Source: Plectonema cf. radiosum LEGE 06105
GTDB taxonomy: Bacteria; Cyanobacteriota; Cyanobacteriia; Cyanobacteriales; Nostocaceae
Reading direction: 5' to 3'
DNA: 42,913 nt
Assembly: GCF_015207665.1 (NCBI RefSeq)
Contig: NZ_JADEWL010000051.1
Span: 1 to 42,913, forward strand
The position numbers and the translations under genes were made by a program. Below are positions 1-42,913 of this stretch, piece by piece. The notes under the pieces were generated by a model. It ran no database searches. It had not been told where the DNA came from and was given only the letters and a program-made list of their open reading frames with translations. Positions within the stretch are counted from its first letter, which is position 1. The number at the start of each line of letters is the position of its first letter.

Positions 1-28
1 CCCCATCTCCCCATCTCCTTGTCCCCTT
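1..28. repeat. Short C-rich tandem repeat at window edge
   Basis: The first bases are imperfect copies of a CCCCATCT-like unit, typical of the short tandem repeats between genes in filamentous cyanobacteria. It lies just beyond the stop of the acetyltransferase gene and is cut by the window start. Confidence 0.5.
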
Positions 29-32
29 CGAT

Positions 33-482
33 TCACGCAGTCTGCAACATACCTGGAAAATTCCAATCATGTTGCTCAAATCCTAAGAATTTATAAAATT
101 GATGGTTACATTCTTTTTTTAAATTAGAAGACAACATTAATTTATAACATCCAGCTTCTTGACTCAGCTGCATTGCAGCTTTGATCATTTGCTGACCAAT
201 TCCGCGATCGCGAAGTTTGTGAGTCACACTCACGGCATCTAATACTGCATATTTATGATATTCTTGCTGCATCATTTTTGGTACGTGAAGCAGACTAAAT
301 GTACCTACAGGTTGATGATTTTCGTAAACAATATAAATGTGATAGTTAGGTATTTTGACAATCGCAGCGAAAATTTCTTCGGCTAAAACATTTGGTAAGG
401 GAGACTCACCATCCATTCCTGCACATAATTCGATCAGCAGGGGTACGTCTTCAAGGTTCGCGGTTCTAATATTGAGAGTCAT
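33..482 (-). CDS. GNAT-family N-acetyltransferase, PhnO-like
   Basis: This 149-residue protein has the GNAT fold order: an N-terminal IRTANLEDVPLL strand-helix, a central strand around AVLDAVSV, the acetyl-CoA loop RDRGIGQQMI (Q/RxxGxG/A type), and a C-terminal FYKFLGFEQ segment. Length and the C-terminal layout (LSSN..., then FYKFLGFEQ) resemble E. coli PhnO, the aminoalkylphosphonate N-acetyltransferase of about 144 residues. It lies 145 bp downstream of phnH on the same strand, so a role in phosphonate metabolism is a reasonable inference. The ATG is preceded by AGGAAT. A generic small-molecule acetyltransferase cannot be excluded, because the GNAT fold does not define the substrate. Confidence 0.8.
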   Translation of the reverse strand: MTLNIRTANLEDVPLLIELCAGMDGESPLPNVLAEEIFAAIVKIPNYHIYIVYENHQPVGTFSLLHVPKMMQQEYHKYAVLDAVSVTHKLRDRGIGQQMIKAAMQLSQEAGCYKLMLSSNLKKECNHQFYKFLGFEQHDWNFPGMLQTA

Positions 483-627
483 AGGTAGATTCCTGGTTTG
501 GAAAAGGTTAAAAACATTTCTGAGCGAGCGCTGTCTTGCTTAATTCGTAATTACCAACCAAATGCACCATTATTAATAAGTCAAAAAAAACCGGGTTTGT
601 TTACGAAAAATATAGTTAAAGATATAG

Positions 628-1212
628 TTAGAGATCAAAAGTAACCGTTCGCGGCAACCCCATAACCTGAGTCTCAGTAAATAAAAATACATCAATTCCT
701 TGAGGATAAGCTTGATGATTTGCTTTCCAACAATCCCAAAAACGAGCGGGTAATTTCGGCGAAATTTGCTGATTTGCTAAAATTCCCGGTCCAATTAATT
801 TTATAGATTGTCCTCCTTCCCAATTCTCAACTGGTATTAACAGCGTTGTTGAGGTTTCGGGGCGTTCTGCTGTACCCCAATTAAAATTTGATAGTTCCGG
901 TATTGTTTCTACATCATTAATCAGCGCAAAATTAGCTAAATTCGGCTGACTGACAAAACTACAACCCGTATGAAACAGCAACCAAGCTTTAAATTCGTTG
1001 GTAAATCCCGGCTGTAACCACACCTGAGTTTCTAAATCTAATAACGTTAAACAAGTTGCTGCATAAGCTGCTTTAACTTGTAAAAAGGTATCTTTGAGAA
1101 CTTCTAGATCAAAAACTTTACCGGGTTGCGCCATGGCTGCAAGTAAAGCTCGAAAAGTATCCTGGGCATCATGTACTGGATTTTTCAATCCTGGTAACTG
1201 CGTAATTCTCAT
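628..1212 (-). CDS. phnH: Carbon-phosphorus lyase subunit PhnH
   Basis: At 194 residues it matches the size of E. coli PhnH. PhnH belongs to the PhnG2H2I2J2 core complex that transfers alkylphosphonates onto ribose before C-P bond cleavage. Family features visible are the N-terminal NPVHDAQDTFRALLAAMAQPG segment region (a conserved FR.LL.AM..PG pattern) and the C-terminal GIDVFLF...LPRTV. Its ATG overlaps the phnG TGA in an ATGA junction, implying translational coupling. The catalytic subunits phnI-phnM are not in the window; they may lie to the left or elsewhere. Confidence 0.93.
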   Translation of the reverse strand: MRITQLPGLKNPVHDAQDTFRALLAAMAQPGKVFDLEVLKDTFLQVKAAYAATCLTLLDLETQVWLQPGFTNEFKAWLLFHTGCSFVSQPNLANFALINDVETIPELSNFNWGTAERPETSTTLLIPVENWEGGQSIKLIGPGILANQQISPKLPARFWDCWKANHQAYPQGIDVFLFTETQVMGLPRTVTFDL

Positions 1213-1667
1213 TGACCTTCTCCTCTAACTAGAGTAAAAAAATCTACTTTTGTCGCCGATGTTTGACGCTGTTCTAGTTCATGAGTACGCTGTATTGCTG
1301 CATTCAGTGGCTGTATCACCTCAGTTTCAATTCGTTTATACCAGGAAGGACATTGCAACAGTCCATCGCATACCGCAGCTAGTTCTGCATGACGACGCGA
1401 TCGCCCTTTTACATATCCAAATCCTGCAATGCACCCTTGATCGGCTTCTATCTGTATGACACAGCGAGTTATAGTAATTTCACCTAAGTTAAAATCACTA
1501 CCACTTCCCTCAATAGGACTCCTGACCATTGCACTACCAATTTCTGGCGATCGCAAAAAGTTATATTCGGGTAACAACCCTAACTGGTCAACTAATTCCT
1601 CCAGTTGCTTTAACTCAGCTTTTGCTAAAGTAGCCATACAGGCTTGTCTTTGTGTCTGGGATACCAT
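1209..1667 (-). CDS. phnG: Carbon-phosphorus lyase subunit PhnG
   Basis: At 152 residues it is close to E. coli PhnG (150). Conserved features include RSPEIGSAMVR, GEITITRC, GFGYVKGRSRRHAELAAVCDGLLQ and the C-terminal TKVDFFTLVRG, which match the family pattern (HAE..A..DAL, VDFFTMVRG). PhnG is a non-catalytic core subunit of the C-P lyase complex. The gene is first in the leftward operon and is divergent from the PhnF-type regulator, with a 413-bp intergenic region holding an operator-like palindrome. No clear ribosome binding site is visible before the ATG; the start is chosen because the N-terminus then aligns with E. coli PhnG. Confidence 0.93.
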   Translation of the reverse strand: MVSQTQRQACMATLAKAELKQLEELVDQLGLLPEYNFLRSPEIGSAMVRSPIEGSGSDFNLGEITITRCVIQIEADQGCIAGFGYVKGRSRRHAELAAVCDGLLQCPSWYKRIETEVIQPLNAAIQRTHELEQRQTSATKVDFFTLVRGEGQ

Positions 1668-2080
1668 AAATCAAAATAATAGGTATCAAATCCTTATCAT
1701 TATCATTAATGATTTAATCAGGATTTAATAATAATTTTATTCCCCGCATAAGAAACACAGGATAATTAGAGATAAAACAAAAAAACTAAACCTATGACAG
1801 ATAATTCGTAATTAAATTTACTTAATTAGTTTGCTGAAATTTCATATATCGCAACCGCTGAAAATCAACAAAACTAATCTTAATTAGACTTGTTTTCAAT
1901 TAACAGACATCACGAAAATACAAAAATTGAACCAACACTAATATTAATTACAAAATCTACTTCAACACCCTAATGTAATATATATTTTCAAAATTTCGGT
2001 CACTTGTCTAGACATCTAGACAATCACAGATATGTTAACTTAATTACGACGATTTGACAACAAGAATTTATGACTAAATT
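1668..2080. promoter_or_regulatory. Divergent phnG/phnF promoter region
   Basis: This 413-bp AT-rich region separates the divergent phnG and phnF-like genes and must contain both promoters. The clearest element is the 20-bp palindrome at 2004-2023. A small palindrome (ATCATTAATGAT) lies at 1702-1713 close to phnG. No other coding region is seen. Confidence 0.6.
2004..2023. promoter_or_regulatory. Palindromic operator, probable PhnF/HutC-type binding site
   Basis: Two perfect 9-bp arms (TTGTCTAGA and TCTAGACAA) flank a CA spacer. The core TGTCTAGACA is itself a palindrome and resembles known HutC-subfamily GntR operators, such as the DasR box with core TGGTCTAGACCA. It sits 57 bp upstream of the phnF-like start. 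Autoregulation and control of phnGH by the adjacent regulator is an inference from position and family. Confidence 0.7.
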
Positions 2081-2815
2081 ATGAAGCGCGAAACCTTGCC
2101 GATATATATTCAGATAGCAGCCCAAATCCGAGAAAGTATTAATGAGGGAATTTACAAAAAAGGTGAGAAACTGCCTTCAGAAGCTCAATTTTCTCAACAA
2201 TTTGCCGTAAATCGCCATACTATTAGACAAGCAATTGCGTTATTAAAAATTGAAGGATTGTTAAGAGTTGATCGAGGAAGGGGTATGTTTGTAGCAGAGA
2301 AAACAATTCGCTACCCCATTGGTAAAAGAGTACGCTATAACCAAGCATTAAAAGCGCAAGGTCGTCAAGGTCGTTACGAACTAATACGCACGATAGAAGT
2401 GAATGCCGATTCTTCAGTTGCAGAAAATTTACAAATAAACCAAGGTGAACCAGTAGCGTTGATAGAACGTCTTGGTTTTGCAGACTCCGATCCAATTGTT
2501 GTTGCTACAAGTTATTTTCCCCTCAAGTTATTCCCAGACTTGTTAGCGACAAAAAACATTGAATTATTGCAAGAAATAAAATCAATATCCAAATTAATGC
2601 AGCATCTGTACAATTGTGACCATATCCGCCGCAGTACCAGCGTTTCCTCCCGTTTAATTCAGCCCCAAGATGCTAGATTACTGCAAGTAGCTCTTAACCA
2701 ACCAATCCTATTAGTAGAATCCGTAAATCTCAACCAATCAGGAGATATAATCGAATACGGCGTAACCAGATTTCGCGGAGACAAAGTACAGTTAGATTTT
2801 GAAAATCCAGTTTGA
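2081..2815 (+). CDS. phnF: GntR/HutC-family transcriptional regulator, PhnF-like
   Basis: This 244-residue protein has an N-terminal winged helix-turn-helix (about 1-70; LPIYIQIAAQIRESI, GEKLPSEAQFSQQFAVNRHTIRQAI, RVDRGRGMFVA) followed by a UTRA ligand-binding domain (about 85-240; NQGEPVALIERLGFADSDPIVVATSYFP and the final FRGDKVQLDFE). This architecture and length match PhnF, which regulates phosphonate uptake and degradation genes. It is divergent from phnGH across a palindromic site typical of the subfamily. The inducer is unknown. The symbol rests on context as well as sequence. Confidence 0.85.
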   Translation: MKRETLPIYIQIAAQIRESINEGIYKKGEKLPSEAQFSQQFAVNRHTIRQAIALLKIEGLLRVDRGRGMFVAEKTIRYPIGKRVRYNQALKAQGRQGRYELIRTIEVNADSSVAENLQINQGEPVALIERLGFADSDPIVVATSYFPLKLFPDLLATKNIELLQEIKSISKLMQHLYNCDHIRRSTSVSSRLIQPQDARLLQVALNQPILLVESVNLNQSGDIIEYGVTRFRGDKVQLDFENPV

Positions 2816-2975
2816 AGAATTGGTAATGGGCAGAAAAGCACCAGAGATAGTTAGTAGTTAGTAGTTGGTAGTTGATAGTGGATGGTTGGTAGTGGATAGT
2901 TGACAGTTGGTAGTGGTTGGGAGTTTTTCACCTTAGACCTTTCACCTTAAACCTTTAACCTTTGACCTTAAACCT
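2816..2975. repeat. Two heptanucleotide-type tandem repeat tracts
   Basis: From about 2849 to 2922 there are imperfect copies of a TAGTTGG/TAGTTAG unit. From about 2929 to 2988 there are copies of a different unit (ACCTTTA/ACCTTTG/ACCTTAA). Such heptamer tracts are typical of heterocystous cyanobacterial intergenic DNA. The second tract runs into the 3' end of the reductase gene and encodes its last residues. Confidence 0.85.
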
Positions 2976-3845
2976 TTAACCTTTGACCTCTAATAGTTGT
3001 TCTTGTAAACTTAACGGTGCATAACCCAATTTAAAAGCTTTGGAACTGTCTAAAGAAACATCCTGTGGTCTGGGTGCTGCCATTTTAACATCTTGTTGTT
3101 TACTAGCTTTAATTTTGGCTGTGGAAATTTCAAATGTTTCTACTAATAAGCGACCAAAATCATAACGTGAAACTCTTTCTTTTCCTCCTAAATGAATAAT
3201 TCCTTGAACTTTCTCTACCGCTAATAATAATCCTTTAGCGGCTGTTTTGCCATTTACCGGAGTGCGGAATTCATCTATAAATAACTTTAATTCTTTTCCT
3301 TCTTGAAGTATTTTAATAAATGATTGTAAAAAACTAGAAGCTGTAGGAGTTGCATTCCCAAACATTAAAGGCATTCTACAAATTGCAGCTTGAGGATAAC
3401 GTTCTAATATCCCCATTTCCGCCATAACTTTGTGTTCGCCGTAAATATTTACCGGATTTACGCTGTCTGTTTCCTGATAAAAACCCTTCAAACCATCAAA
3501 CACTAAATCTGTTGAAGTGAATACGTAAGGAATGGAATTATCTGCACATAACCCCGCAATATTCAAGGATGCTGTCACATTAATTAACAAGGATTCTTCG
3601 GGATGAATTTGACAATAATTCGGTTGAGATTGTGCAGCAGTATGAATAACCGCTGCTGGTTGTATTTCTTTAAATACTGTTTTGACTTCTGCAAAATTAG
3701 TTAAATCAGCTTTTACCAGTTTAATCCCCGGAATTTCTAAGCTATGAGAAAAATATGTCCCGTAAACATCCCATTCCATATTTGCTAATTGACATAAATG
3801 CCATCCCAGAAACCCGCTTGCACCAGTAATTAAAAGTTTTTTCAT
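2976..3845 (-). CDS. NAD(P)-dependent sugar epimerase/reductase, RmlD-like
   Basis: This 289-residue protein has an N-terminal Rossmann motif (KKLLITGASGFLGWHL), a TAAQSQPNYCQ segment, STDLVFDG, and YGEHKVMAE, which carries the YxxxK catalytic pair of extended short-chain dehydrogenases. This pattern fits RmlD-type dTDP-4-dehydrorhamnose reductases and related SDR proteins. The ATG at 3845 is preferred: it places the Rossmann strand at the very N-terminus, while the upstream alternative at 3872 is a TTG overlapping the previous gene. Its C-terminus (LLEVKG) is encoded inside the heptamer repeat tract. The actual substrate cannot be deduced. Confidence 0.82.
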   Translation of the reverse strand: MKKLLITGASGFLGWHLCQLANMEWDVYGTYFSHSLEIPGIKLVKADLTNFAEVKTVFKEIQPAAVIHTAAQSQPNYCQIHPEESLLINVTASLNIAGLCADNSIPYVFTSTDLVFDGLKGFYQETDSVNPVNIYGEHKVMAEMGILERYPQAAICRMPLMFGNATPTASSFLQSFIKILQEGKELKLFIDEFRTPVNGKTAAKGLLLAVEKVQGIIHLGGKERVSRYDFGRLLVETFEISTAKIKASKQQDVKMAAPRPQDVSLDSSKAFKLGYAPLSLQEQLLEVKG

Positions 3846-3855
3846 TGGTTGATTA

Positions 3856-4428
3856 TTAATTATCTTGCCCAAATTCTACGTCTTCGTAAATTTCTGCCAT
3901 TGTAATTTCAACATCAACCGATTGTAATTGTAAAATATTGTCTTGAGTGAAAATTTGCATCAACCAGTTATTTTGATAAATTTTTCGATAAAGTTCTACT
4001 TTCATCTCTGATTGATGAACTAAAATATATTCTTGTAAACTTGGTAATTGGCGGTAATTAAATAACTTTTCGTTACGATCTATACGTTCTGTAATTGGTG
4101 AAATAACTTCTACAATCAAACAAGGACGAGTTTTGAAATATAATTCTCTATCTTCAGAATCACGAACAACTGATACTTCTGGATAATAAAAAGCATTTAT
4201 TGGTTCAATTCTTATTTTCATATCAGATGTAAAAACCTGACAATCACTACCGTACAACTGAGTACGCAATCTTGCAAATAGATTCTCAGCAATAATTTTG
4301 AGATTATGAGAATCCTTAAGCACCGGATAAACTTGTCCTGCAATATATTCGTGACGTACTATACTTTCTAAATCAAATTGCAAATATTCATCGATAGTTG
4401 AATCTATAAATTTTGCTTGAGAATACAT
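3856..4428 (-). CDS. Uma2-family protein (DUF820, PD-(D/E)XK nuclease fold)
   Basis: This 190-residue protein has the hallmarks of the Uma2 family that is greatly expanded in cyanobacteria: an N-terminal RHEYIAGQVYP, then YYPEVSVVRD, RPCLIVEVISPIT, DRNEKLFNYRQLPSLQEYILV. The acidic pairs in PEVSVV and VEVISP are the positions used by the PD-(D/E)XK fold. The family is annotated as putative restriction-like endonucleases, with biological role largely unknown. It lies 10 bp upstream of the reductase start on the same strand and may be cotranscribed. Confidence 0.88.
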   Translation of the reverse strand: MYSQAKFIDSTIDEYLQFDLESIVRHEYIAGQVYPVLKDSHNLKIIAENLFARLRTQLYGSDCQVFTSDMKIRIEPINAFYYPEVSVVRDSEDRELYFKTRPCLIVEVISPITERIDRNEKLFNYRQLPSLQEYILVHQSEMKVELYRKIYQNNWLMQIFTQDNILQLQSVDVEITMAEIYEDVEFGQDN

Positions 4429-4651
4429 AGTTATTTAAATTGCGGTATTTTAACTTATCATACCGAGTTTCACAAGTTATTTTCTATCCCTAATTTAAAG
4501 ATTCAAAAAATATTTTATTTTTATTTTATACACAATTATTCAAAAAAGGACAAGGAGTTAGTACCACCGGAGTTAGTACCACCGGAGTTAGTACCACCGG
4601 AGTTAAGATTTATCTATACCGAAACTTCCCCATCCTCCAAACCCCAATTCC
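4429..4651. other. Intergenic spacer containing a 15-bp tandem repeat
   Basis: This short AT-rich spacer contains three perfect copies of GGAGTTAGTACCACC at 4554-4598 plus a partial fourth copy to 4605. No convincing gene is present. Confidence 0.6.
4554..4605. repeat. 15-bp tandem repeat, three full copies
   Basis: The unit GGAGTTAGTACCACC starts at 4554, 4569 and 4584 and is followed by a partial copy GGAGTTA. The copies are identical, so the expansion is recent. Confidence 0.95.
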
Positions 4652-5395
4652 CTAATTAAGTAAATCTCGAAACTGCTCAGTGTTGCGTACTTTAGCAAAA
4701 TCTGGGTCAGTTTTCGCTAGTTTTTCGTACTTACCTGGAAGCAGTTTCATCGCTTTTTGTAGATTACTAATTGCTGCTGTAGTGTTTTTTTGCAAAGCAT
4801 AAGTACAAGCTTTGTTGTAATAGGCTTGATGCTTGTTCGGTTCGATCGCAATGGCTTTGTCGTAAGATGCTAAGGCTTGGGAATATTGCTGCAATTTTGT
4901 CAGAGCAATGCCTCGATTAATCCAAGCTTCGTATTTTTTGGGTTCGATGGCAATGGCTTTGTCATAAGATGTTATCGCTTCTTGATGTAGCTGCATCGCG
5001 GATAGAGTGTTCCCCCGGTTGTACCATGCTTCATGTTTTTGAGGCTGAATCGCGATCGCCCTATCATAAGAATCTAACGCTTGTCCATGTCGCTCTAAAG
5101 AGAATAAAGCATTTCCCCTGTTAATCCAAGCTTCTGCGTTATTGGGTGTAGTTGCAATCACCCGATTGTAAATTGCGATCGCGTCTTCGTAACGATTCGC
5201 TTCTAATAATTCCGATCCTTGAATAAATAAGTCTTCAGCTTCCTTTATTTCAGAGGCTTGTATCAGCAACTGGGCAACATTGGTTTCTTGCACTACTCTT
5301 TTGCTGCCTTGTCTTGTTAATTCTGCCTCATCACTACAACCAAAAATCAAAGAAGTAGTTAAAAAATAGGCAACAAAACGGCTCCAAAATGCCAT
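4652..5395 (-). CDS. TPR-repeat lipoprotein
   Basis: This 247-residue protein starts with a short lipoprotein signal (hydrophobic stretch ending LIFGC, lipidated Cys at about residue 20). From about residue 55 it contains at least four consecutive 34-residue tetratricopeptide repeats with the pattern AWINRGNAL...ALDSYDRAIAI.P and AWYNRGNTL...AITSYDKAIAIEP. A conserved C-terminal segment has the pattern DPDFAKVRNTEQFRDLL. TPR domains mediate protein-protein interaction; location is predicted to be membrane-attached and periplasm-facing. Partner unknown. Confidence 0.87.
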   Translation of the reverse strand: MAFWSRFVAYFLTTSLIFGCSDEAELTRQGSKRVVQETNVAQLLIQASEIKEAEDLFIQGSELLEANRYEDAIAIYNRVIATTPNNAEAWINRGNALFSLERHGQALDSYDRAIAIQPQKHEAWYNRGNTLSAMQLHQEAITSYDKAIAIEPKKYEAWINRGIALTKLQQYSQALASYDKAIAIEPNKHQAYYNKACTYALQKNTTAAISNLQKAMKLLPGKYEKLAKTDPDFAKVRNTEQFRDLLN

Positions 5396-6141
5396 ATCGC
5401 ATCCATAGAAATCATATTATTTAGAATACAGCTTTTTATTCTATTTAACAAGTATCCATCTTTTTCTTAATTAATTTATTAATTTATTGAATATATTTAT
5501 ATTTTTATCTATTTAGTAGTATAATACTTGCCATTCATTAAATGATTTTTGATTTTCTCTACGACATACTATACAAGCAAGCAGGAATATATCAGCTTTA
5601 CATTTTTTATTTAATGAATTTATAATACGAGCTTACATTTAATCGGGCTGCTTTTAACAAGATATTAATCGATTGCTTATGGAGTTATATATAGGCGATA
5701 CAAAGTAAAGTATCTCGATTTAAATATCTCGATTTAAATATCTCGATTTAAAATATGTAACTAACAAACTATTTGAGCGTATAATTTAAATCGTCAACAA
5801 CAATGTCAATAGTAATTATATATACATCCACTTAAATTATTTAACTCATTAATTAAAGTAAGTTAAAGTTTGCCTAAATATAGTGTTAATAGCTAAAAAT
5901 AATACATTTATCATTAAGCAAAAAAAAGCTGAACTTAGACGATACAATATGTAAAAAAATATTTTAACTAGTAACAAGTAAATTAAATTACCACCAAACA
6001 CAAAAATATCCAAGTCTAAATATTCAAAAAAGAATTTGATATAAATGTAAAAAATAGTACCTTTGTGATTACGAATGAGCTCACCCTGGGAAAAATTATT
6101 CCCAATGTTCAACCTATAACTGCTGATGCCAAAATATAATC
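5396..6141. other. AT-rich intergenic region without a convincing gene
   Basis: Very AT-rich sequence with a 14-bp tandem repeat at 5711-5752. A leftward open frame at 5849-6112 looks like low-complexity AT-rich translation (Phe, Ile, Leu, Tyr) and is not accepted. Promoters of the flanking divergent genes are expected here, but none can be placed with confidence. Confidence 0.55.
5711..5752. repeat. 14-bp tandem repeat, three copies
   Basis: TATCTCGATTTAAA is repeated three times head to tail without mismatch. Confidence 0.93.
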
Positions 6142-7470
6142 ATGTCAATTGAATCTAACTCCCACTCATCGCAACCTCCGAACCTGCAACCCCCATCTGA
6201 AGACAAATGGCAACCGGATGACTTTGAAGATGCAGGTGATACAAGCCAGTTATCCAACGGGCTTAGCGTGCAACAACTTAACTCGGCGATAGCTTCAGTG
6301 CAGTCTCAAGAAAATATGACAGCTTTACAACAAGCTCGTTCCTCATTTTCAACCAGTACTTCTACCACACTGACGGTGAAGACACGAGCATTATTAATTA
6401 CTTTATTGTCAATTATTCTGACACTTGTAGGAATAGCCATAAATCTTCCAATACTTGGCATTGCTGGAACCGCAGTCACTTTATCTTTATCCGTAATAAT
6501 ACTATTTCCGTGGCTAAAAACTGTAATTACCGACTTGCTAACACCCCAACAGCGAGCATTGATTATTGGTTTTTTGGGTATAATCGTCGCAGTTGCTGGC
6601 TTATTTAAATTCATTCCCGGCACAATTGACTGGAATGTTTCGGGAACTTTAGCAGAGTGGTTTGGCGCTTTAGGACAAATTCTCATCGCCGTCATCGCGG
6701 TTTATGTTGCTTGGCGACAATATGTTATCTCCAAAGATTTAACGATTCAGCAAAACCTGCTAACTATTCAGCAAAATAATATTACTCAACAGCAGACAAT
6801 TGACACATATTTTCAAGGCATTTCCGATTTAGTATTAGATCAACAAGGATTTTTGGAAGATTGGCCCCAAGAAAGATTGCTTGCAGAAGGACGTACTGCT
6901 GCAATTTTGAGCAGCGTTGACGCAGTTGGTAAAGCCAAAATTCTCCGCTTTTTATCTCGTTCTAAATTGCTCACACCACTAAAACGAGACGGACATCTCG
7001 GTAGAGCAATTCTTGACGGTAGCGGAGGTTATGCAGAAGATTTAGTTTCGGGAGTGCGGGTTATAGACTTGGGTGTAATGCTTGCGGGTGCGAAACTTTC
7101 CGGCACAGATTTGCGCTGGACGGATTTGAGTGAAGCCAATTTAGTACGGGTTAATTTCAGTCATTGCGACTTAGTGAAAGCTAATCTTTGCCGCACCATT
7201 TTATATGAAGCTGACTTATCTAGTGCTGATTTAAACGGAACTCAATTGTTTTACGGTTCCGTAGAAACAGCATCACCCCGTAGTCGCTTACATCCACCTA
7301 ATTATAAAACGGGGGAACGTACTGGTGCAGTAGTAGAAAACGCTAATTTTACCAACGTCAAACGAATGTCCCAAGCCAACCGTCATTATTGTTGCAATTG
7401 GTGCGGTGAAAAAACCCGAAACACCATTCCCGGTGGTTGTGAAGGGATTGAGAATAAATTAAGAAGGTAA
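6142..7470 (+). CDS. Pentapeptide-repeat membrane protein with Cys-rich tail
   Basis: This 442-residue protein has a polar N-terminus (about 1-75), a membrane region with four hydrophobic segments (about 80-190, e.g. ALLITLLSIILTLVGIAI and ALIIGFLGIIVAVAGLF), a Gln-rich linker (about 195-225), a cytosolic helical part, and about 10-12 pentapeptide repeats (A(D/N)LXX, residues about 315-375: LSGTDLRWTDLSEANL, KANL, YEADLSSADLNGTQL). The C-terminus has clustered cysteines (C417, C418, C421, C433) that could bind a metal. Pentapeptide repeats form a right-handed quadrilateral beta-helix; a function cannot be assigned. The start is the first ATG after a non-coding region. Confidence 0.87.
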   Translation: MSIESNSHSSQPPNLQPPSEDKWQPDDFEDAGDTSQLSNGLSVQQLNSAIASVQSQENMTALQQARSSFSTSTSTTLTVKTRALLITLLSIILTLVGIAINLPILGIAGTAVTLSLSVIILFPWLKTVITDLLTPQQRALIIGFLGIIVAVAGLFKFIPGTIDWNVSGTLAEWFGALGQILIAVIAVYVAWRQYVISKDLTIQQNLLTIQQNNITQQQTIDTYFQGISDLVLDQQGFLEDWPQERLLAEGRTAAILSSVDAVGKAKILRFLSRSKLLTPLKRDGHLGRAILDGSGGYAEDLVSGVRVIDLGVMLAGAKLSGTDLRWTDLSEANLVRVNFSHCDLVKANLCRTILYEADLSSADLNGTQLFYGSVETASPRSRLHPPNYKTGERTGAVVENANFTNVKRMSQANRHYCCNWCGEKTRNTIPGGCEGIENKLRR

Positions 7471-7508
7471 TTGGTAATTGGTAATTGGTAATTGGTAATG
7501 GGTAATGG
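7466..7508. repeat. Heptanucleotide tandem repeat (GGTAATT)
   Basis: Four consecutive GGTAATT units followed by degenerate GGTAATG copies begin at the stop codon of the pentapeptide-repeat gene. This is the typical heptamer repeat of heterocystous cyanobacteria. Confidence 0.92.
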
Positions 7509-7696
7509 AAAATTAATAATATTTTCCGATTATAATAACTAACTAATTAGCGGAACCTGATGTAATTAGTAATTCAAAAATCATTTACAGGTTGGATTGT
7601 ATTGGACAGTTTATTACTCAATTAATTCATAAAATAAAGCGGCTCTTGTGTAATAGCTATATTTTTGTAATTTTTTCAACCTGTGAACCAGATAAG

Positions 7697-7927
7697 ATGA
7701 TTTTATTATCTTTAATTTTAGGACTAATATTAGGCTATCTATTTAGCGGCAAAGAAGGTAGCTTAATTAGTATCAAATTTTATATCAATGTCAATTTCAG
7801 TAATAATTTAAATCACAACGGTAATCATAATGGAAATAATAATGGAAATAATAACGGAAATAATAACGGAAATGATAATTTAAATAACAATCAAGATAAC
7901 GGGAATGAGAATGAAGTTAAGAGTTAG
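7697..7927 (+). CDS. Small membrane-anchored protein with Asn/Gly-rich repeat tail
   Basis: The 76-residue product has a single hydrophobic N-terminal segment (ILLSLILGLILGYLF) and a C-terminal low-complexity tail built from NNNG/NNGN units (about residues 38-75). The tail is encoded by a 12-bp tandem repeat of the AATAATAACGGA type, so its length is probably variable. The ATG at 7697 is preferred over a TTG start at 7592, which would add 35 residues without a recognisable feature. Family and function are unrecognised; it could be a surface-exposed or matrix-interacting peptide, or a marginal gene. Confidence 0.5.
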   Translation: MILLSLILGLILGYLFSGKEGSLISIKFYINVNFSNNLNHNGNHNGNNNGNNNGNNNGNDNLNNNQDNGNENEVKS

Positions 7928-8100
7928 GAAAACAGAAATATTGAATTATTCAAAATCAGAAACCACTATTCGATAAACCGCCGTAAAATTCGGCGAATAT
8001 CACAATACCCTGACTCGGTGCTGAAAAGTTTACTTGATTAACTTTTTCTTTGTTGTACTAATAAAAATTACCACTAAAACCATCGAGTCACTTTTAGCCT

Positions 8101-8778
8101 TTAGTGGAACTCTATAAGGTCAGAGTTATGCTTGAAATACCTGAGTTTTAACAATCGATAAAAGAATACCACTTGTCGAATTATTTTATCAATAATTTTT
8201 CTCCAAATTGCAACTTTTGGGTATTCAATCTCTTTATGCATTTGGAAATAAATCTGTTTATCTGCTAGATTTGATTGTCCCATCTTGACTCTGATTTGCT
8301 CTATATTATCCTTGAAAAATGGAAATCTATCCTCAGAATCAAACCTGATGTTTAAACCTGCTTTTGCCGCAGCTAATCCCATAACATTACCTTCTCCCCC
8401 ATAAATTCCTTGCATTTCAAAATATGTTGAAATGTTCTGCCAAAGTTTTAAAAAAACCTTTTCAGCACCAGCTTGTTTTGTCACAACAAACATGAACTCG
8501 TGAAACCATTTTGTTTCCTGAAGATTTATATCTAATCTCTGTGCCACCTGCTTTATTGTTGCGAACTGTACACGCAGCTTTGTGCCTGTATTATGTTTTA
8601 TAATATTGCATCCAGTCCTTGCAGTAATTCCAGGAAGCCACTTGATATCCTCTGGTACGGGACCAATGATTCGCACGTCAGAGTCTAAAAAGATGCACGT
8701 GTCGAAGCTTTCAAATGACTTCTCAATTACAAAGCGTTTATCATGATAACCTTTTACACTTTGAAGTCGATAGTTCAT
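8101..8778 (-). CDS. DxD glycosyltransferase-like protein, N-terminally truncated paralog
   Basis: This 225-residue product is clearly related to the 303-residue protein encoded just upstream (8944-9855): both share HDK....IEK.FE, a DxD motif (CIFLDSDVR, D32 and D34), the W.PG.TA+T segment, an FxxEFMFVVTK-like region, and a GEG..MGLAA.K motif. The DxD motif suggests a nucleotide-sugar-dependent GT-A fold (inference). Compared with its neighbour it lacks about 60 N-terminal residues, including the strand order that normally binds the nucleotide. The 162 bp upstream do not encode the missing part, so this copy is truncated and may be a pseudogene. The first ATG is at 8778. Confidence 0.6.
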   Translation of the reverse strand: MNYRLQSVKGYHDKRFVIEKSFESFDTCIFLDSDVRIIGPVPEDIKWLPGITARTGCNIIKHNTGTKLRVQFATIKQVAQRLDINLQETKWFHEFMFVVTKQAGAEKVFLKLWQNISTYFEMQGIYGGEGNVMGLAAAKAGLNIRFDSEDRFPFFKDNIEQIRVKMGQSNLADKQIYFQMHKEIEYPKVAIWRKIIDKIIRQVVFFYRLLKLRYFKHNSDLIEFH

Positions 8779-8943
8779 CAATTAATTTGTGATAACATAC
8801 TTTCATTACTTTTTACATCTCCATTATTATTTTTTTACTATTTTGAAAAGAGTAATCATCAGGATATATAGTAAATATTAAATAGTATCCTTTTAACCAA
8901 TATAAATTTTACCTATATTTACCATAATTTAGATTATGTAAAC

Positions 8944-9855
8944 TTAGATAAAGTCAGACGAATTGGTTCGATGAAACTTTTTGATTTTGAGGGTTATAAA
9001 ACGTAAATTTTTTAGGATAGGATTAGATATTTTTTTAATTACCTTACGCCAAAAAGGTAACTTTGAAATTTGTCTTCTTTGGTTATCAAAGTTTAAGACT
9101 TGCTTACACAAAGCATCACTGAAATTATCAGTATCATTGTGCATAAGCAACTTGTAAAAAAGCTTATCTTTATAAACATCTTTTATATTATCATTAACCC
9201 CATCTTCAGGATACCCGGAATTGTAGTGGTATACTTCCAGAGATGTTTTATATGCAGCTAAACCCATTGCTACACCTTCTCCATCGAAAATTCTATTCGA
9301 CTCAAAGTAATCCCGAATCTGCTTCCAAATTTTTAAAAATTCTTTTTCCTTGCCATTATCTTTACGAATAGTAAAAATTGCTTCATATACAAATTTACAC
9401 TCTTGTACAGAAATTTGCAGATGTTTAGCAATCTCATAAACTAGTTCGCGTGTTAACTCCTTTTTTGGCAATAAAACACCCTTTGGACTAATATGTTTTT
9501 CTAAATTCCAATGCGTCTTTGCTGTTAAACCGGGTTTCCAATTTCTAGACATTGCCATATTTTCCAGCAATCGACAATCAGCATCAATGAAGATAGAACA
9601 ATCATAGTTTTCAAAACATTTTTCTATACAACAAAGCTTGTCATGGAATATACCTACAGATTGAACATTATGTTTAATAGCAGTTACGTGTAAATCCTTA
9701 GAGAAAAGTTGTGGTCTATCTGTAAGAATCACTATCGGAATATTTGGAGATAGCTTCGCAACATCTTTTGCTAATAGTTGTGCATATTTATTGTATTCAT
9801 ATCCAATAGCTAAAGTCGTATAACAAAGACTTTTTTCATTACTAGTCTTGAGCAT
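8944..9855 (-). CDS. DxD glycosyltransferase-like protein
   Basis: The 303-residue protein begins with a GT-A-like strand order (YTTLAIGYEYNKYAQLLAKDV, IPIVILTDRP), followed by HDKLCCIEKCFENYDCSIFIDADCR with a DxD motif at D91-D93, a WKPGLTAKTHWN segment and a FDGEGVAMGLAAYK motif. This resembles glycosyltransferase-8-like proteins that use nucleotide sugars and a divalent metal; donor and acceptor are unknown. A truncated paralog lies 165 bp downstream on the same strand. The C-terminus is basic. The assignment rests on motif layout only. Confidence 0.65.
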   Translation of the reverse strand: MLKTSNEKSLCYTTLAIGYEYNKYAQLLAKDVAKLSPNIPIVILTDRPQLFSKDLHVTAIKHNVQSVGIFHDKLCCIEKCFENYDCSIFIDADCRLLENMAMSRNWKPGLTAKTHWNLEKHISPKGVLLPKKELTRELVYEIAKHLQISVQECKFVYEAIFTIRKDNGKEKEFLKIWKQIRDYFESNRIFDGEGVAMGLAAYKTSLEVYHYNSGYPEDGVNDNIKDVYKDKLFYKLLMHNDTDNFSDALCKQVLNFDNQRRQISKLPFWRKVIKKISNPILKNLRFITLKIKKFHRTNSSDFI

Positions 9856-10329
9856 ATAACATTTACCGAAGAATAAGCGATTGTTTGAATTAGATTTAAT
9901 CTCAATACTAATCTTACAATAGACTTAAGTACTCCGTATATTCACCTTAATTACTACATGATTGCAGGCGATCGCTATAACACCAAGCACTTCACGAAGT
10001 TTTACCTGCTATTCAGCAGCATTGGGCAATTCTCAATTAACTTACAACCAACGAAGTCCTTGAAGAGCAAAATCTAAATCACTGATTGCATCCGGTAGCT
10101 TTGTAAACATACACTAAAGAATTCACTACAGCACGGGGGCTGACCTCAAGTTCGAGTTGTTTTACACCGCAAGAGTACCGTACCCGTTAAATTAGTAGAC
10201 AAACACCACCACCCAATAAATTAAACGAACCTATCCCAACAACCAGACCAAAAGCCAAGGTACACTGATGAAATTGAACTGAAGGATATTCCCCCTTCAT
10301 CTTTGATAATTCATACTTGACTATGTGCT
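9856..10329. other. Intergenic region, no gene recognised
   Basis: This is the divergent space between the glycosyltransferase-like gene and glyS, with one HIP1 octamer near 9968. I see no open frame or stable hairpin that can be supported. A glyS promoter is expected in its right half. Confidence 0.45.
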
Positions 10330-12480
10330 ATGGCTAATTTTTTATTGGAAGTCGGAACGGAAGAGTTACCTGCAAGCTTTTTGAGTGGTGCGATCGCCCA
10401 ATGGAAACAACGAATTCCCTTATCTCTACAGGAAAATTTCCTTGACAATGATACGGTAGAAGTTTACGGTACTCCTCGTAGGTTGGCTGTGTTAATCAAG
10501 GGTTTACCCCAAAAACAAGCCGATAGGGAAGAAGAAATCAAGGGACCTCCTGCAAAAGCTGCTTTTAAGGATGGTACACTAACTAAGGCTGCTGAAGGTT
10601 TTGCGAATAGGCAAGGTGTAGATGTTTCGGCTTTGGAAGTTCGTTCTACCGATAAAGGTGATTTTGTTTTTGTGAAGAAAAGTATTGCAGGACGTACTAC
10701 TGCTGATATTCTTACAGAAATAATTCCGGAGTGGATTTTTAAGTTAGAAGGTAAGCGGTTGATGCGTTGGAGCGACGGGGATTTAAGGTTTTCTCGTCCG
10801 ATTCGTTGGTTAGTGGCTTTGTTGGATGAGAAAGTTTTACCGATAGAAATTGAGAATAATTCGCAAGTTGTCAAAAGCGGTAATACTTCTAGAGGACACC
10901 GCGTATTACATCCGAATGATGTAACTATAACTCAAGCTACTGATTATCTTAGTACTTTGAATTCTGCTTTTGTGGTTGCAGATGTGGAAACGCGAGTTAA
11001 TATAATTACTCAACAGGTACAAAATGCAGCGCAAAAGTTAAATGGTTATGCTCAAATTTACCCCGATTTATTAGAAGAAGTTACCAATTTAGTAGAATAT
11101 CCGACGGCAGTTGTGGGTAATTTTGAACCGGAATTTTTGGAGTTACCCCCGGAAGTAATTACTACGGTAATGGTTTCTCACCAAAAGTATTTTCCGGTGT
11201 TTAAAGCTGAAAATAGTCAGGAATTATTGCCTTATTTTGTTACGGTTTCTAATGGCGATCCAGAAAAATCAGATATGATTGCGAAAGGTAATGAAAGGGT
11301 AATTCGCGCTCGTTTATCTGACGGTAGATATTTCTACGATAAAGATATTAAACAGCCTTTGTACAGCTTTTTACCGCAGTTGGAAACGGTAACTTTTCAA
11401 GAAGATTTGGGTTCTTTACGACAAAAAGTTGATCGAATTTGTACTGTTGCTCAAAGAATTTATCAGCAATTAAATTTAGCATCTCCACAACAAGAATATA
11501 TTCAAAGAGCAGCTTTATTATGTAAAGCAGATTTAGTCACTTCAATGGTCTATGAATTCCCCGAATTGCAAGGAATTATGGGTCAAAAATATGCTTTGAA
11601 AAGTCAAGAATCACCTGTTGTAGCCGATGCAATTTTTGAGCATTATTTACCCAGAGGTGCCGATGATATTTTACCCCAAAGTTTAACGGGTCGAGTTGTG
11701 GCTTTGGCTGATAGAATCGATACTTTGGTGAGTATTTTCAGTTTGGGAATGATACCCACAGGTTCCTCTGACCCTTTCGCTTTACGTCGAGCCGCAACTG
11801 CTATTGTTAATATTACTTGGGATGGCGATTTATCGATTAATTTACAGCAGCTAGTTGCAGAAACAGTAGGGGAATTCGCTAATACCCATCACAAAGATAA
11901 AGCCGAATTAATTGCTTGCTTAGAAGACTTCTTCTTACAACGCATCCGCACCTTATTACAAGAAGAGAAACATATCGACTACGACTTAGTTAATGCTGTA
12001 TTGGGAGAAAACGACCCAGAATATACAGAACGAGCATTACAGGATTTGTTAGACGTTCGCGATCGCGCTTTATTCTTACAAGAAATTCGCAATAATGGCG
12101 ATTTAGATAAAATTTACGAAACTGTTAACCGTTCGACTCGATTAGCAGCACAAGGTGATTTAGATACCCAACAACTCGATCCGAGCAACTTAGTCCAAAA
12201 AGAGTTATTTCAAAAATCATCCGAAGAATCATTTTATCATGCAGTGCTTAATCTAGTACCGCAAACCCAAGCCGCACAACTTACTCGTAACTACCAACAA
12301 CTGATAGCAGGATTAACAGAAATAGCACCTACCGTCAGCAGCTTCTTCGACGGGGCAGAAAGCGTGTTAGTAATGGATGACAATCCTGATATTAAACGAA
12401 ATCGCCTGTATCTACTAGGGTTACTTCGTAACCACGCTCGTGTGTTAGCTGATTTTGGTGCAATTGTAAAAAATCTGTAG
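10330..12480 (+). CDS. glyS: Glycyl-tRNA synthetase beta subunit
   Basis: The 716-residue protein matches the size of bacterial GlyS. Recognisable family segments are the N-terminal [34 protein letters not shown], the central [40 protein letters not shown] and [12 protein letters not shown], and the C-terminal anticodon-binding region ending [18 protein letters not shown]. The beta subunit binds tRNA-Gly and works with the alpha subunit (GlyQ, not in this window) to charge glycine. It is full length with no frame break. Confidence 0.97.
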
Positions 12481-12563
12481 TGAAAATCAACAAAATATGG
12501 TGTAAATTATGCCAATAAACGTTAGTATAAAGTTGCTTAACCAGGGATTTCTGCTTACAGTCT

Positions 12564-13961
12564 ATGCCTAAAGCTCATGTCATAGGATTGGGAAAGTCCG
12601 GTGTTGCTGCGGCGAGATTGTTGAATCGAGAAGGTTGGGAGGTGGAAATTGGTGATACTAATACCTCCCCTAACCTCCTCCAACAACAACAAGAGCTTGC
12701 TGTCGAGGGAATTACAGTTAAATTAGGGTATTCCCTGGAACTGAACGATACCGAATTACCGAAATTAATCGTAGTTAGTCCCGGTGTACCTTGGGATATT
12801 CCAGTATTAATCAAAGCACGGGAAAAAGGAATTGACACTATCGGGGAAATGGAATTTGCATGGCGCAATTTACGTTCTATCCCCTGGGTAGCAGTTACCG
12901 GCACTAACGGTAAAACTACTGTTACATCTTTAATAGGAGCAATATTTCAAACTGCGGGTTTTCACGCTCCTACCTGCGGTAATATTGGTCATGCAGCTTG
13001 TGAAATTGCGCTTGAGGAAAAACAAGGAGACAAAGAAGAAACTTTCTCCCGTCGTCTAGATTGGATCATTGCCGAACTTAGCAGTTACCAAATTGAATCT
13101 TCCACCTCAATTTCTCCTAAAATCGGTATTTGGACGACTTTAACCCCAGACCATTTAGCACGTCATAAAACTGTACAAAACTACTACAATATCAAAGCCC
13201 AATTATTACGTAGTTCTCAAATGCAAATTTTCAACGGTGATGATCCATACTTAAGAAAGATGGGTGAAACCGATTGGCAAGATGCTTATTGGACGAGTAT
13301 TAAGGGTAAAGATAAATTAATCACTGGTAAAGGTTTTTATATCCAAGATGGTTGGGTTGTAGAGACGCAACACATCGCATCTTTGCAAGAAGACCAAAAA
13401 ATTATGCCAGTTTCCGCTTTACGAATGGTGGGAGAACACAATTTACAAAACCTGTTGTTGTCAATTGCAGCAGCGAGGTTAGCGGGAATTGACAAAGAAG
13501 CAATTCATCAAGCTATCAGTGAATTTGCTGGAGTACCCCATCGTTTAGAGCATATTCGTAGTTATGAAGGAATTGATTTTATTAATGATAGTAAAGCCAC
13601 AAATTACGACGCTGCTGAAGTCGGTTTAGCGTCGGTAAAAAGTCCGGTAATTTTAATTGCTGGGGGTGCTGCAAAAGCGGGTGAAGATAAACCTTGGATA
13701 AATAAAATTAAAGAGAAAGCCGCAGCAGTATTATTAATAGGTGATGCAGCACCAATGTTTGCCAAACGTTTGGAAGAGGAAGGGTATTCCAACTACGAAG
13801 ATGTAGGAACGATGCAAAAAGCTGTTACTCATGGGTTTAAATTAGCAAAGCACCATGATGCAACTGTAGTTTTACTGTCACCAGCTTGTGCCAGTTTTGA
13901 TCAGTATGCTAATTTTGAAGTACGCGGTGATGATTTTCGTAAGTGGTGTTTGGAATTATAA
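12564..13961 (+). CDS. murD: UDP-N-acetylmuramoyl-L-alanine:D-glutamate ligase
   Basis: MurD adds D-glutamate to UDP-MurNAc-L-alanine in cytoplasmic peptidoglycan synthesis. The 465-residue sequence shows the N-terminal Rossmann-like VIGLGKSGVAAARLL, the ATP-binding VTGTNGKTTVTSL (about 112-124), GNIGHAACEIAL, ELSSYQIESS, LTPDHLARHKT, GEHNLQNLL, FAGVPHRLEHI and the C-terminal NDSKATNYDAAEVGL. It follows glyS by 83 bp on the same strand. It is slightly longer than E. coli MurD (438), and one extra-looking segment (VVETQHIASLQE, about 264-275) coincides with a diverged copy of a dispersed palindromic repeat. Confidence 0.97.
   Translation: MPKAHVIGLGKSGVAAARLLNREGWEVEIGDTNTSPNLLQQQQELAVEGITVKLGYSLELNDTELPKLIVVSPGVPWDIPVLIKAREKGIDTIGEMEFAWRNLRSIPWVAVTGTNGKTTVTSLIGAIFQTAGFHAPTCGNIGHAACEIALEEKQGDKEETFSRRLDWIIAELSSYQIESSTSISPKIGIWTTLTPDHLARHKTVQNYYNIKAQLLRSSQMQIFNGDDPYLRKMGETDWQDAYWTSIKGKDKLITGKGFYIQDGWVVETQHIASLQEDQKIMPVSALRMVGEHNLQNLLLSIAAARLAGIDKEAIHQAISEFAGVPHRLEHIRSYEGIDFINDSKATNYDAAEVGLASVKSPVILIAGGAAKAGEDKPWINKIKEKAAAVLLIGDAAPMFAKRLEEEGYSNYEDVGTMQKAVTHGFKLAKHHDATVVLLSPACASFDQYANFEVRGDDFRKWCLEL
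13356..13389. repeat. Diverged dispersed palindrome inside the murD reading frame
   Basis: The sequence contains TGTAGAGACGCAA followed 4 bp later by an arm whose reverse complement is TGCAAAGATGCGA; the arms agree at 9 of 13 positions and all differences are transitions. Its left arm matches the TGTAGAGACG family found at 18078, 29847, 33349 and 34749. It encodes an in-frame segment of MurD. Confidence 0.5.
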
Positions 13962-13988
13962 ACTAGGTAATTTTTGAGGATTTATAAG

Positions 13989-14018
13989 CCCGGTTTTTTT
14001 GTAAAAACTGGGTTTTTT
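13989..14018 (+). terminator. Rho-independent terminator after murD
   Basis: A GC-rich stem CCCGGTTTTT pairs with AAAAACTGGG (one G-U pair) and is followed by a run of six T. It lies 28 bp after the murD stop and would end the glyS-murD transcript. Confidence 0.88.
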
Positions 14019-14034
14019 GCTATATAAACAGATT

Positions 14035-14304
14035 CTATAATTGTTCGCGCAAACTTTTCAACATCCTCCGAGTTCCTTGAGTGAAAGCTAGCCCTACCAA
14101 TTGCGGAATCATCCCAACTATATCTAAATCAGGAAATGTTGGACTAGTAGAAGATAAATCTAATCCTGGATAAATTGCATTGGTAATTTTCAAACAAACA
14201 TTTAAACATTGATGACGTAATTTGAGTTCTAATTGCGAATATCGGGATATACCGTTTTGCTGATTTTTTGTGTATTGCGTTGATTCTTCTTGGGGTACCT
14301 CCAT
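14035..14304 (-). CDS. Conserved-looking hypothetical small protein in channel/DUF421 operon
   Basis: The 89-residue product has a polar N-terminus and a helical C-terminal half (FPDLDIVGMIPQLVGLAFTQGTRRMLKSL). It has no signal peptide or clear membrane segment. It begins 9 bp after the DUF421 stop on the same strand, which supports a real gene that is the third member of that operon. I do not recognise the family. The stop lies beside the murD terminator, so the two transcripts converge. Confidence 0.6.
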   Translation of the reverse strand: MEVPQEESTQYTKNQQNGISRYSQLELKLRHQCLNVCLKITNAIYPGLDLSSTSPTFPDLDIVGMIPQLVGLAFTQGTRRMLKSLREQL

Positions 14305-14313
14305 GATGATTAA

Positions 14314-14886
14314 CTACACCTCTATCCTAATAGTTTTAATCCCTTTTTCTACAGAAACTTCAATTACCTGCGGAAGATTTTCTTTGGGTAAAATGCTAAT
14401 CTCACCGCTACTTTCCAAACGTGCAATTTCAACTTGTGAAGCTTCGGTAATTTTAGCTTGAGAACGCAAAGAAGATTTCAAATCTTTTTCACTAATATGA
14501 CTCTTTTGCATTGCTTGATAATTAATTTCACCATCTCGAATTAAAACGCGAGATGAACCTTTAATTAAATTTTCTAAAGCTGGGAAATGAAAAGAAATTC
14601 CACCAAATAACCAATGCATTCCTACTAATACAAAACCAGCCCCTAGAGTTGGGAAAAAAGGAGCAGAACCATTAATAGTACGACTTAAAGTAGAGCCAAA
14701 AATAATACTTAAGACAACATCAAAAGCAGCATATTTACCAATAAAACGCCGGTCTCCGACTATCCTAACCATCATCCATCCAGCAACATAAATCACGGCT
14801 GCTCTCAATCCCATTTGCCATAAATTGATTTTTTGAGTATTTAATCCTAAAGCATAATTAAGTCCATTTGCAATTAATTCCAACAT
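14314..14886 (-). CDS. DUF421 (YetF/YcaP-like) membrane protein
   Basis: At 190 residues it shows the DUF421 pattern: two or three N-terminal membrane helices (GLRAAVIYVAGWMMVRIVG, YAAFDVVLSIIFGSTLSRTI, FPTLGAGFVLVGMHWLFGGI), a conserved G-R/K....DVVL..IFGS.LSR segment, then a cytosolic domain (LENLIKGSSRVLIRDGEIN...MQKSHISEKDLKSSLRSQA). The family is widespread and linked to spore or envelope functions in Bacillus; its biochemical role is not defined. It lies between a channel-like gene (37 bp upstream) and a small gene (9 bp downstream). Confidence 0.87.
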   Translation of the reverse strand: MLELIANGLNYALGLNTQKINLWQMGLRAAVIYVAGWMMVRIVGDRRFIGKYAAFDVVLSIIFGSTLSRTINGSAPFFPTLGAGFVLVGMHWLFGGISFHFPALENLIKGSSRVLIRDGEINYQAMQKSHISEKDLKSSLRSQAKITEASQVEIARLESSGEISILPKENLPQVIEVSVEKGIKTIRIEV

Positions 14887-14923
14887 AAATTCTCAATCTT
14901 TTAACCTCTAACCTTTCACCTAA

Positions 14924-15991
14924 TTAATGTAACTTTACCTCATCAATCATTGTTTCATCATCTAAACTACTAGCTCTATTAGTAGTAATACTAGAAGCAA
15001 TAGCATCCCAAGTCCAACCATCATTTTTTGCTAATGCTAAAAGCAATCTTCTACGTTTTGTAATAATTTTGATTCTTGCAAAAAATTCTTCATCGCTAAC
15101 TGTAGGAATACCTTTATTTCGTAGTAATTCTAAAGAAGGTAATTGGGGATTATAGGTCGCTGGATCTAAATAAGCTGATTTCAAAGTTTTCAAAAAAGCT
15201 GCACTAGCTCTTCTTACAGGTCCCAAAGCCCCCGGTTCGGGTTTATATTTATCCGGAATTCCATATTCTAATAAGGTCAAAGCTTCATCTAATGCAATTA
15301 CACTCAAAGCTAAAGACCTAGCTCGTTCTACACTGTGAAAATAATGTAGAATTGGGTATGCTAAATGTTTTTCTCCTTGCTGAGTTAAAGTAGGTGTAAG
15401 AGAACTCAAATGTTGAGATAAATCTCCAAAATTATTACCATTCCAAGCCCGAATTAAAATTTCATCGGCTGTTCCTCCTAGTGAAGCTACATAAATTGCA
15501 AAAGCGCGTTTTTCAGAAGCTGCTGAAACAATTGGTAACAAGTAAGCAATGCTCAAAGTTACTAAGAAGAAACCACTAGTTGATGCAATTGCCGTTGCTA
15601 TTTGCCAAATTCTTCCTTGAGCTTGATAGTCTCCCATTCCCAAAGTAGATATTGTATAACCAACAAAATAAATCCGTTCCCAAGTATCTGCCGGTATTTT
15701 AGAAGATGCATTAACTACAGCCGAATTGTCAGCACAAAATATCAATGTCCAGCCAACCCAAGTTAAAATATACCAAAGTAAAGCTATTCCGCTTAATAAT
15801 ACTAAACCTGTAATTGATAATAATCGGTGGTTAGATTTTCTATGATGAATTTGTAAAACTATCCACCATATTCCACTAGAAATTCTCGTGGTAATTGGTC
15901 CTCCTCCTCCCACAGTTAAAGTAGTTATCAATACATCAAGAGCAACAAGGCTTAGTATTAATAATCCTAAAATAGTTAATAATATTGACAT
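14924..15991 (-). CDS. Two-TM potassium-channel-like membrane protein with unusual filter
   Basis: This 355-residue protein has an N-terminal membrane helix (about 3-25), a second at about 58-88, a pore-like loop with STLGMGDY at about 115-122, and a third helix (about 130-158). The layout matches ion channel (Ion_trans_2-like) proteins, but the selectivity filter reads TLGMGD instead of the canonical TVGYGD. The C-terminal half (about 160-355) is cytosolic and helical, with no RCK domain recognisable. It heads an operon with DUF421 and a small gene. Ion selectivity is uncertain. Confidence 0.77.
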   Translation of the reverse strand: MSILLTILGLLILSLVALDVLITTLTVGGGGPITTRISSGIWWIVLQIHHRKSNHRLLSITGLVLLSGIALLWYILTWVGWTLIFCADNSAVVNASSKIPADTWERIYFVGYTISTLGMGDYQAQGRIWQIATAIASTSGFFLVTLSIAYLLPIVSAASEKRAFAIYVASLGGTADEILIRAWNGNNFGDLSQHLSSLTPTLTQQGEKHLAYPILHYFHSVERARSLALSVIALDEALTLLEYGIPDKYKPEPGALGPVRRASAAFLKTLKSAYLDPATYNPQLPSLELLRNKGIPTVSDEEFFARIKIITKRRRLLLALAKNDGWTWDAIASSITTNRASSLDDETMIDEVKLH

Positions 15992-16584
15992 TTTTGCTTT
16001 TTAAATTATTTTAAATTCTATTAAATTATATGTTCATCAATAATTTATACCAATATTTTCACATACTACAACTCACAATAAACTACTTTTGAAAGAACTG
16101 TACTATACTTTAAATAGCAGTGTTTAAATTACTGATACATCTATCATTGGTGTATATTTTTAAATCTAAAAGTAAGAATTGCTCAAAATAAATAAGTGTT
16201 TACTTAAAGCGAATATGTATTTCAATAATTGATAATTAACCTGTTTCTAAAGGGTAAAGGATTGGAAAAAGAAACAATTTTTATTTTTCACCTTCAAAGC
16301 AGTCAACATAAAAAGTTTTTTTCATCGCCATAAATGTTAGCGTTTTTCTCACTAGTCACTACTCACTTACAAGTCAGGGTAAATAATTTAAATACAATTG
16401 GACGAGTAAGGATGCTCCATATTGGTTACAACCCGCTACTCTTCATCCCATAAGAATAAAAAATACAAATCCGTACTTGGGCGGAATTTTCACCATAATA
16501 ACAAGAGTTAACATCCATCAGTTATCGGCTCGAAACAGCTACAATACCTAATGACTGTAAGATAAGTCCGAATTTTTAAATTTT
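15992..16584. other. Divergent intergenic region between channel operon and gatB
   Basis: About 590 bp of AT-rich DNA with no supported gene. Both flanking promoters should be here, but I cannot place either with confidence. Confidence 0.5.
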
Positions 16585-18069
16585 ATGACTGCTGCTACAA
16601 CTGTAAAAACTGATTACGAAGCGATAATTGGTCTAGAAACCCATTGTCAACTTGCAACCTTAACTAAGATTTTCTCCGATAGCTCTACAAAATTCGGTGC
16701 AGACCCTAATACTAACATTGACCCGGTTTGTATGGGTTTACCTGGAGTTTTGCCGGTACTCAATGAAAAAGTATTAGAATACGCTGTAAAAGCAGGTTTG
16801 GCTCTTAATTGTCAAATCGCTAAATACAGCAAGTTTGACCGCAAACAGTATTTTTATCCCGATTTACCCAAAAATTACCAAATTTCTCAATACGATTTAC
16901 CCATTGCCGAACATGGTTTTATCGAAATTGAGTTAGTCGATCAAGATGGTAATCCAATTCGCAAAAAAATTGGTATTACTCGGCTGCATATGGAAGAAGA
17001 TGCTGGTAAATTAGTTCATGCGGGTAGCGATCGCCTTTCTGGATCGAGTTATTCTCTGGTAGACTATAATCGAGCCGGTATACCGTTAATTGAAATCGTT
17101 TCGGAACCAGATATCCGTTCTGGACAAGAAGCTGCCGAATACGCTCAAGAGTTACGCCGAATTATGCGCTATCTCGGTGTCAGCGACGGTAATATGCAAG
17201 AAGGTTCCCTACGTTGTGATGTCAATATTTCCGTGCGTCCAGTGGGACAAAAGGAATTTGGCACAAAAGTCGAAATTAAGAATATGAACTCGTTCAATGC
17301 GATTCAAAGAGCCATTGAGTACGAAATTGAACGTCAAATTGAAGCGGTTGAATCTGGTGAAAAAATCGTTCAAGAAACTCGTCTTTGGGAAGAAGGTTCT
17401 CAACGTACGATTAGTATGCGAGTTAAGGAAGGTTCTAGCGATTATCGTTATTTTCCTGAACCAGATTTAACTCCAATTGAGGTAACACAAGAGCAATTAA
17501 ACAAGTGGGAAAGCGAATTACCAGAGTTACCCGCGAAAAAACGCCATTATTATGAAACCGAGTTGGGACTTTCTGCATACGATGCACGAGTTTTAACCGA
17601 AGAACGTGCGACAGCTGAGTATTTTGAAGCTACTGTGGAGAAGGGAGCAAATTCCAAATCTGCCGCAAATTGGATTATGGGTGATATTGCTGCTTATCTC
17701 AATAAACAAAAACTAAATATTTCTGATATCAAGTTGACACCAAGCAATTTAGCTGATGTGGTGAACCTAATTGACAAAGGTGAGATTAGTAATGCTAAAG
17801 CCAAAGAGAAATTACCGGAGTTACTTGAAGGTAGCTCTGCTAAAGATATTTTTGCTGGTGAAAAACTAATTACAGACTCAGCACTACTCGAATCTTTAAT
17901 CGATGAAGCCATAGCTGGGAACCCCAAAGAAGTCGAAAAATATCGCAGCGGCAAAACCAATGTTAAAGGCTTCTTTGTTGGACAAGTTCTCAAAAAGACT
18001 GGAAAACGCGCAGATCCTAAATTAACTAATGAGTTGGTAGATAAAAAACTCCAAGCTTTGCTTGAATAA
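16585..18069 (+). CDS. gatB: Aspartyl/glutamyl-tRNA amidotransferase subunit B
   Basis: GatB activates mischarged Glu-tRNA-Gln or Asp-tRNA-Asn for amidation within the GatCAB complex. The 494-residue sequence shows the family hallmarks: YEAIIGLETHCQLAT, NTNIDPVCMGLPGVLPVLN, FDRKQYFYPDLPKNYQISQ, LHMEEDAGKL, SLVDYNRAGIPLIEIVSEPD, GSLRCDVNISVRP, KNMNSF and the final GKTNVKGFFVGQVLKKTGKRADP helix region typical of the C-terminal tRNA-binding YqeY-like domain. It is complete and followed at once by a palindromic hairpin and then the small RNA array. Confidence 0.97.
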   Translation: MTAATTVKTDYEAIIGLETHCQLATLTKIFSDSSTKFGADPNTNIDPVCMGLPGVLPVLNEKVLEYAVKAGLALNCQIAKYSKFDRKQYFYPDLPKNYQISQYDLPIAEHGFIEIELVDQDGNPIRKKIGITRLHMEEDAGKLVHAGSDRLSGSSYSLVDYNRAGIPLIEIVSEPDIRSGQEAAEYAQELRRIMRYLGVSDGNMQEGSLRCDVNISVRPVGQKEFGTKVEIKNMNSFNAIQRAIEYEIERQIEAVESGEKIVQETRLWEEGSQRTISMRVKEGSSDYRYFPEPDLTPIEVTQEQLNKWESELPELPAKKRHYYETELGLSAYDARVLTEERATAEYFEATVEKGANSKSAANWIMGDIAAYLNKQKLNISDIKLTPSNLADVVNLIDKGEISNAKAKEKLPELLEGSSAKDIFAGEKLITDSALLESLIDEAIAGNPKEVEKYRSGKTNVKGFFVGQVLKKTGKRADPKLTNELVDKKLQALLE

Positions 18070-18077
18070 GCAATTGC

Positions 18078-18107
18078 TGTAGAGACGTTGCGCCCGGCAA
18101 CGTCTCC
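18078..18107. repeat. Dispersed palindrome (TGTAGAGACG family) after gatB
   Basis: Two perfect 10-bp arms, GAGACGTTGC and GCAACGTCTC, flank a 5-base loop. It begins 9 bp after the gatB stop, where it could act as a 3' hairpin. The same family recurs at 29847, 33349 and 34749. Confidence 0.9.
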
Positions 18108-18271
18108 ATATTCTCCATATATCAAGTCGAAAGTTACTTTCCGCATTTTTACTTACGAAATAGCACAAATTATCCTATTCCTTATTTATACGCACATTTT
18201 ATTTATAAAAATTTTATCTAAATTTGTATTGGGGGTATCACCCCTCATACGAAAAGTGCTATATTATGTTA

Positions 18272-18325
18272 AGTAGATGCACCCTGATGATCTGGAGAGC
18301 TACCAAGTGGCTCTCCGTTTTTTTT
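18272..18325 (+). ncRNA. Tandem small RNA unit 1
   Basis: The predicted start is about 7 nt after the -10-like TATATT at 18260-18265. The RNA holds the AGATGCACCCTGATG block and a stem GGAGAGCUAC/GUGGCUCUCC closed by a CAA loop, followed by T8. The upstream GGGGGTATCACCCC inverted repeat is at 18231-18244. Ends are estimated from promoter and terminator positions. Confidence 0.72.
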
Positions 18326-18451
18326 GGAAATTTATACTGCATCGGGATAATCGCGCCATAACTTCCGTTACACTACTTAAAAAAATATTTTAGATCAAAC
18401 AATTTTGCAAAGGGGTACAATCCCTCATGTCATAAATGGTATTATGTGATA

Positions 18452-18502
18452 ATCAGATGCACCCTGATGTTTAGAGAGCTATACAGATGGCTCTCTTTTT
18501 TA
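18452..18502 (+). ncRNA. Tandem small RNA unit 2 (most diverged)
   Basis: The unit keeps the AGATGCACCCTGATG block but has changed hairpin bases that preserve pairing: AGAGAGCUAU pairs with AUGGCUCUCU where unit 1 has GGAGAGCUAC and GUGGCUCUCC. The -10-like sequence is TATTAT at 18440-18445. The upstream inverted repeat is degraded here (GGGGTACAATCCC). Confidence 0.65.
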
Positions 18503-18597
18503 TTTTTTCATATTTAATCCCCATTTCTTCGTAAAAATTTCACAAAAATTTAAATAAGGGGTATCGCCCCCTGGGCAATTGATGATATACTATGTTA

Positions 18598-18651
18598 AGT
18601 AGATGCACCCTGATGATCCGGAGAGCTACCTAAATGGCTCTCTTTTTTTTT
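18598..18651 (+). ncRNA. Tandem small RNA unit 3
   Basis: The -10-like TATACT is at 18586-18591 and the upstream inverted repeat GGGGTATCGCCCC starts at 18558. The RNA contains the invariant block and a GAGAGCUA/UGGCUCUC stem with a longer loop, followed by a run of nine T. Confidence 0.72.
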
Positions 18652-18769
18652 GCCTTTTTCCTACTTCTAGATAATAATACTGAAACGCAAACAAATTATT
18701 TACGAAAACTTAATCAAAACTTAAACAAGGGGGTGTCACCCCCTGGGCAATTAATGATATAGTATGTTA

Positions 18770-18823
18770 AGTAGATGCACCCTGATGATCCGGAGAGCTA
18801 CCAAGTGGCTCTCTCTTTTTTTT
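18770..18823 (+). ncRNA. Tandem small RNA unit 4
   Basis: The -10-like TATAGT is at 18758-18763 and the upstream inverted repeat GGGGGTGTCACCCCC at 18729-18743. The RNA contains the invariant block and the GAGAGCUAC/GUGGCUCUC stem with T8 behind it. It lies about 170 bp before argJ. Confidence 0.72.
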
Positions 18824-18991
18824 GGGCATTTATACGGAGTTAGGATGAAGGTTAGAGGTCAAAGGTGTAATAACCATCAACTGTCAAATAACTCCTAACC
18901 ATTAATAACTAATAAGTTACCATTAAGTGTTGACTAATATATTGATATAATCCCCGTACTATTGCGGCGATCAAAATGTAGGGGAAGAGTA

Positions 18992-20305
18992 ATGAGTGAG
19001 TGGCGAGAAATAAGTGGTGGTGTTACAGCACCGAAAGGATATAAAGCATCTGGAATCGCCGCAGGGCTGAAACCTTCAGGTGCGCCAGATTTAGCATTAA
19101 TCGTCTCAGATGTAGAGGCGATCGCCGCAGGTGTGTTCACGATTTCCCAGGTGAGTGCGGCTTGTGTAGATTATTGTCGTCAGCGGTTGCTTGCAGCCCA
19201 AAGCGCTCGTGCGATTCTCTGTAATGCGGGACAAGCTAACGCTTCTACGGGTAATCAAGGTTGGTTGGATGCGCTGGAAAGTGCGATGATTTTGGGGCAA
19301 GTGCTGAATATTTCTTCAAAGTCGGTGTTGCTGGCTTCAACTGGGGTGATTGGACAAAGAATTAAGATGGATGCTTTGAAAACGGGTATACCCAAGTTAG
19401 TGGAAGCGCTTTCGGAAACTGGTTCCGATGCAGCCGCAAAGGGGATAATTACTACAGATTTAGTGACAAAATCGATTGCCTTAGAAACAACTATACATGA
19501 TAGACCAGTGCGAGTCGGCGGAATTGCGAAAGGTTCGGGAATGATTCATCCAAATATGGCGACAATGTTGGCATTTGTCACTTGCGATGCTGCGGTTTCC
19601 CCTGGGTTGTGGCAAGAAATGTTGAGTCGTGCTGCTGACAAGAGTTTTAATGCAATTACCGTCGATGGCGATACTAGTACTAACGATAGTTTAATTGCTT
19701 TAGCTAACGGACAATCTCGTACCCCAGCAATTACTGAAATGGGTGCAGAAGCTGAGAAATTAGAAGCAATGTTAACCGCAGTTTGTCAGCATTTAGCAAA
19801 GGCGATCGCCCGCGACGGTGAAGGTGCAACTTGTTTGATAGAAGTGCAAGTCAGCGGTGCATTGGATGAAAAATCAGCGTTGAAAATAGCTAAAACCATT
19901 GCTGGTTCATCGTTAGTCAAGTCTGCAATCTTTGGACGCGATCCAAATTGGGGAAGAATTGCTGCTGCTGCTGGACGTGCTGGGGTACCATTTGAGCAAA
20001 GTGATTTAAGAATTCAAATGGGGGATTTTTTATTAATGGAAAAAGGACAACCGCTGCAATTTGATCGAAAAGCAGCGAGTGCATATTTAAAACAAACAGC
20101 AGCGGAATCTTCTTTACCTTCAGATTTTGTCGCGACTAATAATAGCAATGATTTAACCGTTGTTCGAGATACGTTAAATACGCAAAGGATAGATAATCCG
20201 GTAATAATTGACGTGAGTGTTGGGAATGGTTCGGGTGCAGGTAAAGCTTGGGGATGCGATTTGAGTTACGATTACGTGAAGATTAATGCGGAGTATACAA
20301 CATAG
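18992..20305 (+). CDS. argJ: Bifunctional glutamate N-acetyltransferase/N-acetylglutamate synthase
   Basis: ArgJ transfers the acetyl group from N-acetylornithine to glutamate, recycling it in arginine synthesis. The 437-residue protein shows GVTAPKGYKASGIAAGLK, the NAGQANASTGNQG segment, STGVIGQRI, and the autoproteolysis site KGSGMIHPNMATML where cleavage before the Thr of MATML generates alpha and beta chains. GDTSTNDS and FGRDPNWGRI are also family hallmarks. The ATG at 18992 follows AGGGGAAGAG; a TTG at 18962 would add ten atypical residues. It is complete. Confidence 0.96.
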   Translation: MSEWREISGGVTAPKGYKASGIAAGLKPSGAPDLALIVSDVEAIAAGVFTISQVSAACVDYCRQRLLAAQSARAILCNAGQANASTGNQGWLDALESAMILGQVLNISSKSVLLASTGVIGQRIKMDALKTGIPKLVEALSETGSDAAAKGIITTDLVTKSIALETTIHDRPVRVGGIAKGSGMIHPNMATMLAFVTCDAAVSPGLWQEMLSRAADKSFNAITVDGDTSTNDSLIALANGQSRTPAITEMGAEAEKLEAMLTAVCQHLAKAIARDGEGATCLIEVQVSGALDEKSALKIAKTIAGSSLVKSAIFGRDPNWGRIAAAAGRAGVPFEQSDLRIQMGDFLLMEKGQPLQFDRKAASAYLKQTAAESSLPSDFVATNNSNDLTVVRDTLNTQRIDNPVIIDVSVGNGSGAGKAWGCDLSYDYVKINAEYTT

Positions 20306-20600
20306 TAGTTCATGCCATTACTTTTAAATCAGTGAACAGTAAACACTCCTAGTATGGTGTTCTATTTAAACCAATACAGAAGACGCGCTCCCACCTTCAA
20401 GGGTGGGGGACTTAAACTTTCCCAAATATAAACGTGACTGATAACTGATAACTGTTAAATGTTTGTAGTTGGGATACACACCCTTGGTTTGAGCGATAAA
20501 AGCTGCTAAGCAGCCGCTTCGCTAACGCAACTACGAACCCAGCAAAACTAATGACACGGACTAAATTACAAATGTTTAACAGGACATGAGTTTTGTATTT
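20306..20600. other. Intergenic region with dispersed repeats
   Basis: It holds a hairpin at 20389-20411 (CCCACC paired with GGGTGG, near a CGCGCT), of a type often seen near IS200/IS605 ends, and a dispersed repeat at 20461-20540. A leftward open frame across these repeats is not accepted as a gene. Confidence 0.6.
20461..20540. repeat. Dispersed repeat, copy A, with internal insertion
   Basis: It starts GTTTGTAGTTGGG and ends GCAACTACGAACCC. The reverse complement of 36992-37046 has the same ends and the same core TTTGAGCGATAAA. Copy A carries about 24 additional bases (around 20501-20526) that include GCTAAGCAGC and a CGCTTCGCTAACGC motif, a short insertion absent from copy B. Confidence 0.75.
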
Positions 20601-20633
20601 CCTCACAAGTTCCTCAAACTTAATTGTTACTCT
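20601..20633 (+). promoter_or_regulatory. Conserved stress promoter, copy 1
   Basis: The sequence is CCTCACAAGTTCCTCAAA, nine bases, then TACTCT as -10. It has the same spacing as seven other sites in the window. The predicted start is near 20640, about 105 nt before the tail-anchored protein gene. Confidence 0.75.
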
Positions 20634-20744
20634 AAAAATCATCAGCTTTCATCTGCTTCTGGAAAACTACTTTCACACTAAAACTCACTCAAATTCCATA
20701 TCTAGCTGATAATTTTCACTTAAAAATCTTTTAGGAGCATCAAA

Positions 20745-21038
20745 ATGAAAATACAACCGGAATATTCAGCAGCTGAACTATATAAATTACAAACAATTAA
20801 GAATGAAATTGAAAGTTTACGAAAACAACTAATAGAAATAGACCAAGAAGTTGGAGAAATTAAACAAAATTTTCCTTATTTAGAAAAAGAGCAAGCAAAA
20901 ACTTATTCTCCAGAATTTTCTCATAAAAATAATTTTCACCCTGAATTATTAGAAGAAGAAAATGTCGAAAAACCTTGGGGAAATTATATACTGGTTGTTT
21001 TAATTGTGTTTTATTTTGTGGTAATGAGTTTTCTCTAA
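20745..21038 (+). CDS. Small tail-anchored coiled-coil protein
   Basis: This 97-residue protein is mostly a charged alpha-helical, coiled-coil-like domain (about 8-45; LYKLQTIKNEIESLRKQL, EIDQEVGEIKQN) and ends in one hydrophobic segment (ILVVLIVFYFVVMSFL) at the extreme C-terminus. This topology suggests a cytoplasmic protein anchored to the plasma or thylakoid membrane. The ATG follows a good TTAGGAG site. No family is recognised. A copy of the conserved stress promoter lies upstream, so it probably belongs to the same regulon as the island starting at 24.7 kb. Confidence 0.75.
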   Translation: MKIQPEYSAAELYKLQTIKNEIESLRKQLIEIDQEVGEIKQNFPYLEKEQAKTYSPEFSHKNNFHPELLEEENVEKPWGNYILVVLIVFYFVVMSFL

Positions 21039-21098
21039 TATTTCCTTATCTTCTTAATGATTTTTTTGGTAAAATTTTTTAATCAATAAAATGCGGTC

Positions 21099-22655
21099 AT
21101 GAAAAATTCTTCGACCGATATCATAATTATCGGTGCGGGTATCTCCGGGTTAGCATCAGGTTGCTATGGTCAAATGAATGGTTACAGCACCAAAATATTT
21201 GAGATGCACAATTTACCTGGTGGTTTGTGTACTGCTTGGAACCGTAACGGATATGTTTTTGATGGTTGCATTCATTATTTGTTTGGTTCCGGGAAAGGAC
21301 AACCATTTTATAGTATGTGGGAAGAACTGGGAGCAGTTCAAGGTAGACGATTTGTTAATCACGATGAATTAATACGTGTTAGCGAATCGGGAGGTAAAAC
21401 CCTCATTGTCTACAGTAACCCCGACAAATTGGAATCACATCTCAAACAACTTTCACCTGTTGATAGTCAATTAATTAACACCTTTTGTCAAGGGATTCGG
21501 GTTTTGACAAGCTTCGATTTATCATTACTCCAACAAAAACCCAAAGCTTTGATGGGAATTGCAGATTTGTGGAATTTAGGTCGAAAAATGCTCCCGTTCA
21601 TGGGAACCTTAGCTAAATGGGGTACAATCTCTGCGGAAGATTTTGCTAAACGTTTTCAAGACCCGTTTTTACGTAAAGCAATTCCCCAGATGTTTGCATG
21701 GAAAGATATTCCGGTGATGGTGGGGATGTCCTTATTAGCATATATGTACAATAAAAATGCTGGTTTTCCTCTAGGTGCATCCCTGGAGTTTGCTCGTGCC
21801 ATCGAAAAGCGCTATTTGGAATTAGGTGGTCAAATTTACTATAATTCTCAAGTCGAACGGGTGTTAGTGGAGAACGATACAGCAATTGGTGTGCGACTGT
21901 ATAATAACGAATCATATCAAAGCGATTCCTTCGGAAAGCTTCGCTTACGCGTTATTTCTGCTTGTGATGGACGCGGTACATTGTTTGACTTACTTCGGGG
22001 TGAATACGTAGACGAAGAAATGGAGATGCTTTATGACGGTTATTTCCCTGTACACTCGCAATTACAAGTATCTTTGGGTGTTAACCGCGATTTGTCAAAA
22101 GAACCCCACTGGGTAACTTATTTACTAAATCAACCAGTAGTAATTGCTGGTGAGGAGTGCAGGGAAATTAGTGTAAAACATTACTGCTTTGATCCTTCGT
22201 TAGCTCCACCGGGGAAGTCAGTTTTAATCGTAATGTTGAAAACATCATATGATTATTGGCAGCGAATTTACGGAAGAAAAATTTATGATGCCGAGCAAAT
22301 CCAAGAATCGGGTATTTTAATTGATTTATTAGCAGAGTTTTATCCCGGTATTAAAGCTGATATTGAATATATTGATGTCGCTACACCAATGAGCTACGAA
22401 CGCTATACGGGGAATTGGCAAGGTTCAAGTTGTGGTTGGTTGCTAACTAAACAGACAATGGGAATGATGATTTCTGGTATACCTAAAACTCTACCAAATT
22501 TAAGTAATTTTTACATGGTTGGGCAGTGGGTAGAACCGGGTGGAAGCTTGCCAGTAGTTGCCATGTCAGGACGTAATATTATTCAGCAGATTTGTCACGA
22601 AGATAACAAAGTGTTCCAAGTAAATATTCCTCAATCAGAAGGATTTAAGATATAA
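21099..22655 (+). CDS. FAD-dependent phytoene desaturase-like oxidoreductase
   Basis: The 518-residue protein starts with an FAD-binding Rossmann motif (IIIIGAGISGLASGC; GxGxxG at 12-17), then IFEMHNLPGGLCTAW and an FDGCIHYLFG segment, as in the CrtI/CrtO/CrtH superfamily of carotenoid desaturases, ketolases and isomerases. The C-terminal motif FYMVGQWVEPGGSLPVVAMSGRNI is the second FAD-contacting signature. It lies 61 bp after the tail-anchored protein gene. Many such proteins are not carotenoid enzymes, so the substrate is not assigned. Confidence 0.88.
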   Translation: MKNSSTDIIIIGAGISGLASGCYGQMNGYSTKIFEMHNLPGGLCTAWNRNGYVFDGCIHYLFGSGKGQPFYSMWEELGAVQGRRFVNHDELIRVSESGGKTLIVYSNPDKLESHLKQLSPVDSQLINTFCQGIRVLTSFDLSLLQQKPKALMGIADLWNLGRKMLPFMGTLAKWGTISAEDFAKRFQDPFLRKAIPQMFAWKDIPVMVGMSLLAYMYNKNAGFPLGASLEFARAIEKRYLELGGQIYYNSQVERVLVENDTAIGVRLYNNESYQSDSFGKLRLRVISACDGRGTLFDLLRGEYVDEEMEMLYDGYFPVHSQLQVSLGVNRDLSKEPHWVTYLLNQPVVIAGEECREISVKHYCFDPSLAPPGKSVLIVMLKTSYDYWQRIYGRKIYDAEQIQESGILIDLLAEFYPGIKADIEYIDVATPMSYERYTGNWQGSSCGWLLTKQTMGMMISGIPKTLPNLSNFYMVGQWVEPGGSLPVVAMSGRNIIQQICHEDNKVFQVNIPQSEGFKI

Positions 22656-22665
22656 ACATTGAGAT

Positions 22666-23496
22666 TTAAAAAAATTCTGCTTGTTCAATATTTGCGCGGA
22701 AAAAATCAAAATATTTGTCTGTACCAAACCACCAACCTGCATTTATTTGAGAAGGAATTGTAAATCCTCCAAATGTCCGTTCTTCTAAGACTTCTCCACC
22801 AAAAGGAATATAAGTATAGCTACCATCTTCAGTTTTATCTCCCCAACGCGGTAAAGACATTTTTAACAGCTTACCGTTTGAGTCTATAACAAATGTTAGG
22901 GTAACAGATTCGTCATCAACTTTCATATTTGCTTCAATAGTATTATCATCAATTACCTGCCAACTTACACAATTTTGTGGTAATAAAGCTGAAGGTAGCC
23001 AGAAAGATTCTCCCACGAGTCTACCAATACTAGAACGAGTGATATCTTGATTATGAGCATTTACAACTGGGATAATTCCCCATATAGAAAACCGTATTCG
23101 ACCAAAATTATTAAAATAATAATCACCGCCGATAAATTTAATTAAACCGCTACCAATATTGGCTTGCCAAACAAATCCTTTGAATGCGCGGATAATTTGT
23201 TCGGCTTCCATGGGTAGCCAAGATTTATCTGTTGATAACCTAAAACTACCATTCATTTTCAATTTTACAGATTTAGCTAAGAGAGTTCCTGGTTCAATTG
23301 CGTGGAGAAAGTAACGCTGTACGGGTTGCGGCAATTCTGCAACCATTTCCGTAGTAAAAATATTATTACTCGAACTTGTTTCTAAAGAATGCCAAATTTT
23401 ATTTACTTGCTTACGCTCTGTTAAAAAATTAAGATAAAGAGCGATTAATGAGAAAGCAATTAATGCAGTAATAACTATTAAAATTTTCAAAATCAT
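22666..23496 (-). CDS. DUF6544-like membrane-anchored protein
   Basis: The 276-residue protein has a single N-terminal membrane helix (about 3-24) and a soluble domain with the pattern LPQPVQRYFLHAIEPGTLLAKSVKLKMNGSFR, RAFKGFVWQANIG and a final TIPSQINAGWWFGTDKYFDFFRANI. This fits the DUF6544 (DUF6920) family of uncharacterised proteins. The gene converges with the oxidoreductase gene, 10 bp between stops. No catalytic residues are known for the family. Confidence 0.75.
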   Translation of the reverse strand: MILKILIVITALIAFSLIALYLNFLTERKQVNKIWHSLETSSSNNIFTTEMVAELPQPVQRYFLHAIEPGTLLAKSVKLKMNGSFRLSTDKSWLPMEAEQIIRAFKGFVWQANIGSGLIKFIGGDYYFNNFGRIRFSIWGIIPVVNAHNQDITRSSIGRLVGESFWLPSALLPQNCVSWQVIDDNTIEANMKVDDESVTLTFVIDSNGKLLKMSLPRWGDKTEDGSYTYIPFGGEVLEERTFGGFTIPSQINAGWWFGTDKYFDFFRANIEQAEFF

Positions 23497-23608
23497 TTTG
23501 ATTTTTCACAATATCCTAATGATTAAATTAAACCAAAAATGTGAATAAATCGTGATATTTTTATGGCTTATTGAGACTATTTATCAGATATTTATTAAAA
23601 TGTAGGAA

Positions 23609-24493
23609 TCAATTATCCAGCACTTTTCTATCACGACGATTATCTAATAAGTAAAACAGTAATACACCCAAACCAAAAATATTGGCTACTGACATGATTA
23701 ATCCGCCTAATAATGGAATTAAACCGATTAAACCTAAAATTAGCATTCCGATCAGAAATTTTTGTACGGTCGATTTTTCTGTTTCTTTCATACTTTGTTC
23801 TCCCAGCCACAGCGCTACACCGAGAGTTCCGAGTATCACTGCAACGTAAATCATCAAACCAACTAAGGGTAATAACGGAATTCCAATTAAGGTAATTGTT
23901 AACAAAATTATTGATACAATTACGGCGAGCAAACCACCTAAACCCCATAAACCACTTTGTAGAGGATATCGATTCAGGATAGTTGCTAAACTAGGTAGAA
24001 AATTAGGTCGCCACTTAATAATTAAAACACCGAAAATAGCGCCTAAAATGATTTTAAAGATATGAAAAGCACTACCAAAAAAATATCGGACTACAAAGCT
24101 ATTAATTCCTCTTCTTTTCGCACCATAAACTCCCCATCCGCTAAGTGTACCGGAGGAACCAGCAATATTAGCTCCTTCTTCAGCAATTACTTCACCTCCC
24201 ACTGCATAAGCATCACCATCAACACGGGCATTTCTTTGTAAAATTACATCTCCATCAATGGCGATCGCCGTTTGTCTGACTCTTGCACCTTCTTCAATAG
24301 TTACATCTCCCCCGATAGCATGAGCATTTTCTACAACTGTATTCTTCGTAACCCTGACATCACCGCCTACTCGGATAATATTATCGTTGTTAATATTGAT
24401 GTCAGCCTGTGCCAAAGCCATTGTTGAAAATAAAATAGCACTCAAAATTGAGATTAATACCAAATATAACCAGTTTTTTCTCAAATACTTCAT
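23609..24493 (-). CDS. Bactofilin-like polymer-forming membrane protein
   Basis: The 294-residue protein has an N-terminal signal-like helix (about 8-29), a beta-helix domain (about 30-115) with repeating G-D-V/A units (VGGDVRVTKNTVV, AIGGDVTIEEGARV, AIDGDVILQRNARV, AVGGEVIAEEGANI) as in bactofilins, and four membrane helices (about 135-290). The export signal suggests that the beta-helix faces the periplasm, unlike cytoplasmic bactofilins. Its role is unknown; an envelope scaffolding function is an inference. Confidence 0.75.
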   Translation of the reverse strand: MKYLRKNWLYLVLISILSAILFSTMALAQADININNDNIIRVGGDVRVTKNTVVENAHAIGGDVTIEEGARVRQTAIAIDGDVILQRNARVDGDAYAVGGEVIAEEGANIAGSSGTLSGWGVYGAKRRGINSFVVRYFFGSAFHIFKIILGAIFGVLIIKWRPNFLPSLATILNRYPLQSGLWGLGGLLAVIVSIILLTITLIGIPLLPLVGLMIYVAVILGTLGVALWLGEQSMKETEKSTVQKFLIGMLILGLIGLIPLLGGLIMSVANIFGLGVLLFYLLDNRRDRKVLDN

Positions 24494-24570
24494 GGCTGAT
24501 TCCTGATTTATAGCTGTTTGAATTTCTATAAAGTCTCAAGGGAAGAAGAAGGAAGATGTAAAATTATTAA

Positions 24571-24670
24571 CTCCTCAGCCCTAACTCCTAACCCCTCACC
24601 CCTCACCCCTAACTCCTAACCCCTAACTCCTCACCCCTAACTCCTAACCCCTAACTCCTAACCCCTAACT
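24571..24670. repeat. Heptanucleotide tandem repeat (CTAACTC/CTAACCC)
   Basis: About 14 imperfect copies of the heptamer CTAACTC, CTAACCC or CTCACCC run up to the stop codon of the CBS-CP12 gene. It is the same repeat type as the 24-copy array at 41401. Confidence 0.93.
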
Positions 24671-24672
24671 GA

Positions 24673-25299
24673 TTAACCGCTGCACCAATCATCGTACATC
24701 TGTCCTTGCATTGCTTCTGGAAACTCTTCGCAATATTCTTCAAAAGCTGTTTTAGGAATTTTTTTGGCTTCTTGATGGGCTAACTCAGCTTGTAGTTCAT
24801 CGACAATATCCCAAGCTGCGGCACATTCTTCGGAGCGAGGAGAAGTTTGACTACAAGCAAGGCGGGCTTTTCTAATTGCATCCTGGAGTTCTTGTTCTAA
24901 TACCACTACCCTAGGTAACTCCAGAAATTTACTTTCATTAATGATATCGACTAGCGAAATTATACCCATCAATTCTCCTTGAATCACGGGTGCGCGGAGT
25001 AAGTGATACTGGGCAAACAACCGCGCTACATATTCCACACCCAAATCAGGATTGATTACTATACAGGGTTTACTCATTATTTCATACACCCGTACTTTGC
25101 TAGGGTCTTTACCAAAAGCAATTACTTTATAAACTATATCTGCTTCAGTAATAATGCCGTAGGCATCTTGGTCATGACGACGTTCTACAATTAATGCGTG
25201 CCATCCTCTTGATTGCATTAATTTAACTGCTTCTGCCACAGTTGCGGAACTGCGAATAGTGGCAACATCTGTAGTCATAATGTCTGCTGCTCTCAACAT
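24673..25299 (-). CDS. CBS-CP12 fusion protein
   Basis: This 208-residue protein has two CBS domains (about 1-60 and 68-125; AADIMTTDVATI and VYEIMSKPCIVI) and a C-terminal CP12-like domain (about 140-208) with AAWDIVDELQAE, the CP12 core. CP12 scaffolds GAPDH and phosphoribulokinase to slow the Calvin cycle; CBS domains bind adenine nucleotides. The fusion is known in cyanobacteria. Cysteines are C149/C159 and C190/C206. The second pair is spaced by 15 residues; canonical CP12 has 8, and the canonical position is Gly199. It has a good AGAGGTGG ribosome site. A conserved stress promoter lies 326 bp upstream, separated by a MITE-like element. Confidence 0.93.
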   Translation of the reverse strand: MLRAADIMTTDVATIRSSATVAEAVKLMQSRGWHALIVERRHDQDAYGIITEADIVYKVIAFGKDPSKVRVYEIMSKPCIVINPDLGVEYVARLFAQYHLLRAPVIQGELMGIISLVDIINESKFLELPRVVVLEQELQDAIRKARLACSQTSPRSEECAAAWDIVDELQAELAHQEAKKIPKTAFEEYCEEFPEAMQGQMYDDWCSG

Positions 25300-25337
25300 A
25301 ATCCACCTCTGTGGTATTTTCTTTGTTTGGGGAAGGT

Positions 25338-25577
25338 GAGAAGTCGGGTTTTTATAAAAATTGTCTTGTGTTACAGATATTTAAGTAGTTGTGCAAAATT
25401 AATTAGACATTCCGAAACGTTGAAATCCTTGCGTTGGCTTTAGCTTCGCTATACTGCGTAAACGCCTAGCGTGTCGCTTGGGACTCAGCCTGCCCGGAGG
25501 GCTTATGCTTCGTTCCTCGCTTCGGACAATATATAATTAATTTTGCCTAAGCACTTAAGTCAAAAACCCGACTTCTT
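25338..25577. mobile_element. MITE-like element in the leader of the CBS-CP12 gene
   Basis: The ends are inverted: GAGAAGTCGGGTTTTT on the left and AAAAACCCGACTTCTT on the right. Inside, TTAAGT...GCAAAATTAATTA (25381-25405) is mirrored by 25534-25558 with about 21 of 25 positions matching. The middle holds short structured repeats rich in CGCTTCG-like motifs. There is no transposase frame. It lies wholly between the conserved promoter (25625-25657) and the gene start. Confidence 0.65.
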
Positions 25578-25624
25578 AATCGTTGTTTCATTAAAATTAA
25601 ATCACCTCTGAACCCTCTGTTTTT

Positions 25625-25657
25625 GTTATATAAGAATAATTTGAGGAAGTTGTGAGT
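25625..25657 (-). promoter_or_regulatory. Conserved stress promoter, copy 2 (CBS-CP12)
   Basis: Read leftward the site is ACTCACAACTTCCTCAAA, nine bases, then TATAAC as -10. The predicted start is near 25618, giving a leader of about 320 nt that includes the MITE-like element. Confidence 0.72.
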
Positions 25658-25710
25658 GTTCCGAAAGCAAATTAACAATTAATTGAGCTTTTTTTGGATA
25701 CAGATAACCC

Positions 25711-25800
25711 GCATTTCTCACAAACAAGAAGGAAGTTGGAGTGAGTAGTGGGAACATCAATCCGCCACTCAAAGCTTACCACTTATTTGTGAGAAATCCA
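25711..25800. other. Large inverted-repeat structure
   Basis: Perfect 12-bp arms ATTTCTCACAAA (25713-25724) and TTTGTGAGAAAT (25786-25797) enclose about 60 bases with further short self-complementary segments. It lies between the conserved promoter and the terminator at 25821. It could be a structured RNA or a recombination remnant; no gene is visible. Confidence 0.5.
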
Positions 25801-25820
25801 GGATAACTACATAGCTAAAA

Positions 25821-25857
25821 GCAACCGTGATTCTTCAGGAAAATCACGATTGCTTTT
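25821..25857. terminator. Bidirectional rho-independent terminator
   Basis: GCAACCGTGATT pairs with AATCACGATTGC (one mismatch) around a short loop. Both sides have T runs in the reading direction: CTTTTTG rightward and CTTTTAG leftward. It lies about 100 bp beyond the stop of the peptidoglycan-binding protein gene and would end that leftward transcript. Confidence 0.75.
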
Positions 25858-25958
25858 TGTAATCAAAAGTTTCATATGCTTGAATAACTAACGCCGCTTT
25901 TGTATATGAATCTGTATTATCCAAGCATTGACTTAGAACAGAACTAGACAGGATATTT

Positions 25959-26495
25959 CTAATGATATACTTTACTCAGAGCGTGCCAAGTCCGAGGACC
26001 TACGACTCCATCTTGAGGTAAAGCCATATCCAATTGGAATTTTCTCACTGCTACTTCTGTAATTGAACCAAAATCACCGTCTATATTAAAGCTATAGTAA
26101 CCGTGTAGTGATAAGGTTCTTTGAACCATTCTCACGTACTTACCAGTACTACCACGACTGAGAACTGGGATAGGTGGAACAGGAGGAGCGCCGCTATAAA
26201 GTGCTTTCCAAGTTAATGAACCGACGATACCATCTTCTTCCAAGTAAACACGATGTTGATATGCTTTGACAGCCCATTCAACATATTCGCTGAAGATACC
26301 ATCGATTACATCATAATAAAGTTCCCAGTATTTCAAGAGTTTTTGCAGTTCTTCAACTGCTTCTCCAGTATCTCCCTTTCTTAAAGTTGGTTTACTCAAC
26401 CTCGTTGATGTTAGTTCCGCGATGGAAAATGTAGGAAGATTATTTACATCAATCAGGTGATTGTTTTCCTGTTCATTTCTTTCTTGAAGTTGCAT
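25959..26495 (-). CDS. Peptidoglycan-binding protein with two PG_binding_1 domains
   Basis: The 178-residue product carries two domains of about 60 residues with the family pattern: LRKGDTGEAVEELQKLL...IDGIFSEYVEWAVKAYQ...EDGIVGSLTWKAL (about 43-105) and LSRGSTGKYVRMVQRTL...IDGDFGSITEVAVRKFQ...QDGVVGPRTWHAL (about 112-175). There is no clear signal peptide. PG_binding_1 domains bind peptidoglycan, usually next to a catalytic domain, which is missing here. The ATG at 26495 follows AGAGGAAAG; a TTG at 26513 is the alternative. A conserved stress promoter lies 150 bp upstream. Confidence 0.87.
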   Translation of the reverse strand: MQLQERNEQENNHLIDVNNLPTFSIAELTSTRLSKPTLRKGDTGEAVEELQKLLKYWELYYDVIDGIFSEYVEWAVKAYQHRVYLEEDGIVGSLTWKALYSGAPPVPPIPVLSRGSTGKYVRMVQRTLSLHGYYSFNIDGDFGSITEVAVRKFQLDMALPQDGVVGPRTWHALSKVYH

Positions 26496-26813
26496 AATTT
26501 TCTTTCCTCTCAATGTATTTATTAAGGTTTCTAATACAATGCAGTGGGGTTATAGACGAGTTAATTTCCTACATAAAAATAATTTAATTAACTCATCTTA
26601 GAGAAAACATTGAAACCCTTGAAATCATCTTCTCTATACTTTTAATCTAAACAAAGATTGTGAGGAATCCGTGAGTAAAAAAATATTTAATCACATACCA
26701 GTAAAAACTCTGCGTTTCTCTGCGTATACCTTAGCGTCTCTCTGCGTTAATAGGAATCCTCTAATTTCTAAGCTGCTTTTCTCCCATGACGTTATTGCTT
26801 TAATAATTTAACT
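26496..26813. other. Intergenic region between P-ATPase and peptidoglycan-binding genes
   Basis: It contains the conserved promoter at 26644-26676 and, around 26708-26748, a repeated CTCTGCGT unit (three copies), a dispersed cyanobacterial type. No gene is seen. Confidence 0.6.
26644..26676 (-). promoter_or_regulatory. Conserved stress promoter, copy 3 (peptidoglycan-binding gene)
   Basis: Read leftward the site is ACTCACGGATTCCTCACA, nine bases, then TAGATT as -10, followed by AAAAG. Spacing is identical to the other copies. The predicted start is near 26637, about 140 nt before the gene. Confidence 0.68.
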
Positions 26814-29558
26814 CTAATTAATGGGGTCAAAACGATTTACCACCATAGTTACTAGAATCATTGGCAATCCAACAACCAAGCAAATTAACCATTGATTTAA
26901 ATTCAGTGGTGCAGTAGAAAACAACAGATTCATTAAATTCCATTGACTAAAAATTATTTGCAAAACTATAGTTAAAGCAATTCCAATTCCAATTGCTGAG
27001 GCATCCCTAACTTGATGATTGATACCACGAAGTTTATTGAAAATACCAATTCCTAATTGACTAATACTTAAAAGATAAAAAATTCTTCCTGCTACTAAAG
27101 CTTGAATTGCCATTGTTCGAGCTAAATCTATATTTCCTGTGGTTTGTTGTATCCATTCAAATACGCCGAAAATTAAAATCCAGTTAAAAATAGAAATTGC
27201 CAGGATACGCTTAACTAAACTTGGGGAAAGTAACCGTTCACGTGGGTTCCGGGGTGGTTTTTGCATCACCCCAACAGACTTAGGCTCAAAAGCTAAAGGT
27301 ACAGTCATGGCAATAGAATTAACCATATTTAACCACAAAACTTGTAAAGATAAAATCGGCAATTGTCTAGCAAGCAGTACACTAATCAAAATCGTCATCG
27401 ATTCACCACCATTAACTGGGAGAATAAAGGCGATCGCTTTGAGCAAATTCTGATAAACAGTGCGCCCTTCCTCAACTGCTGCTTCGATGGAGGCAAAATT
27501 ATCATCGGTTAAAATCATGTCAGAGGCTTCTTTTGCCACCTCTGTACCTGCACCGCCCATAGCAATCCCAATATCTGCTTGTTTCAGAGCAGGTGCATCA
27601 TTGACACCATCCCCTGTCATGGCTACAACTTCGCCTTTGGATTGTAATGCTTCCACAAGACGCAGTTTCTGTTCTGGTGCCACACGGGCAAATACAGCCC
27701 CATCTTCTACCGCTGTGGCAAGTTCTGATTCTTCCATTTGAGCAAGTTGGTTTCCTGTGAAAGCCAGAACTTCACGATTGTTATTAAAGCCCATACTTTC
27801 AGCAATGGCTTGGGCAGTTACCGCATGGTCGCCTGTAATCATTTTTACTTGAATACCAGCTTCTTGACAGGCTTTCACAGCTTTGATGGCTTCTGCTCTT
27901 GGCGGATCGATCATCCCCTGCAATCCCAAGAAAATCAAATCATTTTCAATATCTGTATGTTCTAAAGATGTTCCATTTAAGGTTTCTCCATCTGAGAGGG
28001 ATTTTTTGGCAAAGGCTAATACCCGTAAACCAAGATTCGCCATTGCATCAACTTTTTGATGTATTCTTTGTGCATCTACAGGAGCAACATTTCCCTGGGA
28101 ATTCAACATTTGTTGACAACGTTTGAGAATTGCTTCAACGGAACCTTTAACGTAGATAGTTTTAAGTCTTGAGTTGCGATTGTGGGATGAATGCAAAGTC
28201 GCCATGTATTGGAACTCAGATTCAAAGGGGATAACATCCAATCTGGGCATTTCCTGTTCTAAACTATTGCGTTCATATCCAACTTTATTGGCAACTACTA
28301 CCAATGCTCCCTCTGTTGGATCGCCAATCACCTGCCACTGCTGGTCTTTTTTTTCTAAGTGCGAATCATTACATAGCAATCCAGCTTTGATACATTCTGC
28401 AACAACAGATGAATCATCCAAGTTTACTGGTTTTTCATCAAGTAAAATTTCTCCTTGGGGGTCATAACCTACACCAGTAACAGTATAATCTTCACCTCCG
28501 GCATAGATTGCTTGTACTGTCATCTGATTTTCAGTTAGTGTACCAGTTTTATCAGAGCAAATGACTGTAGCACCACCGAGGGTTTCCACTGCTGGTAATT
28601 TGCGAACAATTGCATGACGACGCGCCATACGGGAAACACCGATAGCTAGTGTAACCGTAACTACTGCTGGTAATCCTTCCGGAATCGCACTCACAGCAAA
28701 GGCGATCGCAGCTTCAAACATTTCTGCCCAAGAGTAGCCATATCCCAGCCCCACAGCAAACATCAATGCTGCTATTCCTAAAATTATGTAGAGTAAAGTA
28801 CGGCTAAATTTGTCAAATTTGCGGGTTAATGGAGTTTTTAGAGCGTTTCCTTGCTCCATTAACTGGGAAATGCGTCCTGTCTCCGTAGCATCTCCAATCG
28901 CAACAACAACACCCTTACCAGTGCCAAAAGTTACGAAGCTACCAGCATAAGCCATATTCGTGCGTTCTGCTAAAGCTGCATCTAGATTTAGCTGTTGCGG
29001 ATTTTTTTCAACTGCAACTGATTCACCTGTGAGTGCTGATTCATTAGCTTGTAGATTCCGTGCTTGCACCAAACGCAAATCAGCGGGTACTTTATCTCCA
29101 GAAGCAAGTAGTACTATATCTCCTGGTACTAACTCCGTTGATGGAATCTGCATTTTTTGACCATCGCGAATGATGGTTGCATCGGTTTTTACTGAAGAAG
29201 CTAAAGCTGCGATCGCACTTTCAGCTTTGGATTCTTGCACAAAACCAATAATGGCGTTAATTAAAGTAACACCCCAGATTACCCCAGCGTTCACCCATTG
29301 TCCCAAAAATGCCTTGATTGCACCGGCAATTAATAAGATATATAACAAAGGTTGGTTAAATTGCAAAAGAAATCTTAACAATGGACCTTTTCCAGGTTTG
29401 CTTTTGAGTTCGTTTGCACCAAAATGTTCTCGTTTTTTTGCTGCAACAGAAGAAGTTAAACCAGTTTCTAAATGAGTATCTAAATGTTGAGTTACTTCTT
29501 CTACAGACAGATGATGCCATTGAGTTGATCTAATAATCTCTTGGGATGTTGCTGTCAT
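26814..29558 (-). CDS. Cation-translocating P-type ATPase, Ca2+-ATPase/PacL type
   Basis: At 914 residues it has the full P2-type layout: an N-terminal cation-ATPase domain (about 10-80), the actuator motif ALTGESVAV, the membrane motif AIPEGLPAVVT (helix 4), the phosphorylation site CSDKTGTLTEN (D336), the nucleotide domain with YVKGSVEAILKRC, MITGDHAVTA, the hinge MTGDGVNDAPALKQADIGIAMG (about 646-667), and a C-terminal cation-ATPase membrane domain with LWLNMVNS. PacL-like enzymes export Ca2+, but P2 pumps also move Na+ or Mn2+, so the ion is not certain. It belongs to the stress island. It is full length. Confidence 0.93.
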   Translation of the reverse strand: MTATSQEIIRSTQWHHLSVEEVTQHLDTHLETGLTSSVAAKKREHFGANELKSKPGKGPLLRFLLQFNQPLLYILLIAGAIKAFLGQWVNAGVIWGVTLINAIIGFVQESKAESAIAALASSVKTDATIIRDGQKMQIPSTELVPGDIVLLASGDKVPADLRLVQARNLQANESALTGESVAVEKNPQQLNLDAALAERTNMAYAGSFVTFGTGKGVVVAIGDATETGRISQLMEQGNALKTPLTRKFDKFSRTLLYIILGIAALMFAVGLGYGYSWAEMFEAAIAFAVSAIPEGLPAVVTVTLAIGVSRMARRHAIVRKLPAVETLGGATVICSDKTGTLTENQMTVQAIYAGGEDYTVTGVGYDPQGEILLDEKPVNLDDSSVVAECIKAGLLCNDSHLEKKDQQWQVIGDPTEGALVVVANKVGYERNSLEQEMPRLDVIPFESEFQYMATLHSSHNRNSRLKTIYVKGSVEAILKRCQQMLNSQGNVAPVDAQRIHQKVDAMANLGLRVLAFAKKSLSDGETLNGTSLEHTDIENDLIFLGLQGMIDPPRAEAIKAVKACQEAGIQVKMITGDHAVTAQAIAESMGFNNNREVLAFTGNQLAQMEESELATAVEDGAVFARVAPEQKLRLVEALQSKGEVVAMTGDGVNDAPALKQADIGIAMGGAGTEVAKEASDMILTDDNFASIEAAVEEGRTVYQNLLKAIAFILPVNGGESMTILISVLLARQLPILSLQVLWLNMVNSIAMTVPLAFEPKSVGVMQKPPRNPRERLLSPSLVKRILAISIFNWILIFGVFEWIQQTTGNIDLARTMAIQALVAGRIFYLLSISQLGIGIFNKLRGINHQVRDASAIGIGIALTIVLQIIFSQWNLMNLLFSTAPLNLNQWLICLVVGLPMILVTMVVNRFDPIN

Positions 29559-29931
29559 CTTATTTGCTTTTATCTAATATTTAGCATTGGCAGTGTAAAT
29601 TCAAGACTATTAGCTGTTGTTGTAGTTTTTAGCTAATCAGTGAGCCTTTGCATTTAATATTATAAACAAATGTGATTCAAAAGTGAATTAAAAGGGAATG
29701 GGTAATAGGTAATAGGGAATCTCAATGGAGAGTAATGCGGATTTGACACTCTGCCCTTTAAAAAGAGGCAGATTCTTTAAGACTTGCTTAAAAGGGATAG
29801 TCAAATATCCCACTACACGCTCAAAACAACTGTCATCCAGAAACCTTGTAGAGACGCGAAATTTCGCGTCTCTACATTCTTTTTCGGAGATGTCTACTGT
29901 TCCCCGTTGCCTGTTGACTATTCCCTATTCC
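29559..29931. other. Intergenic region with a perfect palindrome
   Basis: It contains the dispersed palindrome at 29847-29876 and a short GGTAATAGG repeat near 29700. A rightward open frame at 29725 spans the palindrome and is not supported. A weak match to the conserved promoter at 29659-29688, facing the ATPase gene, was not accepted. Confidence 0.55.
29847..29876. repeat. Perfect 30-bp palindrome of the TGTAGAGACG family
   Basis: TGTAGAGACGCGAAA is followed directly by its exact reverse complement. It is the most perfect of the family members in this window. Confidence 0.95.
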
Positions 29932-30105
29932 CTAATCCCTACTCTTGGTGGGATCACCTTCGTAGGGTTGTACTCCCGATTTTGGATAGTCATCATCGCT
30001 GGGGCTAAAAATTCTAGTTACTCCATTGGTAGTCAAATTAATCAATTTTTGGGGAATTTCTACAATTGATTTAATCATTTGCCGAGTTTTAGATGTAATA
30101 GACAT
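29932..30105 (-). CDS. 57-residue conserved-looking small protein
   Basis: Reading leftward from the ATG at 30103-30105 gives a 57-residue protein with an N-terminal helical part (MSITSKTRQMIKSIVEIPQ) and an acidic C-terminus containing RIFSPSDDDYPKSG and VQPYEGDP. A GGAG site lies 8 bp upstream of the ATG. It begins 15 bp after the stop of the GerMN gene on the same strand, which fits a two-gene operon. I recall similar short cyanobacterial proteins ending in the SPSDD.YP..GVQP pattern, but no function is known to me. Confidence 0.7.
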   Translation of the reverse strand: MSITSKTRQMIKSIVEIPQKLINLTTNGVTRIFSPSDDDYPKSGVQPYEGDPTKSRD

Positions 30106-30120
30106 AATAAATTCTCCATT

Positions 30121-30834
30121 TTAATTAATCGAAAAATCTTTGACAAATTGTTGTCTTGTCAACGGTTCTGCTAAAATTATTCCTTCACCACCAAGGGGAT
30201 TTTCTTCATTTAACAATTCACCTTCAACAGAAAGGTAAATATTAGCTTCGGAATCCAGACTTGAAGCAGTGTAAAGTACTTGAGCTACACGATAAATCAT
30301 TGAACTTGAACCACCACCATAGCGAAATTCATCGGATAGGTTGACATGAATTCCTGTTTCGTTAATTTGTAACCCTAATAATTTAGTTCCTGGGGGAATT
30401 GTCGAACTAAATTGATTGTTTTGGTGATTACTCAAAAGGTGATTTAAAGTTTGCTGTAATGCGACTTCCTTTGATGTTCCTTTTCCAATAGTAACTGGTT
30501 GTGGAACTAAGTTTATTTCTTCACCTTCAACTTGTAAGAAATAGGCTTTTGGCTGTAACTCTACAACGAGTGGATTTTGTTTTGCAGTTAATTTTTCTGT
30601 TGGTTTGGGAATTGTAAATGGGATAGTTGGTTTTGGAACTGTATTGTTGTTTTTCGATATGGGTGATTTTTTGACTTGTTCAGATGTGGGAGTGGGAATT
30701 GTTTCTGTAGAAGTAGAATTTCCATTAGAATCTAACCCATTCAACCAAACCACACTCACAACTAAACTTAGTAATAATAGTATGTAAATGATGAAGATAT
30801 TTTGTTGAACGGGACGGGTATTTTGGGTTTTCAT
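30121..30834 (-). CDS. GerMN-domain membrane-anchored protein
   Basis: The 237-residue protein has one N-terminal membrane helix (about 12-32), a Thr/Pro/Ser-rich linker (about 38-85), and a GerMN (sporulation/spore germination-like) domain at about 90-235 (YFLQVEGEEINLVPQPVTI, ALQQTLNHLLS, IPPGTKLLGLQINETGIHVNLSDEFRYGGG, VAQVLYTASSL). Such proteins are common in cyanobacteria, exposed to the periplasm, with unknown role. A good AGGAGAAC site precedes the ATG. It is followed by the 57-residue gene. Confidence 0.88.
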   Translation of the reverse strand: MKTQNTRPVQQNIFIIYILLLLSLVVSVVWLNGLDSNGNSTSTETIPTPTSEQVKKSPISKNNNTVPKPTIPFTIPKPTEKLTAKQNPLVVELQPKAYFLQVEGEEINLVPQPVTIGKGTSKEVALQQTLNHLLSNHQNNQFSSTIPPGTKLLGLQINETGIHVNLSDEFRYGGGSSSMIYRVAQVLYTASSLDSEANIYLSVEGELLNEENPLGGEGIILAEPLTRQQFVKDFSIN

Positions 30835-30935
30835 AATTGTTCTCCTACACTTTTGATGAGTAAATTATTTGATTGAAAATTGACCCCAATACCTCATCAA
30901 AACAGAAAACACCCTGTATATTCTGGTATTTTTAT

Positions 30936-31637
30936 TCAACTACTAGAAGAAGATGCATCAAGTTCCGATTCTGTGCGATAATGCATATTTTCTTCTAGTA
31001 GTTCATCATGCTGAAGTTGTTTTATCATTTCAACTCTTGCTTGTTCTGTAATTCCAGCATGATTAGGATTTTCTAACTCTGAAGCAGTACGAGAGTGCAT
31101 TGTTTCTTGGATATGTTCTTGATGTTGAAGCTGTTGAGCCATTGCTTCTCTTGCTCTCTCTTCCATAGTCAAATCAATTTTGATGACATCATGTTTTTCT
31201 GTATGAGTTTTTGGTAGATTTAAAGTTAAAAGTCCATTGTGAATTTCGGCTTTTACCTGTTTGTGTTCAACACATATAGGTAAGGGTATTATGCGTTGAA
31301 AATGACCATAATTAAATTCAGAACGGTATATTCCTGTTTCATAATGAACTTTTTGTTCTTCATGCTCCCCAGCAATAGAAACCGCATCTTTACTTACATG
31401 AATCTCCAAATCTTTCGGTTCTATACCAGGTACTTGGACTTGTAAAATCAAACATGAATCTGTTTCTTTGATTTCGATCGCTGGTTGCCATGTTGCATTT
31501 TCTACTTGAGGAATAGAATTTAAAGCATGATTATTAGTCTTTTGTGTATTTCCATGAACCAACTCATCAAATAAATGATTCATCTGATGGCGTAGATGAT
31601 TTATTTCTTTGGGTAGATGCCAGTTTTTTTCAGACAT
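30936..31637 (-). CDS. Hsp20/alpha-crystallin chaperone with repeated C-terminal extension
   Basis: This 233-residue protein has an alpha-crystallin domain at about 50-150 (ATWQPAIEIKETDSCLILQVQVPGI, the GIYRSEFNYGHFQRIIPLP segment, and HNGLLTLNLPKT). It then has an unusual C-terminal extension with two 30-residue repeats at 160-189 and 198-227, sharing 17 of 30 positions (AR..M..QLQH.E...E.MH.RT.SEL). Typical Hsp20 proteins are about 140-160 residues, so the repeats are an addition of about 75 residues. Small heat shock proteins bind unfolding proteins and form oligomers. It is divergent from the hydrolase gene and has the conserved stress promoter. Confidence 0.92.
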   Translation of the reverse strand: MSEKNWHLPKEINHLRHQMNHLFDELVHGNTQKTNNHALNSIPQVENATWQPAIEIKETDSCLILQVQVPGIEPKDLEIHVSKDAVSIAGEHEEQKVHYETGIYRSEFNYGHFQRIIPLPICVEHKQVKAEIHNGLLTLNLPKTHTEKHDVIKIDLTMEERAREAMAQQLQHQEHIQETMHSRTASELENPNHAGITEQARVEMIKQLQHDELLEENMHYRTESELDASSSSS

Positions 31638-31703
31638 ATATTTGCTCCCTGCGATCGCGATAACGACTTTGCTTAGCGAGCCAATATTATTGGCTCTATT
31701 TTT

Positions 31704-31736
31704 AAATTAGGAAAATAATTTGAGGAACTTGTGAGG
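31704..31736 (-). promoter_or_regulatory. Conserved stress promoter, copy 4 (hsp20 with repeats)
   Basis: Read leftward the site is CCTCACAAGTTCCTCAAA, nine bases, then TAATTT as -10, followed by AAAAATAG. The predicted start is near 31697, about 60 nt before the gene. It is back to back with copy 5. Confidence 0.78.
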
Positions 31737-31763
31737 ACAAGCCAAACCCACAAAAAACTGCAT

Positions 31764-31796
31764 CTTCACAAAATCTTCAAATTATTTCTCTATAAA
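31764..31796 (+). promoter_or_regulatory. Conserved stress promoter, copy 5 (hydrolase-like gene)
   Basis: The site is CTTCACAAAATCTTCAAA, nine bases, then TATAAA as -10, followed by TAAAAATAG. The predicted start is near 31803, about 60 nt before the gene. With copy 4 it makes a 93-bp divergent promoter pair. Confidence 0.72.
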
Positions 31797-31861
31797 TAAA
31801 AATAGATAAATAAAAATTTTTGAGACTCACATCATAAATGGGGATTTCGGAGGGTAAAACA

Positions 31862-32590
31862 ATGATTAGTAATGTTTTAAGCAATGTTCAAGAACAAATC
31901 GCCTCAATTGCAATCGGTGCTGTAAAATTGCAGGCTGAATTAGTAGTACCATCAAATGCTCGTTCCATTATTATATTTGCACATGGTAACGGTGTTGGAC
32001 GTTACAGTACTCGCAATCGCTACCTTGCTCATGTGTTGCGTCAAACAGCAGGGGTTGGAACTGTATTAGTAGACTTACTAACTCGTGAAGAAGAAGCCAT
32101 CGATTTACGCAGCAAGCATTGCAGTAGTAATGTGCAATTTTTAGCAAAAAGATTAATTGGTGTCACTGATTGGTTGCTTGATAACCCCAGTACCAGTAAT
32201 CTCAAAATCGGCTATTTTGGCGATCGCACTGGTGGAGGAGCAGCATTAATTGCAGCAGCACAACGTCCAATGTCTGTAGGAGCAATAGTTTCCCGCAGTG
32301 GAGAAACCTGTTTAACATCAGATGTTCTCAATTATGTACAAGCTCCAACTTTACTGATTGTGGGTGAAAATGACTTACCATTAATTGCCATGAATCAAGA
32401 TGCCTTCACTCATATTCAAGCATCGAAAAAACAGCTAGAAATTATCCCTGGCGCTTCTCAACAATTTAATGAACCAGGTGCTTTAGATGAAGTTGCTCGT
32501 TTAGCTTGTAGCTGGTTTAGTTATTATCTTTCATTACCTCAACAGCAAGAACTTTATGTTCATGCCGTACCCTGGTATCAAATGTCTTGA
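31862..32590 (+). CDS. Dienelactone-hydrolase-like alpha/beta protein lacking catalytic Ser and His
   Basis: The 242-residue protein follows the alpha/beta-hydrolase layout of the stress-linked dienelactone hydrolase family: IIIFAHGNGVGRYSTRN, LLTREEEAIDLRS, IGYFG.RTGGGAAL, APTLLIVGENDLPLI, EIIPGASQQFNEPGALDEVARLA. The family nucleophile elbow normally reads FGASTGAAAAL and the histidine motif GATHLFEEPG. Here the Ser position is Arg122 and the His position is Gln200; only the acid D171 is kept. The ATG at 31862 is preferred because GGAGGG lies 8 bp upstream; a start at 31838 is possible. It may be a pseudoenzyme. It has the conserved stress promoter. Confidence 0.85.
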   Translation: MISNVLSNVQEQIASIAIGAVKLQAELVVPSNARSIIIFAHGNGVGRYSTRNRYLAHVLRQTAGVGTVLVDLLTREEEAIDLRSKHCSSNVQFLAKRLIGVTDWLLDNPSTSNLKIGYFGDRTGGGAALIAAAQRPMSVGAIVSRSGETCLTSDVLNYVQAPTLLIVGENDLPLIAMNQDAFTHIQASKKQLEIIPGASQQFNEPGALDEVARLACSWFSYYLSLPQQQELYVHAVPWYQMS

Positions 32591-32637
32591 GAAGTCTGGT
32601 TTTTAAGAGGATTATCTGGTTTTGAGAGATTTATCCT

Positions 32638-32689
32638 AAAAACCCGACTTCTATGATTATCCTGATGGGGGGTAAGAAGTCGGGTTTTT
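32638..32689. terminator. Bidirectional hairpin terminator after the hydrolase-like gene
   Basis: Perfect 15-bp arms AAAAACCCGACTTCT and AGAAGTCGGGTTTTT enclose a 22-base loop, with a T5 end. It is preceded and followed by degenerate copies of the same arm (32590, 32714). The same arm sequence occurs at the ends of the MITE-like element at 25338-25577 and after the CFA-like gene at 36749. Confidence 0.85.
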
Positions 32690-32750
32690 ACTGAGATTAT
32701 CAGGGTGTTAGAAAGATTTATCTTAAAAAGCCGACTTCTATGATTAGTTT

Positions 32751-32783
32751 CCTCACAACTTCCTCAAATTTTTTTTCTACTCT
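32751..32783 (+). promoter_or_regulatory. Conserved stress promoter, copy 6 (second hsp20)
   Basis: The site is CCTCACAACTTCCTCAAA, nine bases, then TACTCT as -10 followed by TAAAG. The predicted start is near 32790, about 47 nt before the gene. Confidence 0.78.
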
Positions 32784-32836
32784 TAAAGTGAAAGATTTCA
32801 AAACCTTGAAATAAGAAATCCGGAGGAGGCAAAGTT

Positions 32837-33316
32837 ATGCCAATTACTCGTTGGGAACCTTTTCAAGAAATAGAAACTTGGCAACCTTTTTCTAGAGAGC
32901 CAATGTGGACTATAGATCAAATGCAACGGCAAATGAATCGCTTGATGGAACGGTTAATACCAAGTGGTAACGGAGGTTCTGCACTCAATTATATACCTTC
33001 GGCAGAAATGGAAGAAACTGCTGAGGACATTCGGCTCAAATTAGAAATTCCAGGAATGGAAGCTAAAGATTTGAGTGTTGAAGTCACAGACAGCTCTGTT
33101 TCTATTAGCGGAGAACGCAAATCGGAAACAAAGACAGAAGAAAAAGGTATGATACGCTCGGAATTCCACTACGGTAGATTTGAGCGAAATATTCCTTTAC
33201 CATCTCACGTTCAAAATGACAAAGTGCAAGCAGAATACAAAAATGGTATTCTTAGCCTTAAGTTACCCAAACTTGAAGGTGAGAAACATAAAACCGTGAA
33301 AATCGATGTCAAATAA
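32837..33316 (+). CDS. Hsp20/alpha-crystallin small heat shock protein
   Basis: At 159 residues this is a standard-length small heat shock protein: N-terminal region with DQMQRQMNRLMERL, an alpha-crystallin domain (about 50-150; LNYIPSAEMEETAEDIRLKLEIPGM, SVSISGERKSE, MIRSEFHYGRFERNIPLP, YKNGILSLKLPK) and a short C-terminal tail. It binds unfolding proteins. The ATG has a strong GGAGGAGG site. It is a paralog of the long Hsp20 at 30936-31637 and shares its promoter signature. Confidence 0.95.
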   Translation: MPITRWEPFQEIETWQPFSREPMWTIDQMQRQMNRLMERLIPSGNGGSALNYIPSAEMEETAEDIRLKLEIPGMEAKDLSVEVTDSSVSISGERKSETKTEEKGMIRSEFHYGRFERNIPLPSHVQNDKVQAEYKNGILSLKLPKLEGEKHKTVKIDVK

Positions 33317-33348
33317 ATAATTGTTAATTGTTAACACATCATAATAAT

Positions 33349-33378
33349 GTAGAGACGTTGCACTGCAACGTCTTTTAT
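33349..33378. repeat. Dispersed palindrome (TGTAGAGACG family) after hsp20
   Basis: GAGACGTTGCA and TGCAACGTCT form the stem with a 1-base centre. It begins 32 bp after the hsp20 stop and ends in TTTTA, so it may work as a 3' hairpin. Confidence 0.88.
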
Positions 33379-33428
33379 ATATTTAAATTCTTACCAAGAA
33401 TTTGATTAAATATATTCAATCAGATAAA

Positions 33429-33911
33429 TCAAAGTTTATATCCAATCTGACGTAAAAAATCTTTGCGTTCTATCATATCTTGAGAAGATTCTACACCTTT
33501 GGGAGAAAATCCATCAACAATGCCAATAAGACCTCTCCCTTGATCAGTTTCTACAACAATTACCTCTACCGGATTAGCAGTAGCACAGTAAATAGTACAA
33601 ACTTCAGGAACTTGTCTAATAGTATTGAGAAAGTTCATCGGATAAGCATTTTTAAGTAAAATAATAAAGCAGTGTCCGCAAGCTACCGCTAAAGCATTTT
33701 TCTGAGCAACTGTTTGTAAAAATTTGTCATTTCCCGACAGCCGAACCAAGCAATCTCCTGATGCTTCACAAAAAGCTAATCCAAATTTAACTTGTGTTAC
33801 TTGTTGAATCATCACCTCATGTAAATCTTCAACTGTTTTGATGAAATGACTTTGACCAATGATAATGTTACAATCTTCCGGAATTTCTACTGCAACTATT
33901 TGGATTTTCAT
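33429..33911 (-). CDS. Adenosine-specific kinase family protein
   Basis: The 160-residue sequence follows the adenosine-specific kinase family (PF04008 type): IIIGQSHFIKTVEDLHEVMI, FGLAFCEASGDCLVRLSGND, ACGHCFIILLKNAYPMNFLN, VPEVCTIYCATANPVEVIVVE and QGRGLIGIVDGFSPKGVE. The archaeal member was assigned as binding or acting on adenosine; the role in bacteria is unclear. It is divergent from the decayed ATPase alpha gene, and has its own copy of the conserved stress promoter 73 bp upstream. The length is typical. Confidence 0.9.
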   Translation of the reverse strand: MKIQIVAVEIPEDCNIIIGQSHFIKTVEDLHEVMIQQVTQVKFGLAFCEASGDCLVRLSGNDKFLQTVAQKNALAVACGHCFIILLKNAYPMNFLNTIRQVPEVCTIYCATANPVEVIVVETDQGRGLIGIVDGFSPKGVESSQDMIERKDFLRQIGYKL

Positions 33912-33983
33912 AATCTATCTAAATCTCAATTAAGTAAAAAACATTGTTAAGTTTTTGATTTTCCGTTAACATAATCTTTCTTT

Positions 33984-34016
33984 ATAGTAAAAAAACATTA
34001 TGGGGAAATTGTGAAG
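33984..34016 (-). promoter_or_regulatory. Conserved stress promoter, copy 7 (adenosine-specific kinase)
   Basis: Read leftward the site is CTTCACAATTTCCCCATA, nine bases, then TACTAT as -10, followed by AAAG. The predicted start is near 33977, about 65 nt before the gene. Confidence 0.65.
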
Positions 34017-34043
34017 GTGTTATCTCCGGTATCAAATGGAAAC

Positions 34044-34473
34044 GAGAGTAGAAAAGGCACTTTGACTAGAATTGTGGATGTGTCATGGGTAATGCTTTAG
34101 AAAAAGTATTGAAATTACCAAACATCGTTCTTTAGAACGAAAAGCCCCACTAATTATCAACCGCGCTCCAGTCAAGGAACCTTTACAAACTGGTTTAAAG
34201 GATGCCCTAATTCCTATGGGTAAAGAACAGTGAGAGTTGATTGTGAGATACAAGTTAGCGGGGAAAACGGCGATTCCCACTAACTTTATTTCTATTACAG
34301 ACGGTCAAATATATCTGTCTCCAGACTTATTTCAAAAAGCTATATTTACCGCTATAGATGTAGGTAAGTCAGCGGATAAAAGTATTGAGACGGGTAAAAA
34401 ATTAACAGACGAAGAATATCAAGCAATCTTAAAAATAGCTAGACAAATAATTCAGGAGTACAATTTGCCATGA
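34044..34473 (+). pseudogene. Decayed F1-ATPase alpha subunit gene, N-ATPase-like
   Basis: Rightward frames read as fragments of an ATP synthase alpha subunit: RIVDV (34068-34082), GNAL (34088-34099), then after a frameshift IEITKHRSLERKAPLIINRAPV, KEPLQTGLKDALIPMGKEQ, an in-frame TGA at 34231 where the family has Arg (GQRELI; one base from CGA), then ELIV...[27 protein letters not shown] and IDVGKS. Compared with the intact subunit, the Walker A motif GDRQTGKT is damaged and about 170 residues between GKTAI and PTN are deleted. The IDVGKS end resembles alpha subunits of the second, N-type F1Fo-ATPase. The tail after 34370 is not recognised. Confidence 0.85.
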
Positions 34474-34730
34474 ATCTTCCTCTTTTAAATAATCTTTCTT
34501 TTTTAAAGAATTTTGCTTTTTTCAATAATTCAAATACACCGTATTGGATCAAAATTCAAACGGATCAACCCAAATGTATTTATTACTTCGGTCCTTTTGA
34601 TAATCCTCAAGAAGCTAAACTTAATCAAGATGGTTATGTGGAAGATTTGATTGAGGAAAAAGCTTTGGGAATCTCGGCTTCTGTTAAGAAGTGTAAACCA
34701 AAAACTTTGACTATCTACGAGGAAGAATGA
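34470..34730 (+). CDS. DUF1816 domain protein
   Basis: The 86-residue protein shows the DUF1816 pattern of cyanobacteria: [44 protein letters not shown]...[14 protein letters not shown]. The function is not known. Its ATG overlaps the TGA of the preceding frame (34470-34473), so it may have been coupled to whatever gene once ended there. It has no recognisable own promoter nearby, so expression may depend on the remains of the decayed upstream unit. Confidence 0.85.
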
Positions 34731-34748
34731 TTTAATAACGGTTAATAA

Positions 34749-34780
34749 TGTAGAGACGTAGCAATACGCCCCGTCTCTTA
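34749..34780. repeat. Dispersed palindrome (TGTAGAGACG family) after DUF1816 gene
   Basis: TGTAGAGACG and CGTCTCTTA form the outer arms with a damaged centre. It begins 19 bp after the gene stop, like the copies behind gatB and hsp20. Confidence 0.8.
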
Positions 34781-34824
34781 AAGCTATTTATTGAAAAAAT
34801 GATTTTTTGAATATTTTTAGTTTT

Positions 34825-34857
34825 CCTCACAAGTTTCTCACATTTTTGGGGTAATTT
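34825..34857 (+). promoter_or_regulatory. Conserved stress promoter, copy 8 (orphan)
   Basis: The site is CCTCACAAGTTTCTCACA, nine bases, then TAATTT as -10. Spacing is identical to the other copies, but no convincing gene follows for more than 700 bp. Confidence 0.7.
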
Positions 34858-34863
34858 TTATAG

Positions 34864-35177
34864 GTAAGAGTAAAAAAAAATTCGGCTTGCTCTCTGGAAG
34901 CTGCTATCTCTTTTGGATAATACCTTAATGGTACTATTTTTAGAGATAATCCTTGCTTAAATCATACTTTAGAAAGAAACGATAATTTATCAGCCATCAG
35001 AGGAGGTGTAATAAAAAGAGCAATAAACAGTAATAAAATTGATGTCAATTTGTTGATTAAATCTGGTTTTTGAAGATGTTCCTCTTAGAAGTTCCTTTCT
35101 ATTTCTATGAGTGCAAAAAATCTATCTGTGTGTTTTAGCTGGGGGCAGCTATCCTGAAGATAGATTTTTTGCACTTC
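34864..35177 (+). ncRNA. Possible orphan transcript from promoter 8
   Basis: A transcript starting about 7 nt after the -10 at 34852-34857 would run some 310 nt to the strong hairpin at 35111-35174. It contains an AGAGGAGGTG motif at 34999-35008 without a start codon at a usable distance; the only ATG-initiated frames are 4 to 20 codons long. One unrecognised open stretch (about 34930-35073) lacks a usual start. It may be a regulatory RNA, or the shell of a deleted regulon gene. Confidence 0.45.
35111..35174 (+). terminator. Perfect 17-bp hairpin with inner stem
   Basis: The arms GTGCAAAAAATCTATCT (35111-35127) and AGATAGATTTTTTGCAC (35158-35174) are perfectly complementary. Between them TAGCT and AGCTA form a second stem around a GGGGGC loop. 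A T-rich stretch (TTCTTTCTTTT) follows. It may end the orphan transcript or be part of it. Confidence 0.7.
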
Positions 35178-35613
35178 TTTCTTTTATATAATTATGTTAA
35201 CTTAAAACTCTTATGTGGTCTTGTTCCTAGCCTGGAGGCTAGAAACGCATTTTTGTGGGCTGTCGTCTTGAATCAAGTCTAAAGAAGTCAGAGCCTCCAC
35301 AGATGAGTTTACAGGCATGAACCTGAAAAGCAGTCTGGCTAAGAGGATGTTTGAAAAGTATTGGGCGAATATAATTCGCTAGTACACAAGCGAAGTCCGC
35401 CGTGGCAGCAGACTAAAAAAAATCAGGATTTTAAACTCACGGAGGTGGGTTTTGTCTGTGTAGCCGCGTTTGCTCCGCTTGTCCGCAGAACATATTGCAT
35501 TCGCCAACACTATTAATAATTTAGAGTTTTCAAACATCCTCTAAAAGGTATAACTTCACAAGCGTGACATTCAGCTAGAAACAACAATTCTAATCTAATT
35601 AGAGATAAATCAA
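35178..35613. other. Intergenic region upstream of CFA-like gene, holding repeats
   Basis: It contains a CTAGCCT/AGGCTAG palindrome at 35227-35242 and an inverted-repeat element at 35342-35542. No gene is accepted. The promoter of the methyltransferase gene must lie near its right end or inside the element. Confidence 0.55.
35342..35542. mobile_element. MITE-like element upstream of the CFA-like gene
   Basis: The ends AGAGGATGTTTGAAAA (35342-35357) and TTTTCAAACATCCTCT (35527-35542) are perfect inverted repeats of 16 bp. Further in, TTGGGCGAAT on the left corresponds to ATTCGCCAA on the right. The 201-bp unit has no coding capacity, and holds a GGAGGTGGG segment. It ends 71 bp before the methyltransferase start. 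A transposase source is not in the window. Confidence 0.72.
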
Positions 35614-36747
35614 ATGACTTCTACTAATGTATTTTCAGACATCCAACAGTATATTCCCATTATGGGAGATATGTCTCTCAAAACTCCAATTGCCTACAAA
35701 GCAACGCGAGGAATAGCCAGAGTTTTTAATACGACTCAAATGGCATTAGCATTCGCCTATATTAATGGTTTAGAAATACCGGATTCAATGTTTCAAAGGC
35801 TGTTGCACACGTCGATGCCTATTTTATTTCAACATTGTCCCGGTTTGTTGGCTCCCTACGAATGGGTATTAAAGGAATCAGATTCTCTGGCTGAATCTTC
35901 GCAAGAACTGATGAAGATACAGTATGACTTACCCCAAGAGATGCTAAATCTAATGTTGGGGGATTGGCAAGTTATTTATCCGAAATACAGTATGGGATTA
36001 TGGGAAGATGGAGCTACCGATTTACAACAATCCCAAATGCACATGATTGATCAGGTGATTGAGCGACTAGAGATAGTTGACGGCGACCATATTTTAGATT
36101 TAGGCTGTGGTTGGGGTTGTGTGGCTAATTACATTATGTCGAAGTTCCCCAATGTACGGTTTACAGGGCTGAACTTAAGTCATCGACAATGCGAGTATAT
36201 ACGTCACAAAATGCAAAACCCTCAAAGTTACCTGAGTTCAGATCGATTCACTCTTTACGAAGGTGATTTTAACGAAGTAAAATTTATTGAAAAATTTGAC
36301 AAAATTCTTTCAATCGGAGTTTTTGAGCATATTGGAAATCTGACAAATGCTCTTGAGAAATTAGCCTCTTTTCTCAAAAGTGATGGCAAAGTATTTATTC
36401 ATATTATCACTGTCCGTATTCCCAATCATATGTCATCGGGTTTTACACACAAGTACATTTTCCCTCACGGTCGTTACTGGAATTATGATGCGATTCCGAG
36501 CCATAATCGCGATTTAAAAACAGTCGATCGGTGGTATATAAATGGGATGAATTATCATAAAACTTTGACAATGTGGTTACAAAGATTTGACCATTATCAA
36601 GAGACTATCAAATCCCTAGATTATGGTATGGACTATGAGAAATTCCGTAGGATATGGCGTTTTTATTTACTTATGCTAGGAACGATTTTTGCGACTTGCC
36701 AGGGAGAATACAATGGTAATGGTCAGTATCTAATGGTTCGTCATTAG
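35614..36747 (+). CDS. SAM-dependent methyltransferase, cyclopropane-fatty-acid synthase-like
   Basis: The 377-residue protein has a CFA synthase-like fold: SAM motif ILDLGCGWGCVANYI (about 160-174), TGLNLSHRQCEYIRHKM, KILSIGVFEHIGN, and HIITVRIPNH. CFA-type enzymes add a methylene or methyl group to membrane lipids or small molecules. The MGLWEDGATDLQQSQ region before the motif fits the family pattern. The substrate is not certain, as related proteins methylate sterols or tocopherols. The ribosome site is weak. A AAAAACCCGACTTCT arm follows the stop directly. Confidence 0.85.
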   Translation: MTSTNVFSDIQQYIPIMGDMSLKTPIAYKATRGIARVFNTTQMALAFAYINGLEIPDSMFQRLLHTSMPILFQHCPGLLAPYEWVLKESDSLAESSQELMKIQYDLPQEMLNLMLGDWQVIYPKYSMGLWEDGATDLQQSQMHMIDQVIERLEIVDGDHILDLGCGWGCVANYIMSKFPNVRFTGLNLSHRQCEYIRHKMQNPQSYLSSDRFTLYEGDFNEVKFIEKFDKILSIGVFEHIGNLTNALEKLASFLKSDGKVFIHIITVRIPNHMSSGFTHKYIFPHGRYWNYDAIPSHNRDLKTVDRWYINGMNYHKTLTMWLQRFDHYQETIKSLDYGMDYEKFRRIWRFYLLMLGTIFATCQGEYNGNGQYLMVRH

Positions 36748-36991
36748 TAAAAACCCGACTTCTGTGATTTTTAACTGCTCACTTTGTCAGTACAATTAAT
36801 CACATTAAAAACCTAAAAATAAGTATATACACTAAAGTATCACCGCTAAAATATCAAATTTATCTTTTGCAACTGTATCGAAAATAACTGAAAAAATATT
36901 TTGATTGAATGATAAAGGCTTCGAGAGACAATTCAAAATCTAAAATTCAATCCATAACTCCTGACTAGTAGTTCTTTTCATTAGTTCTGAT

Positions 36992-37046
36992 GGGTTCGTA
37001 GTTGCGATTTATCGCTCAAATTAAGGGCTGAAGCCCAACTACAAAC
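36992..37046. repeat. Dispersed repeat, copy B (inverted relative to copy A)
   Basis: The reverse complement starts GTTTGTAGTTGGG, contains TTTGAGCGATAAA and ends GCAACTACGAACCC, as in 20461-20540 but without the insertion. An inner GGGCT/AGCCC arm pair is intact in this copy. Confidence 0.8.
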
Positions 37047-37163
37047 ATTTAAATTTAATGAAATAGACTACTAGTACCGCTGCGCGTTCGTCAAAAGTCA
37101 AAAATATTATAGGATAAGGGTTTCAAGCATTTTAAATGGTTGCTTGATTTACGCCGTGCTGTA

Positions 37164-39884
37164 CTAGTCACTATTTAACACCCCATTGATAGTATTCAAC
37201 AAATCCGACTTCGTAAATGGTTTAGCTAAAAACCCTTGAATTCCAGTACCTGCGGCTTGGATTAAGGCTTCAGTAGAAGCTAATCCACTCATGGCAATAA
37301 TTTGAACTTGCGGGTTCAGCTGTTGTAAAGTCATTATGGCTGTTGCTCCGTCCATTTCTTGCATCATCATATCTATTAATACAAGGTGAATTTTCTTTTG
37401 ATTTTGAACATATGTTGAAATCGCTTCAATCCCATCAACCGCTGTAAACACATTAAAATTATGACTTTCCAAGGTAGTTTTAATAATTTCACAAATTGCT
37501 GGTTCGTCATCTACTACTAAAATCAGTTCTGAGTTGCCGATTTGCACTGCATTTTCTTCTGTTGCTTCGATTGTGGTTTCCTGGGTGCTAGGTAAATATA
37601 CTTTGAATTGACTACCTTTTCCCAACTTACTGCTTACTTCTATAAAACCACCGTGGTTTTTAACAATGCCGATCGCAGTTGATAAACCCAATCCTGTCCC
37701 TTTTCCTGGTTCTTTGGTGGTAAAAAACGGTTCAAAAACGCGCTCGATAATTTTTGCAGGAATACCTGTTCCGGTATCGGTAATTATGACTGCAACGTAG
37801 TTACCAACTTTTGCCTCGATGTTCATTCTGGTGTAGCTTTCATCAATATACTGGTTTTGCGCGGCAATAGTTATTGTTCCACCATTCGGCATCGCATCGC
37901 GAGCATTGACAACCAAATTCATCAATACTTGATATATTTGAGTTGGGTCTGCGGAAATTGTCAATAGGTCTTGCGGTAGATTTCTTTGAATTGCAATTGA
38001 TTTGGCAAATGTTCCTTTGGCAAACTGTTCGATATCTTTCAACAGATGTTTGACTTGTAATACCGTGCGCTTGCCTTCATTACCGCGAGCGAATGTGAGG
38101 ATTTGCTTAACTAAATCGGCACCACGTTTAGCACTGTTTTCTAACATCACCAGCATTTCGCTGCAATCTGGATTTTGGCTGCTCAATTTTAACGGTAGCA
38201 GTTGCGCGATCGCCAAAATCGGTGTGAGTATATTATTCAAATCGTGAGCGACACCGCTTGCTAAAGTTCCCAGACTTTCTAAGCGCTGGGTGCGGAGAAA
38301 TTGATTTTCCAGTTGCTTTTTATCGGTAATATCGGTATCTACAGTCAGGATTGATTCGGGGTTTCCGGCTTCGTCACGGACTAATGTCCAACGGCTAGCA
38401 ACGATAATATTTTTACCTGTTTTAGTAACTTTGTGCAATTCTCCTTGCCACGAACCAGTTTCAACAACTTTGTGAAGTGCTTCTTCTAATTCTAATGAAA
38501 TTTCTGCATATAAAAGCTCGTTGGCTGTCTTGCCGATGATTTCTTGTTTTTTCCAGCCATATATTAGCTCGGCGCTGCGGTTGCAATATGAAATATATCC
38601 GTCTAAATCTCTAACTAAAATTGCATCTGTAGTTATATCGAGTAATTGCGCTTGTTCGGCAATTTTTTCTTCGGCTTGTTTGCGTCGGGTAATATCAGAA
38701 AACGAAGTAACTGCACCACTAGGAATAGTTTCTCCGGGTAAAAATAGCGGTTCGGAATTAATCAAAATCCAGGTGAGTTCTCCATTTGGTTTGTGAACTC
38801 CCATCACCGTATCCGAACAAGGTTTACCCGTATGCAACGCAATCATTGCTGGATGATTTTCACCGGGAAAGGGAGAACCGTCTTCATGGATTGTCTTCCA
38901 GCGGGGATCTACAGAAGTACGTCCCTTTATTTGCTCGGTTGATAACCCTAAAATTCTTTCTGCACTGGCATTACAGGAAATTATACTACCATCAGCTTGC
39001 TGAATTACTATACCTTCATGCATCGATTTGACAACAGAACAATAGCGTTCTTTATTTTCACGCAGTTCTAATTCTATTTGCTTATATTCGCTAATATCTT
39101 GAGTAATGCCATAGTAACGACGTAAGTTTCCTTGAGAATCCCGTTCTACCCTGCCACACATAAATACATAACCGATGTTATCATCGGCACGTAAAAAGCG
39201 AACTTCAGTTTCGTAAGGGATACCCTGCTCAATGCAAGCCATTACCATCTGATAAATGCGATCGCGGTCTTCCGGATGTACGATTGTATTTATCAGAGTT
39301 TCGACATCAGGCATTACATCACCGGGATTCAAGTTAATGATTCGGTAGTATTGCTCAGACCACCATTTTTCATTTGTAGTCAAATCACTAGACCAACTGC
39401 CCATTTTGGCGATTCTTTGCGCTTCTTGCAGCAGCATTTCGGTGCGTCGTAGTTGTTCTTCTACCTGCTTGCGTTGGGTGATATCGGTAAGAGTTCCTAA
39501 ATATCCCCTAATCTCTCCCATTTGATTATAAATCGCCACAGCATTTCCAAATACCCAAGTTACTTTACCAGACGGCGTGCAGAAACGATATTCCATTGCA
39601 AACTCTCGTCCTTGGGCTGCTGCATCATACCATTGGCAAAAAACTTCTTCTTTGTCTTCAGGATGTAAAGTCTTAGCCCAACCTTCTCCCATCGCTTCTT
39701 CTGAAGAAATTCCGGTAATTTCTAACCAGCGCGGGTTGACAAATAAACATTTTCCTTGATTATCAGTTTGAAATATTCCTACAGGTACGTGATTGATCAA
39801 CAATCGAAAACAGTCTTCTGCTGGAGTTGTATTGATTACTTTACTTAAAGCAAGCAAATCAACATTTTCGGCATTAAAATGCAT
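37164..39884 (-). CDS. Multi-PAS hybrid sensor histidine kinase
   Basis: The 906-residue protein has four PAS/PAC units (about 22-140, 150-270, 280-405, 410-530; e.g. GIFQTDNQGKCLFVNPRWLEITG and ILVRDLDGYISYCNRSAELIYG), a HisKA domain with LASGVAHDLNNILTP (H547), an HATPase domain (NLVVNARDAMPNGG, DTGTGIP, GKGTGLGLST) and a C-terminal receiver (ILVVDDEPAICEII, D838, AMSG, KPF). It has no membrane segment, so it is a soluble sensor. It lies next to the stress island and could feed signals into the unknown regulator, but no direct evidence links them. Confidence 0.93.
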   Translation of the reverse strand: MHFNAENVDLLALSKVINTTPAEDCFRLLINHVPVGIFQTDNQGKCLFVNPRWLEITGISSEEAMGEGWAKTLHPEDKEEVFCQWYDAAAQGREFAMEYRFCTPSGKVTWVFGNAVAIYNQMGEIRGYLGTLTDITQRKQVEEQLRRTEMLLQEAQRIAKMGSWSSDLTTNEKWWSEQYYRIINLNPGDVMPDVETLINTIVHPEDRDRIYQMVMACIEQGIPYETEVRFLRADDNIGYVFMCGRVERDSQGNLRRYYGITQDISEYKQIELELRENKERYCSVVKSMHEGIVIQQADGSIISCNASAERILGLSTEQIKGRTSVDPRWKTIHEDGSPFPGENHPAMIALHTGKPCSDTVMGVHKPNGELTWILINSEPLFLPGETIPSGAVTSFSDITRRKQAEEKIAEQAQLLDITTDAILVRDLDGYISYCNRSAELIYGWKKQEIIGKTANELLYAEISLELEEALHKVVETGSWQGELHKVTKTGKNIIVASRWTLVRDEAGNPESILTVDTDITDKKQLENQFLRTQRLESLGTLASGVAHDLNNILTPILAIAQLLPLKLSSQNPDCSEMLVMLENSAKRGADLVKQILTFARGNEGKRTVLQVKHLLKDIEQFAKGTFAKSIAIQRNLPQDLLTISADPTQIYQVLMNLVVNARDAMPNGGTITIAAQNQYIDESYTRMNIEAKVGNYVAVIITDTGTGIPAKIIERVFEPFFTTKEPGKGTGLGLSTAIGIVKNHGGFIEVSSKLGKGSQFKVYLPSTQETTIEATEENAVQIGNSELILVVDDEPAICEIIKTTLESHNFNVFTAVDGIEAISTYVQNQKKIHLVLIDMMMQEMDGATAIMTLQQLNPQVQIIAMSGLASTEALIQAAGTGIQGFLAKPFTKSDLLNTINGVLNSD

Positions 39885-40597
39885 AGCTTAAATGCCTCAG
39901 AACAAATTTAGGGGAAAATTAATACAGGGATTATACTGGAAAGCTTTAATCTAATCATAACTTATATTATTTGTAAATATTTTTAGTAACAAATTTAGTA
40001 ACAAATTTAGTAAGACAAAAAATATATCTCAGATACTTCAAGTTTCATCGCGCGCGATCGCCAATATCATCTTAATAATAAAGGCTGCTGATCTTATAGT
40101 ACTCGTGGGGTCAGGGAGTAGTGAGTGTAAAATTGCATAAACCCCAGGCAAAGTTCCCTTGGTGGACTGCTAGAGACTAGTTTCTTATAGGTGGTATTTT
40201 TTTGTTAATTCTTGTAAAGAAGAGTTGACTTGTAAAGCTGAGATTTATTTGATGAATATAGCAAATTTCAGTTGAGTTCAATACACTAAAACCTCACCCC
40301 CTTCTCCTCTCCGATGCCTTGGAGAGGGGAGGCTTTGGGGGGGGTGAGGTAAATTTGTATTACACCCAAGTGAAAACCGCTATATTTTTTGTTGGTACTA
40401 TAAATAATCAGGAATTAATCAAGAATTAGGTTATTTTTAACAGATTTGATTTTTTCCTCATTTGTACCATTTGTGGGAAAATTCCTGTCTTTAATGTTCC
40501 AAATATTTGATAGTTTAGACATAATGATTTTCAGTTCAAAATTTACAATTTAAAATTCAACTATTAACTATTAACTATTAACTGATTTGACGCAGAA
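39885..40597. other. Intergenic region with a MITE-like unit
   Basis: The only structured feature is the element at 40257-40384. A CTATTAACTATTAACTATTAA repeat near 40559-40580 is short and AT-rich. No gene is seen on either strand. Confidence 0.55.
40257..40384. mobile_element. 128-bp MITE-like element with G/C-rich hairpin
   Basis: The ends TATAGC and GCTATA belong to imperfect 29-bp inverted repeats (left 40257-40284; right 40356-40384). The centre is a hairpin made from ACCTCACCCCCTTCTCC and its G-rich partner around GATGCCTT. The TA at each end would fit a TA-targeting IS630/Tc1-type source. It has no coding capacity. Confidence 0.7.
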
Positions 40598-40828
40598 TTA
40601 GATGGAAATAATACCCAACACACCCAATATTGCGATGATAAAGCCAACTATTCCTAAGAGTCCCAGATACTTGAATTCTTCTCTGAGATAGCGAAAAGCA
40701 CTAAAAAAAGAAAAGAATGTAAAATAGAACAGCAGCCAAGGGGAATCCTGAGTAAAACCTAGAAATCCTAGAAATCCTAGAAACCCCAAAAAACCAAGCC
40801 AAAACTGATTTTTGTTTACTCTACCCAT
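40598..40828 (-). CDS. Small membrane protein with LGF repeats, DUF3796-like
   Basis: The 76-residue protein has two to three hydrophobic segments, an N-terminal run of four GFL units (LGFLGFLGFLGFLGF) encoded by a 9-bp tandem repeat, and a C-terminal LGLLGIVGFIIAILGVLGI. The WLGFLGFLGF..F....PW.LFYF.FF.FF layout resembles DUF3796-type small membrane proteins (recalled, not checked). The ATG at 40828 follows GGAG at a long spacing; a TTG at 40858 would add ten residues. Function unknown. Confidence 0.6.
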   Translation of the reverse strand: MGRVNKNQFWLGFLGFLGFLGFLGFTQDSPWLLFYFTFFSFFSAFRYLREEFKYLGLLGIVGFIIAILGVLGIISI

Positions 40829-40889
40829 TTTTATTAATCTCCAATTTGGAATTTTCAACTACTAATTTTTAATTAGAAACTTCCACCTC

Positions 40890-41396
40890 TTAATTTTGAG
40901 ATGTTTCGGTATTGGAAAAAGCAGGTGCTTGGATTGTCATCACAGAACAAGGTGCATGATGCAGTACATAATTGCTGACACTACCCAAAAAGAATTCACT
41001 CAAACCGCGACGACCGCGACGACCGATTACAATCAGGTCAGCATCCCAACTACGAGCCATATCACAAATCATTCGACTTGGTTCACCTGTATTGAGAATA
41101 AATTCAGTTTTGGCACCAGAAGAATTTGCTGAATCACACAAAGAACGCAACCAATTTTCTCTACTTTGCTTGAGTTCTGCCCAATTTTTCAAATTTTTAT
41201 GGTAAGGGTAAGTTTCAGTTTGCAATTCTGCAATAAATAAAGGTTCAATATAATCTTCATCTACTTCATCTGATGGAAATAGAACGTGTAGCAACATTAA
41301 GCTTGCACCTGAACATTTTGCTAAAAACACAGCTCGTTCAAAAACCTGTGTACTCATTTGAGAATTGTCAATAGAAACCAAAATTTTACTAAACAT
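40890..41396 (-). CDS. Universal stress protein (UspA family)
   Basis: The 168-residue protein has the UspA fold: FSKILVSIDNSQMSTQVFERAV at the N-terminus, ASLMLLHVLFP, and the ATP-binding signature DLIVIGRRGRRGLSEFFLGSVSNYVLHHAPCSVMTI (G-2x-G-9x-G(S/N) type). It probably binds ATP. The gene is preceded by the 24-copy heptamer array and then PEP synthase, and might be in a transcript with them. Such proteins occur in stress and dormancy regulons of other bacteria. Confidence 0.93.
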   Translation of the reverse strand: MFSKILVSIDNSQMSTQVFERAVFLAKCSGASLMLLHVLFPSDEVDEDYIEPLFIAELQTETYPYHKNLKNWAELKQSRENWLRSLCDSANSSGAKTEFILNTGEPSRMICDMARSWDADLIVIGRRGRRGLSEFFLGSVSNYVLHHAPCSVMTIQAPAFSNTETSQN

Positions 41397-41400
41397 AATC

Positions 41401-41569
41401 AGGAGTTAGGAGTTAGGAGTTAGGAGTTAGGAGTTAGGAGTTAGGAGTTAGGAGTTAGGAGTTAGGAGTTAGGAGTTAGGAGTTAGGAGTTAGGAGTTAG
41501 GAGTTAGGAGTTAGGAGTTGGGAGTTGGGAGTTGGGAGTTAGGAGTTAGGAGTTAGGAGTTAGGAGTTG
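41401..41569. repeat. Heptanucleotide array, about 24 copies (AGGAGTT)
   Basis: About 24 consecutive heptamers, almost all AGGAGTT with a block of GGGAGTT variants at about 41520-41538. It lies between the PEP synthase stop (41596) and the universal stress protein start (41396). On the strand of these genes it reads CTAACTC/CTCCTAA, the same type as the tract at 24571-24670. Confidence 0.97.
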
Positions 41570-41595
41570 GTGGTTGATAACTGTCAACTGTCAAC

Positions 41596-42913
41596 TCAAG
41601 TAAGTGAAGCAATTTCCAAAAGCGTCTTCAATACCGAATCTGGGTTGAGACTGATAGAATCAATACCTTGCTCTACTAAAAAGCGAGCAAATTCGGGATA
41701 ATCGCTGGGTGCTTGTCCACAGATACCGATTTTTCGTCCGTGTTGCTTGACGGTGGTTATGGCTTGGGCTATCATCTGTTTGACTGCTTCGTTACGTTCA
41801 TCAAATAAATGGGCTACTAATTGGGAATCTCGGTCTAAACCCAGAGTTAACTGTGTTAAATCATTAGAACCGATGGAAAAACCGTCAAAGACTTGGCAAA
41901 ATTCCGAGGCTAACTGAACATTAGAAGGTAATTCGCACATTACGTAAACCTGTAAGCCGTTTTCACCTTGGATTAAACCGTTTTTAGCCATCTCTGCTAA
42001 AACACGACGACCTTCTTCGGGAGTACGGCAAAATGGAACCATTAAAATCACGTTGGTTAAACCCATTTCGTCACGTACCCGTTTCATTGCCAGACATTCT
42101 AAAGCAAAACCTTCGCGGTAACGTGCATCGTAATAACGAGAAGCACCCCGCCATCCTAACATGGGGTTTTCTTCGTGGGGTTCAAATTGTTTTCCGCCTA
42201 AAAGATTGCAATATTCATTAGTTTTGAAGTCACTCAAGCGGACAATTACAGGTTTGGGATAAAATGCTGCGGCTATTGTTCCGATTCCTCGTGCTAATTT
42301 ATCTACAAAGAATTGGGTTTTATCTTCGTAATTACGAGTTAATTCAAAGATTTTTGATTTTTCAAATTTGTCTTCTAACTCATGAAATTTAATTAATGCT
42401 AATGGGTGCGTTTTGATATGGTTAGCGATGATAAATTCCATTCTTGCTAGTCCTACACCATCATTAGGTATAGCACTTAAGCCAAAAGCTTCTTCCGGAT
42501 TACCCACATTCATCATGATTTTTGTGGGGATATGGGGTAATTTTTCCAAATGTATTTCTTCTACTTCATAAGGTATTAAACCTTGGTAAACTTTACCTGT
42601 TTCACCTTCAGCACAAGAAACGGTGATATCTTGTCCAGTTGTTAAAGTTGTAGTGGCATCTCCACAACCAACTACTGCTGGAATCCCTAATTCTCTAGCA
42701 ATAATCGCGCTATGACAAGTGCGACCACCAGAATTGGTTACTATAGCGGCAGCCTTTTTCATTATTGGCTCCCAATCTGGGTCAGTACGGTTTGTTATCA
42801 GTACATCTCCTTCTTTAAACAGATGCAAATTATTGACGTTAGTAATTACTTTAGCTTTACCTTGTCCTATGGCTGAGCCTACACTGCGTCCGGTGAGAAG
42901 AGGTATTAATGGA
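41596..42913 (-). CDS. ppsA: Phosphoenolpyruvate synthase, C-terminal part (cut by window end)
   Basis: The frame runs open to the right window edge, so only the C-terminal 438 or so residues are present. Visible are LLTGRSVGSAIGQGKAKVI, GDVLITNRTDPDWEPIMKKAAAIVTNSGGRTCHSAIIARELGIPAVVG with the phosphohistidine in TCHS, ITVSCAEGETGKVYQG, GVGLARMEF, and the TIM-barrel motifs PKPVIVRLSDFKTNEY, GWRGASRYY, FSIGSNDLTQLTLGLDRDS and KIGICGQAPSD. PEP synthase makes PEP from pyruvate and ATP. An internal TTG is not the start. Confidence 0.95.
   Translation of the reverse strand, partial: PLIPLLTGRSVGSAIGQGKAKVITNVNNLHLFKEGDVLITNRTDPDWEPIMKKAAAIVTNSGGRTCHSAIIARELGIPAVVGCGDATTTLTTGQDITVSCAEGETGKVYQGLIPYEVEEIHLEKLPHIPTKIMMNVGNPEEAFGLSAIPNDGVGLARMEFIIANHIKTHPLALIKFHELEDKFEKSKIFELTRNYEDKTQFFVDKLARGIGTIAAAFYPKPVIVRLSDFKTNEYCNLLGGKQFEPHEENPMLGWRGASRYYDARYREGFALECLAMKRVRDEMGLTNVILMVPFCRTPEEGRRVLAEMAKNGLIQGENGLQVYVMCELPSNVQLASEFCQVFDGFSIGSNDLTQLTLGLDRDSQLVAHLFDERNEAVKQMIAQAITTVKQHGRKIGICGQAPSDYPEFARFLVEQGIDSISLNPDSVLKTLLEIASLT

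Follow-up and report, generated by a model that had tools for sequence, protein, structure and literature searches.

A 33-bp promoter element of Plectonema and other Nostocaceae with a probable anoxia and dormancy regulon and a likely OmpR/PhoB-type activator

How filamentous cyanobacteria control their genes for fermentation, hydrogenase and survival without oxygen is poorly understood, and neither a DNA element nor an activator for anoxic gene control in these organisms was found in the open-licence literature searched. The question is raised by a stretch of 42,913 nucleotides from Plectonema cf. radiosum LEGE 06105 (contig NZ_JADEWL010000051.1), referred to here as the window, which carries eight copies of a 33-bp signature. 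Are these copies promoters of one regulon, which conditions does it serve and which protein reads the box? The analysis yields the 33-bp element with its target genes, a candidate clade of activators and, from far-red clusters, a box of related design.

A first-pass annotation had placed eight sites in the window, and all eight were recovered exactly, in coordinates and in strand (8/8; Table 1). Each is an 11-bp direct repeat at constant distance from a TA-rich −10, the TA occupying box positions 28–29 in 8/8. The equal spacing between box and −10 that had been claimed therefore holds, but the −10, given as TAnnnT for all the sites, is strictly so in 6/8, the exceptions being 25625–25657 (TATAAC) and 31764–31796 (TATAAA). 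The spacing was also examined in 76 box matches with at most one mismatch, taken outside the pattern used to fetch the loci: TA is at offset 28 in 72 of them and forms TAnnnT there in 44, while the next most frequent offset for TA accounts for 23 matches. A tandem repeat with a period of 11 bp, about one turn of the helix, is what is expected of sites for OmpR/PhoB-type regulators, and a box that takes the position of the −35 and keeps one distance to the −10 is the layout of an activator-dependent class II sigma-70 promoter.

Table 1. Box sites of the window and the genes that follow them (E, E of the model; training, the site is a training row of the model)
Feature	Position	Strand	Distance (bp)	Gene	E
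Box, −10 TACTCT	20601..20633	+		97-aa open frame (20745-21038), then carotenoid-isomerase/CrtI-like FAD protein (21099-22655)	3.2e-7
Weak ninth candidate, 2 mismatches	23525..23557	-	28	DUF6544/DUF6920 gene (22666-23496)	0.023
Box, −10 TATAAC	25625..25657	-	325	CBS-CP12 (24673-25299)	4.1e-7
Box, −10 TAGATT	26644..26676	-	130	peptidoglycan-binding protein (25959-26513)	5.2e-5, training
Box, −10 TAATTT	31704..31736	-	66	hsp20 (30936-31637)	3.2e-11
Box, −10 TATAAA	31764..31796	+	41	hydrolase-like protein (31838-32590)	4.4e-4, training
Box, −10 TACTCT	32751..32783	+	53	hsp20 (32837-33316)	5.3e-10, training
Box, −10 TACTAT	33984..34016	-	72	adenosine-specific kinase (33429-33911)	4.0e-5, training
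Box, −10 TAATTT	34825..34857	+	756	CMAS-type methyltransferase (35614-36747), probable	3.2e-7

The window sites form a real promoter signature common to a regulon. Their matrix scores, obtained with the window's own sites among the training sites, are 31.6–55.3, and reversed-sequence controls never exceeded 8 in 772 kb. In the whole genome (7.6 Mb) the exact 33-bp pattern has 5 matches versus 0 when read backwards, and a 46-position model (70 training rows, of which 4 are window sites and 6 are of the Plectonema genome) finds 16 sites at E<1e-3, eight of them within the 43-kb window; two further sites at E<0.1 are followed by a continuous tail. Matching with 3 mismatches allowed gave 244 matches versus 177 backwards, is therefore mostly chance and was dropped as a search method. 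Behind the site C88:28662(−) no gene is found in the Plectonema genome; in G006 the matching site drives a small CPCC gene that lies about 240 bp further along, and a gene of this type may be missing in Plectonema. In another relative, L085, the sequence at the matching position is unrelated. For C138:12895(−), likewise a site without a gene, the pattern built to collect relatives found none. Behind the site of another relative (L077) there is an open frame of 2514 aa.

Seven sites had been said to face a gene nearby, and indeed the start codons of the seven genes then named are 41 to 325 bp from the −10. That only these seven have a gene needs to be amended, since homologues indicate that the site at 34825 probably also has one, that of the CMAS-type methyltransferase. 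Because most loci were fetched for bearing sites or the regulator, counts of homologues with a site are inflated, both for this methyltransferase (2/2 homologues with upstream sequence, 265 and 555 bp upstream) and for the hsp20 at 30936–31637 (16/17). Homologues of the DUF6544/DUF6920 gene behind the weak ninth candidate have a strong site in 1/4 cases, the closest one (L070) scoring 15.5. The hybrid kinase of the window (37164–39884) was considered as a box gene and rejected, with a site in 0/26 homologues.

The box is spread within one family. The best model E is 1.5e-7 or lower in 23/25 Nostocaceae genomes searched and no better than 1.7e-5 in the 16 genomes searched from other families. 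The 23 genomes with strong sites are also the ones that contain a regulator with at least 61% identity, and presence of box and of regulator agree in 41/41 genomes at the cut-offs used; the co-occurrence follows ancestry, and the 23 genomes are therefore not 23 independent events. Outside the Nostocales, plasmid-borne relatives with sites are found in Chroococcidiopsis, Kovacikia and Leptolyngbya, and Acaryochloris has weak box variants only (maximum 23.6). In the open-licence literature searched for the box, for an anaerobic regulon or regulator and for an RfpB or FaRLiP motif, no description of the box was found; a far-red promoter study reportedly exists.

The clade to which this OmpR/PhoB-type response regulator belongs is the likely activator that reads the box. 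Its 27 sequences are monophyletic with a support of 0.995 in a tree limited to sequences of at least 35% identity, with one duplicate removed. Plectonema has a stand-alone regulator of 236 aa on contig C186, where site, small gene and regulator follow in tandem, and a second copy on contig C88, where Hpt, receivers and a kinase of its own are part of the same 1354-aa protein. In both proteins PF00072 (receiver) and PF00486 (Trans_reg_C wHTH) are above the cut-off, and the closest solved chains to the regulator include DrrD, MtrA and RpaA. Strong sites lie within 1.5 kb of 2/16 Trans_reg_C proteins of the Plectonema genome, the other 14 reaching at most 17.6. A site above 25 is found within 6 kb of 22/27 clade members, 5/27 having no strong site nearby. 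When 35 named cyanobacterial loci were inspected (non-cyanobacterial L280–L282 were left out, and five, L245–L249, match genomes also used for the matrix, L247 being from the box-bearing Calothrix parasitica NIES-267), 21 had a strong site within 8 kb and 14 no strong site nearby, with no reversed control above 18. Against the clade as sole reader it counts that, of 36 further regulators of the family, 8 likewise lie within 6 kb of a site that scores above 25. Three of these sites are far-red boxes, one is a TCCAC box and four are ordinary sites, two or more of the latter in stretches fetched for sites. The earlier proposal of class II activation by an OmpR/PhoB-type regulator thus gains indirect support from one clade that co-occurs with the box and often adjoins it.

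As to the conditions, the window had been assigned to a stress regulon, of which the shared regulon stands and the word stress is too general: the genes in relatives point to a regulon that probably serves anoxia and fermentation together with dormancy. For example, the gene for PFL activase has the box in 8/9 cases in relatives, with 0 of these promoters among the matrix training loci and with distances measured up to where the profile match begins instead of up to a start codon. In G073 pflB-pfk-pflA-adhE follow a site, and relatives also have genes for PFOR, HoxE, HypA, phosphoketolase and PEP synthase behind sites and the box before Hsp20 and universal stress protein genes; PFL activase, pflB, adhE, PFOR and HoxE are genes of anaerobic fermentation. 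PFOR has the box in only 7 of the 30 fetched loci, more PFOR matches being listed, and the contig with the full-length PFOR of Plectonema (C167) has no site among those listed by the genome model scan. In the Plectonema genome it is mainly the protective half that is boxed (Hsp20, universal stress, CBS-CP12, adenosine kinase, peptidoglycan-binding and sugar-storage-like proteins), the fermentative half being seen in relatives. In Chlorogloeopsis fritschii PCC 6912 the transcriptome is reported to have hardly responded to an anoxic atmosphere in the light (PMC10830646); this counts against the anoxia reading, provided that PCC 6912 has the regulator.

From the observed sites, their geometry and conservation, the neighbouring genes and the co-occurrence with and proximity to a single regulator clade, an account can be put together that we hold to be rather likely as a whole: one regulon of class II promoters, activated by a response regulator when cells are anoxic or ferment in the dark. 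A regulator of the C186/C88 type would bind head-to-tail to the two half-sites 11 bp apart, presumably after phosphorylation by a putative partner kinase. The box takes the position of a −35 element, and 9 bp separate its end from the sigma-70-type −10, so that a protein bound there would touch RNA polymerase. An oxygen or redox signal in anoxic or dark fermenting cells would switch on a fermentation half (PFL, PFOR, AdhE, hydrogenase, phosphoketolase, PEP synthase) and a protection and dormancy half (Hsp20, universal stress proteins, CBS-CP12, adenosine kinase, a ribosome hibernation factor). The box suggests itself as a possible anoxia-inducible promoter for cyanobacterial work.

Box and regulator clade could be as proposed and the signal nevertheless broader, anoxia being only one of several triggers; dormancy, desiccation or darkness, or a lack of energy or redox supply, would be candidates. 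The set of box genes in Plectonema and the finding of no site at its own PFOR speak for this, but PFL activase, which belongs to anaerobic fermentation, is boxed in nearly all cases, and hydrogenase, PFOR and AdhE genes are also behind sites, so that we regard a broader signal as unlikely, if the least so of the alternatives. Somewhat more doubtful still is that another transcription factor reads the box and that the response regulators of the clade are simply common members of the regulon. A target gene would likewise co-occur with its box, the binding of the clade to the box is something that we infer, and some clade members are without a strong site; on the other hand, regulator and box agree in all the genomes compared, tandem 11-bp repeats fit the OmpR/PhoB-type family, and a paralogue, RfpB, adjoins the same geometry with a different half-site.

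The rigid distance from box to −10 would also be compatible with a promoter of an alternative sigma factor rather than with an activator site. This is very improbable, as the −10 has the common TAnnnT form, the conserved box is nearer to it than the normal −35 spacer of 16–18 bp allows, and the box is a direct repeat that tracks a DNA-binding response regulator. A mobile or duplicated repeat that was copied to these places and regulates nothing can hardly be entertained: the sites do cluster on a few contigs of the genome, but sequence conservation fades beyond the promoter, orientation and distance are kept at hsp20 homologues of 45–55% protein identity, and the prediction for PFL activase held. 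The single stretch examined (L078) gave no support for site-rich contigs being plasmids.

The activated regulon that we prefer has likenesses to several known systems. PhoB/OmpR-type regulons, including those of RpaA, RpaB and SphR, share with it a receiver-wHTH protein and a tandem repeat near the −35; their half-sites, as far as is known, differ from those of this box. The DosR dormancy regulon of mycobacteria, which responds to hypoxia, comprises similar kinds of genes (Hsp20, universal stress, CBS, cation ATPase), but DosR belongs to the NarL type and its box is an inverted repeat, whereas the box regulon has a Trans_reg_C protein and a direct repeat. In Synechocystis, hox is reported to be controlled by cyAbrB2 under microoxic conditions (PMC11368403), which resembles the hydrogenase control considered here, cyAbrB2 differing in being a nucleoid-associated protein. 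A further likeness is to RfpB of far-red light photoacclimation (FaRLiP), a receiver and Trans_reg_C protein paralogous to the candidate clade (57–58% identity) and like it in having a form with Hpt and extra receivers. In the tree, however, the 27-member clade excludes the RfpB-like sequences of far-red clusters. The partner kinase of RfpB has a phytochrome region, and at the threshold used a phytochrome (PHY) region was found in the C94 kinase and none in the C88 protein or in the kinase next to the C186 regulator. Far-red clusters carry a version of the box with identical geometry (11-bp repeat, same −10 offset), in which the half-site is TTCAT rather than the CCTCA of the candidate clade's box. 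There is about an even chance that the Nostocaceae have the box system as their main anoxia switch and that it is also a branch of an RfpB-like family, whose members would share one geometry and use a half-site code with CCTCA for anoxia, TTCAT for far-red light and TCCAC/TTCAC for further signals.

Each of the eight sites that the first-pass annotation had placed in the window was confirmed at its position by reading the sequence. Every site combines two CTCA-type half-sites, spaced 11 bp apart, with a TA at positions 28–29; the −10, described as TAnnnT throughout, has this strict form in only six. The seven genes said to face sites do so, at distances of 41–325 bp, and the eighth site also precedes a gene, that of a CMAS-type methyltransferase, by 756 bp. 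The claimed constant spacing between box and −10 is borne out by 76 sites not selected for a −10, 72 of which have the TA at one offset. A profile built from 87 distinct exact sites also shows conservation at positions left free by the pattern: a T before the box, AA at 7–8, G/C at 9, TT at 19–20 and, after the −10, an A-rich AAA and then a TAGAG-like stretch. With a transcription start about 7 nt downstream of the −10, the box would span about −40 to −23, the arrangement of class II activation.

Matches exceed chance: the genome (7.6 Mb) contains five exact copies of the 33-bp pattern and none backwards, and the pattern is present in 20 of 41 genomes (the present one and 40 relatives), again with no backward match. 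Loose matching over the whole genome gave mostly noise. A sequence-only model, R1, trained on 70 sites (six from the present genome, four from the window), finds 16 sites in this genome at E < 1e-3: eight in the window, three each on contigs C88 and C138, and two on C186. Two more fall under E 0.1, one of which, at 23525, is a weak ninth site of the window. The strong site at C138:12895–12927 (minus strand, E 1.2e-6) has no evident gene downstream and possibly belongs to a long leader or a small RNA. The finding at sequence level is sound and extends further than first reported. The best E is ≤1.5e-7 in 23 of 25 family genomes (0.043 and 0.013 in the remaining two); for the 16 genomes from other families, the best values are 1.7e-5, 3.2e-5 and 5.6e-5, then 1.5e-3 and weaker, with no R1 match in four. 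Very site-rich contigs are G003:C231, G007:C80 and G019:C53; the genomes G003 and G007 each give 53 R1 matches at E ≤0.1.

Indirect but strong arguments assign the box to a clade of OmpR/PhoB-type response regulators. Of the 16 Trans_reg_C proteins of the present genome, two are encoded within 1.5 kb of strong sites (matrix scores 44.9 and 48.0) and the other 14 score ≤17.6. The candidate on C186, a receiver-wHTH protein of 236 aa, is encoded downstream of a site and a small CPCC gene; a divergent universal stress gene has its own site, and a flavodiiron-type gene and a CBS-PAS hybrid kinase gene are nearby. The second candidate unites a DNA-binding response regulator and a histidine kinase in one chain (see table). 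Homologues of at least 61% identity occur in the same 23 family genomes that have strong sites; the remaining two family genomes have, respectively, no match at the cut-off and one of 52%, and the best identity outside the family is 60%. The 27 sequences of at least 61% identity form one clade (support 0.995), and 22 of them have a site >25 within 6 kb or the shorter available flank, those without being L147, L152, L153, L154 and one L155 gene. Among other regulators the figure is 8 of 36, namely three far-red boxes, one TCCAC box and four ordinary sites. For named cyanobacterial loci it is 21 of 35 within 8 kb, and a reversed control (566 kb) never exceeded 18. The closest named relatives of the regulator are Richelia, Rivularia and Calothrix records. 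On plasmids outside Nostocales, the stretch around the regulator gene contains sites of 37.3 (Chroococcidiopsis), 42.5 and 37.3 (Kovacikia) and 27.5 (Leptolyngbya boryana); Acaryochloris has weak variants only (maximum 23.6), the regulator gene neighbouring ppsA, universal stress, CBS, hoxE, hoxU and hydrogenase genes. The island that carries the regulator on plasmid pMB02 of Acaryochloris 'Moss Beach' (L364) also has F-type ATPase subunit genes beside those for PEP synthase, universal stress, CBS and hydrogenase proteins. Dimer binding, phosphorylation, polymerase contact and response to a signal would be expected from the protein family.

Regulator genes, and window promoters with their homologues in relatives (homologue counts are inflated by the choice of loci)
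Feature	Location	Description	Homologues with site
Fused regulator	L060:11502–15566	1354 aa; receiver, wHTH, Hpt, two receivers, PAS, GAF, PAS, kinase domains	
Small CPCC (zinc-ribbon-like) protein	L062:2850–3089	encoded between the site and the regulator gene; matches nothing in Pfam or NCBIfam	
hsp20	window, 30936		16/17
hsp20	window, 32837	set overlaps that of hsp20 at 30936	14/15
Adenosine kinase	window		4/7
Hydrolase	window		3/7
CBS-CP12	window		3/11
Peptidoglycan-binding protein	window		2/2
Tail-anchored protein	window		2/2
Methyltransferase	window		2/2
DUF6544	window		1/4

The window genes for a cation ATPase, GerMN, DUF1816 and an adhesin-like protein have no strong site of their own here; for each, a homologue from another genus has one. 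The genes next to 176 distinct sites sort into 76 groups (for 12 sites there is no gene within 600 bp), the largest being Hsp20 (12), universal stress (12), CPCC relatives in third place (11) and PEP synthase (9). Representatives of PEP synthase, PFOR, PFL activase, HoxE, HypA, phosphoketolase, psbA and DevC pass curated cut-offs; a hydrogenase-subunit-like and a GH65-like protein miss them. A hibernation-factor domain was also found. The psbA of G022 differs from standard D1 at 189, 333, 342 and 344, which we take to be manganese ligands. D1 forms without oxygen evolution serve in darkness, anoxia or nitrogen fixation, according to an excerpt of PMC5061849. In G021, a PFOR gene with many stops (C1:210399–213848) follows a well-kept site at 210254.

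When 60 family genomes were searched for PFL activase, eight of the nine genes above the cut-off had a box on the same strand, 93–142 bp before the profile match, and none of these eight promoters is in the training loci of the matrix. At the ninth gene, in G073, the site is weak (20.5); a strong site (39.5) precedes pflB, and phosphofructokinase, activase and adhE genes follow pflB. A box was found at 7 of 30 PFOR loci, one of the seven in a training locus, and at 4 of 21 weak radical-SAM matches. The best single candidate for the inducing condition is anoxia or dark fermentation, the main rival being a broader dormancy signal. A simple anoxia trigger is disfavoured by a different Nostocales strain, whose transcriptome changed little under anoxia in the light, as far as an excerpt of PMC10830646 goes, unless light-driven oxygen or an absent regulator explains this.

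The clade is paralogous to the far-red regulator RfpB. The RfpB-like gene of the present genome is part of a far-red-type cluster on C94, together with genes for a phytochrome kinase and psbA variants. Every such cluster in three genomes of the genus carries three perfect TTCAT-n6-TTCA repeats followed by TAnnnT at the offset seen in the box. Nine of ten perfect repeats have this −10 and, with one mismatch allowed, 9 of 64 TTCAT repeats versus 2 of 59 in the control. On a Fischerella plasmid whose far-red gene set is annotated there are three TTCAT sites, of which one lies 136 bp before psbA-4 and another 72 bp before psaB. The FaRLiP-type clusters L063 (G000:C94), L174, L175 and L366 contain CTTCATnnGTTnTTCA direct repeats at the offset from the −10 that the box has, and these repeats are a candidate RfpB site. 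An unsupervised period-11 search around other paralogues returned TCCAC six times and TTCAC twice, neither in the control (totals over all 5-mers, 25 versus 18). These six TCCAC-n6-TCCAC (L155, L176, L177, L291) and two TTCAC-n6-TTCAC repeats (L181, L182) have the box geometry and lie near other RfpB-like genes. The helix sequence reads VRT(H/Q)IKGLR in the clade versus VTAHIKGLR in the far-red proteins, and a half-site code among RfpB-like regulators is suggested rather than proven.
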